Assembly (NCBI GenBank): GCA_030295235.1
Contig: AP026154.1
Location: 402,501-466,500 of the forward strand
Direction of reading: 5' to 3'
From: Fistulifera solaris
Taxonomy: Eukaryota > Bacillariophyta > Bacillariophyceae > Naviculales > Stauroneidaceae
Length of the DNA stretch: 64,000 bases
In this document: positions 1-64,000 of the stretch, one piece after another
How positions within the stretch are numbered: the stretch's first letter is position 1
How the letters are laid out: each line of letters starts with the position of its first letter
The notes under the pieces: generated by a model
Database searches by the model: none
The model's input: the letters and a program-made list of their open reading frames with translations, nothing else
What the model was told of the DNA's origin: nothing
Translations under genes and position numbers: made by a program

Positions 1-367
1 TCCGCTCAGTCGCCATGCGGACTTTGATTTGCAGCAAGCATAGGAGGGTTTACATTTAATCCTGTGCGGCAACAAATAGGACATCCATGCAACGAAACTC
101 TTTAAGAAACTTCTCATTGGATCATGATTCCGCGTATAATTAGCCACATAAGAGAATCAAGCGTAATGGATTGATGGAACACCCGTGATGCATAGAAAAA
201 AGTAACTTCGAACCCACATTGTTTGTTCACATTCAGTGCTAGAAATTTAAATTGAAGACGCACCGCTCTGGGTGATGTTGGAAATGAACACTGCATCCAA
301 GCTGGTTTGAAATAATTCTATTGCAAGCAGCGCTGCTCTCGTGCCGTTGACTCCTCGGACTATTATG

Positions 368-2635
<2,268 letters not shown>

Positions 2636-5198
2636 ATGCGCGATAATACACTCAATGCGCTGGGGGCCGCACTATCGGCATCCGCAGCTTATGCGTTCCT
2701 TATTGCTGCTGCTCTAGTGTGCTCATTCCTCGAAATCCGGAGTCGATCCGGTGAAGTTCTAAGGACCGTTGACGAGGAAACGACACAGACTTCGTCTCAT
2801 CTAGGAATACTTTGTCCGGGAGATGATTTGTACGATCTGAGCGATGAACCGATGCAAAAATTAAGTTGGGCCTTTGTCGCTGGAGCCTGTCTGACTGGAG
2901 CTAGTTGCTGTCTTTTGGCCTGGGCGGTGTTGTTTGGTTATTCAAAACCATTCTTCTGGCAACTCATATCCGGTTTGGCCGCTGTTAGCTCACTCTTACA
3001 GTTACCAATCTTCCTCTTGTTTGAAATGGGAGTTTGCACGGACTATACCGAAGATCAAGAATGCTATTTGGATGTGGGTAAGAAGTTCTTTGCGTGATAA
3101 TTTTACAGCGAGAACTTACAAGCGACTGACCGCCCATTCAACAGGCTCTTATTTATTGATTGCTAGTACATGCTGCTGGGTCTTGACGACACTTGTCACA
3201 CAATGTTGGGACCCGCCCGGTTTCGTTCTTCAAAATTCTCCCACGAAAAGCAGCCACATCATTCCTGATGTTGTTATTGAGCACATGCGACCACGACCCC
3301 ACAGCGAAACACAACGATCACGGAGCTCGGAGAGTCAGCGTAGTCGCCTCTCGCAACAAAATGTATCTTCTCGCGCGCAGAGTATACCGACTTCTACTGT
3401 GCAGCCATCACTCATTTCTCGCTCTGTCGTCGACTGGGATCGTGCGCATTCCTTAATCGACCAAACTGAAATGTCGGATCCCATCTCGCCATCAAATGTG
3501 AGCATCTATCCAGCTGGAGCCACGACAAGAGAATTCTCGCAGCTCTCGTTTGCCAGTCCGAACCATGCTGCTCAATATTTTGCTCATCATTCAACACCGC
3601 CACCACCGGAACGTGTCCCTTTTCCGACAGTGGAACAGTCTGAACCCTCACAAAGTGCCTTTTCTGATTCAACCTCGCATGCTACGAATCGTCGCTCCAC
3701 AGTATCATCGACGGGGCACCCCTTGAGGAATGTATCGAGTCGCGACGTCGACAGCGTGGATACGGGGCTAAGCTCATTGGAAGAGCTGATAGCACAGGCG
3801 GTGCGCAAAAACACCCGCAGCCGGCAGCCCGATGGTTTTAAACTTGAACACACTCGAAGTGCCTCTCCGTTGTCACTGGGTAGTTTGGATGCGAGTGAGG
3901 ACGATGAATTCGTTGTCAACCCGATCACTAGCGAAAGCTTGGAACCGGAGAACCCAGTTCCTCGTTATAAGGCAAAAGAACCTGTGGAAAACACCATGGA
4001 TGAGGAGACACGTGATAGTTCATTCAGATCGAACGATATTGTGGGAATCGAGAGAATTTCTTCATCAAATCGAAGCTGGAATCCAACAGGAATGAAACAC
4101 ATGCGCATTCACGGCGATTCCGAGCTCAGGTCTCCTCCGCTTGAGATTTCCATCAATATGGAAGAAAGCGACGACTTCTTACTGGACCCTGCAGGCGCAG
4201 AAGAATTGCACGGACAGACTCACGTCATTACTCCCGATGCGCAGGATCTTCGGACAATGGCTGGTAGATCCGCTAGTTTCGGTGGAGAAAGGTACAATGT
4301 AACTAGCCATGCTTGGCAGAAAAGTGCCTCGTCGGTGAAATCGGATGGCGACGGGTGGCTCGCGCAAATGTCAGCGGTTCACAAAGAGCACGCAGCCTCA
4401 TCGGCCTCGATTGTATCAACGTCGTCTGCTCGACTGGGTGCTCGTGCTCAAGACAGAACCGTGAAAGACAAGACTGCATTAATAGAGAGGAATGTGTTTG
4501 ATCCTTATGCCTCGCAAGGGACGAGACAACGATCTCTGTCAACACCAAACTTTTATGAAGGATCATCTTTCTATGCAACTCACGAATTTAAGGTTTCAAT
4601 ACATGGGAACGCCAATCACAAGGATTTTCCGCTCTCAGAATTGAACAAACCACCGCTGATGAGAGCGAATCTGGCTCCAGGATTGGCAAGAGACTCTTCT
4701 GTGTTACCCCGAGAAGGGCGAAATGAAGTTTTTCCCCTTATGAGCGAAGAATTTTTGGGCCATCGCGTTGTGAGTCAAACCCACATTCGGTCAAGGTCTA
4801 TGCCAAGGGGTGCATTTGAAAAAACTGCTTATCCCTTGCACAAAGACACACAAAGTTTAAGTGAAATAAGCTATACGTTTGTGAATGATAAGCCGAGTTC
4901 CATCTTTCGACAAGATCGAGACAGACGAGCCGGTATTCACGCGCCTGCTGTAATCACAAATTCCGCCGAAGACGATGACGGTTCATTGATTCCATCGAAA
5001 AGTCTGCTGGCTCGGAAGGCGCGCGAAGCCCGACTTCAGCGTCTTTCGACTGCCCGCAATCCAGCACGGAGAGTTGTCGATGACAAACATGATCTTTCAT
5101 TGAACGGCCAGATAGCTGAGAGAGCTCGCCAAGCCAGAGCGCAGCGTTTGATGGCAACACGTTCGACGCCGTCTCCACTCCGTAGTAGATACAGTTGA
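2636..5198 (+). CDS. Four-span membrane protein with long Ser-rich cytosolic-type tail
   Basis: Function not recognised. Exons 2636-3077 and 3145-5198 join across a 67-bp intron (GTAAGA donor, ACAG acceptor, phase 1), giving about 831 aa. The first 165 residues hold four hydrophobic spans (about 15-33, 79-100, 105-128, 148-165), the last read across the splice junction, so the membrane unit depends on splicing. This tetraspan layout recalls claudin, SUR7 or MARVEL-type proteins, but I see no diagnostic motif. The remaining roughly 665 residues are Ser/Arg/Glu-rich and probably disordered, with many RSxS-like sites. The C-terminus holds two related basic helices, ARKAREARLQRLSTARNP and ERARQARAQRLMATRSTP, about 40 residues apart. 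No frame breaks were seen. A membrane-anchored scaffold is a guess; the gene itself is sure. Confidence 0.8.
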
Positions 5199-5528
5199 AA
5201 AGCGTCCATCTACGTGCACCGGTTCTACGAAAAGTAGTGCGGCTATCATGAGAAATTTTTAAACAAGGTCAGCACGTGATGCTGTGGAGTTTTATCTGGT
5301 TGAAGTCCATCGTCAGTGTGTCAGCGCTTCGTCAGGAGCAACGCCTTCAAAATGAATAAATATGTTCTTTTGAAACATCGATGTACCCAACCAGTATCGT
5401 AAACAAGCTAAAGGATTGCATATAACCGTCTTTTCTAAAATATTCGGAGTATGTTAAATGCAGGAAGAGCACTGGGGCACATGTTGGAAGATTGAATTGC
5501 AAAGTAATTTGAAATAACCATCATGCAA
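5199..5528. other. Spacer between convergent genes
   Basis: A 330-bp gap between two convergent stop codons. It is A/T-rich, with no coding, repeat or RNA signal that I can see. It presumably holds both 3' ends. Confidence 0.4.
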
Positions 5529-7682
5529 TCATGACTTTATGTTAGTCCTACAGCTGTATCGTCTAAAGAGGGGGGAGGACGGAAAACTGACCGGAACAGC
5601 AATCTTACTTTTGCTTTTCAAATCGGGGAATTCGACTAAATCAGGGTCTCGAAAGAGTCTTTTCGCAGATCCCGGGTCTCGTATGGAATCCGGGTAGTCA
5701 CCGTCGTCGCTTTGGTCATCCAAGCTATTCGAAGTGTCACCGCCGTTATCGCCTCGAACAGCTAATTCGACCTCCCCAACCGATTCCGCTTTTCCTTCGC
5801 CCCACTCTGCTCTAGGATCCGGAGAAAACATATTCATCAAAGAGAAAGGACCCAGCTTACTGCCCATCGATATAGGAATTCTTTCCTCTCCGAGTATGTA
5901 ATCTTGTCCGCCACTTCTTTCAGACGAATCGAAATCGCCTCCACCACTGGATGATATTGTATGATTGAGCGGATCGAAGAACCAGCGTTGGAATTTGTAA
6001 AGAGGGCGAATGACTTTCAGATTTCGCCCCAAAATTTGTTGCATGGTCAAAAGCACTCCAATGAAAAAGAATCCCAAGATAGCAAGAGCTAATGTCCAGT
6101 CCATTAGGTCTCCTCGTGCAAAGCCGCTGTGTGAATCTGGCTGTGGTAGCTCCATGTTTAGCGGAACTACACTAAGGTAGGGCGCTGTCAAATTGAGTCG
6201 AAGATAGAAACTTCCATCCCAGTATACGTATGCGGTGGTGACCGATTGGATCTCCGTTTCGTTGGCTTGCACTATTTTTGCCATGCCATAAAGTGGATCC
6301 GAAAAACACCGGGCGAGAGCAGAAGCCATGGCATTTCCATCACCTGAAAGCAGCGCCTCGCTGTATATAACAGCTTGCTGACTGGCCGTCATGTCGGCCG
6401 CTTTTTGCGCCGCAGTAGCCGCATTTTGGGCCGCCATCGCCGCTTGTTCGTTACCCGCATCGTGTGCTTGTGTAGCAGCCTCCGCCGCAGCCTGTGCCGC
6501 CTCTGCAGCCTCTTTTTGTGCATCTTCGGCTTCTGGAACAGGTCCCACCGGAGTGGGCCTAGGTGCGATAGTGCCAGGGTCGACCGATGGATGAATAGAA
6601 GATATGTTTTCGGGAACACTTTCATTCAAGTCAAGCAATTCCGGCTCATTGTTCATAGCTAAAGTACCTCCATCAAGATGCCTTTTTTCTCTGAGATCTC
6701 TTACACGAGTGTGAGGCGCAAGACTCGGATATGGCGGTGAAGCTGTTGTCGGCACATCAGCCTGATGGATTCCTTCTTCCGCACTGGGTCCCTTTGACGA
6801 CCATACACTACTCGTGGGTTCTAATGTGGGTGAAGGTGTGGGCGTAAAAAAACTGTAATCCTTTGTTGCAATGGCGCTGACGCAGCGCCCCAGATTGACG
6901 TAAAAACTAGCAATAGTCGCCGCCGGTACATCTTTTCCCATTTGCACTTGATCCCATCCTGTTGCATGCAATCGCACCTGATGGTGAGAAGGTGACAAAA
7001 CTGGTCGCAGTGCAACACCAAGTGTCGCTAAATGTTGATAAAGAGCAATCATGAAATCAACATCGCTACTGCCGTGAGCTAACCGAGTCTGCTTGCTCTT
7101 GATGTCTTCCCCCTGATGCTCCACAACTATCGAAAAGGGCTGATAATGCCGATGACGCACATCGCTTTCGATATATTCGACAGCAGCCGTCAATAAACTG
7201 CTCAAGGCTGCACCCGAAACACTCGCCAAATAGTTGGCGGTGGGATATTCGTCCGACCCAATCTCGGTCGTATAATACACCTTTGCCTCGTTTTCCCACC
7301 CCACCGAAGACACGCCCTCATCATCCCAAATGACCCGCGGAATTGATTCATGCAGTAAATTACTGGCGGCTCGGGAGGGTCCGTACTCGAGTGTGAGAGA
7401 AAGACTCCGCTTTTTGCCCCGCGTATGCGAGGACGCCGCCGTTGTTGGGTGTTGCTCCTTGTGTCGTAATCCCAAGGCGGCTTTGGTGATTTCGATCGTG
7501 TTATTTGCGAGCCCATGAAGGATTGTTTCGCGGGTTAAATAGTAGCATTCAAAAACATCACTCGCGTCGAGACCCGTGACGAGAGAAGGAATTACCGAGC
7601 GCGTCAGGACTTGCGGCACTCGACTGGCCGGTAGGTCGGGTTCGAGTGTTTCCTCGTCAAGGAATCGGTGCGCGGGGGCCAT
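5529..7682 (-). CDS. Unrecognised single-pass membrane protein with Ala-rich helix
   Basis: An intact 717-aa reading frame with ATG at 7682. I do not recognise the family. The N-terminal 280 residues look folded (mixed polar/hydrophobic, with WDDEGVSSVGW and a VSGAALSSLL helix). They are followed by a Pro/Thr/Ser stalk (FTPTPSPTLEPTSS) and a strongly Ala-rich helix-forming stretch around residues 385-435 (repeated EAAEAAQAAAEAA-type units). A second ordered block contains YWDGSFYLRLNLTAPYL. One strong membrane span (about residues 530-553, WTLALAILGFFFIGVLL) leads to an acidic Ser/Gly-rich tail. There is no obvious N-terminal signal peptide, so orientation is unclear. A GTAAGA within the last 25 codons (near 5608) could be a splice donor, so the final residues are uncertain. 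A taccggtaccc element lies about 217 bp upstream. Confidence 0.72.
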   Translation of the reverse strand: MAPAHRFLDEETLEPDLPASRVPQVLTRSVIPSLVTGLDASDVFECYYLTRETILHGLANNTIEITKAALGLRHKEQHPTTAASSHTRGKKRSLSLTLEYGPSRAASNLLHESIPRVIWDDEGVSSVGWENEAKVYYTTEIGSDEYPTANYLASVSGAALSSLLTAAVEYIESDVRHRHYQPFSIVVEHQGEDIKSKQTRLAHGSSDVDFMIALYQHLATLGVALRPVLSPSHHQVRLHATGWDQVQMGKDVPAATIASFYVNLGRCVSAIATKDYSFFTPTPSPTLEPTSSVWSSKGPSAEEGIHQADVPTTASPPYPSLAPHTRVRDLREKRHLDGGTLAMNNEPELLDLNESVPENISSIHPSVDPGTIAPRPTPVGPVPEAEDAQKEAAEAAQAAAEAATQAHDAGNEQAAMAAQNAATAAQKAADMTASQQAVIYSEALLSGDGNAMASALARCFSDPLYGMAKIVQANETEIQSVTTAYVYWDGSFYLRLNLTAPYLSVVPLNMELPQPDSHSGFARGDLMDWTLALAILGFFFIGVLLTMQQILGRNLKVIRPLYKFQRWFFDPLNHTISSSGGGDFDSSERSGGQDYILGEERIPISMGSKLGPFSLMNMFSPDPRAEWGEGKAESVGEVELAVRGDNGGDTSNSLDDQSDDGDYPDSIRDPGSAKRLFRDPDLVEFPDLKSKSKIAVPVSFPSSPLFRRYSCRTNIKS

Positions 7683-8109
7683 GCGATGAATTCTGTTATT
7701 TGTTTTTGACTGATATCCCGTTTACAATCTTTTCTCCGTCATGTTAACAGCGATGGAGTGTTGTTCGTCAATTATGATTAAGCGGGTGAGACTGTGTAAC
7801 ATAAAAGGATTTAATTGTTGGAGACAATTTTTTACGTTTTTTTTTGAACGGAAAAGGTCACGACGGACGACGGGTGACGATCGCGCGCCACAAGATCATA
7901 CCGGTACCCGAAAATATCACTACCGAGTACCGGGTGTCGTTTTGTGTCAGACGCTCGTCGTTGAACGGACGTTAAAAACTAGAGGGGGACGAAGAAGTCG
8001 ATGCTTCCAAAAAGAATAGGTTGCATTCAATATTAACATTACATTCATACATGACCTTTTCTCGTCGACAGTCGACAAGCTAAACAAACAACTTTACAAA
8101 GCAGTAATA
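7683..8109. other. Spacer, upstream of the 717-aa gene
   Basis: A 427-bp gap between two minus-strand genes. It carries taccggtaccc at 7899-7909 and a second gagtaccggg nearby, probably part of the promoter of the gene ending at 5529. A short open frame here has no coding character that I can support. Confidence 0.4.
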
Positions 8110-10086
8110 CTATCGGACCGCCTGCAAGTATGTATCCGTGGTATACAAAGACTGGTCGATGGAAAAATCGTCCATCTCTTGCCTTTCACGCTGTGATGGA
8201 GCAACGGTAGTAGGCGCTCGAAAGGATGCCAAGTCTGACGAAGGAGTTGGAATACTTTTCGGTATCCGGTGTACAGTGAAAATGAGGACCGCCGCAGCGG
8301 CGATGGCCACCACCGATGTTCCTATCACAATGACAATTAACCAAGGAAACGATTTATCCTCTTCGTTGGACTGAACTGGACCTGATGTGTCATACCCACT
8401 AACTTCCACTCGCAAGGGTCCCTCTATGGCTAACCCGCCAGCAATGAGAAACTCGTACAGAGCTGCGGTGCCGGTGGACGAAAAGTGTCCGATCAGAATG
8501 TCTTCGAGTTCTTGTTGGCTTATTTTTGAGACATTATCCTCAGATATGACCTGACCAGAAACGATAGCACTTCGATCCTCAACAATCAGGGCAGTAGCGT
8601 ACACAGACTTAATAGGAGAAGGTGCCGCCGCCAACAAGAAAGCCGTCAAGTAGTCGACGATAGACCGCTCAAACGAACGGCTTTCGATTGGTTGTTTAGC
8701 TTCTTCCCAAAAGATGATTATAGTCGATAGAGGAACACCATTGAATGATTTAGAAGATGGAGCCGCTGAGTTGGCTGTTGTGGATGACATTGTAGGGCTG
8801 TCGGAAGAAACGGGTACTATAGATGCAGGTCCGGCTTGTATTACCGAAGGTGCAACAGACATTACGCCATTGGGAGACCTGGATGGTAATGTTGACACAT
8901 ACCACTCCTCCAAGGGGATCATTTCCCACGTTTCATATCGATAACAAAGAGCAATAGCGGCTTCACGTTCAGGAGCCCCCAGGTCATTCCAAGCCCGATC
9001 TCGCATTTCAGGAGGTGCTGCATTATTTTCCCATAATGTACTGTCCCATTCCAGAGTTTCTAAATGTTGGATAGTTTCGGGTGGCAATTCATCCCAGGCA
9101 TATCCTTGGTAATGATTGATATAGCAGTCCCACTGTGCTTCGGTAAAGCCCATTGCAGCCACAATATCCTGCTCTTTCTTTTCTAGTGAAATAAAATTCA
9201 GTGACTCGACTTGTGCAGTACCCGGCAAATCCCATGATTCCATCTCATAGCCAAGCGAAATGGCGAGGGACTGGAACTCATCACTCAATTGCGTCCATGG
9301 AACGTAGCGAATTGGATCGACTGGATCGATGTTTGTAGAAAAAGCAGGTATTGTTGGAATAAATGTCGGCGTAGATGTTGGAGCAGTTGTCAATAAAACA
9401 GAAGGAGTCGTTGAAGAGAATATAGTCGGAGAACTTGATGATATATTTGTTGGGGTAGATGTAGGAGAGGCTGTGAGACGAACGGATGGCGACGTGGTTG
9501 GTGATAGTGTAGGACTACTCGTTGCTGACACGGAAGAAGATATCGTTGGTGCCACGGTCTGCGTCCAAAATCGAATTTGAACGCCATTCCATAGTTCCTC
9601 AAAATAGCACAGCTCTCGTGCGGCTTCTTGTTCGCTAGATCCAAGTTGATCCCAGATACGGCGATCTACTTGTGCCACGGATCCCCTTTCCTGCTCCCAT
9701 CGTGTTGCGTTGAAACCAAGCCATTCATAATATAGTGCGACTCCTCCCATTTCCAATTCCTCCCAGGTGTATCCACGATAATGATTGACATAACAGTCCC
9801 ATTGCTCGGACTCGATACCCAATTGTTCTACGGCACCCTGATGCGCCTCCGACAACAATTCAAAACGGTTGTATTCCAAGGTGAATGTTCCTGGAGTATT
9901 CCACTGCATTTCATCGTATCCCATGGATGCAGCGACATCTTGCGTCGGAGGATCCAAATTTTCCCAGACACGAAACCGATTGGTAGGGTAATCTACGCCG
10001 CGCGAGTTCGTGCTCGAGAAATCATTTCCTCGGACGGCGAATATCACCGAAACGAAACCAAGAAGCAACTTTATGATAAAAAACAT
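8110..10086 (-). CDS. Secreted/membrane protein of eight Trp-Leu repeats in two blocks
   Basis: An intact 658-aa frame with ATG at 10086. The N-terminus is a clear signal peptide (FIIKLLLGFVSVIFAVRG). Two blocks of about 130 residues follow, at about 39-168 and 270-400, each made of four roughly 24-residue repeats with pattern W-x2-L-x4-Q-x-A-x2-L-G-[YF]-x4-W-[DEN]. Examples are VWENL...SMGY...QW and RIWDQL...LCY...LW; later repeats include WDCYVNHYRGYTWEEL and WDCYINHYQGYAWDEL at matching places. The blocks are separated by a Thr/Ser/Pro stalk. A membrane span near residues 585-608 (FPWLIVIVIGTSVVAIAAAAV) precedes a short cytosolic tail, giving a type I layout. Conserved Cys residues (DCY, LCY) fit an extracellular fold. 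Short repeats with conserved Trp resemble those of some heterokont secreted proteins, but I cannot name the family. Cell-surface binding or wall-associated roles are guesses. Confidence 0.8.
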   Translation of the reverse strand: MFFIIKLLLGFVSVIFAVRGNDFSSTNSRGVDYPTNRFRVWENLDPPTQDVAASMGYDEMQWNTPGTFTLEYNRFELLSEAHQGAVEQLGIESEQWDCYVNHYRGYTWEELEMGGVALYYEWLGFNATRWEQERGSVAQVDRRIWDQLGSSEQEAARELCYFEELWNGVQIRFWTQTVAPTISSSVSATSSPTLSPTTSPSVRLTASPTSTPTNISSSSPTIFSSTTPSVLLTTAPTSTPTFIPTIPAFSTNIDPVDPIRYVPWTQLSDEFQSLAISLGYEMESWDLPGTAQVESLNFISLEKKEQDIVAAMGFTEAQWDCYINHYQGYAWDELPPETIQHLETLEWDSTLWENNAAPPEMRDRAWNDLGAPEREAAIALCYRYETWEMIPLEEWYVSTLPSRSPNGVMSVAPSVIQAGPASIVPVSSDSPTMSSTTANSAAPSSKSFNGVPLSTIIIFWEEAKQPIESRSFERSIVDYLTAFLLAAAPSPIKSVYATALIVEDRSAIVSGQVISEDNVSKISQQELEDILIGHFSSTGTAALYEFLIAGGLAIEGPLRVEVSGYDTSGPVQSNEEDKSFPWLIVIVIGTSVVAIAAAAVLIFTVHRIPKSIPTPSSDLASFRAPTTVAPSQRERQEMDDFSIDQSLYTTDTYLQAVR

Positions 10087-10317
10087 GATGCGTTATATGA
10101 TCTTGTTGAGTCGATTGCTTGTCTCGTTGGTCGATGAGGAGCATGATCCCCACCGAAGATTGGAACCAAAGAATCGGTTTTGCCGAGTCTTGTCAAGGCA
10201 TTTTCCGAGAGCGGACCGTTGACCCTCTGCTGAATATTTGGGCCATGCAAAGGTGAGATGCACTCCTGTGAGCACTGAGCACGAGATAGAAGCGTTGGGA
10301 TCAAGTTTCTGAAGATG

Positions 10318-10390
10318 CGGGAAATTGTGTACTTTCACTTATGCCCCGGTAGAGAAATGTACCAAGAAGGGGTACGTTCCCGAGTCTCCG
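10318..10390. repeat. Dispersed 73-bp repeat, copy 1
   Basis: Begins cgggaaattgtgtacttt and ends tcccgagtctccg. It matches 60480-60552 in the same orientation with about 8 mismatches in 73 and no gaps. Both copies lie in spacers far from any shared gene. Read on the minus strand, both encode a similar short string (ETRERT..WYISL), so it could be a remnant of a former coding or mobile sequence. The source is unknown. Confidence 0.7.
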
Positions 10391-10615
10391 GTCTCCGCAC
10401 GTGCAGTGCCAACTGCGAACTAAAAAAACTGTCAACAAGGGGACCTACGTATCGTATGTCCCCACTTTTGCAGCTTCGTGATCTGTCCTCCCATCGGTCA
10501 TTTGTCATTTCTGTCCGTCCCAGCCCCACACGAGCGGGCATTGCCGCAGTCTACCGTTAAAAACGTTAAAACTGCAACATGAATGATTTCCTCCGTCATT
10601 CGTAAAGTGCTTATA

Positions 10616-10738
10616 GAATTTCTGGACACGCAACTCTACATCTCCCGATTTTCTGGAGACGCAATTTTACCAGGTATAGGTCGAGAATTGCTGACAAGCA
10701 ACTTTACGTATTAAGAATTTCTGGAGAAGCAACTTTAA
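10616..10738. repeat. Four degenerate 24-bp direct repeats
   Basis: Units of the form gaatttctggagacgcaac-tttac occur at 10616-10639, 10647-10670, 10685-10707 and 10715-10738, spaced 30-38 bp apart and differing by one to four bases each. They lie upstream of nothing on plus and beyond the 3' end of the DGAT2-like remnant on minus. They could be a decayed minisatellite or repeated binding sites. Function is unknown. Confidence 0.65.
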
Positions 10739-10845
10739 TCAAGCTATTATTCCAGTTTTATAGAAATTTAGAAGCTACTGTTTCAAACGCTTTAGCGTCT
10801 TGTGTCCCCATCCATATGCCTCTTTGTGTCAGTTGAATATTCTAG

Positions 10846-11742
10846 TTCTTGACAAAGAGATCTCGCATGGCTCGAACTTGCTCCTCGTCGCCAATAGCAT
10901 GGCTGGGCGGCTGGATCGGTCGTCCGATCACATACAAAAGTGTTTGCTGGAAAGGGATCGGTAGCCCCCAAACACCAAAGAAAAGTACAATAGATATTCC
11001 GAGTCATCTCGATAGAGTTTCCAGGAGAGGTAAATCAAGACGTTTCATCATTTTAGTTGCGCCAAATGCGTAAATAGGAATCACTGGTAGATTGTGTTTG
11101 ATGGCCATGCGCAAAAATCCTTTTCGTACGATGCTGTACTCTTCGTTGGGATTGGTCATCGCCTTCGGATAACCTTCAAATATTCTGCTATCCCTCCGGC
11201 TACGATTCCTCTTCGTTCGCCTTTAGAAAGAACGTTATCGACGGACGATTTGCTCGCGTCGCTGTTCGAACATGTGAGACTGATCAATAAAAAACTCCGA
11301 AAATAATAATATGAAACTTACATAGCGGCACACCATGATAAGAAGTCTTGAACAATGGGAAATAGAGCGGTTGCAGAAGCCACCACAGGACGAAATACAC
11401 CGAATGTGGCGGATTGAGCAATGTCTGGCAGAGCTGCAAAGGCAAATGCAAAGGGAAAATACCATGCGGCACAAAACCCAGTATTGCCTTTTCTTCTTTC
11501 ACATCTATCGATCTTTTGTTGCTAGCTGTATCAGAAATAACTTCCATGGCAATAAATCTAAGCCAAGCTTGCCAGAGTCGCCATTTTCTGACTTGCAATT
11601 CCTTCCCAAAATGTGGTGACCGATGCGGCCCAACGGCCAGAAGAATGGATGTGGCGATCGCTAAAGCTGCATAAAGAGCTTTTCGTCGCTTATCTTTGAC
11701 TATCTTCCATCGTCGCCGCGCGCATGCAATACATGCCGGCAC
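10846..11742 (-). pseudogene. Decayed DGAT2-type acyltransferase
   Basis: DGAT2 family enzymes transfer acyl-CoA to diacylglycerol at the ER to make storage oil. The 5' part (11742-11322) has a hydrophobic span (ALYAALAIATSILLAVG), a W-R-L-W-x-A-W block and ILGFVPHGIFP, the family's HPHG-type motif with F-V-P-H-G. The 3' part has SVDNVLSKGERRGIVAGG (the family's glycine-rich block), then FRKGF-like and VIPIYAFGATKM, then ISIVLFFGVWGLPIPF, all typical. The frame is broken: a base is lacking between GGIAE and IFEGYPKAM (near 11182), there is an in-frame TGA just before LGISIVLFF (near 11007), and no ATG opens the first frame (a stop sits directly before its GTG). A candidate intron 11321-11280 (GTAAGT to CAG) does not restore phase either. 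This looks like a true remnant, though one consensus error cannot be excluded among the breaks. Confidence 0.7.
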
Positions 11743-12480
11743 TCAAACAACTGTTGTTGCCACAAGTCGTCTTCCAAAGCGAATGAAGTCAAAAATGACG
11801 TGACCGCCTTTTGGCTTGGCAGTTCAAGGCAGCGCAAGGCATTTATCGTTGGCTATGCTGTATAATCGAAAACGTGTATAGCAAGCGAGGAAGGCCGGTG
11901 CGGACGAGAAAAAACGAAATTGTAAATGAGTTACACGTTGAAATGACGTCATGGAGGGAGCTTCAAAAGTGGGGACTGGGGACATACGTAGGTCCTCTTT
12001 TTTGGAACCGGTCTGACGTCGGACGCAAGTAGTATCGGCATCGGACGGTTAGTGGTTAGTGTATTGTCTGATGCATGAATGGATTATTTACGCCTTATTA
12101 ATTATGACTGCTGTCGCCACTTTAGACTTTAGAGTGAAAGTGAAAGGTAAGGATTGGTCTATACCAGGTGTGGTCTCCCAAACCCCGAACTCAGAAGAAG
12201 TGGCAGTCGTCAATATATTTAACGGGTGTGACTATGTAACGATTAATTTTACTTAAAGACTGGGTATTATTTCTTGGGACTTTCTAAGAGCATCCTAAAT
12301 GCTCGAATTTATTACTTTGGTTTTCCCCTACCTCCTACCTCCTTCCTTCAACTGCGAACTGCGACTGATCCAAGATGTTTTTCCCCGAGTTCTGCAGCCC
12401 GTCTCCGCAAAACGGAGTGAACTTTCGAAAACAAAATTGAATGAAAAGGTCGGAAAGTATTGCGAAAATCAACTTTCACG
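11743..12480. promoter_or_regulatory. Spacer with CRE-like sites before the GT61 pair
   Basis: A 740-bp gap between the divergent DGAT2-like remnant and the first GT61 gene. It holds a palindromic TGACGTCA at 11944-11951 and TGACGT cores near 11793 and 12013. In Phaeodactylum, TGACGT is known as a CO2/cAMP-responsive bZIP site, but use here is inferred. The segment before 12481 shares ttcccgagttctgc with the same region before the second GT61 gene. No gene seen. Confidence 0.4.
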
Positions 12481-14152
12481 ATGTTACCATCCTTACCATC
12501 AACACAGTCATCTTTGGAAAAGAGGGTCATGAGAAGCCGGTTTCTTTTGATAGTAGCGCTGTGGTGCACAACAAGTCTTTATTTAGGATATTCACGGTTG
12601 ACTACTTGTGGGCTCCCATCGGACTTTGATTTCAAGGAGCAGTATGCATCGTCATTTTATAGCTCAGGCAGATACAATGAAGAACCATTGCCGTCGGATC
12701 GCTCTGCAAAAATTATTCCGCAAGCTATTCCACCCAAAGCGCGTGACTTTCTTTCGAACAAGCAGACGTTTGAGACGACGGAAAGATCGCAACCCAAGCA
12801 GCTTCCGGAACATGATGTTGAATCCCCGTCAACTAAAACACAAGTCTCACACTCCAACGAGCAGCATTCTGAGACGACCGAAGAAGCACGACATGAGCAG
12901 CTTTCCGAACAAGTAGCAGAACCTCCATCCACCGAAACGCAAGACTATCAAAAGACCGTGAACAATGTTGAGACGAATGAACATACACAGCCAGAACCTG
13001 AACTGCGTTCAGAGCCAATAGCGGAATCCTCTCCAACAGAAACGCAGCACTCTCAAATGACCGAGCAGAATATTGAAATATCAGATCATACATCACCAGC
13101 CTTTTGGAGCACAGTGTCATGGCGTGAATTCAGAGCACGCGTTGCGGAAACACAGCCATCATCATTCTGTAATGAAACGCAACCCGCAAATCTCACACTT
13201 GTTGAAAAAACAGACCAGTCAATTGTTGGCTGGCCTGGTCAAAAAAAGAGTAATGGAGATAAAACGATCTGCAAGTTTGATGCACGCGAATTTACGTTTC
13301 ACCTTCCTCATGCAATGCAGTCAATTTACGGTTGTTGGTCTCTATGGGAGGCGCATGGTGGACACCCTGTGCTGGTGGGTCCCCCGGATCATGTAGGTTT
13401 CAACGAACCATTTAAAGATCTCTTCATGATAGGAATGTTCAAGGCTTTGACTGATTACTTCAATGTGACCATCACGACGACAGATCACGTCAAGAAAGAG
13501 GACCTAGATAATGCAGTTCATCTTGAAATCTGGGGTGGCGAGTGGTATGGACGTCCCTTCTTCTTGCGTCGCGACGACTCCTGGAAATGGACTGACACAA
13601 TTTTGATTAATGAACATATAGATCGAAACGCTTGCCAAAACGTGGTTCGCGTTGGTATCCTCAATCGCCATCCAGGGTACGGCCGCTCGATTTTGAATTC
13701 TCAAGAAATCATGGAGGAACTGTTGCGGGTGTTTGGTGATAAATTGCAAGTCGATGAAATTTTGTTCGAGAACAAAAACTTTCAAGAGCAGATTCAATGG
13801 ATGGCATCCCATGACATTGTGTTAACAGGCCACGGAGCACAAGAGACAAGCTTGAATTTTATGCCCAAGTGTGGTGTGCTTTTAGAAGTGTTCCCATCTT
13901 CTTACTACGTTCCAGAGTATTTTTCCGCCTTGAGCGACACAGCCCACGTGAGGCATTATATCATGAACAGTGATCGGACGCGTGATCCTACCTGGTATCG
14001 CTGATACAAAAAAAAGCAGGGAAACCGTGGAGGCTGAGTTGGCGGCAAAGAAAATACAGATGTGCCCAACAACGCGGAGCATGCTAGATCATGTTGTGAC
14101 CGCAATTCGTGACTGGGATTTTTGTTGCAATGCGGCAGTGAGCAACTCGTAA
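12481..14152 (+). CDS. GT61-like glycosyltransferase, copy 1 (frame break near C-terminus)
   Basis: Predicted Golgi type II glycosyltransferase. The ATG at 12481 is chosen because both tandem copies then have exactly 28 residues before the shared ALWC of their single N-terminal membrane span. A Glu/Thr/Gln-rich stem of about 130 residues with repeats of a PSTETQ-type unit follows, then the catalytic domain. The GT61 (DUF563) signature is HDIVLTGHGAQETSLNFMP followed by CGVLLEVFP, with upstream ILNRHPGYGRSI. The main frame stops at 14004 after 507 aa. The next 148 bases in the +1 frame encode a tail (CPTTRSMLDHVVTAIRDWD) that matches the end of copy 2, so one base change near 13985-14004 separates it. 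Either a recent loss of about 50 residues or a consensus error explains this. GT61 enzymes add xylose, arabinose or GlcNAc in other eukaryotes; the sugar here is unknown. Confidence 0.82.
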
Positions 14153-15077
14153 ATGTCAGGATGTGTCCCTTTCGTTAGTACCTGACTAGAGTGTGGTGTG
14201 TGGTATAGATAAATTCAACCTATTTTTTCACGACGAATAGCTCTTCGTAGTTGCGTTTTTCAGCAGTTGCATGCTTTTATTGTTTAAGCTGCGCGAGCAC
14301 TTCTGAGAGATTGAGGATGACGAATTCGACACGGAAGACTGACGATGAATGCAGAGAGTAAAAGTGATTATTCAATGACAATGCAACGCAATTCTAGAGA
14401 GAACGAAAAGGAAGCCAAACGTAGCATAGGCTCTCCACTCTCCACAGCCTTAGTTTTTTGCCTCGTCTATCCCCAATCCCTATCTACTTTAGTTTCATTA
14501 GTTTGCTGTGCAGGATCCAGGATCCAAGATCGTCTCTCGATCTCGGCACCAGCATTTATTCTCGGATCTTGTTTTTTGTATAGGTTCAGATTAGTCAAGT
14601 ACTCAGTATCGCTTTTCTACGTTCTACTCCTTGTCTCCTATATCCCCAGTATTTAAGCCTTTGCTGTTTACTGTTTACTGGAGGCTTCAAACTTCAGATG
14701 CTGTACACTGTAGACTGTAGCGCGAGTCGCGAGTCAAGATTCACGCTTGATCCGAGACCCCGGACTCCGGATCCACAGTTTTATTTGTACTTAACTTAAA
14801 CTCCGTAGTTCTGAAGCGTCCTAAATCCGAAAGTCGAACTCTTCCCTCCTTCCACTATCGTCTACTGTTTATCCTAGTCACCCTCACAATCCATAAGTTT
14901 TTCTTTTCTCCCCCTCGCGAACGTACCAGGTACCTGGTAGCAAATTTGCAACTCATCCTCGCGCAAGAGCGCACCTTTCGCCTCGAGATTTTTTCCCGAG
15001 TTCTGCTGAAGGCAAACCGACGACCTTGAAGACCACGGAATGCGGAAGTCGTTGTTAACACAACATAGCCTCTCACC
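14153..15077. other. Spacer between the two GT61 genes
   Basis: About 925 bp with no supported gene; a 103-codon hydrophobic frame at 14345-14656 has no recognisable content. A perfect 16-bp palindrome, taccaggtacctggta, lies at 14924-14939, 139 bp before the next ATG. The segment from about 14985 resembles the region before copy 1. Confidence 0.4.
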
Positions 15078-16673
15078 ATGTCCAGCTGCTTCTCGACAGC
15101 AAACTCCTCTTCCGAAGGCCGGTTCCTGAGCAACCGTCTTTTATGGATCACCGCGCTGTGGTGCACCGCCACTCTGGTGCTGGTGTACGCTCGTTTGTCG
15201 AGCTTCGGGCTTCCCGCGCACTTTGAGGTCAAGATTCAATATACATCGTCCCCTTACAACCTCGGAGAGACATTAGTCGACCGGTCACCGCACGCTGCGT
15301 TACCTCAAGAGCTTCCGACGGAGCAGAAACAATATGAAAGGACGGGAGAAAAACAACTCGAGTCGTCGATTCCTTCAGCAGAGTTGCCGTCGACAGAAAC
15401 GCAAGACACTCCAGCAAACGATCAAAATACTGAAATAAATGAACTTTCGGAACCAGAAATAGAATTTCCTTCGTTAGATAAGCACGACTCTCCGACGATC
15501 GAGCACAATATCGAAACAAATAAAGAAGAAACACATACAGAGCAGCTTTCGGAAGCAGTAGTTGAATCCTTAGAAAAACAAGACTCGCAAACGATCGAGC
15601 AGAATACTGAAACATCAGGTCTTGCATCGCCATTCTTCTGGAATACCATGCCCTGGAGTGAAATAGAAGCACGTGCTGCGGCCACCAGGTTGTCATCCTC
15701 CTGTAACGAAACGCAACCGGGAGAGCTCACCTTCATGCCGAAATCGGATCAGTCCTTGATTACTTGGCCGGGGCCCCGCGACGGAGACAAAACCATTTGC
15801 AAATTCAATACGATAGCATGGTCCTTCCATCTTCCTCATATGATGCAGTCGATATACGGTTGTTGGTCTCTTTGGGAAGAGCGTGGTGGACATCCGGTTC
15901 TGGCGGGTCCCGTCGACCACGCCGGTTTCGATAAGCCGTTGAAAGATCTATTCATGGTAGGATTGTTTCAAGCGATGATCGACACCTTCAACGTGACAGT
16001 TACGACGGTAGATCAACTCAGTGAAGCCGAATTGGAAAGCGCCGTCAAGCCGCCGATTTGGGAAGGAGACTGGATGTGGACCGCTTTCTATATGCGTCGC
16101 TATGTGGCCTGGAAATGGACCGAAGCCATTTTGAGAAACGAGAATATTGAGCGAAAGTCCTGTAACAGTGTGGTGCGCATCGGCATCATCAATCGGGAGG
16201 CTCGGTACGGCCGCTCGATCTTGAATGCACAAGATATTTTGGATCAATTGTTTCGCGTCTTCGGTGACAAAGTGGAGGTCGATGAAGTCTATTTTGAGGA
16301 TACATCTTTTCAAGATCAGCTGCAATGGTTTTCGTCACATGACATCGTTCTTACGGGCCATGGAGCGCAAGAGACAGGGATGCCCTTTATGCCGCAGTGC
16401 GGTATATTGTTAGAAGTATTCCCGTTCAACTATTACATTCCCGAGTATTTTTCTGCCTTGACCGACTCGACTGATGTGCGGCATTATGTAATAGTGAATG
16501 ACGCGACTCAGAGTGATCCGATCAGTGCGACGAAGGAAAGTACATCAAATCCTGAGACCGACGCCAAAGCAAAGGCAACGAAATTATGCCCGGCAACGCG
16601 AAGCACGTTGGAGTATCTTGTAACCGCGGTTCGTGACTGGGACTCTTGTTGCAGTTCGTTGAATCAACGTTAA
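15078..16673 (+). CDS. GT61-like glycosyltransferase, copy 2 (intact)
   Basis: Intact 531-aa tandem paralogue of the preceding gene. It has an N-terminal cytosolic tail of about 20 residues, a membrane anchor (LLWITALWCTATLVLVY), an acidic Gln/Thr/Glu stem with repeated TETQDTP and TIEQNTET-type units, then the luminal catalytic domain. Shared blocks with copy 1 include DGDKTICKF, HLPHMMQSIYGCWSLWEE, INREARYGRSILN, HDIVLTGHGAQETGMPFMP and CGILLEVFP. The last 50 residues (CPATRSTLEYLVTAVRDWD, ending near paired Cys) are in frame here. The stem differs much more than the catalytic domain, as expected for a spacer. Transcription probably starts downstream of the GTAC palindrome. A role in glycan or wall/mucilage polysaccharide synthesis is inferred from family alone. 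Confidence 0.87.
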   Translation: MSSCFSTANSSSEGRFLSNRLLWITALWCTATLVLVYARLSSFGLPAHFEVKIQYTSSPYNLGETLVDRSPHAALPQELPTEQKQYERTGEKQLESSIPSAELPSTETQDTPANDQNTEINELSEPEIEFPSLDKHDSPTIEHNIETNKEETHTEQLSEAVVESLEKQDSQTIEQNTETSGLASPFFWNTMPWSEIEARAAATRLSSSCNETQPGELTFMPKSDQSLITWPGPRDGDKTICKFNTIAWSFHLPHMMQSIYGCWSLWEERGGHPVLAGPVDHAGFDKPLKDLFMVGLFQAMIDTFNVTVTTVDQLSEAELESAVKPPIWEGDWMWTAFYMRRYVAWKWTEAILRNENIERKSCNSVVRIGIINREARYGRSILNAQDILDQLFRVFGDKVEVDEVYFEDTSFQDQLQWFSSHDIVLTGHGAQETGMPFMPQCGILLEVFPFNYYIPEYFSALTDSTDVRHYVIVNDATQSDPISATKESTSNPETDAKAKATKLCPATRSTLEYLVTAVRDWDSCCSSLNQR

Positions 16674-16904
16674 AGCTGTGCGGGCCAGAAGAGAGAATTA
16701 GTTTCTATGTACAAGTAGCTACACGCATTTTTGCCTCCCAGGACTATCTTTGGGTTTACGTATTCTCCATTATGCTTTCAGTTATTTATCCGAACCACAT
16801 TGCTTTCGACCAGAATGATTAGACAATAGTGAACAAAGAATGTCACTACACTGTCACAATTACTATCTATAACGTCTATGCACGAGAAACTGCGCGCCCG
16901 AAGT

Positions 16905-19778
16905 TTATTCAAAGTAATGATTGTCCTCCTCTTTCGAGATTTCAATATCCACCTTGTCTTTCGGTCGCAGATCAAGCTCAGTCGCCGTTTCTTCGGAAAT
17001 ATCAGGGTACACGTAGTCATTTCGAAGCTCATCTTGTAGATATGCGTCTTTGAGGAAACAAAGGTCGTTGCTGTCACTCATCTCGCTTTCAGCCTCCGTG
17101 GCTTCAATCGACGGAAGGTAAGAAGCAACACGGAAATGTTCCTGGCGAAGATAGGAATTGAAGAGGAGCGTAACGATGATAAGCGCTGATAACAAGACGA
17201 TGGACGTAAGTGGTTTATAATCAATGAAAGAAACAGGTAGCGATGTATCACTTACGGAACATGAGCGGAGCGCCGATGCTTGCCTGTTTGATACCTAGCA
17301 AACCAGCAATCGTGACTTGGCCAATTACCATACAGGTCTGAATAATTCTGATGAAATTGAGCCAGATCACTCCTCCGCTGTCAGGGTTTGTAGGGTAAAT
17401 GTAAACAAATTGATGGAGGAAGGATGGGTGTAAGACGAAAAAGCAAAGTCCTACAATGTAAGACGTGATGGGAGCAATTACTTGGTAAACCTTGCGAAGA
17501 GAAACAAGTAAGCGAAAGCATCAAAGGGAAAGAGCATGAGCACAAGTAACTTACGAAAATCACCATGAAAAGAAGACATTCACAGAGGCCATGTTGGAAG
17601 CAAATGAGAAAGGCGATGGGTCGGCGAGAGGTCTCAAGCCGTAGTAAGTAGTGTGTTTTTGTTTCTCAGTATAGCGAGGTCCGATGCACTTCCGAAGAAG
17701 CGCCATAACCAAAGCAACAATGCGAAGATTTTCCACGGCAAATCCTACAACGGTCTTGACAAAGACAAGCTGTACGAAGTACGTAGACTTCGCCGGTAGG
17801 GCATTGGCAAGCAAATCGATTCCTGACCACGGGTCGTCAATTATCTCTTTGATCGTTGTCAAAAGACTTCCAGCAACAGCGGACACAAAGAACGTCTGAA
17901 TGATCATGAATGCTGCAAGCTTAGAAAATGTCGAGGCTTGGACAACTGCTGCGGATACTGGGCCTTCCAACATGGAAAGAGCTTCCAGAATAATCGGAAG
18001 CAAAGCATTGAATATAATCACAAAGAGAGGAGCAATCTGTTGAAGGATGGGTTCTAGCGGCGGAAACGCATCGATCGCATCTTCGACCCAACCAAACTGG
18101 CTCTTCAGGCCTTCTACCGAAGAGATAGACGACAAAAAAGCAATTGGAATAGTCCATAAAAGACAAAGAGTCAGGGTAGCTGCAGCGCTGATAAGACTTC
18201 CGATTTGCAAATCAGCGTGTTCGCGTCCCACATTCGCCCAAAAGACGTCAACCGGATCTGGCGCTTGTTTCACTTCCATATTAAAAGGTTCGTGATGATG
18301 GACGATTTGCATTGCAGTACTGGCCCGGTTGAGGCTCGTGAAAGTGACAAAGCCACCGCTGGTGTTCTCCCCATCTGTCGATTCCGTAGTTTCACTTTTC
18401 GTAAATATCTTTCCTTGGTTCGCGAGGTCGTTCACTCGTTCTTCATCGGCGGCGGTGACAGAGAAAGCGTCATTGTCTGCACTTTTCGGCGAGTCAGGAG
18501 TATGATGTTTCGATAATCTGCGATCAGTTAAAGTAGTGCGTTTGCGAATGCCGCGGTTGAGAGCTCGGAGATCAGAGGCGTACCCTAAGAAGACGATGTT
18601 AGAACTGGACTGCGTACAAAAGATGCCGCACAACGAATCTCACCTTCAATCGAATCAACTTCAAAAGTCCCCTTATCCTTGGATTTGACTTTGTGCGTGG
18701 GGCGCTTGCCAGTTGCATCGTTGACGGAAACGGCGTACTCTAAATTCTCCACCGTTTTGGCACGAATTTGCAGGAGCTTTGTCACATTCGGTAGTTGGGC
18801 TTTCACGCGACTTTCGAAAACAGCATCATCGGAGAAGCACTTTTGAAAATACTTTGTCAGATCAGCATTAGTGCGGAATTGTTTCGGAATGTTCCTCACG
18901 TAAACTCTGTAAAGGAGTTAATGGTTAGTACAATAGTTATTTGGTTGACGCACAGGAGTGCATTATTCGCTTGTCACAACAAAAATGAACGTTATTTGCT
19001 TTACGTACGCATAGTTTCTGGGCTTTCTCTGTTTCAAATATTTGTGCCGCATTTCTTTCGCAATCACAGAAGGCAAAGTGAGTGATCATTGACAATTGTA
19101 AAGTGCAGTCCGATTGAAAAGGGTGAATGTAGCTTACCGATGAACCACTTGAAATCGACGTAGATCAGGTACATGGTATATCCGAACAGCAAATAGGAGG
19201 CCAACGCTGTCGCAATGAGTCGCGCCGAACTGGACGGAAGGTTCGCCACGGTGGAAGCTACGATAGCATCGTCAATGTTGGAGGTTTCCACCGACTCATC
19301 CGCCGTGACATACAAAGGAATCAACCAAAGCGCATTCAACATGCCCACCAGACAAAGCTTCGCTCCCATTTCCAAAGTTCGGAGGAAGCAAAGACTATCC
19401 ATTCCACATTGTTCCATGATTTCATCGTCGGTGAATTTTTGTAGCATGAACACCCAAGAAATAAAACCGTATTGGTTCTCTGCCAAAGCAGTCTGTGGCA
19501 ATAGCGTGAGATATGTGGCGACACACAATGACAAAAGATCGAACAAAATCTTTTGTTCAGCTTACCTTCAACTCTTCCTTCTCCGTCCAGCGACGAACCG
19601 TATAAGGCCGCGGATACTTCAATCGAACGAAACAGAAAAGGAGCCACACCACAGCGAATATTGATCCGTACAAGATTGCCGTGTCACGGAGGATGGACTT
19701 GTCATTGTACTGGATTTCATTCGACGTCGAATTGCCTTCCTCCTCGAGAAGACGAGGCATCCATTCTAACTGGCTCAT
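16905..19778 (-). CDS. CSC1/OSCA-like (DUF221) cation channel, copy A
   Basis: Member of the CSC1/OSCA/TMEM63 family, mechanically or osmotically gated cation channels in plants and animals. Exons: 19778-19566, 19492-19138, 19054-19009, 18906-18644, 18584-17555, 17490-17256, 17185-16905, all GT-AG and in phase with the paralogues. Domain order: N-terminal membrane unit (YGSIFAVVWLLFCFVR), then GFISW..ML and SLCFLRTLEMGAKLCLVGML, the cytosolic RRM-like segment starting VYVRNIPKQF, GGFVTF, APDPVDVFWANVG, then the C-terminal membrane domain (FFVSAVAGSLL, DSGGVIWLNFIRIIQ). Relative to copies B-D one intron inside the C-terminal domain is absent. The frame slips one base at an A run (17568-17571 on plus), where paralogues read F-M-I-V-M. 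It is the most divergent of the four. Ion specificity cannot be read from the sequence. Confidence 0.83.
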
Positions 19779-20646
19779 CTTTTACACTCTCTCAGTTCTG
19801 TTGTAAATGAGTTTATTGATCTATTTCATGTCCGATTGATTACTGTTGTGTTTTTATGTTTTGAAAATGGAGCAAAAGATTCTTTTTGGATCATCGAAAA
19901 ATGCAAGGAACGTTGTAAAATACTCCGTCTTGTTTATGTAGCTTGAGTACTCGTGATACCTGTATGTTGTACGAGGGGGATCCACCAATTAGCGATTTTT
20001 GGAAGGCAACAACGCACCGGTACCTGTATTCAAATTTTGTTTACGTCTGTTCAGTAATGATTGTTATGGACCTCTCGCAGTTCGCAGTTTTCGGTTCGAC
20101 AAACACGCGCGCGAAAGGGGCGGCAGACGCGAGACCGCAGCCAGAACCGAGAACACGCGACACGCGACAGAGCGACACACCTCGAACCTCGAATTCCTAA
20201 TTATTTATTACTACGAAAAACTTGTTGGTACTGTTTTCCCTCATTCTATACGAGATGATGATGATTCTTCTCGAAAGTCCTGAGACTGTACTAATTACTT
20301 ACTACCTGGAAAATATTATTTACTCTCTAATGGAAATTTTCACGAGCCATAGTTGAGTCTATACACTCTAGGCGACACCCCTTTAGAATGCCCAGCTCCC
20401 TTGTTTAAGCCCCGTTTCAACCAAAAATACTCCGTAACCCTAAGGATCGTAGATCATAGATCATCGAGTCCTCCCTGGACCCTCTAGACTAGCCACTAGC
20501 CTCGATTATAGCTAGACAATCGTAAATCTTACGGAGTAACGCTTTGTGATCTAATTTTTGAATATAAACGATAAATACAGTGAAAACTCGCATGGTATTG
20601 CTAATCTCCTATCCATTATTCTTGGAGAAAATATGTTTGGCAAGGC
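19779..20646. other. Spacer between CSC1-like copies A and B
   Basis: About 870 bp, upstream of copy A and downstream of copy B. It holds caccggtacctg at 20015-20026 (237 bp before the copy A ATG) and exact copies of the spacer motif tactccgta/tacggagta at 20428-20436 and 20530-20538. No gene seen. Confidence 0.45.
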
Positions 20647-23600
20647 TCATCGAGAAAATAGATTGCCAAGTAGTGAGCGAGCCCCGCGAGATTCAACATC
20701 GTCATCCTCCGCTTTGTTGCTTCGCGAATGTTCACTCGATTGTAAAAGCACTGTTGAAGATGGACTCGCTTCCTCTACGCTTTTTAGACCGAGCAACTCG
20801 AGGCGGCTGTCATCGACATCTTCCGGAAACACTTCTTTGTCGCTGAGCTCCTTTTGAAGATACGCACCCTTCACCAAAGAATCAGCAAAATCATCACCAT
20901 TTTGGATGTCCACTTTCAGGCACTCTTTCGTGGGCAGGTATTCTGCGACTCGGAAGTGCTGTTGCTGGAGGTACGCGTTAAACAATATTGTGCAAATGAT
21001 AAGAGCTAAAGGAAGAAGACGAAACGATAAGAGCGGATTCAAGACACGCGCATACACGAGGACATTTTGAAAACACTTACGGGCCATCAAAGGCGTCGCG
21101 ATACCGGCTTTTTTCAGTCCCATAAGTCCAACCAATGTAAGCTGTGCCACTGTCATGCAAACCATGATGATCCGGATGAAATTAATCCAAATCCTTCCAC
21201 CGCTATCCGGAAGCGTGGGATAAATGTACATGAACTGGTGGAGAAACGCAGGTCGCATGACCATGAAGCAAACACCAAGAAAGAAGCAAGTGAGAGGTGC
21301 TATTGACTGGTATACCTGTGACGAACGAAAGGTGAGAAATCTTGCAAAAAAAAGGAACAAAGGCCTTCGCTTCAGTCTCTTGATTTACCATAAAAATCAT
21401 AAAATAAAGCACCGAGAACTGAGCCATATTCGACGCGTGCTCAAATTCAGAAGGATCGGCAAGAGGCCGGAAAAAAAAGTAGCTCGTCTGTTGTTGTTTT
21501 TTTGTTATACGTGGACCAACGAATTTTCGCACATATGCTAAGACCAGCGGAATGATACGGATATTTTCGAAAGCGAGGCCAGTGACAGTACCAACGAAGG
21601 CGAGCTGAACAAAAAAAGTTGATTGTGCCGGAAGACTGGTTGCGAGGAGGTCAATCGCAGAAAGCGGATCTTCGACGAGCTTTTTGATTTCTTCCAGGAT
21701 CGCTCCGGAAATCGCTGTGACAAAGAACGTTTGAATAATCATAAAAGCGGCAAGCTTACTAAACGTCAACGCCTCTACAACAGATCCCGATACCGGTCCC
21801 TCCCACATGGAAAGCATTTCAAGAATTGCAGGAAGACTAGGCAAGAGTGAGAGGAAAACGTCAAACCATCACCGATTACCGATTACAAGTAGAGCATTCG
21901 GGACCTACTTACAGTGAGTTAAACATGACCACAAGAAGAGGGGCAAGTTGCTGCAATATGGGCTCTAAAGCGGGAAAGGCTTCGACGGCATCCTCGACAA
22001 CCTGAAACTGTTCTTTCAAACCCTCAACTGTTGACAGCGTAGCGAAGAATGCCATTGGAATAGTCCAGAGGAGACATATACCCACAGACGCTGCACGACT
22101 AAGAAGCTTTCCAATCTGAAGCTCTTTGTTCTCACGACCCACGTTGGCCCAAAACACGTCCTGCGGATTTGGAGCCTCCGCGACGGACATCATGAATGGT
22201 GTGTCATGGTGGAGCATCTGCAAAGCTGCATATTTCAAACTGAGAGTTCTAAAGGATACGAAGCCACCGCTGTAATATTCGCCCTCCCTTTCGCCAGCGA
22301 CCAAATTTACTGCGGACCCAACGGCGTTTGTAGCAACTTTAGTAGCACCTTTCGCTGTATTGAGCACGGATCCGACAGCGCCCGAGGCTGTCTTCGAAAC
22401 ACTGGACGGTATCAGTTTGATGCCGTTTCCATGACCGGAATGTGATCCATTCGCCACCATCGAATTATCAATTTTCTCGTCGGAGTAGCTTAATTTGTTG
22501 GATTGTTTGCGCTCATCTGATTCAGAGAGTAGTTTGTCGGTTTCTGTTAATTCATACCTAGAGGGCTTCGATAGCCCGAAAATTCGTCGGGCGGATGGAT
22601 ATAATTCGTCTAACGCGTCCGTCGATGCATTCCCCAAAAGGATGTCTTCCATGACCGTAATACGTACCGAGATGTCGGAATTCAATTCAGCTAGCTCGCG
22701 CGCGAATGCTTTCAACAAGAAAACAAAACGAACGCATCGATGAGCATACGATTTGTCATAGCATATCAATGAAAAGAAGGGAGTAGCACGTACCGTCTAC
22801 CGCATTGACACGATCTCCCGTCATAGCTCCACCCAAAACAGGGATGACCCCGACAGCGTCACTGACTCCAGGAATGCCTCCCACGAGACCCTTCTTGAGT
22901 GTGGGTGCTTTTCCATCCCGCTCTTCAATAGCCAGAGCATTCTCAAGCTTGGCTACCACATTTTCGCGTTTTGTTACCAGACTCGACAGCTTATTGGCAA
23001 TCAAACGAACTTTGGCATCCACAACTGGATCGCCACCGAAACAGTGGTGAAAGAATTCTTCCAACTTTTGGTTGGATCGTATCTCTGATGGAATGTTGCT
23101 CACGTAGACACTGATTGTTGCAAAAGACCGGCCGTGAGTATGATGGCAAGGCAGGTATATGAAATTATGAGACATGGATCACTTACGTGTAATTACAGGG
23201 CCTCGGCTTGCGAAGGAATTTGTGACGCATTTCTATCACCAAGAGAAGTAAGTAAGAGCGCCGCCTTTGTACACTTGCCCATGCTTCAACGTACCGATAA
23301 ACCACTCAAACTCTTGCAAAATCAAATACATGGTATACCCAAACGAAATATAGGCCGCCAAGACGGTCGCCACCAACCGCGCCGATCCGGACGGAACATG
23401 CGACACGGTAATTTGCACCACCCAATCGGTGATGCGATCCGTTTCTTTCGAAGACTCGGCCGTCGCGTAGATTGGTATCAGCCACAAGGCATTGAACATG
23501 CCCACCATACATAGTTTTTGTCCCATCGCCAGCGTCCGCAGAAAAACAAACCGCATCAAGTCCACAATGTTCGGCAATTTCGTCGTCATGAAAGGTAAAG

Positions 23601-23976
23601 AGCATACGAATCCACGAAAAGAAACCATATTGTTCTTGTGCAAGTGGATTCTATTCGTCGACAAATGGTTTGGATGAGTATTCCGTTATCAATGAAGAGA
23701 GCAACAAAACGAAGCTTCCATCGCCGTGCGTACCTTCAAATCGTCCTCCGCCGTCCACATTCGGATGGTGTACGGTTTTGGAAAGGCTTTGCGCACCCAA
23801 CAAAACCCGATAAAGGCCGCGACAAAGATCGATCCATAGATCATGACCATGTCACGGAGAATTGCCGAATCCTTGGGCATTCCGGAAGCGGTTCCAGTAT
23901 TGGTGCTGTTGGTTTCCTGCAACCACCGTGTCTCGAACTCTGGATGATGATGATTCAATAGAATGTACGGCGGCAT
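20647..23976 (-). CDS. CSC1/OSCA-like (DUF221) cation channel, copy B
   Basis: Eight exons: 23976-23734, 23650-23295, 23232-23187, 23110-22794, 22708-21913, 21836-21389, 21315-21081, 21005-20647. The ATG at 23976 gives an N-terminus aligned with copy C. Visible family blocks: YGSIFVAAFIGFCWVR, YGFFSWIRMLFTF, AMGQKLCMVGMFNALWLIP, ASYISFGYTMYL-like span, EMRHKFLRKPRP, VYVSNIPSEIRSNQKLEEFF (RRM-like cytosolic domain), GGFVSFRTLSLKYAALQML, PNPQDVFWANVGRENKELQ, AQSTFFVQLAFVGTVTGLAF, DSGGRIWINFIRIIM. The cytosolic linker contains two short repeats of the form GA-x3-A-T-x-A-V-G-S. Copy B reads out of frame by one base at a five-base run (23542-23546), where copies C and D read CFLRTL. Probably a plasma or inner membrane channel; gating and ion are inferred only from the family. 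Confidence 0.85.
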
Positions 23977-24796
23977 ATTGGATCCTTTCAATGCTTGCTT
24001 TGTTGTTTTGTCATGGATCTCCTTCACCTTTTTGAAATAATCAACAGGATCATTCCTCAGTTTTTTTTTTACTTTTTGACAGGCCTGCTTCATTCTTCTA
24101 CAGAAGTATTATTATTATTTTGGTTCTCACTCGGGGAGTGCGATTTGCGGAGCATCGTTCTTCGAAGAAGCAGCCCGGCGTATTCAACGGAAAACGAGGG
24201 TTACATTCCTGTCACAATTGCTAAAAGTACCTGTACACAGTACATGAAGGAAGGGCATTAGGCTATTTTCATTCCAGTAAGGTTACTGGCCTTCCGTAAT
24301 TCTCTCTCTCAACAGTCTCGGAACAGTCGGCCTGAAGAGAAACTTCGAAGAAGATACTCTGTTGCCGATTGCGCAATTGTGGAGAAAATGATGCTGGAAA
24401 GGATTTCGAGTGCTGGGATGCTTGCTGGCTCCTGGGCTGGTAAATACGCAAGGTTAGCCCGTCTACTACATACAATCCTGTCTCACAACTGAACTGAGGC
24501 TGCTATCGATGACATTGTTCGTTCAGCGAGCTTGGTTACGAAAAAATAATTGCCGTAATCACAATGCTACCTTCTATGGTGTTTGAACATTATTTACATT
24601 CTACAAAGAATGCCTCGATTTTTGTATAAAATCCTTGCGGATCGTTGTCTGTTAGTATGCTACGGAGTATAATCTAAAGTGTAGGCGACCTTTTTCCACG
24701 ACTGCTTTTCAGTCATGAGTCATGACTTTTCGCTGTTTTTTCCTACTACAAGTAGTTCCATTCACTTCCTGGCACTTGAAGCGTTTATTCATTTGT
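23977..24796. promoter_or_regulatory. Divergent spacer, copy B / GT90 gene
   Basis: Spacer of about 820 bp. It contains agtacctgtacacagtac at 24227-24244, 250 bp before the copy B ATG, and tacggagta at 24661-24669, about 130 bp before the GT90 start. No other gene seen. Confidence 0.4.
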
Positions 24797-26117
24797 ATGT
24801 ACGATTCTGTTTCTTCCTATGCATGTCTTTTTCTTCGTAAAGGTCTCATCCTTGGAATAGTGTTCGCGCTGGTGCTACGAATTCCCTTCCTTTTTGTTTC
24901 ACGAGACTTCTCGCGCACAACGAACGACGACCTTACTTCCTCCGACTCTACTAGTAGTAGCCTTCTCAACCACCACCCGTATTTTTTTTCCTCGTTGGGG
25001 AATCGAAGGGATTGTTTTCGATGACTGGATGTCCTTTGTACAAGGACTCGGGAATGGTACGGCATCGACCGTTCTTTCTCCGAAAACACGAAACCGGTTT
25101 CCCGAAATCGTATACGTTGTCGACGCGTACGGCGTTTATGTCAGTTCCACGCTCGTGCAACGCAGTACGTTGCAAAGAACGTTTCAGCATCGTCAAACAC
25201 CGACGGAACAATTGTTTACGGTAGCTTGGCAACTACTGAAGGAAACCAACTCGACACGGTGGAGGCTGCTACAAGAAGCCAAGGAGGGATTTCCGTTCTT
25301 GACGTGGTACGCCGATTGCAAATCGTGTCATTACCACAATTGGAACAATACGTACTCCATTCCTTTATTGACGACGTGTGCTCCTGTTTTGTGTCAATAC
25401 GCCTTTCCTATTCCCAATTATCAAAACGTTTTGAGTGCGCAATCGAATTGGGAACAACTCCAGGCTTCGTATCGAACGCACTATTCGTCGCAGCAACGAC
25501 AATTGTTATGGCGCGGTTCCTTGTCGGCACCCAATGAACATTTTAATAGTACACGATGGCGTGTCGTGGTACACGCCCAAAACGATCCACGGGTGGATGC
25601 CGGATTCGTCTCCATCGGGCACATCAATGCCGGCTTCCAGTGGCAAAACTTGGGTGCTGGCATGTTGCGACCCGCCGTGACACCCATGTCGGACTTTCAA
25701 CGGTATTTCGCCATACTCGATATGGACGGTAATGCCTGGAGTAGTCGATTCGGTGAATTGTTGTGTTACAACTCGATCGTGGTAAAAGTGGAACCCGCCT
25801 ATGTTGAGTCAATCAATCGAGACTTGATTCCCTGGAAACATTACATTCCCATGGCCAGTAATTTATCCGATTGGGACAGTGTCTTGGACTTTTTATTCGA
25901 TTCACGCAACGATGCGAAAATACAAAGGATTATACAAAACGCGAATCACTGGTGTCGTCAACAGTTGACAATGCCCGCGCTGGCGGCTCGCCTGTTGGAT
26001 GTTTGGGAAAATTATTTATGGCACATGGAGAAAGGCAGTCCTCAGTGGCAAGCAAAATGGTCCGAGTACAAGGCATCTATATTTAATTCCGATTTAAATA
26101 TGGTCAAATTGAATTAA
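24797..26117 (+). CDS. GT90 (CAP10-domain) glycosyltransferase, type II membrane protein
   Basis: CAP10/GT90 enzymes are O-glucosyl- or xylosyltransferases of the secretory pathway. Starting at the ATG at 24797 (another in-frame ATG at 24722), the protein has a membrane anchor (GLILGIVFALVLRIPFLFV) and a Ser/Thr/Asp stem. An eight-T run at 24982-24989 then shifts frame; the downstream frame continues with WGIEGIVFDDWMSFV and the full catalytic domain. Family signals: LLWRGSLSAPNE, YFAILDMDGNAWSSRFGELL (the hallmark D-G-x-A-W-S-x-R block), VKVEPAYVESINRDLIPWKHYIP and NLSDWDSVLDFL. The total span is one base more than a multiple of three, so one extra T would account for it. The length, about 439 aa, is usual for the family. 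Acceptor substrate unknown. Confidence 0.83.
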
Positions 26118-26278
26118 CATATTTTACCTCGGCAAGGCATAACTGCGTCCAGTAGCGAGTGATGGGTCCATTTCTAAGTAACGGATCGCCGCGACCGTCA
26201 AAAAGATGTTGCGAGCACGTCAATAACCTGTAATCTCAATTTAAAATAAATTTAGTATCCAGAATTATCTTACTCTTT

Positions 26279-29120
26279 TCACATCTTCGAGGCCGCCGCC
26301 TTCAATTCATCCGACATGGCCACGGTTGCCGCTTTTTCCACAAAGTCGGGCAATTCGTCAAAATTCAAATAACGGTAGGTGTCAGCGGCCGTGGCGTTGA
26401 CTTCGCTCATGTAGGCCATGTATTCATCGACGGTGGGCAGTTTGCCTTCAATACTGGCAATCGCCGCAAGTTCGGCACTGGCCAAGAAAACGTTCGCTCC
26501 TTGTCCCAAACGATTGGGAAAGTTTCGGGTACTAGTCGAGACAGTCGTGCAGCCAGGAGCCACGCGAGCTTGATTGCCCATGCACAACGAGCATCCTGGC
26601 ATCTCCGTGCGAGCACCGGCCGAACCATAAATGCTGTAATAACCTTCCTCGATCAATTGCGCTTCGTCCATCTTGGTAGGAGGCGCCACCCAAAGACGAG
26701 TGGGAAGAACCTTTGACTTTTTTGACCGCATGGGCGTTCAACAATTTACCCGCGGCGCGGAAATGTCCAATGTTGGTCATGCAAGATCCAATGAACACTT
26801 CGTCGATGGGTGTTCCGGCCACTTCCGAAAGAAGAGCCGAAGCATCCGGATCGTTCGGCAAAGCCAACACGGGTTCTTTCAGCTCGTTCAAATCAATCTC
26901 AATAACTTGAGCATAGCTGGCCTTCTTATCGGGTTTCATCAAGACAGGGTTGGCGACCCACTTTTCCATAGCTTTGATGCGGCGCTCCAATGTACGGGCA
27001 TCGCCGTAACCTTCCGAAATCATCCATTTGAGCATAACAATATTCGAGTTAAGATACTCAATAATGGGTTCTTCGTTCAACTGAATCGTGCATCCAGCTG
27101 CAGAACGCTCGGCCGATGCGTCCGACAGTTCGAATGCCTGTTCACATTTCAAGTCCGGAAGACCTTCAATTTCCAAAACACGACCCGAGAAGACATTCTT
27201 CTTTCCCTTCTTCTCCGTCGTCAACAGTCCTTGCTTCAAAGCAGTGTACGGGATGGCCTGGACCAAATCACGCAAGGTAATGCCCGGCTGCATCTCTCCG
27301 TGAAAGCGAACCAACACCGATTCGGGCATATCCAACGGCATGATGCCGGTCGCCGCCGCAAAAGCCACTAAACCACTTCCCGCCGGGAAGGAGATACCAA
27401 TGGGGAAACGCGTATGCGAGTCGCCACCGGTTCCGACCGTGTCAGGCAAAAGCATGCGATTCAACCACGAATGAATGATCCCATCCCCCGGTCGGAGCGA
27501 AACACCACCACGCGTGCGAATAAAGTCCGGTAATGTGTGATGGGTCACTACATCGACGGGTTTCGGGTACGCGGCCGTGTGACAAAAAGACTGCATCACC
27601 AAATCGGCCGAAAATCCCAAACACGCCAAACCCCGCAATTCATCGCGCGTCATCGGTCCCGTCGTATCTTGCGAACCGACACTGGTCATGCGGGGCTCAC
27701 AATACTGTCCAGGGACGACACCTTGGCCTTCGGGAAGTCCACACGCGGCCCCGACCATCTTTTGGGCCAAAGTGAAGCCTTCCACATTAGAATCGGGTTG
27801 CACCGGCATGCGGAAGACATCGTCGACGGCCGATCCTCTTCCCAATGCCTCACGCGCCTTGGCCGTCAATCCACGTCCAATAATGAGAGGAATACGACCT
27901 CCGGCACGCACTTCATCTAACAGGACTTGCGTTTTGAGTTCAAATGTCGTAATCGTTTTACCCGTCGCATGATTCTTGACGACACCTTCGTAGGGGTACA
28001 CATCAATGACGTCTCCCATGTGCAAATTGGAAACATCCAACTCAATGGGGAGAGCACCGGAGTCTTCCATCGTATTAAAGAAAATTGGAGCAATCTTTCC
28101 GCCCAAACAAAGACTGCCGGTTCGCAGATTGGGCACGTACGGAATGTCTTCTCCAAAGTACCACAAGACAGAATTGGTCGCACTCTTGCGCGACGATCCC
28201 GTCCCCACGACATCACCGACGTACGCCAAGGGAAAACCGGTGTCTTGCTGTAGTTTCCGAATCTGGGGGATGGGACCAATGGAACCATCCGCTACTGGTT
28301 CGATGCCATCCCGGGCATTCTTCAGCATACTTGCGGCATGCAAGGGAATATCGGGACGACTCCAAGCATCTTGGGCCGGACTCAGATCATCAGTATTGGT
28401 TTCACCCGTCACCTTGAAGACTGTGACAGTGTATTTTTCGGGCACGTCTGGTTTGCTCAAAAACCATTCGGCATTCGCCCACGACTCCAAGACAGTCGTC
28501 GCTGGTTTGCAGCCATTCTCGTGCAATTCAATGACATCGTGCAAGGCATCAAAGACGAGCAATGTATGCGACAATTGCTGTGCGGCTGTGTCGGCAACTT
28601 CTTTATCTTGTAGCAATTCAATCAAGGTAGCGACATTGTATCCACCTTGCATCGTTCCCAACCATTCAACAGCTTGTTTGCGACTCACGAGAGAACACGA
28701 TTCGGTACCTTTCGCAATCGCACTCAACCACGTGGCCTTGACGTACGCGGCTTCATCAACTCCGGGTGGAACCCGATGTACTAAAAGCTCCAACATTTCT
28801 TGTTTTTCGGCTTCAGTGGCGTCGTTACCTTGCAATTCTTGAATGAGAGTCGAAACTTGTTCGGCCGACAAAGGTTTCGGAGCAATCCCCAAACCGTTGG
28901 CTTCCTTCAAGCGTTCCGTAACATGGGCATGATATTCAGGAAGTAATACGGAAGCTTCAGCAGGGAAAGAACGACTATAATGGCGAGTTTGTTGTACAGC
29001 AGTCCTTTTCGGAGATAAGGCAACAACACGACGATGGGCAGTTTGCAAATTACGACGGGCGTGACTCGCTAACGTCCACGAAACGAGGCTTCGTCGGACG
29101 GCTTGGCGGGATAAGAACAT
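26279..29120 (-). CDS. Mitochondrial aconitate hydratase, bacterial AcnB type
   Basis: Converts citrate to isocitrate in the TCA cycle using a [4Fe-4S] cluster. The ATG at 29120 begins an Arg/Ser/Ala-rich, acid-poor leader of about 55 residues ([17 protein letters not shown]) typical of mitochondrial import. The order is that of AcnB, not of the usual eukaryotic aconitase: N-terminal HEAT-like domain ([18 protein letters not shown]), swivel domain ([21 protein letters not shown]), then the catalytic core with [29 protein letters not shown] and cluster cysteines in [17 protein letters not shown] and [14 protein letters not shown]. The frame slips by one base at a six-base A run (26718-26723), between NAHAVKK and [15 protein letters not shown]; beyond it the normal end of the protein is read to 26279. 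Total length about 946 aa equals AcnB plus a presequence. An essential, fully conserved enzyme makes a consensus error the likelier cause of the break. Confidence 0.93.
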
Positions 29121-29893
29121 GATAATATATAGATATGTGATTGAATGGTTGTAAAAAGGATTTGCTATAAGGACGATTCTCCTTTTTCAACAAAGACGGG
29201 TTTTGAGTCCTTCGCTTTTCGGAAGGATCACACAAACAAAAACGACGGCAAGGAAAGGCATTTGATAGATCCGAAAGCGAAAGATCCCTTTTGGAGTATG
29301 GCACAGAACAGTATACGACACTACGAACGTCGACGCGACAGCACAGATGACCCCCAACGATTGCCGGTATTGAAATTTACTTCTAGAACTATAGGAAGTC
29401 ATCGAAAGAACAGCACTGCGACATTTACCTTTCGTCGGAGAAAACAGAACTTCCGCGGCCAGCAAAATCGGAAGGCAAAGAATGCCCGACGTACGACGTA
29501 CGAGCCAATTGTCAGTCACGAGACAGGCGACGGTTGACTCCCGTGTCCCGTGATACAAGCTCGGATTGGATCTCTGCTCCCTCCCTCCTCCTTCACGAGA
29601 GAGAGAAAGTCCATTCATATGGAATAAACAACCATAATAGCATAATACAAAAACGGCGCCGTGTGTCTCTGAAAACATAAATTGAGAAACAGCCACGTAG
29701 AAGTAACAAATCGAATAGATGAAAAAAGTCACATCTAGCAACGTTTAGAGAAAAGACGGACACATTCTAAACTATAGGGATCCCAATCGCTTTCCATTCA
29801 TTCCTACGAATGAAATTAACGGTATCTAAAGAGCGACAAACGGTGAGAATCAAACACACATTTCACACAAAAACGACGACACAAAAACGACAC
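29121..29893. other. Spacer between PsbU and aconitase
   Basis: About 770 bp between the PsbU stop and the aconitase start, both on minus. No gene or repeat that I can support; a few acgtacg strings near 29490 lack the GTAC-element form seen elsewhere. Confidence 0.4.
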
Positions 29894-30504
29894 TTACAGT
29901 CCGTTGTTGATGCGGTCAATGACGTAATCGGCACTAGGCTCAAGAGCCGTGAAACGACTTTCGTACTTTTTGATCAATTCCTTCTCTTTTCCCGACAATC
30001 CTGGAATGTTGTACAAGTCTCCTACGGACTTGTAAGGTCCATTGGTGGCGATTTTTCCGGCAACCGTGGGGTACAGACCGGGCATCTTGAGGTACACACG
30101 GACATTGGCATTGTTGACATCGACAATTTCACTGCCACCCAAGTATCCAACATTGTCGTAATCACGAACGGCGTTGGCGGCCATGGGTGCCGCGAGTGCG
30201 GCGGCACCCGCCAAGGCGGACAGGAACTCACGACGTTCGGCTTGCAAGGCGACCGACGGGCGTTCCGCGCTGGGGGTTACGAACGCAGAGGCGGCGCTGT
30301 ATATTTTTGGAAATGAACAAAAAAAAAAGAAAAGGTGAGCGAACAGGTGTATTGGTGTGATACAACATCCGAAACGAAGAGAAACAACAACTTCCGGTGA
30401 AAAGTCGAGATGTCTTGCGGATGCTTTGCCGTGTGTGTACTTGTTTTTGCAATCCTCGCGCTACTTTTTTCTCGGAAAAGCGGCCGTAAATCATCGTATG
30501 AATG

Positions 30505-30538
<34 letters not shown>

Positions 30539-30745
30539 CGAAGCATGAATTGAAGATTGTGAAACGTAATATTGTTGACGGTGCTAATTGCATCCTAAAT
30601 GACTAATTTCTGCCCGTCAACAAGACCGGTCTCGTCGCAACAACTCGCGTTTTATCCGCCTTTCGCGCACTACTCAACAGAAAAACAAAAATAACTCCCT
30701 AATTCACACTTACGTGAAAAGAGCGGCAAAGATAGCGAGCTTCAT
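29894..30745 (-). CDS. psbU: Photosystem II 12 kDa extrinsic protein PsbU, plastid-targeted
   Basis: Lumenal extrinsic subunit that stabilises the Mn4CaO5 water-oxidising complex of photosystem II in red-lineage algae and cyanobacteria. Exons 30745-30714 (32 nt) and 30296-29894 join in phase 2, giving about 144 aa. The presequence has three parts. First comes a signal peptide, MKLAIFAALFTAASA. Second, the plastid cleavage motif A-S-A-F-V is assembled only after splicing, followed by a Ser/Pro-rich transit part. Third comes a thylakoid signal with twin Arg (ERREFLSALAGAAALAAP, then AANA). The mature protein shows VDVNNANVRVYLKMPGLYP and SVGDLYNIPGLSGKEKELI, the tandem helix-hairpin-helix fold of PsbU. 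The 416-bp intron is long for its neighbours and holds an (AT)n tract. It is flanked upstream by GTAC elements about 210-255 bp from the ATG. Confidence 0.95.
30507..30537. repeat. (AT)n microsatellite in the PsbU intron
   Basis: About 15 AT units without interruption inside the intron of the PsbU gene. A likely length-polymorphic site. Confidence 0.9.
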
Positions 30746-31283
30746 GGTCAAATAATCGTTTGGAGGTATTGTTGTTATGGTTGTTGATGCTAAAGCTCTG
30801 CAGCGATCTCTTCGTTAGTGACGTGCTTCAACTCACGCGTTGCTTGTCGTAGACTTTGTACCTTTGGTTGAGGGTGTATCTTTCCGTCTCGCGTGTCGAA
30901 CGTCGCGCGGTCCTGCGCATCAAGGAGGCGAGGGACGACGAGCCGACAAAAGTCGTACCGGTTTGGTAGCTTGTCAAAATTACACCGGTACTCGTACCCT
31001 CTTCAAACCTGTAGGCTGTAGGCTGCCAAAACTCGCTCGACGAAACCACAAGCGCAGTACCAGTATGTCTCATCACTACTCATCATCATCATAATCATCA
31101 CCTGTTTCCCTCTCATAACATTTTCCGCAAAATCCCAAATTTTCCATTGACCGAATTCGATGCGCCTCCTTGTCAGTCGACCAGACAATCCACCGATATT
31201 TCTTTTTCAGTATTATTGTATATACTGTTATTGTCTTTATTCATGACATCTCATTAAAATTGTCGTTCAATTCAACGGTCCCG
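30746..31283. promoter_or_regulatory. Divergent spacer, PsbU / CSC1-like copy C
   Basis: Head-to-head spacer of 538 bp. It carries gtaccggt at 30956-30963 and caccggtactcgtaccct at 30982-30999, 210-255 bp from the PsbU ATG and about 285-330 bp from that of copy C, and gtaccagta near 31056. It could serve both genes. Confidence 0.45.
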
Positions 31284-34200
31284 ATGCTGCTGTTCGATGA
31301 TGATAATGATGATTCATTACGATGGCTCACACAAGTCCATTCAACAACGCCTAACAATAGCACGAAGACGGCCATTCTACAAGACTCGGCTATTTTAAGG
31401 GATATGGGAATTGTTTATGGTTCATTACTCGTCATTGTTTTCTTTGTCTTTTGTTATGTTCGCATAACATTTCCACGACCCTATACCATTCGGAAATGGA
31501 AGGAGGAATTCCAGGTACGTAAAGTTGCCTTTTCTCATTTCTTTTACAAAATTGTATTATACATCCAATTTCTTTTTTCTTGCTTCGGTTGCAGAGTCCG
31601 TTAGCACAAAATCAATTCGGATTCGTTTCGTGGATATGGATGCTTTTTCGATTTCAGGATGACGAACTGGCCGAACATTGTGGTCTCGATGCCGTGTGTT
31701 TTCTGCGTACCTTGGCCATGGGGAAGAAGTTGTGTATGGTCGGCATGTTCAATGCTTTGTGGTTGGTACCAATTTATGCGACAGCCGAATCTTCGCCCGA
31801 GACAGACAAAATAACCGATTGGGTCGTTCGCATCACTCTATCACATGTTCCGCCCGGATCGGCGCGGTTGGTGGCAACCGTCTTGGCGGCCTATGTTTCG
31901 TTTGGGTATACCATGTATTTGATTGTACAAGAGTTTGAGTGGTTTATCGGTACGAAAACGGAATGTATAAACTAGAGTATTAGACAATTATCTAACATTG
32001 ATTGCTCTTTGACAGGGATGCGTCACAAATTTCTGCGCAAGCCGAGACCCCGCAATTACACGTAAGTTCTCGTGTGAGCGGCACAGTGCGAACCCGACTT
32101 CATGGTCTCATCTTTTCTCTGCAGAGTATACGTCAGCAATATCCCACCCGAGATACGATCCAACCAGAAGCTGGAATCTTTTTTTCGCCACTGTTTCAAT
32201 GGAGATCCGGTGGTGGACGCCCGAATCCGTGTGGTCGCGAACAAATTGTCCGGTCTGGTCACCAAACGAGATCATGTGATCGCCCAACTGGAACATGCCT
32301 TGGCGGTGGAAGACAAAACTGGAACGGCACCCACGCGTAACACGGGTCTCGTGGGGGTATTCCAGGAGTGGGCAGCGCGGCTGGGGCGATTCCGGTTCTG
32401 GGTAGCGCCGTTGCGGGAGAGCGTGTCAATTCGATTGAATGTGAGTCGTGGCGCATGTGAAAGAATGCTTACAAAACGTTGACTCAATTGTTGTATGATT
32501 GCTGCGAAATATCCAGTCTTTTCCCGTGAGCTTGCTGAACTGAATGCTGATATCTCCTATCGGATATTGCTGGTTGAGACCATGCTAAGTGAAACCGCAG
32601 CAGCGGAATCGTTGGAAGAATTCAATCCTTCTTCGAAACGATCGCAAGGACCATTCGATACCGAAGAGAACGGAACAGAATCGGACGATTTAATCACTCC
32701 AGAGACACGGGCCGAAGAAAAGATGGAAAGCGATTCCATAGACACACCTCACAGTTTTGACCCACTTTCTCGACCGGAGGGACCAGAGGAAGAACAATCA
32801 ACAGAAAATCGATCATATTCTCAAAAGACATCGAACAATAATTCGCTTCATGGTACATCTGCTCAATCTGTTCACAATGACAGTTCGAGAAGTGCAATGT
32901 CATTAGCTTCCGGCGCTACGAAAAAGGCCACAAAAGCAGTTGGTACAGTTATTGGTAATGCTAAAGGCGCCTCCAAGCTCGCCACACACGCTGTCGGATC
33001 AGCTGTAAAAATGGTTGCTGGTGCTAAAGATTATGAGCACTACTACGGAGGCTTTGTCTCCTTCAGGACACTCAGCTTAAAGTACGCAGCCTTGCAGATG
33101 CTCCACCACGGGACACCGTCCTTCATGACTGTATCTGAAGCTCCTGATCCTCAAGATGTGTTTTGGGCAAACGTAGGACGTGAATACAAGGAGCTTCAAC
33201 TGGGGCAGCTACTGAGTCGCGCGGCTTCGGTGGCAATTTGTTTTCTTTGGACTTTTCCAATGACTATCATTGCCTCGCTCTCCACAGTGGAGGGTCTGAA
33301 AAGGCAGTTTGATATTGTCGAGGATGCAATTGAAGCATTCCCAGCTTTGGAGCCCATCCTTCAGCAACTGGCTCCCTTGTTGATTGTTTTGTCAAACGTT
33401 GTGTAAGTACGGATTCTTCTTGCCGTTCTCTTTTGGATCTTGTATCTGATTCTGTGATGCAGTTTGCGGCAAATATTAAAAGCTCTCTCGATGTGGGAAG
33501 GACCTGTCTCAGGATCTGTTGTTGAGGCGTTGACGTTCACTAAGCTCGCCACCTTTATGATCATCCAGACATTCTTTGTGACCGCTATTTCGGGATCGCT
33601 ACTGGAGGAGATCAAGCAAATTGCAGAAGATCCGCTGTCGATTGTCGACCGTCTCGCTAGAACGCTTCCCGCACAATCTACATTCTTCATTCAGCTTGCC
33701 TTTGTCGGTACCGTGACCGACCTTGCCTTTGAAAACATCCGTATTATTCCGCTTATACAAGCATACTTGCGGAAATTTGTGGGACCGCGCGTTACAGAAA
33801 AGGAACGAGGCAAAACTTTCCTAGGCCTCCGGCCTTTGGCTGATCCTCTGTACTTCCAGTTTTCATTGAACATGTCACAGTTCTCAATTCTATATTTCAT
33901 GATTGTTATGGTAAGCGTCGCGACCGCTGCGTCTGCTGGTTGTCAAGACCAAACTCTCAATGTTCTTTCGTGCAGGTTTACCAGACAATAGCACCGTTAA
34001 CTTGCTACTTTTTGTGCTTTTGTTTCATTCTATTGCGGCCGGCCTTTCTGCATCAGTTTATTTACATCTATCCTTCGCTCCCAGACAGTGGCGGAAAAAT
34101 ATGGATCCGATTCATTCGAATCATTCAGATTTGTATGATAGTGGCGCAACTCACACTTGTGGGACTCATGGGACTGAAGAAAGCCGGAATCGCGACTCCT

Positions 34201-34550
34201 CTCATGGCTCGTAAGTATTTCATGTGAAACATGCACCGCACGATGGTTCGCGTTTCTTACACTGGAATATTTCTCTCTTTCATCCCGCAGCTCTCATACT
34301 ATTCACGATTCTGTTTAATGCATACTTACGACAAGAGCACTTCCGAGTTGCAGAGTACCTTCCGACGAAAGAGTGCCTTAAGGTCGACCTCCGCAATGGT
34401 GACGATAACTTTGCCATTTCGCTGGTCCGGGGCGCCTATTTGCAACCGGAGCTCCGTGAGAAGGAGTTGTTTCCTGAAAATGCCGATCATAGTCGTTTGG
34501 TCGCACTTGGCTTAAAACAGAACCAAGTGGGCTCCTCATCGTTCGTATAA
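31284..34550 (+). CDS. CSC1/OSCA-like (DUF221) cation channel, copy C
   Basis: Eight exons: 31284-31514, 31595-31949, 32016-32061, 32125-32440, 32517-33402, 33463-33910, 33976-34210, 34291-34550. Family blocks: YGSLLVIVFFVFCYVRITFP, FGFVSWIWMLFRF, DAVCFLRTLAMGKKLCMVGM, GMRHKFLRKPRPRNYT, VYVSNIPPEIRSNQKLESFF, GGFVSFRTLSLKYAALQML, DPQDVFWANVGREYKELQ, GSLLEEIKQIAEDP, DSGGKIWIRFIRIIQICMIV, AYLRQEHFRVAEYLPTKECL. It resembles copy B most, in sequence and intron sites. A run of five G (32353-32357) leaves the cytosolic domain one base short of the paralogues' GGIPGV; the other frame then carries on to the next donor. From 33979 to 34501 it is identical to copy D. Confidence 0.86.
33979..34501 (+). 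repeat. 523-bp block identical to copy D (first member)
   Basis: Identical by eye to 37455-37977 (offset 3476). It spans the penultimate exon of the channel gene, the 80-bp intron and most of the last exon. The upstream exons of C and D differ at many sites, and so do the bases just outside the block, so it is a sharply bounded conversion tract or partial duplication. Confidence 0.9.
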
Positions 34551-34810
34551 TTCACTGGACGTTTTTATAATGGACGCACATTACGGAGCTCATCAACTCT
34601 GAATTACAATAAAACGCGCCTGAACTTGAGGTGACTTGATGAGCGAACCCTGATCCAATTGGATCTTCTTTAATAGGGACTCATAAATTGCGAACCTCAT
34701 AATGAGAATCGTGACCTTATCTTTTCACGAAATGTTGATGGGGCAGCAGTTGCAATTGTCTAGACTCTCTACGACCGCAAATCTCGCTTAAATCAATCAC
34801 CAAGAGGAGC

Positions 34811-37800
34811 ATGAAACAACGTTGGCTAGAATGCTTTGAAACGATGGCACAGAACATTAATGGACCAGATACCTTTCAGCATACTTACCGCGATGCTTCT
34901 GTTCTCCGTGACATGGCAACTATCTACGGATCGTTGCTTGTCGTTGCATTCTTTTGTTCTGTACTGTGCGCATTGCGTTTCCACGCCCATACACAATTCG
35001 TCGATGGACGAACAAGGAAGATCTGAAGGTATGAATCTTCTGACCGTGACTGCTTTGTTGCTTGCAAAAAATATTCGCATCGTACTTACTTTGTGCTTTA
35101 TTCTGCGCGTCAGAACTCTCTCGCGGAAACTCAGTTTGGACGCTTTTCCTGGATTTGGATGTTGTTTACGTTTGATGATGACGATATTGCCGACTCGTGT
35201 GGTTTTGATGCTCTTTGCTTTCTCAGGACGCTCTGGATGGGAATGAAAGTCTGCCTCCTTGGAATGTTGAACTCTCTATGGTTGATTCCTGTTTATGCAA
35301 CATCCGAATCATCTCAGGAGACGGACAAGATCACAGACTGGGTCGTCCGTATCACAGTGTCGCATGTTCCGCCCGGATCTCCACGACTTATCGCTACTGT
35401 CTTGTCTGCTTATATTTGTTTTGGGTACATAATGTACTTAATTGTGCAAGAGTTTGAGTGGTTCATAGGTAAGATTGATGGTGCTGCGGGGAGAGTGAAG
35501 GAGAGTGATGAGTTGGCTATCAAGCAAAGGGTGAGCGTCTTACCACTTGTGCGGTTTTGTCGTTTTCAGCTATGCGTCACAAATTTCTTCAAAAGCCGAG
35601 GCCGTCTAGCTACACGTGAGTTGGTTGGCTATTTATGAAGGAAGCCTTTTATTTTATCCACTCACTTGTTGTTTTTCCTCTCATCTTGTCTCTCATAACA
35701 GGGTCTACGTCAACAACATCCCGACAGAAATACGATCGAACGAGAAACTTGAAGAATTCTTTGGTCACTGCTTTAATGGGGATCCAGTGGTGGGTGTACA
35801 AGTTCGAGTAATGGCCTATAAGCTACTTGATCTCGTGACAAAACGTGCAAATACGGTAATAGCATTGGAAAATGCACTAGCAGTCAAGGACTCAGGTGGA
35901 ACTTCACCTACACGCACAACCGGTACAATTGGTAATATCGCTGGAGTCGGAGCTGTTGTAGCAGCTATCCCTGTTGTAGGAAATGCGATTGTGGGTGAGC
36001 GACTGGACGCGATCGAAGGTAAGCTTGTGTTCCTCTTTCGCCGGGTCTAAATTATCAATGTTAAAACTGACTCGTAGCAGCCCTATCGCACGAGCTTGGT
36101 TGTCTCAACGCTGAAATTTCAAATCGAATTTCTACAACGGAGAGCATCATTTTTCGGCATGAACCGAGAGAATTCTCATCAGAACCGGTTTCATCGACTC
36201 GAGATGGTCAAGAGCATATAAGGGCGACAGAGTCTGACAGATTGCTTTCTCGACAAAACGGAAAATCATCTGATCGCCTCTATTCTGAGCAGTTAACGGG
36301 GAAAACGTTCTTTTCATACATCTGGGCACTCAATGCAACCCGATGGGCCGGAGAGACCAAAGCCGTTGGCGTTAGACGTTTCCAATAAAGCCGCTAGCGC
36401 TGTTGGATTCGTAATTGAAAGCGCGAAAGGTGCATCTGAACTAGCCAGCCATGCTGTTAGATCAGCTGGAAATATGATAGGAGTAGTAGCCGCAGGTCGC
36501 GATGGCGAGTACTATAATGGCGGATTTGTGTCGTTTAGAACGCTAAGTTTGAAGTATGCTGCATTGCAGATGCTTCACCACGATATTCCTTTCGTAATGT
36601 CGGTCTCTGAGGCTCCTGGCCCTGAAGACGTGTTTTGGACAAACGTTGGACGCGAACACGAAGACCTTCAACTAGGGAAACTCTTTAGCCGCACAGCTTC
36701 TGTTGCTATTTGTTTTCTTTGGACAATCCCAATCGCATTCATTGCGTCGTTATCTAGTGTGGAGTCCCTAAAAAGGCAATTCGAATTTGTCGAGAAAGCA
36801 ATTGACGCATTCCCAGCTTTGGAACCCATTCTTCAGCAGCTGGCTCCGCTACTTCTTGTTCTGTCAAACGTTATGTAAGTTCAGTCGATGTTCGATCCTT
36901 TGTCCATACTGTGCCTGACCCCTTCCTTAGTCTTCGACAAATTTTAAGTGCCCTTTCAATGTGGGGAGGGACCTGTATCGGGTTCCATAGTCGAAGCCTT
37001 GACGTTTACTAAGCTGGCTGCATTTCTGATTATTCAAACCTTTTTCGTGTCTGCCATCTCCGGATCTCTGTTGAAAGAAATCAAAAAAATAATTGAAGAT
37101 CCGTTATCGACCATTGATCTTCTCGCCAACAGTCTTCCTGCACAATCCACATTCTTTGTTCAGCTTGCCTTCGTCAGTACAACAACTGGTCTCGTTTTCG
37201 AAACTCTGCGCATTGTTCCGCTGGTACAAGCGTATTTTCGAAAGTTCTTGGGGCCACGTTCAACCGAAAAGCAGCGCCAGAAACCATTTCTTGGTCTTCG
37301 GCCTCTGTCAAATCCAGCGCATTTTCAATATTCTTTGAATGTGGCTCAATTCTCTATCTTAAACTTTATGATTGTGATGGTAAGGTCCGAGATCCATGTG
37401 GTGGCCTAATCGGAACCCTAAGAAGCTTACCATTGTCTCGAACATACGCAGGTGTACCAGACAATAGCACCGTTAACTTGCTACTTTTTGTGCTTTTGTT
37501 TCATTCTATTGCGGCCGGCCTTTCTGCATCAGTTTATTTACATCTATCCTTCGCTCCCAGACAGTGGCGGAAAAATATGGATCCGATTCATTCGAATCAT
37601 TCAGATTTGTATGATAGTGGCGCAACTCACACTTGTGGGACTCATGGGACTGAAGAAAGCCGGAATCGCGACTCCTCTCATGGCTCGTAAGTATTTCATG
37701 TGAAACATGCACCGCACGATGGTTCGCGTTTCTTACACTGGAATATTTCTCTCTTTCATCCCGCAGCTCTCATACTATTCACGATTCTGTTTAATGCATA

Positions 37801-38032
37801 CTTACGACAAGAGCACTTCCGAGTTGCAGAGTACCTTCCGACGAAAGAGTGCCTTAAGGTCGACCTCCGCAATGGTGACGATAACTTTGCCATTTCGCTG
37901 GTCCGGGGCGCCTATTTGCAACCGGAGCTCCGTGAGAAGGAGTTGTTTCCTGAAAATGCCGATCATAGTCGTTTGGTGTCGCTCGGTCTAAAACCAAATG
38001 ATGAAGAGTCGTTGACAAACCTATTAATGTAG
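34811..38032 (+). CDS. CSC1/OSCA-like (DUF221) cation channel, copy D
   Basis: Tandem to copy C, 260 bp downstream. Exons: 34811-35028, 35114-35468, 35570-35615, 35702-36018, about 36069-36875, about 36931-37379, 37452-37686, 37767-38032. Family blocks: FGRFSWIWMLFTF, CFLRTLWMGMKVCLLGML, AMRHKFLQKPRPSSYT, VYVNNIPTEIRSNEKLEEFF, GGFVSFRTLSLKYAALQML, PGPEDVFWTNVGREHEDLQ, GSLLKEIKKIIEDP, VYQTIAPLTCYFL. Three one-base frame slips are visible: a T run near 34952-34958, the variable linker near 36305-36340, and a four-G run at 36963-36966 where copies B and C read MWEGPVSGS. Everything between is well conserved at protein level, so the copy is either very recently damaged or affected by consensus error. 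Its last 523 coding and intron bases equal those of copy C; only the final roughly 18 residues differ. Confidence 0.82.
37455..37977 (+). repeat. 523-bp block identical to copy C (second member)
   Basis: Partner of 33979-34501. The left edge falls three bases inside the exon after the CAG acceptor; the right edge lies 18 codons before the stop. Confidence 0.9.
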
Positions 38033-38196
38033 TTTGCAGGGTGAAGCAGAAGCGTTCAAATTACACCGCACCATAGTATAGCCCCGCTCACCCATTAATG
38101 AAGTTATGGATGCGCTTTGTAAAATATTTCTGTGTTGAGTTGCTTCTACAATCAAGCCACTACGAGCAAAACCGTCCATTAATTGTTTACGCACGA

Positions 38197-39429
38197 TTAT
38201 TGCGATGATTCCAAACGCAAATATTCTTGCAATTCCGCCACATCGTCGGCACTTCCCATAAAACACGGATACTTTTGATGGACGCGCTCGGGTGTTATAT
38301 CCAACAGCGACTGATCTGCATCCCCTAAAGCCCGACCCCCGGCTTTCTCGACAACATAGGCCATAGGTGCCGACTTGTACAAGAGTTGCAAATTTCCATT
38401 CGGGTGATCTTGATTGTCACGGGGATAACAAAAGATACCTCCATACAACAAAGTGCGATGAATGTCTCCCACCATGCTACCGACATAGCGATGCGCGTAG
38501 CGCTGTCCCGTTTGACCACGGCCCGTTTTGATGGTTTGTATGTATTGTCGAAAGGCTGGATCCCATCCTTCACTGTTGCCTTCATTGCAACTGTACACAT
38601 TGCCGCGGCTGGGAATCGTCAAATCCGGATGCGTCAATACAAATTCTTTCGTTTGCGGATCCAACGTAAATCCTTGTACCGAATCTCCAATGGCCACGAC
38701 CATGACGGTCGCCGAGGAATACAAACAATATCCCGCGGCCCGCATCCTTCTCGCGGGTTGTAATACTGCTTGAATGAGTGCTTCTTCTTCGTCACTTTGT
38801 TCGGATTGTTCAAAGACACCAAAGACTGTTCCTGTACAAATGGAAGCATCCGCATTCCCACTCCCATCCAACGGATCCAAGACAGCGACAAAGGACCGCT
38901 TCTCTTGTTGCAACGACTTGGCAATGAGAACACCGGGTTGATGCGTGGCCGGCGATTCGCTATCCAACCGCACGGCCGGTTCGACGACTTGACATTTCCC
39001 CGTATATTTGAGGGCATTTTTCAAGACCAAGGTCGATAATAAATCCAATCGTTTCATGCTGTAATAGCGTCCATCGCTATAACTGTCTTTAGGGGTGGAA
39101 GTCGGCGTCACCAATCCGGCGCGATGCACCAAGGTCGAAATCGTTTTACATGCCATTTGGACTGCCAAATACAAGGATTCGAGGTCACGCAATTCGGGTT
39201 GTTCTTGGACTTTGGCTTGTAAGAATCGATTGAGTGTGACCGGTGGGAGTGTCTGTATTTGTGTCTGTAAAGGTGTTTCAAATAAGGAATAGTAACGGGC
39301 ATCGACCGTGTCGGCGGCGAGGGTTGATGTGTGTGATCGTCGTTGTTGTGGCTGTTGCTGCGGTACCCATGCTTCACTTATCCAGCAGGCAAGGAAGAAG
39401 ACGAAGCACTTGTTGATTGTAGAATGCAT
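38197..39429 (-). CDS. Plastid fructose-1,6-bisphosphatase
   Basis: Hydrolyses fructose-1,6-bisphosphate to fructose-6-phosphate in the Calvin cycle. The intact frame uses the ATG at 39429 (410 aa); an upstream in-frame ATG at 39477 would spoil the signal peptide. The N-terminus STINKCFVFFLACWISEAWVP is a signal peptide ending in A-W-V-P, a diatom plastid cleavage motif with Trp in the key position. Catalytic blocks: metal site VLDPLDGSGNADASICTGT (usual form DPLDGSSNID), VYSCNEGN, and YVGSMVGDIHRTLLYGGIFCYP before KSAPMAYVVEKAGG. The Gly-Asn-Ala-Asp variation of the metal loop is a departure from the standard Ser-Asn-Ile-Asp. A cgtaccgttacc element lies 155-166 bp upstream of the ATG. Confidence 0.93.
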   Translation of the reverse strand: MHSTINKCFVFFLACWISEAWVPQQQPQQRRSHTSTLAADTVDARYYSLFETPLQTQIQTLPPVTLNRFLQAKVQEQPELRDLESLYLAVQMACKTISTLVHRAGLVTPTSTPKDSYSDGRYYSMKRLDLLSTLVLKNALKYTGKCQVVEPAVRLDSESPATHQPGVLIAKSLQQEKRSFVAVLDPLDGSGNADASICTGTVFGVFEQSEQSDEEEALIQAVLQPARRMRAAGYCLYSSATVMVVAIGDSVQGFTLDPQTKEFVLTHPDLTIPSRGNVYSCNEGNSEGWDPAFRQYIQTIKTGRGQTGQRYAHRYVGSMVGDIHRTLLYGGIFCYPRDNQDHPNGNLQLLYKSAPMAYVVEKAGGRALGDADQSLLDITPERVHQKYPCFMGSADDVAELQEYLRLESSQ

Positions 39430-40257
39430 GATGAATAAGAGCAATTGATCATGAAAGGGACTGAGAGATCTGTGCAATGCAACAAAATATAGAGGCGACG
39501 ACGAGTGAGTGATGTTTGCGTTTCTTGTTTGACACTCCTACTTTCCGTTGTATACTCGGACAATGGTAGTTCAAATACATATCGTACCGTTACCAGATTT
39601 GACTAATTGCCTAAGCTGCTATCCCTTGAATGAATACTCCGTACAAAGTAGTCAGGGTGACGATCATTCCCCGACTGATTGATTTGCAGTCGTGTAACAG
39701 CGACCGAAACGATTGAAGAGTGAATAGAACGAGAAACGAGAACAGATCATTTAGCTATGTCGAGACTAATAATCATTTTGTTACTTCTGTGTAGAAGGAG
39801 TGAGAAGCGTCAACAGAATTATTCATGAGACGACAAGAATGGTTAATTGTCAAAGAAATATTTTTCAAAATTATACGCCTTTTTGACCCATTTTATTGTG
39901 ATCATTGATCACTTAATGAATAACCTTGCTACGGTTTCTGCTATATTTATTTTGCTAGGTTCTTGTTGCTGAAGGATGCATGTGAAAACGGGTCAAAGTC
40001 GAAGATCGTTTCGAAGAAATAATACTGAACCAATGTTCAACTCTCTATCTTACCGGTACTACGTCACCTATGTACCGACGTGCACTCTATTCTGTTTTGT
40101 GGAGTTGGGTCCGCAGCAAAATACGGCCTCGATGCGAAAGCCGAAAGATCTTCGAAACGATCGACAACACCATGACGCTTGACACGCAAAAGCAAATCGG
40201 TTGGCTTGAATCGTCCTTCTTCTTTTCAAATACACATCTTTTCTACCTTATGACATC
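39430..40257. other. Divergent spacer, FBPase / small type II membrane protein
   Basis: About 830 bp. It holds cgtaccgttacca (39583-39595), tactccgta (39635-39643) and taccggtact (40051-40060). Short frames here are not supported as genes. Confidence 0.45.
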
Positions 40258-41071
40258 ATGAGTCACAACAACCGACGTCGAATGAACTCGTTTGCAGAAG
40301 AAGAACCACTGATGGTGGAATTGACCCGCAATTACTGGACGTTTCGTTACAACAGCAAATCGCGAAGTCATCCTCATCCTCCTCCTCCCCCCTCATCATC
40401 ATCCTTCATTCCTTTCGTCTTATAAATATCTTGGAATAACATTGGCTGTTATTCTTATGGGAATTCGAATATCTTGGAATTATCCACATCGACTAGTCTC
40501 GCAGAATACCGACAACGAGATGATTTGGGATTACAATGCCTATCATCTCAATGTTTCTTCCTCCTTGCTCATGGCCCAACAAGAGGACATTGAAACCGAT
40601 CAGACGAGTTTGCCCATTCGTGCTTACGCACGACAACTAGGAATTAATTATGTTCGATTTCGAAATGGTCAGCAACTTCAGGAATTGTTGCAATTACCCT
40701 ACCAAGTGATTGCCTTTTTTCCGGCGAATGCGGTTCTGATACATTTAGATCGTTCCTTGCAAGAATTGTTACCCACAAAGGATCAAGTCATGGCAGTCGG
40801 AAAGACGACCGGATTCTTTGCTTTGAATTTACGATATTCCGACACCCTGCGGGCGCTGGTGCAACGACAACATTCCCTTTCCTCTCTGCGTTCGTTTCTG
40901 TCGTCACAGGTCACCCAGGTTTCGTACTTACCGGAACAAGCCGATGGCTTTGTCGGTACCAATCGTCTCTTACAATGTATACCGCGTCAAATGCCCGAAT
41001 ACGAAATGATCGTTTCGACGACCGTGGCTTCGGTGTGTTATCGCTATTATCCCAAATGTGATGTATTGTAA
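40258..41071 (+). CDS. Small type II membrane protein, family unknown
   Basis: About 270 aa if one base is discounted. The ATG at 40258 opens a basic, acidic-cluster N-terminus (SHNNRRRMNSFAEEEPLMVE) and a HPHPPPPP stretch. At a six-C run (40387-40392) the frame slips, and the next frame continues with a membrane span (YLGITLAVILMGIRISW) and a soluble domain to 41071. The downstream frame has no ATG near its start, which supports the join. The lumenal domain has two Asn-x-Ser sites, an LIRAYARQLGINYVRF-like block and three Cys near the end (QCIPRQ, VCYRY, KCDV). The layout is that of a Golgi type II enzyme, but I recognise no catalytic motif. Confidence 0.6.
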
Positions 41072-41151
41072 TAGTAGTAGAAAGAGCTCCTTTATCATAA
41101 TAATAATGATTCGTAATGATTAGTAAGCCGCAAAATTACATTTTTCACCAA

Positions 41152-42024
41152 TTACAGGCGCGCTAGTACCCATTCGACCAGATCTTGTTCCACTTGATCC
41201 AGCAACGGTCTCGTTTCACACAATAATCCATGCAACGCCCCCGGATATCGTTTCAGGGTCTTGTCCGGACACTGCACCGCGGTGGCAAACAATCGTTCGG
41301 CCCCTTCATTTTGCACAATGACATCTTCTTCCGCCAACAAGATCAAAAGGGGTACCGTCAGCGCGGAAGCGTGTTCCGACACCCGTTGGGTCAATTGCAC
41401 ACATGTATTAGCCGATCCGATACGAATGGTGTTGGTCTTCGGCACCAACGGATCATCTGTACATTCCTGTCGCTTCGTAGGATCGCGGTATTGTAAAGCA
41501 GCCGAAGTAGATCTTGAGGGAATACACGAAATGGTCGGTAGTACAGCGGCCAAACCCTGCAACAATAGTTGTTCCCAGGACGAAACGGACAGTTGCAACA
41601 TGGGTGCCAACAAAATAACACCACCGGTCACCGAAATTTGTTGTGACACACCCAAGGCGATGGCTCCACCCATACTGGATCCCACTAAAAAGAATTTGGA
41701 ATGATTATTATTGTGGATGTACTTGTTTTGAACATACCGTGTCATAGCGACGGCTTCTTCTAAGACGGCTTCCGCACTCGGTAAATACCCCGACAGTCCT
41801 TCCGAACGTCCGTGTCCTTGCATATCGTACGAAAAGACTTGCATTCTTTGTTGCTGTAGGACCTGCGCGGCATACTTGACCGTGGGATATAAACCATGGG
41901 CCAAGAATCCGTGAAACAAAAGTGCGACGGCGGTCGGTTCAGGAGTATTTGTAGGATAATGGTGCACACAAAGTTGGTAATCGCCGATTGATACGAATTC
42001 CGAACGAATATCGTTCGTCGTCAT
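41152..42024 (-). CDS. Monoacylglycerol-lipase-like alpha/beta hydrolase
   Basis: An intact 290-aa serine hydrolase with ATG at 42024. The fold signals are all present: oxyanion block LLFHGFLAHG, the SYDMQGHGRSEG strand-helix turn typical of monoglyceride lipases and lysophospholipases, nucleophile elbow VGSSMGGA (the G-x-S-x-G Ser), acid in LLAEEDVIV, and the catalytic His in GALHGLLCE. There is no signal peptide or membrane anchor, so it is probably cytosolic or peripheral to lipid droplets. It would release fatty acid from monoacylglycerol or lysophospholipid. It is convergent with the previous gene, with 80 bp between stops. Substrate is inferred. Confidence 0.88.
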   Translation of the reverse strand: MTTNDIRSEFVSIGDYQLCVHHYPTNTPEPTAVALLFHGFLAHGLYPTVKYAAQVLQQQRMQVFSYDMQGHGRSEGLSGYLPSAEAVLEEAVAMTRYVQNKYIHNNNHSKFFLVGSSMGGAIALGVSQQISVTGGVILLAPMLQLSVSSWEQLLLQGLAAVLPTISCIPSRSTSAALQYRDPTKRQECTDDPLVPKTNTIRIGSANTCVQLTQRVSEHASALTVPLLILLAEEDVIVQNEGAERLFATAVQCPDKTLKRYPGALHGLLCETRPLLDQVEQDLVEWVLARL

Positions 42025-43849
42025 GTTGGTATTGAAGGGAGAGTTGAAAGAAACGAAGGACGACTAGTAATGTTGTATGTTGAATCTACGATGAAGGTGG
42101 ATGCAAAGCCATTTTGTTTTCGTTTTGTTTGGTCGTCGGACTTTACTATAGAACCATAGTGTTGGATGGTTTTCTCCGGGACTGGATTTAACTGTTGCAT
42201 TGTTTATTCTTTTGTAACACTAGAGGACATCGCTCGTCTCATGGATAACGTCTGTCGAAATGAACTTGCAATTTACCATGGAAATGCATTTCTTGATCGA
42301 TCGGTGACAGTTTAGTCTCAGCGAAGTAGTCGGAGGACATCAAGAAGCTATTGAGGGAACGCCAACACGTTCAATGGCACAAATCGAATACAAATATGAC
42401 GAAAACCCCGCAACAAACATATTATTATTGTCATTTCTCGAAAGTTATAAGCCACGCGAATACGCGAGTCAACTAACGGAAAGGATCATTACTTTCTACA
42501 TTCAGCAGTTAGCAGGATCGATATTTCTAGCGTGACCCAGCTGCTGCATGATCCGCACAAGGCACAGTAACAAGGAATGGCTTTGTTTTGAGACTATTGA
42601 CCTTCCATTGGGGACAATATGAAACTCATCTTTTGGAAACAGTTGCCGAATCTATTACGATTGTAGTCGGGTCACGGGTCACGGCATCAGGGCCCATATG
42701 TCAACTTACCTAGGAAAAGGCCGTTCCGCGTTCCGCCTTGATCATTGCTGGCTGCTGGGACCGCTACGGTACCGGTACAGTGGTACAGAACAAGTACCTG
42801 CTCAAAACTCTCAGCAAACGTTACATTGAACTTCCTATGCAGCATTCAAAATATAGAGGGCTTACGTATTTTTTTATTTTTTATGCCGATTTTCAAAGAT
42901 CAATTATTCCCCAGCCCCAGTAATCGGACCTGTTTCCCGTTTTCCCTCGCACATACTACTGTACAAGTATTGTAGTTGTAGTCATGGCTTCGATCTTCGA
43001 TTACCATTAATAGGTGCAGTAAGTTTCTAGCCTCACTGCTCTCTACCTGGCACCTTACCTCTTACCTCCTCCTCACTTGCAAGTTTATTACGGAGTATTT
43101 TTGGTTCACCAGTTCACCAACTTGGTCGACTTTCTACGCTTATTGTCCATTCCTTGAACTTTGAAAACAGAAACAGAAATTCGCTCCTGGAAAGCACCCC
43201 ATTAGACGTGCACCACCTGTTCGTCGCAGCTGTAAACTTTAAACAGTAACCTTACTACTTTGTATGGACGGAGTAGCACATTTTTGCGTTCCAACTTCAA
43301 CCTTCAACAGGCAACGCTGAGCGCTGATGGAGAACCTAAAGTTCAAGTTCAATAGGAGCTTTGTTTACTAAGTACGAAAAGAACGGATCATCGAATGAAG
43401 GAGTTTTCAGATTAAAGTTTGTACTACATTTTACTTTATAGTACTTTTCAAATTCAACTTGACGTCGCAGTTTTCACCCCGAGATGTCGCGAACCGCGAG
43501 ACTCTGATCTAATGTTTTGCAACGCTGTCGAAAACTCGCCAGGAGGTTCGCGTTTGTTGCCTATCTTTTCGAACGTATCTATCCAGGAAGTCATCAGGAG
43601 ACGCCAGACCCAGGACGCGACGGAGACGAAGTACTGGTACTGGTACTGGTACTTTCTTCAAGCGCTATCTTGGTCTCGAGGATCCCCTTGCAGAAAACTT
43701 TGAAACAGCTAAACCTCGATGAATAAATACGAAAGCCGTTTCAGTGAATAGGCAGTCCTCTTGCTTACAAGAACGCTTGAGAGCAGCATCGTTTCTATAA
43801 GCAAACGTAAACATCTCCTTGCAGTCATCCTCTTATAACATCAATAAAG
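42025..43849. other. Largest gene-free stretch, with GTAC-rich repeats
   Basis: About 1.8 kb. I see no credible gene; small frames at 42738-42975 and 43419-43703 lack any recognisable content. It carries ggtaccggtac at 42768-42778, tacggagta at 43089-43097 (and gacggagta at 43267), and a tract of four tggtac-type units at 43631-43653, about 200 bp before the next ATG. Confidence 0.45.
43631..43653. repeat. (TACTGG)n short tandem repeat
   Basis: Roughly four units of a hexamer, tactgg. It has the same core as the GTAC elements found upstream of other genes here and lies about 200 bp before the TPR gene start. Confidence 0.75.
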
Positions 43850-44443
43850 ATGGAGCAATCATATTCTCGATCACGAAGCCATCAACAATGGTCTGATTCA
43901 GCTTCTGCTATATCCGATTCATCCTTTATATCCTCCTTATCTACCGAGCCCAGTGAAACTTCGCTTCCCTTGCTGTTAATTGACGGACCGCAACGTGATG
44001 ATGTAGTTTTATTCGACAATGAAAGCTTTTCACCGTACGAACCCACCGATTGGAACGAAGATATGCCGAAACCCATTCCACTGAAACGTACACTGCATGA
44101 TTTAGAGGAAGCAATTCAACTATATGGCCCGAATCACATCAAAGTGGCTTCCTTATGGAGTGCACTAGGCTTAATTCGACATCACATGCAACACTTGACT
44201 GACGCCGCCGTGAAATGTCACCGCGCCGCCATTGATATATATCGTCAAAACGATACCTGCAAGGTCGATTTGGCGGTTGCCTTGACGGATCTGGGACGGT
44301 GTTATGAGTATCTTCACGAATCGGACAAGAGTGTACTCTTGTACCGCGAAGCAGCGCTTACCTTGGAATCCGATCCCACACACCAACAGAGTTGTTTTTT
44401 GCAGTCGGTTAAACGAGCTCAGGCGCGTTTGGAGCGTCGATGA
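43850..44443 (+). CDS. Small TPR-containing protein
   Basis: An intact 197-aa frame, ATG at 43850. The N-terminal 75 residues are Ser-rich and probably disordered. The C-terminal half has two to three tetratricopeptide-like helical pairs (LYGPNHIKVASLWSALGLIR, AVKCHRAAIDIYR, VALTDLGRCYEYLHESDKSV, LYREAALTLE) with the usual A/G/Y/A positions. TPRs bind partner proteins; no partner is indicated. Diatoms have many such small TPR proteins. It is convergent with the ubiquitin-conjugating enzyme gene, 250 bp apart. Confidence 0.8.
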   Translation: MEQSYSRSRSHQQWSDSASAISDSSFISSLSTEPSETSLPLLLIDGPQRDDVVLFDNESFSPYEPTDWNEDMPKPIPLKRTLHDLEEAIQLYGPNHIKVASLWSALGLIRHHMQHLTDAAVKCHRAAIDIYRQNDTCKVDLAVALTDLGRCYEYLHESDKSVLLYREAALTLESDPTHQQSCFLQSVKRAQARLERR

Positions 44444-44695
44444 GTCCTCTTTCGAGCATCTTTTTCTTGAATCCTTATCAACTACACAGAATCTGCAATT
44501 TTCTTCAGAGACATAGGGATTTACATTGGTTGAACTCGATCAAAATACTACTCATCTTGCACAAAGTAAAGCACGCCAAGCTTAATCTCTTTTTAGAATA
44601 GATCATTATTCCTTTATTTGGTTTCTAGATCAGTCATCTAAGCTCATACGAGCACATTCTAAGTTACAATCCAAACTCGATCCATGACTTTCTGT

Positions 44696-45494
44696 CTAGC
44701 AATTATCATCATGATACACCCAATCTTTTTGATATTGCCCCGGCTTGTTGTGTGCATGGGCAGCATTGTCCATCGGCATAACCTTTTTGGGCGTCGAAGC
44801 GAGCATGGACAGGATACTAATAGCAATTGACTGTGCCGTCATGGTGGGTCTCCAATCCTTGCCAAGTAGCGACAAACAAATATCTCCGTTCGTATAAAAA
44901 TGAGGGCCTCTGTGCAAATTTTGTTGTGTGAGTACGGAGAAGTTTGAACTAGCTTTTCATGACAATTCCTTACTTACACAGGCAGATGTGGCGGCAAGAA
45001 ATACACGCTGGGCGGTACGACTGGATATTGCGGCGGAAAGGATATACGCAAACGAAAGGTTTCTCCTTGATAAATGCCCGGTCCTTCCACAGTTACAATC
45101 CAAACCCGCAGATTCTTTCCCACTTGCACGGAAAGTCCTGGTGGAGGATCTTTGATGAATTCTTTCAGTTCACGTTGAATGCGATAATTGGGATTCGTTG
45201 ATTGAATCGGACGGGCGAGGTGTTCCTTGGCTTGCTTCGATGTTTTCGGCTTTTTTCGTTTGATTGTTTCTTTAGGTTGTGCCAGTGCCTCTTCTTTTTC
45301 TTCCTTTGTTATTTTCTCGATGTCATCGTCGTCTATCGCTAGCGACGATTCAGTGCCTTCCGCCTCAGCTCCTCCCTCGCAGAATCGATACAGTATTCTG
45401 AAGGGAATGTGTCGATACAGATTCGACCACAAACGCACGACCACGAGAACGGGTGCGCGAGAAAAAGGGTGCCGCCGACGACGCCGATAGCCAT
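44696..45494 (-). CDS. Ubiquitin-conjugating enzyme E2, UBE2W-like
   Basis: Carries ubiquitin as a thioester; UBE2W in animals modifies protein N-termini. Exons end at 44978 and restart at 44909-44696 (68-bp intron, GTAAGT to CACAG). The join reads FLPPHLPVGPHFYTNGDICL, placing the active Cys in NGDICLSLL. Other family marks: GLSVQVGKNLRVWIVTVEGP, SFPPQYPVVPPSVYF, KDWRPTMTAQSIAISILSML and the C-terminal WVYHDDNC, the UBE2W-type ending (W-Y-H-D-D-x-C). An acidic/Lys-rich extension of about 95 residues precedes the domain. The exon 1 frame has no Met at all. The nearest ATG, 45494, lies in another frame, with a C3T5 run between, so the start is either misread by one base or on an unseen exon; the 5' end given is tentative. 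Confidence 0.85.
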
Positions 45495-46248
45495 ACGATA
45501 AGTAAGAACGCGTTCGATGGGTTCATTACTTGCTGAATTTGTCGCTTATCGTTTGCTTAGCGCACAGTCAATGAGATTTTCGATCAATGAACCGATGGAA
45601 GTTACGTAGCAGGAGGTTAGAACCTGATTGACTAAGATGGAAAGAGATGGGCGTGTTGTTATTGAGGAAAGATGTTGTGGTTTTGTATTTCACCGCGTTC
45701 AACGTGGAAGAGAACTCTCATGAATAAAAACATTGGTTCCGGGACTGATTTTCATTATTGATCGTCACTTGTCACTTGTCACCCAAACACGAAGAAGGAA
45801 AAGAAGGAGGGAAATCTTCTTAGTGTCGTAGCACCAGCTAATACTATAAAAACGAGTACCGCTACCACGTCATTCTGAACAGACGTCCGCATGACGCTGC
45901 GGCTCGAAGCAGCGATCCGCAAAAAAAAAACGCGCCGATGCGAATTCGGTTTTGTTGCAGCGCAAATCCAAATTCTTGCATTTCAATCACTTCTTCGGAC
46001 AAAGAGTCATCATCGTTCAACCAAGTAAGTACATCTCTGTGATGACAAAAAAATTTTTGGTAAACTCTATGGAAAAAGGAGGACGGCGAGGAAAAAGACG
46101 AAAGAATAAAACGAGCAGTCATTTTACTGGACAGCGACAGCAGTGGATTATTACTTGTTAATTTTGAAAGAATCCGAAAGAAATCACCATCACCTCAATC
46201 TTTATCGTTTTTTGTTTGCTAGAATCCTGGTAATATACAATTGTCATC
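45495..46248. promoter_or_regulatory. Divergent spacer, E2 / COX6B
   Basis: About 750 bp between head-to-head genes. It carries gagtaccgctacc at 45854-45866, about 360-385 bp from each start. Small frames here are unsupported. Confidence 0.35.
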
Positions 46249-46638
46249 ATGTCTTCGATTAGCAAGGTACGTGAAAGAAAGCAATTTACGAACGAAAGAG
46301 AAGTTCACAAAATAAGTAACTCACACTCCCAACAGGTCTTTACAGAACAACCCCCGGAACTCAACAAGGAAGAAAAGGCCCGATTGAACATGATCGCCGC
46401 CGCTCGCACCACTCCCCGTGATGACCGTTTCCCTCACACCAACCAAGCCTTGCATTGCTGGAATCGTTATAACGAGTGGATCGTCTGTGCCCAGCAGGGC
46501 AGTGAAGACGATTGCAAGCCGTTGCGTCAATACGCAGATTCGATCTGTCCCGGTACCTGGTTGGAGAGTTGGGATGAACAGCGAGAGGCTGGTAGTTTTG
46601 GTGGTGTCGGAAGTCGATTCGATCACAAAGCCCATTAA
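46249..46638 (+). CDS. Cytochrome c oxidase subunit VIb (COX6B)
   Basis: Small intermembrane-space subunit of respiratory complex IV. Exon 1 is only 18 nt (MSSISK, 46249-46266), then a 69-bp intron (GTACGT to CAACAG), then exon 2 46336-46638, about 106 aa. The frame also runs open through the intron, but that would insert 23 residues foreign to the family. The twin Cx9C/Cx10C pattern is exact: CWNRYNEWIVC and CKPLRQYADSIC. The block DDRFPHTNQALHCW before it and CPGTWLESWDEQREAGSF after it are typical of COX6B. The Cys pairs are oxidised by the Mia40 pathway on import, so no cleavable presequence is expected. Confidence 0.93.
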   Translation: MSSISKVRERKQFTNEREVHKISNSHSQQVFTEQPPELNKEEKARLNMIAAARTTPRDDRFPHTNQALHCWNRYNEWIVCAQQGSEDDCKPLRQYADSICPGTWLESWDEQREAGSFGGVGSRFDHKAH

Positions 46639-46920
46639 TTGTTTGACGTAGATTCGATTCGAATCAATAACAACTTACACAGTTTAATTGATTGACGATT
46701 GCTGCAGTTAGTTAAATTTCCTTGCATTTCGTTTGTTCTCAGCATAGACTAGAAAAACAAGAAGCAAAGTAGCAGGTATTATTGAGATGAACTTTCACCT
46801 GGCATTCGTGATGATGGACAGACGGTCACGGTACACAAGAAACGGCGATGCGCGAGGCTCGAAGACAGTTTTTATGTCATCCTTCTTTCACAAAAAAATC
46901 TTTTGCCCAAACCTTTTACC

Positions 46921-47898
46921 ATGAAGACTTTTCTTCTGTTTCTTCTCTACTGGAGTCTTTCAGAAGCCTTGTCACCACGCACGGTAGCGATAATTGGCCC
47001 TACTGGACGATTGGGCCGTCAAATCGTGCAGGAATTGTCGGCCAAAGGCATTTCGACACGTTGTTTGTTGCGACACGAAATTCCTGCCTCAACATCTAGT
47101 CCAAAATCTCTCGAGGAAGCACAATCCTCCTCTGAAATTGCCGCGTATTTGCAATCATTACCCAATGTGACTTTCGTGAAAGGTGACTTGAATGATATGG
47201 CATCGTTGCGACGCCTTTTGGAAGGATGTGATGCCTGCATTGCGGCCCATGGTGCCTCGGCCCCGAAACCGTTTTGGCGTTCATTGATTCTACCGAATAT
47301 CTTCTATCCTGAAACATTACCGCAACATCCCAAGCAGGTCAATTATCAAGGATTGAAAAATGTGCTGCAGGTCATGAACGAAACCTCTTGCAAGACGATC
47401 GTCCGCATTACCGGCAAAGGTGAATCACCGTGGTCCATCTTTTCCATTCTCATCAATGCCTTGGGTGCCTTGGCCAAGGCGTGGAATTATGAAGGCGAGC
47501 AGTTGCTGCGCACCAGCGGGATGGATTATATTATCATTAGACCCGGTGTCATGAAAGATTCTTTGGAAGATGAGAAGTACGGGTTACGCGACAATGGTGA
47601 GGATATGAAAGTGACAACCGTTTCCTATCACCAAATTGCCGAGTTGGCCGCTCAAAGTTTGGAGTATTCGAATTGTCGCCGCGTGACTCTGACGGCCATG
47701 AACGATGCCGATGGAGGGGAAACCTCGTATGCACCCTTGTTGGCCCGAGTCCAACCCGATCGGCGTGTCTTTCCTGTTTCGTTACTGGAAGAACACCGCA
47801 AGGCGGCACGTGTTGGTGGACTGGCGATTGTAACAGTCTTGGTGCTCATCGCACAAGCCGCAGTGAGACTGGTTCTCCAATTGGTGAGAGAATTTTAG
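46921..47898 (+). CDS. NmrA-like/atypical SDR NAD(P)-binding protein
   Basis: An intact frame of 325 aa from the ATG at 46921 (a non-ATG extension upstream was ignored). A signal-like N-terminus (MKTFLLFLLYWSLSEALS) precedes the Rossmann fold: VAIIGPTGRLGRQIVQEL (glycine-rich loop G-P-T-G-R-L-G), then FVKGDLNDMASLRRLLEGCDA, an NmrA-type acid block, NYQGLKNVLQVM, IVRITGKGES and DYIIIRPGVM. The classical SDR Tyr-x3-Lys pair is not evident, as usual for atypical SDRs. A C-terminal hydrophobic span (GGLAIVTVLVLIAQAAVRLVL) suggests a membrane anchor. A secretory or plastid location is likely but no clear ASAF-type site is seen. Reaction unknown. Confidence 0.8.
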   Translation: MKTFLLFLLYWSLSEALSPRTVAIIGPTGRLGRQIVQELSAKGISTRCLLRHEIPASTSSPKSLEEAQSSSEIAAYLQSLPNVTFVKGDLNDMASLRRLLEGCDACIAAHGASAPKPFWRSLILPNIFYPETLPQHPKQVNYQGLKNVLQVMNETSCKTIVRITGKGESPWSIFSILINALGALAKAWNYEGEQLLRTSGMDYIIIRPGVMKDSLEDEKYGLRDNGEDMKVTTVSYHQIAELAAQSLEYSNCRRVTLTAMNDADGGETSYAPLLARVQPDRRVFPVSLLEEHRKAARVGGLAIVTVLVLIAQAAVRLVLQLVREF

Positions 47899-48159
47899 GA
47901 TCTGGCTCGAAAAGAAGAGGGTTGCACCCTAGCGTCGAAATTCATTACCATATTGTAGTACCGCTACGATCTCATTCCGGAAGCGGGAAAGCCGGCCTGC
48001 GCGCACATTTGTGTTTTCCCAATCACATTCAACAACATAACAAAATCATCATTGCTCGTCGATAAAATTCATCGCACAATAAGAAGTATTATAAGAATAC
48101 GTAAAAGGAAGTTAATACTACCCATTCAGCTTGAGAATTTTGTTTGCTTTTGCATCAGA

Positions 48160-51100
48160 ATGAATCCAAGCAAATCGACTGTCGTCAAGAATCCTTACGC
48201 GAAAGCCAGCAATCCTTACGTGAAAGCCAACAATCCTTCCACGAAGTCATCCATCAATCATGATACAAATAAAGCACCTCTCTCAACTTCTTCTTCTTCT
48301 TCACTGGCTACTGCTGTGAAAAAATCAGAGGTTTTCTCCGAAAGCGGTACCACCGAAAGCGAAAGAAACGATGAAACCGGAAGTACCGAAGAATCCAAAT
48401 GCAGCCATCTCCAAGCCCTCGGAGCCGCGCACATTCGACAAAAAGAATCCACCATCTCTGAAAATGAAGCTCAAAAAAGAGATTGAAAACCTCAAGAAAC
48501 AACAGCAACGTCAAAAGAGCGACTGGAAGCAGAGCGGCATCGACGTAAATTGGAGAAACAGAAGCGAAAGCAGGAAGAAGAGCAGTTGAAGCAGCTAGAG
48601 GAACGGCGAAAGCAGGAAGAAGGAACAAATCAGCAAAAAAAGCAACCACATCCCACACCATCCTCAAAAAGTACAGTCAATGCTCATGTTACGCCATCGC
48701 CTCAGTTTGCGCCGTCCAAGGAAAGCTACGTCAACATTCAATCAAATCATATGGGCACCCAGAATCCACCCGAGACTCCTTTTGTGAATTCAAAAGTCGC
48801 AAATTACTCTCTAGAACACGCCCAATTGGATGCTCTGGTAAAGCGGGAGAGCCACGGATTGTCGAATCATCCCTTTTCTGCGCCTTCGATACATTCTCAT
48901 AAAACAGCCCCGTTTGTCGCACCCAATGCTGTAACGTATCATCCCACGACAACCCTTGCCGCTCTACCTGAAATACTTTCGCGTCAAAAACACCCGGTGA
49001 TGGCACATCCCTTGTTGAACGAACCATCATCTGTCTCAAAAACAAGCTACAGCAACAATGTGTTCGCATTGACATCAAGCAGCAATGTGATTCCACAATT
49101 ATTGCAACCAGCTCCAAATCCATTTGCGCACCCGATGCCTGACGCAGCGGGAGTGTATACGAATCCCTACGCGTTCTCTTCGAATGCCTGGATGCCCACG
49201 TGGCAGCAAGCCGTGTATCAGCTTCAGCAACAACAGCTGCTTCAGCAGCAGCCCTTTACTACACCAACGCCCTCTCTTCCGCAAATATCTTGACTGCTCC
49301 TATGAATCCCTGGGCCATGACCATGGCTGCGGCTTCGATGGGCCAGGCGTTGCCACAGGCACAGTCCGTCCGACGTACTCAGAAAAGAAGACTCTCTCGC
49401 CGCAGGATTGGCGCCTCATTTCGACTCCTTGTCGATCTCCCTCACCGTTTGCCCGCACTCATGAAATCCTGCCGTATGCGATCGTCATGGTCAAGCATGC
49501 CCAGGATCACAAAGGATTTGGTGTGACCTTGAAGAAGGTTGCCGAATGTGCTCTCGTCGGTTTTGATGAGTGGCCGACGCACGAATTGGTCCCCAGCGAG
49601 ACAACGAAAGAAGTCAAAGCGGAAACAATAAATACCGGCATTTCTGCTTCTGACGTGAATGAAATCGAAGGAGTCAAAAAAGCCGAAAACGAAGATCAAC
49701 AGGTCAATCAGAGCGGTTCATCAGAGATGATCGAGGCAGCAAACGTAGAGGATGACCGGTCCGTAGTCTTTGATACATGCTCGAAAGTTAAGCAAAACGA
49801 TGCCACGATGGCGGCCAGTTCTTCGGCCACCGTCTTAGATAGCCCTAATGTAGCGTCCTCATTGGTACCCAACGAAAGCGACGCAAAAGTTGCGACTCCT
49901 CTAGCGAGTACTTCGGTCTTGGATACAAGTCAGGCAGTAGCGGGTGAAGATCCAAATATGGCCGAAACCTCTTGCTGTCCGTTTAAAACAGTGGAGATCA
50001 ACTCGACTAATGAAGCTTCTGATATGCCTCAAAGCTCATCATCTATTGTGCCCGTCGAAAGAGTTAGTGGGTCTTCTGAACTTTCCGCTTCTGTAGGACG
50101 TCAATCGATCGCGGATCAAGAAAAAATGAATGATGAACCTCACCAGCAGCCAAAGATACTTGGGGAAAACGTTTCCCCTACGTCGTCTGAATCGTCGCCC
50201 TTATTGACAACCAGTGAGGTCAAAGGTGCGACTCAAGTATCTACCGCAGCAGAGGTTTTGCACAGCAAAGACCGACAACGCAAACGTCGGCGTCTTTTCT
50301 TCTGTGTCATGGAGGTTTTGAATGCGGCAGAGCAGAACCAGCGATCCCATCCTTCGAAACATTCAAATATGCACCTGGAAGAAGGAGATATCATCCTCAC
50401 AATTCAGGGCGAACAAACAGGTCGAAAGTCGTTTGACGATGCTGTCAAGATGTTTGCTTCCGTTACTGCTGTCGGTGACGACGGATTTATTCAGTGTGTG
50501 GTTACTGTGGCTCGCCGAAAGAAAGTAGCCCCGCCTCCAGCCCGCCTTCCAAAATGCATCCCGTCGATGATGAAGAACGGTTCGTCATCTCCTCTTACTG
50601 AACTTGGTTACAAAGCACTGGCCGCAGCCATGATTGAGGTTGCGAGAAATCAAAACCGGCTTTTGGGCCATACCATCTGCTCAAATTCGATGAGTGAGTT
50701 GTTTCAAGCTTCTTCGTTGCTATCTACTCATACTGCGGATTACTTGCTTTCTTCTTGGGGGTCTATATTTGAGAGAATTAAGCGTGAAATGAGACGAAGA
50801 GCTGCTGAACATTGGGCATCGAAATGGCAACTTGAAACAGCGGAAATTAAGGCCTCGACCAAATCGCCCTTGTCGGACGCTCAAAGAAGTTCACGTAGAG
50901 CACGACCGCGACCGGCGAAGGGCTGCCGCTGCGGCAGTCAGGAACACGAATACGTCAACGACCGCAATTGCCCACTGTACAGCAACCTCCGTCGTCTAAA
51001 GAAGGATGACTCCGCGGAAGAAGTTGACACGAAGTCTAATCGCCCTCAGATTAAAGGTCCAAAAGATTTGAATGCCGTTGAGAAAGCTTTTAAGGATAGA

Positions 51101-52184
51101 TTCATTCGAATGAAAGAAGAAGAGGCAGCCCTTGAGGCGGAGGCTGAGTTCGTTGGTGAAATGGAATCCATTCAACTTGAGAAGTGCGGAATGGCAATCT
51201 TCGCACCAGGAAGTCTTGCTGCGATGGTTTTGTCTGCCGTATCGGAGATAGAGCCAATGTTTCGTGGCCGGAAGGCTGCTCGACCGCTTGAACCTGAAGA
51301 GCCGGTATTACTTGAGAATGAGGCTAAGGACGATTCTGACGATGACGATGACGACGTTCCCCTCACGTCTTTAGGAAAACGAAGTGCCAATGACGCTACT
51401 CCACCGCACAACAAGAAGACGAAAGCAGAAGCACAAATTCCCTTGGATTATCTGATTTCGCTGATTCGATACGTGTGTTCGAGATGGGGACACGTCTATC
51501 GGGAACCCTCTGAGCTAGACTACGCATGGTGAGTTATCGGTCGTGTTTCTTCTGTAAGACTGCCGTAAAAAATGTTCTGAAACCCAATTGTTTCATCTGT
51601 TTTATTTTAGGAGATGGGAAGTGTATCATGGTCAGTTTTCACTAGCAGATTCGTCAACCGTCGCTAAGAATCCTAGACGCGCGGGCGCTTTGAGCTTGGA
51701 ACAAATTTTCTTTTCATTCGATACGGAAATGGTAAAAGAAATCGAGCAATGCAATGGGCCTCTGACGAACTTATCCTTGAATACTCTGAATACCGCTGCA
51801 TTTGCTGTGCTGCCTTCCGCAACCGGAATTATTGATGAGCTTTACGCTTTATTGCGCAGTTCTATCCTCACGCTGAATGAAGTCGGTATTCCCCAACTGG
51901 CTCCGCACTGGTTCGCTAACGTCGATGTCCTGCTTTTGGACGATATGGACTCCTATTGGGGCATTCGTGCTGACCCAACTGGAAAATTTGGCATGTCGCA
52001 ACACGTTCGTGCAACCCTCCACCGTGAATGGGAAAAGACAGACGAGGGATGGATTTTGGTTGTCGAAGATCCTTACGATGTGGTGCACGAATTTGCCGTT
52101 TTTGACGAATGGCGAGATGCCTTCGAAGATAAAGAAAGGACCAAAGCGGACAGCATTGAAGGTGTGGGTCGATTTGGTATTTAG
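48160..52184 (+). CDS. Large protein with interrupted PDZ-like domain and zinc knuckle
   Basis: One gene read through several frames plus a clear intron (51529-51610, GTGAGT to TTTTAG; junction Y-A-W-R-W-E-V). The ATG at 48160 opens three tandem NPY-type repeats (VKNPYAKAS, NPYVKAN), then a Lys/Glu/Gln coiled coil (ERLEAERHRRKLEKQKR), Pro/Gln-rich sequence and polyQ. A PDZ-like fold appears split: HAQDHKGFGVTLKKV (near 49495-49540) and FFCVMEVLNAAEQ ... LEEGDIILTIQGEQTGRKSF ... VVTVARRKK (50300-50528), with about 245 Ser/Thr-rich residues between. A zinc-knuckle-like CRCGSQEHEYVNDRNCPLY follows near 50925-50980, then an acidic run (DDSDDDDDD), a basic NLS-like stretch and an unknown C-terminal domain. 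At least four one-base slips occur between 48330 and 49400, one at a four-A run (48513-48516). Possibly nuclear; function unknown. Confidence 0.65.
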
Positions 52185-52238
52185 TTCTAATAACAAATTA
52201 GATTTCTGCGGCTACTTACTGCTCGCCAGCTTCCTAGG

Positions 52239-53872
52239 TCACACCATGATCTGGCAATCCTCACCCAGCGCGTTGGTCCCTATTAGTTCGTCCAAATGAT
52301 CCAAGACATTGTTTTTCAAGATGAGATCAGCATATAAGTTGTGGACTGCGCCCACAAACGTTTCAAAGTAAGGCAGATGCGCAACTTCTTGCATGTTGCC
52401 ACCGTCTTCCGCTACGAGATAGGCCCAGATGATCACTCGACAAACACCTTCGCCTCTCGCCAAGCAATGGCTTAAATTATAAACCAAGTCGTCGATTTGT
52501 ATCATGCAGGTGCAACGAAAGTCATACCATCCCTCGTTCAAGTTAAATGCCAGTCGATCACCATATTCCTCGGTCGTATTGGAAGACTCCTTGATTTGTT
52601 TGTATTCTGCCGCCACATGTTCTCGACTGAACTGATTCAACCATCCTCGGTAACGTGTCCTGAACTTTTTCATGGGAGTCATGTTCACCGTCTGGGCGGG
52701 TGTCAACCACCGCAACAGTACCGCAAAGGCCCACGCCATGGCCACGGTCACCGGCTGTTCTTGCCGCAACAAATCCGCCACGGTCGGCCCGAAACGAATG
52801 CCACCTTTGGCAGCCCCGTTTTGTGTGATGAAAAAGGTACTCAATCCAAAATGCGGATGCAACAAACGCTGACGCCAATCGTCCCACACCAACTGCGCTT
52901 CCGAGGGAGCACACGGAGTATTTGGTCTTGTACCAACGCATCCAAATACTTCAAGAACGTGCGAGCGATTCCGGAAGACGGCGACGACAAAATGGTAGTC
53001 TGCAGACACGAACACAACGCCAAGGCGTGTGCGATTGCCGTATGAGTCCCATTGGCAATGCGCAATTTCCAGGTCACATCCTGTTGTAAGGCTTCTATGG
53101 AGTTGCGAATGATGACACCCGGAATAGTGTGGAATTCGGGCGGCAAATCGTTTCCGAGATCCGCCACTACCAAGGCTTTGGCTGGTTGTGGTTCGGCTCG
53201 AGGAACCAGTACATCATTTGGTCGATGCGACGTAATACGATCCACCATGCTGTTAAGAAAGACAACGCGTTCTTCCAGAAACTGTCCATCATCATCGTTG
53301 CCTCCTTGTTGTTGCAACAATGTCATCATGTGGCGTCGAATGACATTCCCATTCAAAGGCACATTGTCGGTATTGACGACACAGATTTTCGTCGTAGGTG
53401 CTTTAGTTCGAAGGGAGCACAGAAAACGAAACAATTGTTGCATCGCCTCGGTATCGGCCGAAGCCAAACCGGCTTCGGTGACACCGACGGCAATCAGAAA
53501 GGGTTTCGTTTGATCCAAAGATACCGATTTCCACCATTTATTATAAAAGGCTTGCTGATCTTGTTCGGTTCCCCACGAGAAAGCACCGTAACAGTCATAC
53601 TGATCGGTTTGAATTTCTCCAGAGGCCAAGACCGTATCAACGGGCAACGATACGACGTTGTCGCCCTTTGCGAGACAATCCTCGACAAAGGAACGTCCGC
53701 GCGGTTGAATGAAGACAGGATGATAGTGAGCGGCTTGCAAGGCCGGAACCCATACTGCCCGCAAGAAGCGTCCCGTTCCCAAACAAATGGAATCGATCGT
53801 CGTCAAGGAACAAAAGTAAGACGGAGAAGACGAAGGAGAAGAAGTCATGATACTGTCTTCAGTTCGACACAT
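52239..53872 (-). CDS. Mannitol-dehydrogenase-family polyol oxidoreductase
   Basis: Member of the long-chain polyol dehydrogenase family (mannitol 2-dehydrogenase, mannonate/tagaturonate reductases), which interconvert a sugar alcohol and a ketose or acid with NAD(P). The N-terminal Rossmann half shows GTGRFLRAVWVPAL, NTDNVPLNGNVIRRHM, FLNSMVDRIT (family form FPNTMVDRITP) and VVADLGND; the C-terminal half begins KLRIANGTHTAIAHALAL, with the catalytic Lys in that K-x-R-x-x-N-G block, and continues APSEAQLVWDDWRQRLLHP to 52239. The two halves lie in different frames meeting near 52905-52935, and the span is one base short of a multiple of three. The ATG at 53872 or 53848 may start it. No targeting sequence is evident. 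Its stop lies 55 bp from the convergent upstream gene. Substrate unknown. Confidence 0.82.
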
Positions 53873-54571
53873 TTCTTTCAGTTTGAAAAAGCAGGCGCGT
53901 CGTCAACGAGATTATCGTGGCTATACCACGTTCCATGGCGCCAGATTTTTTTACGACATCACGGAGTAACTTTTTTTGCGAGATACTTTGTACAGCTGTT
54001 TTATAGAGTACTGGTACTGGTGACGAACAACCGCTTCCACTACTTTATGGCAAAATAAATAAAGTGACTGACGCTATTGGACCTAAGAAATCTGTCAAAC
54101 GATAGTGCATTTACGATCTTGAGCAACTTTATGGTTGTCCAGAGGCCTTCTTTATCGCAATTCTTAAACGCTTCGCTCGTTGCTAAGAGCACCTTTAACC
54201 CGATACTGAAAAACAACACTCTTCGACCACTCTATCTCTTTGGACTTCAAACTCAAAGAAAGCTCCCTCTAGAGACTCTAGAGGGAGACCCTAGATTCTA
54301 GAGTCTCAAAGTCCAGACGATCGTTGCGATAGGGGGATTAACATTGTGCCATTTTGCCCTTCGATAAGAATTTCCGGAACATCGTCAATCCGAGTCGGAA
54401 AATATGTTGCATCTCGCTGGATATACTTGTAGAAACACCAAGAGGAAAAAGAGATCATTTAATTAATAAATGTACATTTATTTGTGCAATTACGATCTAA
54501 ATACGAAGTGGATCGCTTTTGCTTTCTCATCAAATACATGACATGTCTGGATAGATTCGCTCACATCACAC
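53873..54571. other. Spacer with GTAC element and long hairpin
   Basis: About 700 bp. gtactggtactggt at 54008-54021 lies 137 bp before the dehydrogenase start, with cacggagta at 53960-53968. A perfect 12-bp-arm inverted repeat sits at 54263-54287. No gene seen. Confidence 0.45.
54263..54287. repeat. Perfect inverted repeat (12-bp arms, 1-bp centre)
   Basis: Arms ctccctctagag and ctctagagggag separated by one A. A second, overlapping pair, agactctaga at 54273-54282 and tctagagtct about 15 bp on, extends the self-complementary zone, and the flanks (tttggactt / aaagtcca) also pair imperfectly. It could be a folded 3' end or a small mobile remnant. Confidence 0.8.
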
Positions 54572-55225
54572 TCAAGCAGCGGCCGCTGACAAAGCATCAT
54601 GCGGCAACAACAGGGCTGCCAATTTACATGCCCGCGGAGAAAGCTCTTGAGAAAGATATGATAATTGAGGAAGCGTCGAGCAACAGTGCCGAATAGCCAA
54701 TTGAATAGTGGCCGCCTGGAAAAACACTTCATTTTCGTAGGGTTTTACTTTGGATTGCAACAGACCATCCGCAAGTTTCATCAGCGAAGTCATAGCACGA
54801 GGGGACTGCATCGCCAAATGATTTGCTAAGCCCGTGTTGTACAGAATAATTGCGGACTGCATGTCAACATCTTCGTAACATTCTGTGTCGATATCGCAGA
54901 TGCGAATCGTGTAAAGAACGTTGGAAGGAGGCTGGTCTTCAGCGTGATTCTTCATGACATTGAGAAAGGAAAGAGGATCATCCATCAAATCCTTGAAAGT
55001 TGGAGAGTTGTGATCAATGGAGGAAACAGCCTTTGGCTGAAACAAACGTAGCTGAGCCCGTCGTAACATGCTCTCTTCGTCCGAGATCGACGACTGACTG
55101 TTCAAGTATTGTCGCAGGAGGCGCGTGGCATCTTGAAGCGTCGCCAAAGCTTCTTGAAACAAATGGCGATGTAACATCTCTACACTCATGTTATTGAGCG
55201 CGATTGCGGTGCGTGACAAGGCCAT
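54572..55225 (-). CDS. TPR-like helical protein
   Basis: An intact 217-aa frame with ATG at 55225. Helical pairs near both ends have TPR-like spacing: ALNNMSVEMLHRHLFQEAL.ATLQDATRLL at the start and MQSAIILYNTGLANHLAM later, the latter a common heterokont TPR form (A-I-x-x-Y-N-x-G-L-x-x-H). No catalytic motif and no targeting signal, so probably cytosolic. The element ccaggtactggtaccaggtac sits at 55361-55381, 136-156 bp upstream. It differs from the other TPR protein at 43.9 kb and is not an obvious duplicate. Confidence 0.78.
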   Translation of the reverse strand: MALSRTAIALNNMSVEMLHRHLFQEALATLQDATRLLRQYLNSQSSISDEESMLRRAQLRLFQPKAVSSIDHNSPTFKDLMDDPLSFLNVMKNHAEDQPPSNVLYTIRICDIDTECYEDVDMQSAIILYNTGLANHLAMQSPRAMTSLMKLADGLLQSKVKPYENEVFFQAATIQLAIRHCCSTLPQLSYLSQELSPRACKLAALLLPHDALSAAAA

Positions 55226-56549
55226 CTTGGGTCGATAAGAAGCAAAACGACGAAATCAGAAAAGGAGATACGGAGAAAATAATGAGGCTGCGTGGGGAGT
55301 GATGAGCGAGGAGATTACAAGTATTTTTTCGTCGCCCTCGGCCTTGCATGCATGATCAGACCAGGTACTGGTACCAGGTACATGCAAAAAGAACTCAATT
55401 CTTCGGAATCTTGTGCGAATAAAATGGGGGAACCGACGTCAACTATAACTTGTTCAGTACAACCATAACATATCTTATGGCAGTTTCAAACCCATTATAG
55501 TTCTATTACTGGCTCGGGCCAGCTGTAAAAAAGAACATGGAACACAAAGAAGAAAGCGTATGATGCTTCGTGTTTCGTATTTCGTATCATCGATTCCCAA
55601 CTCCTAAGCCCGACTCGGAGTTCGGAATTAAAGGAGGACGAAATTCATAAATTAGAAGGTTAAGGCCGAATCCCCCAACACCGAGCCAATCACAATCATC
55701 GATCTTCATGGAGAATATCCGAAGTGCAGAAATGCATTTGCAACCGGCACTCATAGACAGCAACAGTGAAACACGTAGGTTACCGTTACCTGGTAACACG
55801 TAATACCCATGTTGACGCAAACTTATTTCTGCTTTTCTGCTGGCACGCGTGCGACGTGCGAATCTTGCGTGCGGAATAGATTCATTCATTATTCATCCTT
55901 CGAATGGCAACGTGAAATAATGGAATAATCCGTTTGCTGCAAACCCACTGAATTCTTACATCGTCGCGCCACGAAAAAGTGTTGTGGGTTCCCCAGACTT
56001 GTATGATTCAACCAAACTTTTACCTACGAAATGCAGGATAGCGAGGTATCGATGAGAGTATAGTTCCAAGTTCCAGGCGTAGTCTACGAAAAACAACGGA
56101 AGCCTATCATAGCATTCCTTGAAAACATGCGGATTTGAAGCCTTGACTTACCATAAGTGTAGATGGAATAGTAGATCAATCTCCCCAAATATCTTGGAGT
56201 AGAAACTACTTGCAATCTATTTCTCCTCCAGATTCTATCATCTTCAATCAGCACTCTATCCATTTCACAAGAAACGCTCGCCTGCTCGCGCCGCCCTAGC
56301 TTTGTCCTGCGCTCGTACGTCGTACGTCGTCGTCTCCCCCTTTGATTTTGATGCCTGTGTCCTTGACAAAGTACTTTACGATCACTCGCCCCTTTCCTTG
56401 CTGCTTTTTCCTCATGATTTTCCGTCGCGATACCGAAAGCCGAGACGCTGCCGACGATACGCTCAATTCGTTCATTGTTATTGCAGTCATATTATTATTA
56501 CTAAACACGAATTGCCGCAGTTTCAGCACATTTAAACTGCACGAAAAAG
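55226..56549. other. Divergent spacer, TPR / HCNGP-like gene
   Basis: About 1.3 kb between head-to-head genes. It carries ccaggtactggtaccaggtac (55361-55381) and ggttaccgttacctggtaac (55779-55798). No gene I can support. Confidence 0.4.
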
Positions 56550-56852
56550 ATGGATACGCTGAACGATTACGACGACGAATCATCATCCAGTGAAGCGTCG
56601 GCTTCTAGCCATCTCAACGACACCGCGGCTCAAAACAACTCTCTATCACCACAGCAACCTACTTCACAACGACTGAATCAAATTCGCATGCAGCAACAGC
56701 AGCAGTCGTTGTCATGGATTCAGCGACTACAGTCTCAACCCGAATTTCACAATCCACATTTCTTTCAATCCGTCGTCGAACACTTTAACATCGATCCGTT
56801 TGGGACGCAAATTATCAAAAATAAACAGTATAAAAAACAGCCGACCAAGTAG
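56550..56852 (+). CDS. Small HCNGP/SAP30BP-like protein
   Basis: An intact 100-aa frame with ATG at 56550. The N-terminal half is acidic, Ser-rich and Gln-rich. The C-terminal half, RLQSQPEFHNPHFFQSVVEH followed by FNIDPFGTQI, matches the core of the HCNGP family (x-F-x-N-P-x-I/F ... I-D-x-x-G-T), nuclear proteins that act in transcription and splicing. The domain is at the short end of the family's range and the usual P-x-D-x-F-D-P end is replaced by KNKQYKKQ. Family is likely, function inferred. Confidence 0.62.
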   Translation: MDTLNDYDDESSSSEASASSHLNDTAAQNNSLSPQQPTSQRLNQIRMQQQQQSLSWIQRLQSQPEFHNPHFFQSVVEHFNIDPFGTQIIKNKQYKKQPTK

Positions 56853-57249
56853 ATAACAAGAATGACAGGACGCACGCTTTCGTTCCGATGGATTCCTGAA
56901 GTCGATCGGTGGATAAATGAAGTGGTTCCGTTCATCCATCGCCACCATTGGAAAAGAGTGCGCACAATCTTCAAGGCAACAACAACTGCAAGCAACAGCT
57001 GAGAGAATCCTTTCATCCGCACCTTCTTTAATCGATCCTCGCTCATTTTGGAATCGATTGGTTCGAAACGCATGTGTTCCTCACAAGAAAGCGTGTATCT
57101 CTCCAAGCAACAGATAAATGAAACGCATGGCTTATATGATTATTGAAAAACGAAAGTACATCCGAATCCGGTCCTGCATCTTCTATTCCGCCACCTCCGC
57201 AACTTCTTCGTGAATCGGTGGACACGAAGAATGCTCCGACGCATCCGTA
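56853..57249. other. Spacer between convergent genes
   Basis: About 400 bp, no gene, repeat or RNA signal seen. Confidence 0.35.
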
Positions 57250-58362
57250 CTATTTTTCGTGCACGGGCACGACATCACCGGGCCAAACCGTCGTCATGAT
57301 GTCCTGCAAACTCTCTTTTGATGGACTGTGATGATGATGGGAATTCAATGGAGGATCGCAAATGATCAAGGGAATGGTATGAGTCGCTTCTTTGGTATCC
57401 AGGATACGAATGCACAAGAAGTGTTGGATTTGTATACGTTTCGTACCAAGATACGTATCCCGGGCTGTGGAGGGTATCGGAATAGAAATGGGAAAATTCT
57501 CCACAGCATGCAACTCCTGTTCCATCTCTAGTTTCATACGTTCTACGTCCGACCATTCCGGAGGATTGGTTGGCGCAAGGCGTTGTTCGGACTGTATGTG
57601 CTTGTGTGCATGAGCGGTATGACAATACGTCTTCCAGTGAATTTCTTCCATGACTTGAACTGTCACTTCTGCGGTAGGAGGACCTCGCATCGACAAGGAC
57701 ACTGGCAAAGACCGGCCTTTCGCGACATGCGTGTTTTCCATGTGCACGGCTAAAAGTAAGTCAGGAGACAACGACAATGGTGCCAAATGATACGGATGTG
57801 TCTTGGTCGACAAGGTAGGGCCGACAATATGAACCGGTCGCGTGACAGAAACGTGCGTCCCGTACCAAGCCGTCAATTCGTAACTGACGGAACAACCGCG
57901 GGGTCCATCGTCTTCGAAATAGAAGGAAGGAGCGAGTGATCCGGGTAAGAAAACGGCAAAGGGCAAAGTCGTCGTCGTCGTCGTTGTCGTCAAACCGTTT
58001 GGTTGCTCTTGATTAAAGTCGTGTAGTATTTGCTCTTCATCAAAGATAATGTCTTCCTTTTCCTGTCCGCGACACGAGTTTAACAAAGTGGGTGTCGTCC
58101 ATGTTTGTTCTTTGCCAATGAACGAAATGGATAATTTGCTATTTCCATCGGATTGCAGTGAGGGATATTCTACGGTAACGGTACCTTTGATCCATCGTTG
58201 CGCACGATAAACGCAATCTGTACAATCGATTAGCAAAGAAGAAACAGGGGGTGAGATCAAAGCAGCACGATGAATGCTTTCTCTCTCTTGCCGATCTGTC
58301 GCATTACCTTCATGATCTAGAGAAAGGTGCAATACGGTATTTTCGGTAGCGTTGACTTTCAT
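57250..58362 (-). CDS. Arrestin-fold (alpha-arrestin-like) protein
   Basis: An intact 370-aa frame, ATG at 58362. The arrestin N-lobe is visible as beta-strand pairs: RAQRWIKGTVTVEY, LSISFIGKEQTWT, then PFAVFLPGSLAPSFYF and GCSVSYELTAWYGTHVSVTRP, the family's P-F-x-F-x-L-P ... Y-x-L-x-A motif order. The C-lobe follows from ENTHVAKGRSLPVSLSMRG and VQVMEEIHWKTYCH. An eight-Thr tract encoded by a GTC-type repeat lies in the linker (57970-57990 on plus). No PPxY motif is visible, and the C-terminus is His/Ser-rich. Alpha-arrestins act as adaptors for membrane-protein ubiquitination and endocytosis; the partner here is unknown. Confidence 0.8.
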   Translation of the reverse strand: MKVNATENTVLHLSLDHEGNATDRQERESIHRAALISPPVSSLLIDCTDCVYRAQRWIKGTVTVEYPSLQSDGNSKLSISFIGKEQTWTTPTLLNSCRGQEKEDIIFDEEQILHDFNQEQPNGLTTTTTTTTLPFAVFLPGSLAPSFYFEDDGPRGCSVSYELTAWYGTHVSVTRPVHIVGPTLSTKTHPYHLAPLSLSPDLLLAVHMENTHVAKGRSLPVSLSMRGPPTAEVTVQVMEEIHWKTYCHTAHAHKHIQSEQRLAPTNPPEWSDVERMKLEMEQELHAVENFPISIPIPSTARDTYLGTKRIQIQHFLCIRILDTKEATHTIPLIICDPPLNSHHHHSPSKESLQDIMTTVWPGDVVPVHEK

Positions 58363-59030
58363 GGTAACTTGATGCTTTGTTTATTATTTTGATGTTACAA
58401 GAATAACGATGATAGTTTGTCGAAGTAAGGCCATGGGAGGGTGTGATGATGCGTAACAAACGGTTCGCATTTTCTCGTTGCGAATTTGGGCGGCTTTTAG
58501 TTGTTTCGTCGCGCGGTTCGGGTTTCTCGCAGAAGCATGTCAACGAATATTTACTATACGTGATAATGTAGTATAATCGCCAAGCAGACGGCGATTGTCC
58601 ATCCTCGCGTCGTCTGTCGTCTCTCGTCGGCATTTCTCGCCACGACGACGATGAGCCCAACCCGCCTCTCTCGAGTCGGAGAAAAGTCAAAGAAGCGCGA
58701 CCTCCCTCCTGAAATACCAATGAACAATGAAAAGAAAAGCAAAGAGCAAATCATCACAAAAACAATCTTCCGTTTGGATTACAACCGGGGAGTTTACGTT
58801 CGAGTCGAACTTCCTGTCCGATGCGACACCAACGACAGTTCGTGATGCCGTCGGCTCGGTCCCACGACGATGACGTCATTAGGGCCACAGAAAGCCGCGT
58901 TGATGGTTGATACCTGGTACGCCGTAGTAATTATGATGAATTGATGAATGCATGATGAAAATTTAACACAATCTACCTCACTTTCTTCCACAACACTTTT
59001 GATAACAAACAATCAACAAACTACCAAAAG
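58363..59030. promoter_or_regulatory. Divergent spacer with CRE palindrome
   Basis: About 670 bp. TGACGTCA lies at 58871-58878 and tacctggtac at 58911-58920, 160 and 111 bp before the next gene's ATG. The first equals the CO2/cAMP-responsive core known in Phaeodactylum; relevance here is inferred. Confidence 0.45.
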
Positions 59031-59905
59031 ATGAGACAGAATAGTTTATATAATTGGATGCTATCCATTTGCTGCTGCTGGGGCGCCCTTTGCAGCCTAC
59101 AATCAGTTATAATCCTTCAATAATTCGGCGTGACTTTTTCATTCAGTCCTTCCTGGCATCAACCATTCCACAATCCGCATCTAGAATCGAAGAACAATCT
59201 GTGCAACGGATCAAACCGTATGCACCACTGGAACAATTGCTTCCTGCTGTTCGTGTAAAACAACGGATTGATCGTGCTCTTGCCATTGCTGACGCCGACG
59301 ATTCTTCAGTAGCCGATGAGTTACAAGAATTACTCTTTCCTCCTCCCGGTGCTCTTCTCGGAACCGCAACCGTAGATTCAACGGCCGGCAACAAACCTAG
59401 TCAACTATATCTCGATTCGTACCAACGCACCCGCGAACAAGCTCCTCTCTTGGCGCAACCGGGTGCGTGGTTGGTGCAGAATGGGGAAATCCGGGCCTGG
59501 AAGAATTTGCAATCTCGTGAACAACAACAAGAGATTCGCGATGAAGCTCGCGCGGCGTTCAATGCGTACACGAACGCGTTATCGTACAACGCGGAATCGT
59601 ATCTGTGGACGGCTTCGCCCGAACTCAAAAAACAATTTATTCGGCAAGATCGATTGCCGGATGTGAAAGCCGTCGTCACGGCCGATTTGGATTTGCGGTA
59701 TTTGTATCGCAATCAGATATTGACCTCCTGGGAAGACGCGCGGGCGGAATGGCGGTATCAAACCACGCAGACGCCACCGGACTGGAAGGAGTTGTTAGAA
59801 ATTTTGAAACAAGCACAAATGGCCTGTAATCGATGGTTTGATTTTATTGACGACAAGGATATCGAGGAAGCCATGAAAGTTGTGGATCAGGAATGGAAGA
59901 GATAG
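59031..59905 (+). CDS. Probable plastid/thylakoid protein of unknown function
   Basis: The main frame (to 59905) has no ATG at its start. An ATG at 59031 in the next frame gives a hydrophobic leader (WMLSICCCWGALCSLQ) that reads as a signal peptide and would join the main frame after one-base slippage near 59080-59105. Right after the join, RRDFFIQSFLASTIPQSASR looks like a thylakoid twin-Arg signal. The mature part, about 230 aa, is soluble and helical with many Gln, Arg and Trp (QRTREQAPLLAQPGAWLV, RAAFNAYTNALSY, KAVVTADLDLRYLYRNQIL, CNRWFDFIDDKDIEEAM). This layout recalls lumenal photosynthesis proteins, but I do not recognise the family. Start and location are inferred. Confidence 0.65.
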
Positions 59906-60896
59906 TACGATAGAAGAGTGTCCAAAACGGTAGCACTCGTCAACGGCAATCTAATCAGCCTACTCTGCCTGGTTCTCTCTCTCTCTCTCTCTCCATCACC
60001 TATTCTTTCTTGACTCGGCGGTCTTCTCTTCGTTTCGCATTACGACACATGCAACTTTCTTCAGCACACACTCGTATTAGTTGTCCCTCGATAGATTCTC
60101 TATGGACATAACGATTTTATTTTAGAAAGTCAAAGGAAAGTGCGTTGCCAATGAATTTGGGGTGCCTATTGTGATGACGACTGGATTTAAGTCATGAATT
60201 CTTATTTTCCAGTTAACCTCCGTCCGTCCTGCTCCCTGGGTAAAGCCACTTCTGTCGTCATAACAATACAAATACCTACTAGGTGACGTGACAAAGACTG
60301 CTTTTCAGTCATGAAGAATCAAGATATTTTCGAGTCAAGCTGCTTCCTTAGTTCATTCTGCTAGCTTAGAACGCTTCATTTGTCTTTAATTCAGTTTTTT
60401 TTTCAACCTACAGCATCAGTGATGAACGCTTCGACGAGCTGCACATCGAATGCGTGACCATGACGACGCCTGAAAGGTGCGGGAAATTGTGTACTTCCAC
60501 GTAAGCCCCCGTAGAGAAATGTACCAAGCAGAGGTGCGTTCCCGTGTCTCCGTTTTTTTCTGACTACATACCTGATAGATCGAGCACATCCTCTCGTCGT
60601 AACGCTGCTGCACGGAAAAAGCGTCTCCGTGAGTCGTGAGAATAATCGAGTCACAAGCATCAAAATAAAATTCTCAACGGTCGATCTGCTGGACATTTAT
60701 TTCTTGCGAATGAAGAATAATGCGAATAAGCAATGACTACTGAGACACATTCACATACATCATTATCCTCTAGGATTTTGATCGAAAGAAAGAAAACGAG
60801 TCAGTCGTCACGTCACTCATTTCGACAGCACACCCACTTTTACTGACTACCTTATCATCATCCGATAGCAGAGCCACCTAAAACAAAAAAAAAATC
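59906..60896. other. Spacer with CT repeat and second dispersed-repeat copy
   Basis: About 990 bp. It has a (CT)n tract at about 59973-59993 and the second copy of the 73-bp repeat at 60480-60552. No gene supported. Confidence 0.45.
60480..60552. repeat. Dispersed 73-bp repeat, copy 2
   Basis: Partner of 10318-10390, same orientation, about 89% identical, ungapped. The flanks differ, although a few bases before it (ctgaa near 60470) are also shared. Confidence 0.7.
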
Positions 60897-60957
60897 ATGT
60901 CGAGATCTTCGAAATCGAAAAACAAACGAGCCAAGAAAAAGCAGGAAGTAGTTGCCC

Positions 60958-60992
<35 letters not shown>

Positions 60993-61848
60993 GAAGAAGA
61001 AGAGGACGAGGTGGTGGTTGAAACTGTCGAAACCATTGTCGAAACGACCATTACGACAGTCGCAGAGGGAGAAACGAGCCTTGAGCCGAAAGACGAAGAA
61101 GTCAACAACAAAGAAGAAGATGATAACGAGAAGGAAGTTGGAAGGAACAATACTAATAAAGAAGACGAAGCATCTTCTTCGAAGAAACGCAGCGCCGAGG
61201 AAATGGACGGTTTTGATTTGGGAAAGATGGTGGGACAGATTGTCAATACCGTAGGGTCCTTTTTTCAACAGTTTTGGGGAAGCCAACCGGCGGAACCTAC
61301 CGAAGGACCACCCTCGATCGATCAGATTATCCCAATGATGCTGTTGGGCGAGGGAATGTTGGAATCGGCCTTGTGGGAAGTGGTTAGCAAGGAAGGAACT
61401 GTGAAAGAATATAAGAAAGATTTAGCCTTCGAAACGCGACACGGCGACACCTCTAACGTGCACAGTGTCCGATTGCAGCTGTACCATGGCTTACAAAATC
61501 CCGAGGAGGAGGAGGAGGAGGCCTGGCCCACTCCCCCTCCCGTCGGTCCAGACCATTGTATTGGTATTGCCTGACCCATCTTTGGTGGAAAAATGGATTC
61601 GTTGGATTCGTCAACCGTTCCCAAAAGTGGCGATTGTGCTATTGTTGACCGGTGCGCCACCGGAGAGTGAATGGCACTGCAGTGACATCCAATCATGGCA
61701 TTGTTTGTCGTCGTCGGAAAGTCCCCATCACGTGTCTTCGATTGATGATTTGTTGTATTCGTTGGTGGAGCGCAGTTTCGTGGACGACAAGCCATCGGCG
61801 AAGCGTAGAAAAATGGATCCTATTACTGTAGCAGAGAGTCAAGAATAA
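60897..61848 (+). CDS. PolyQ/acidic low-complexity protein
   Basis: About 316 aa if one base is discounted. From the ATG at 60897: a basic start (SRSSKSKNKRAKKKQ), an uninterrupted polyQ tract encoded by CAA repeats, then a Glu/Val-rich acidic region, then an ordered part with MDGFDLGKMVGQIVNTVGSF and an EMLESALWEVV-like helix. A poly-Glu tract (GAG repeats) precedes a five-C run at 61533-61537, where the frame slips. The second frame continues with QTIVLVLPDPSLVEKWIRWI and VAIVLLLTGAPP, which look like core beta strands, to 61848. The first frame alone would end at 61574 shortly after the run. Family unknown; basic termini suggest a nuclear protein. Confidence 0.6.
60958..60992 (+). repeat. 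CAA trinucleotide repeat (polyQ)
   Basis: Eleven to twelve near-perfect CAA units coding for glutamine inside the preceding gene, followed directly by GAA/GAG units coding for Glu. Likely variable in length. Confidence 0.85.
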
Positions 61849-62201
61849 TAGTTAGCAAAAAATTTAAACAAAAGTATTGGGGACGAGTTGCTCGAAGAGC
61901 TCTAGACGAGTTTGACTTCCTAATCAACCTAGTTTCCTCCTCATCCCCGCCGAAAGGTGTTCCTACATTGATTGTTGAAATATGACTACTTTCATAAACG
62001 TTATCATTATGTTTTTGACTGACACTGACAGTGAATAGTCACGACTTACTGCTTTCCTCGACCACATTCTTGTCATACCGTAAAACAGGTTTCATTCGGA
62101 TCGATCGAGAGGAATCAACGCGCCATATCTATGCCTCGCCATCTTTTAATACTCTTGCACTTAAAAGCGAAAGTGGACGGATCCGTGTCCTGTTGACGAG
62201 A
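61849..62201. other. Spacer between convergent genes
   Basis: About 350 bp between convergent stops; nothing recognised. Confidence 0.35.
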
Positions 62202-62756
62202 TTATGCTGAATTTCCCACGTCGTCGCGCACGGTAGATAAAAAGGCCAAAGCCGCCAAGCCCACCGCCACCAATGAGCCAATCAAGGTTGCGCGGTGATT
62301 CTTACTTTTCGTGGCATTCACTTGCAACTGACTTGTCTCGGTTGATGTAGATTTAATGGAAACGGTTGGCTGCTCGGATGAGTAATCTGTGGGATTCTTG
62401 GATGGAGCGGCAGTGTTAGCAATCGACGGCGCATATGACGAGACCAAAGTCCCTGGGCTGCTCTCGGGGATGGCGGGAGCTGGTGTCGGCGCTTTCGGAA
62501 CAGCTACCAATGGCGAGTGATCAATCCTATAGTCCATAGACATGGAAAAGCTCATGCTCGCAGCAAAGTTGCTCGCCAAGAAACGAAAGACATTTCGCCC
62601 ATCTTCCTCGCTCAGGAGCGACTCGAAGCTGTTGACAGAGTTCTTCTTCGCAGAAAATGGATTATCACCAGTATCAATACGAAACAGCCGACGGCCTTCG
62701 GAGGGTAGTGCCGTCAACAAGACGACTAATACAAGCGTGTTGATTAGCTTGAACAT
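62202..62756 (-). CDS. Small secreted or type I membrane protein
   Basis: An intact 184-aa frame with ATG at 62756. Signal peptide FKLINTLVLVVLLTALPSEG, then a short ordered segment (SFESLLSEEDGRNVFRFLAS), an MSFSMSMDYR stretch of a kind common in diatom secreted proteins, a Thr/Pro/Ser-rich stalk, and a C-terminal span (ATLIGSLVAVGLAALAFLS) followed by a short tail. The C-terminal span with few residues after it could also be a GPI-anchor signal. Cell-surface function unknown. Confidence 0.75.
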   Translation of the reverse strand: MFKLINTLVLVVLLTALPSEGRRLFRIDTGDNPFSAKKNSVNSFESLLSEEDGRNVFRFLASNFAASMSFSMSMDYRIDHSPLVAVPKAPTPAPAIPESSPGTLVSSYAPSIANTAAPSKNPTDYSSEQPTVSIKSTSTETSQLQVNATKSKNHRATLIGSLVAVGLAALAFLSTVRDDVGNSA

Positions 62757-63027
62757 GATAAGTTAGGTTCGTGAATATATTGAGCATAGGCACTCTCTGG
62801 CAACTTTTGTGGGCGAAGAAATAGGATAGCTCTTCCTTTCGCACATAGCGACTCCATCCATTTAACGGAAATCTACTATCACCGTCTCGTGACTTTGTAT
62901 TGAAGAAAACCGACGAGATGTATCACCTTGTTTCCAACACCGATTAGCGTGACGGACGAAAACAACCTTTCAATTATGCCCGCTCCTCGTGGCTACCCAC
63001 CGGCCAGTTCACTTTGTTTCAAATAAC
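62757..63027. other. Spacer
   Basis: About 270 bp, between the secreted protein start and the dioxygenase stop; no signal recognised. Confidence 0.35.
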
Positions 63028-63864
63028 TTAGTCACGTGATATTCCATCCCATGAAAGCATCACATCCGATCGAATCACATACTTGGGCCGTGGACCGGAA
63101 CGCACCGGTGAACCTTCGTGTAGCGGCCAATGCGATCGAGCATAATCTAACGCCTCCTCTCCGACGGCCTGAGGAAAAACCAAACACGATCCCGCTTCTG
63201 GACGCACCGATGCGATGATGTCACCCTGTTGCGAATAAAAATTGGTCTCTCCGCCCACGAAATCGTCATTGAGGTAGATCAGTAAAGTCAAACGAGAAAC
63301 GATTGTTCCAGCTGAAATATCCCAAACCAATTCTCGTCCATTGTGTCCGGAAGGAGGAAAGGCTGAATCAATGTGCGGCGCAAAATGCTGGTTCGTACCG
63401 GAGGCGTATCGATACACCCGCCAGCGGCGATTGATGCCGACCATTTCGTGAGCCTCACGGCAGAAAGGTCGTAGGGCATTACTGAGAATTTGACACGTGT
63501 CTTCCGGCACCACAATCTGTAAGGCTCCGTGGTGATTTTTACCCGCCTGAAAGGAAGCAAAGCCGAGCGTGGTTTCGAACTCTTCAATGAGAGTCTCACA
63601 AACCGGTCGCGTCAAAAGAGAACGCAAGGTAAACGCGGGACCTTGTTGCAACAAGGGCTCCATATCGTCTTTGAATTGCGGTGAAGAGGATTGTATTAAG
63701 GGTAAAGAAGAACACGCGAAGGTGGGAACCGACACGGCGGCCAAGAAGCCATCTTGACCGACCAAAGGAACGATGCCGCCTATTGTCGTCGATTTTGGTT
63801 GTAAGGCTTCCGCGACGAAAGCCAGCAGTAACACTTTATACATTTTTTCGAGTGGCATTATCAT
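63028..63864 (-). CDS. Secreted/plastid 2OG-Fe(II) dioxygenase, prolyl-4-hydroxylase-like
   Basis: Iron- and 2-oxoglutarate-dependent oxygenase with the P4H catalytic core. The first in-frame ATG is 63864 (another at 63843); the frame begins with a non-ATG codon upstream. A signal peptide, MYKVLLLAFVAEALQ, precedes the domain. Catalytic residues: HFAPHIDSAFP (H-x-D metal pair), RLTLLIYLNDDFVGGETNF, the GSCLVFPQAV strand, the distal His in HWPLHEGSPV and the 2OG-binding basic residue in PKYVIRSDVML (family form G-x-K-Y-x-x-R-x-D-V). The length, about 278 aa, suits a single catalytic domain without a P4H substrate domain. Substrate unknown; hydroxyproline in wall or secreted proteins is one possibility. 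Confidence 0.86.
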   Translation of the reverse strand: MIMPLEKMYKVLLLAFVAEALQPKSTTIGGIVPLVGQDGFLAAVSVPTFACSSLPLIQSSSPQFKDDMEPLLQQGPAFTLRSLLTRPVCETLIEEFETTLGFASFQAGKNHHGALQIVVPEDTCQILSNALRPFCREAHEMVGINRRWRVYRYASGTNQHFAPHIDSAFPPSGHNGRELVWDISAGTIVSRLTLLIYLNDDFVGGETNFYSQQGDIIASVRPEAGSCLVFPQAVGEEALDYARSHWPLHEGSPVRSGPRPKYVIRSDVMLSWDGISRD

Positions 63865-64000
63865 TGCGTGCACTACAATTAAAAAAAATTAAAAACGAAA
63901 GGTTGATACTGTGTTTTTTTTCTGTCTTTCTTTTCAGTGAAAAATGAAAAAAGCCCGTCAGTTCTCCTTGCAAATTTCTTATTCACAAAAATTGGGGGTT

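Follow-up and report, generated by a model that had tools for sequence, protein, structure and literature searches.

Conserved genes in a 64,000-nucleotide stretch of the Fistulifera solaris genome (hereafter the window) break by a single base as printed, and conserved protein sequence continues in another frame; the question is whether these genes are broken in the alga or in its assembly. The window is bases 402501–466500 of contig C46 (586,196 bases), one of 61 contigs in an assembly that totals 51.7 Mb. Judging by species, size and contig number, this is probably the Nanopore assembly Fsolaris_ONT_v03; PMC12159174 cites Fsolaris_ONT_v03reference as the assembly and lists F. solaris with 62 sequences and 52 Mbp. 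The species is described as an allodiploid with homoeologous gene copies and 42 pairs of homoeologous chromosomes (PMC5935921). The colinear partner (homoeolog) of the window is contig C45, with about 83–92% DNA identity in blocks longer than 800 bases. As described below, C45 prints the locus twice, in arms 1 and 2; window and arm 2 are separated by 6,491 mismatches and 621 gaps by blastn scoring.

Frame breaks printed in the window

The cited places were aligned to the C45 arms (to arm 2 alone for two of the ten), and the window and arm 2 were translated in three frames. The breaks are indeed printed as the original prediction had it, since the conserved protein shifts frame within a few bases at all ten places, which fall in nine genes. 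Its claim of both insertions and deletions also holds, with longer as well as shorter runs present, and most sites do lie at homopolymers; at 17568 and 32353, however, the base is missing beside a run. The sites, and one further slip that had not been listed before, are as follows.

17568..17571, minus strand: CSC1-like gene 1; missing base adjoining a run, immediately ahead of a splice donor; both C45 arms align with a 1-base gap; arm 2 continuous
23542..23546, minus strand: CSC1-like gene 2; A run with another length in the homoeolog; arm 2 continuous
24982..24989, plus strand: GT90 gene; T8 separating an N-terminal segment from the GT90 part; C45 arm 2 continuous
26718..26723, minus strand: AcnB aconitase; three printed copies with three different run lengths
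32353..32357, plus strand: CSC1-like gene 3; missing base between two G runs
34940..34970 (near 34952), plus strand: CSC1-like gene 4; slip common to the window and both C45 arms
36963..36966, plus strand: CSC1-like gene 4, second slip; G run whose length differs in the homoeolog
40387..40392, plus strand: 40.3-kb gene; C6 within a segment missing from the homoeolog
48513..48516, plus strand: putative "PDZ-like" gene; A run
61533..61537, plus strand (set by the homoeolog's open frame; a minus-strand frame is open too): putative "polyQ" gene; C5
52900..52910 (at 52905), minus strand: additional slip, supported by the frame-tracking screen, translations and phase test

The alignment of the window with arm 2 has a 1-base gap no more than 8 bases from the site at eight of the ten cited sites; site 40387 sits in a 31-base length difference, and site 34952 has no length difference. 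By three-frame translation arm 2 is a single continuous frame at nine of the ten sites, and the slip near 34952 is, among those cited, the one uncontradicted by the homoeolog. Pfam matches include RSN1_7TM on the piece 17560–18639 of CSC1-like gene 1 and on the pieces 36297–36878 and 36948–37409 that flank the slip at 36963..36966, as well as Glyco_transf_90 on the frame downstream of the T8 slip; the tested pieces of the "PDZ-like" (48487–49293) and "polyQ" genes had no Pfam match. We also note two neighboring glycosyltransferase 61 genes at 12445–14004 and 15069–16673.

A homoeologous locus apparently printed twice

Bases 1–42500 of C45 are the reverse complement of bases 75216–117824 (loci L017–L028), an inverted duplication at the contig end that is 99.6% identical. 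Across 42,638 aligned columns (42.6 kb) the two arms differ at 3 mismatches and 133 gap openings; two 10-kb stretches within the arms read N, so that the arms' inner ends fall outside this comparison. By blastn scoring the counts are 4 mismatches and 132 gaps, the reverse of the balance between the window and arm 2, which are true homoeologs. The 12.5 kb between the N stretches contains no long inverted match. Nearly all of the indels (131 of 133) are single-letter and 109 are one base long, and 84 lie in runs of at least 5 bases in the longer copy, of which arm 2 holds 138. In 103 of the 131 single-letter indels it is arm 1 that has fewer bases. Coding sequence is affected as well, with 39 indels in 18.0 kb of coding columns, none of them a multiple of three.

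Because mismatches are nearly absent, we take the arms to represent one locus. One locus that is printed twice and disagrees with itself almost solely in run length therefore indicates consensus error: this is the pattern expected from run-length error and unexpected from biological change. The duplication itself arose either through a foldback in the assembly or as a real and very recent duplication; whole-genome amplification has been reported to leave artificial palindromes in long reads (PMC6218980). With two printings of the sequence, the assembly carries its own measure of consensus error, at about 3 indels per kb from arm to arm.

The AcnB aconitase

The gene affected at 26718..26723 was thought to be an essential single-copy enzyme.

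26282..29186, minus strand: AcnB-type aconitase gene, split across two frames; TIGR00117 match

Its two adjacent frames match TIGR00117 at positions 2–720 and 717–843 of 844, that is, the whole profile between them, which is more than chance would give. The gene is not single-copy, however. A genome-wide PF00330 search placed AcnB loci on C46 and C45 and gave another pair of matches on C19/C20, and the exons of the C19 member, on which this was tested, score best as isopropylmalate dehydratase large subunit. Aconitase is thus present as one locus per subgenome, with the C45 locus printed twice. All three printed copies are broken: the window has 1 slip, arm 2 at least 1 elsewhere, and arm 1 at least 4, including one where the window has its own. 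Both arms change frame once more at the extreme end of the match, and these counts leave that change out. Taken literally, the assembly describes an alga without any intact AcnB aconitase. As a separate observation, the bacterial AcnB type is the sole aconitase found in this diatom by the PF00330 search, the C19/C20 pair having the appearance of isopropylmalate dehydratase.

Extent of the frame breaks

In the phase test, each gap of 1–2 bases between homoeologs was asked whose frame the codon-position pattern follows. The test is conservative, calling 2 of the 10 cited sites. Between the window and arm 2 (314 gaps tested) it found the window broken at 3 and arm 2 at 11, and between the window and arm 1 (251 gaps tested) it found arm 1 broken at 25 and the window at 2. 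These last two window calls, at 18621 and 19513, had no counterpart in the comparison with arm 2 and are left out of the slip count. By this test C45 fares worse than the window and so is an imperfect yardstick. Among other homoeologous pairs, 2 of 25 gaps were broken between C38 and C39 (both in C38) and 2 of 17 between C7 and C8, which carry dde (one in each); no slips were called among 24 gaps between C19 and C20. The fault thus extends beyond the window, with slips in two of the three other homoeologous pairs sampled.

A frame-tracking screen, which charges every frame change and penalizes stops, was also applied to the window and arm 2. Coding gaps comprised 13 of length 1, 17 of length 3, 6 or 12 and none of length 2, 4 or 5; all 13 frame-breaking indels are therefore exactly one base long. 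The number of shifts depends on the setting, being 13 at the first and 7, 5 and 4 at three others. Run at three penalties, this screen, which itself penalizes stops, accepted none in frame across 26,799 coding columns, and the codon-position pattern persists on either side of called slips. The screen recovers 52905 and two of the ten cited sites; because it overlooks most cited slips and its output varies with the settings, each site is judged here on the direct translations. Two earlier screens are not used here. A tblastn frame-change screen was dropped after shadow frames gave far too many calls (at least 85 small ones between the window and arm 2), and a first gap-based screen, whose alignments had many small gaps, was replaced.

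Published apt and dde oligonucleotides

Oligonucleotides published for gene editing in F. solaris (PMC13276009) offer an independent check. The published target in the adenine phosphoribosyltransferase gene (apt) has one exact match on C38 and one on C39. Over apt and dde together, 15 of 16 distinct tested oligos are exact where expected, as are 19 of 21 placements, and these include an A5 and a G6 stretch. The published target of guide gDDE2 contains T6, and the same paper reports that, of 27 clones treated with gDDE1 plus gDDE2, 14 carried large deletions in one homoeolog and 16 in the other. The assembly prints the gDDE2 site as T5, not T6, in both dde homoeologs, and in both the conserved protein shifts frame exactly there. 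An independent sequence with another run length is thus seen for dde, a gene outside the cited window genes.

The slip common to window and homoeolog

At the slip near 34952 all three printings (window, arm 1 and arm 2) are equally long, and the conserved frames upstream and downstream of it differ in the window and in arm 2. Because the three printings agree in length, homoeology cannot settle this slip. The T5 printed for T6 in both dde homoeologs implies that a systematic error hitting both homoeologs has likely happened once already, and the sequence around 34952 is nearly identical across the three printings, which fits the same cause. We therefore favor a systematic error repeated in both homoeologs as the probable origin of this slip. 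It could instead be real, a tolerated or programmed frameshift retained since before the subgenomes met, but this seems improbable.

In the same region, the window segments 33979–34501 and 37455–37977, which lie in two tandem CSC1-like genes, share 523 identical bases including an intron; over 1 kb of this region the paralogs on C45 show about 73% identity. The match in the window reflects either a recent gene-conversion event or misassignment of reads between the copies.

Consensus error and its alternatives

We consider it very likely, at a probability of roughly 95%, that the slips are residual run-length errors (at homopolymers and adjacent bases) in the consensus of the Nanopore F. solaris assembly. 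A base-caller or consensus step would miscount short runs, a miscount inside an exon would move the printed frame by one base, and the gene in the cell would stay intact; base calling is presumably the raw cause. Long-read consensus error had been put forward as the simplest reading, and it is supported by the self-disagreement of C45, by the continuous frame of arm 2 at nine of the ten sites and by the dde T6 that is printed short. Against it stand the identity of the 34952 site in three printings, the frames that the phase test finds broken in C45 itself, the lack of slips among the 24 gaps of C19/C20, the 19 of 21 oligo placements that are exact, the sensitivity of the frame-tracking screen to its settings, and the two cited sites at which the base is lost next to a run.

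If the slips instead marked true pseudogenes, one homoeolog of each pair would be decaying after allopolyploidy; an allodiploid could tolerate such one-copy loss (PMC5935921), and the intact frame of the other homoeolog at nine of the ten cited sites is what decay of this kind would leave. Decaying genes are, however, a poor match for the codon-position conservation that flanks called slips on either side, for the lack of accepted stops (in a screen that penalizes them) and for frame-breaking indels that are all exactly one base long; moreover, the C45 locus differs between its own two printings, and pseudogenization would make every printed AcnB copy dead, so that we think this very unlikely. 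A place for unrecognized splicing, with the slip sites as intron edges or tiny introns, might be sought in the GT-AG introns that the CSC1-like genes have by eye and in the nearness of 17568 to a donor, but a difference of one base cannot be an intron and arm 2 reads through nine of the ten sites in one continuous frame; it is scarcely credible. In Euplotes-type ciliates, programmed frameshifting lets conserved protein resume in another frame. The genes studied here resemble that system in this one feature, with conservation resuming at once in the next frame, and the 34952 slip common to both homoeologs could also be read as favoring programmed ribosomal frameshifting or some other read-through decoding feature. 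Unlike the Euplotes type, however, the slips have no sequence motif in common, as they fall at runs of each of the four bases and at places outside runs, and they go in both directions, to longer and shorter; arm 2 needs no slip at nine of the ten sites, and the two printings of the C45 locus are at odds at 133 gap openings. We regard decoding of this type as extremely unlikely.

Consensus error of the sort preferred here is an artifact of an already known kind (PMC12007338): homopolymer indel errors of long-read assemblies are reported to fragment genes in the work on Kastor (PMC12007338) and Homopolish (PMC8011154). As in those reports, short indels at runs split genes into frame-shifted pieces and some errors lie off runs; the evidence differs, coming here from a doubly printed locus and homoeologs rather than from reads. 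In a literature search for earlier reports of slips in this assembly, Fistulifera solaris was not named among the matches listed. Gene models from this assembly are liable to splitting and shortening, and counts of genes, pseudogenes and lost homoeologs drawn from it may be inflated. For annotators the slips are a useful warning; their biological interest is low.

Repeats in the window

No tRNA or Rfam family was found within the window at gathering score. A 19.6-kb genome search returned short repeats only and so was not used for homology. At 60465–60565 the window contains a repeat of about 80 bases, without an Rfam match at gathering score, that occurs in at least 34 other places in the genome at 86–97% identity. 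A second, short intergenic repeat of about 50–80 bases lies at 24665–24750 and has copies on many contigs.
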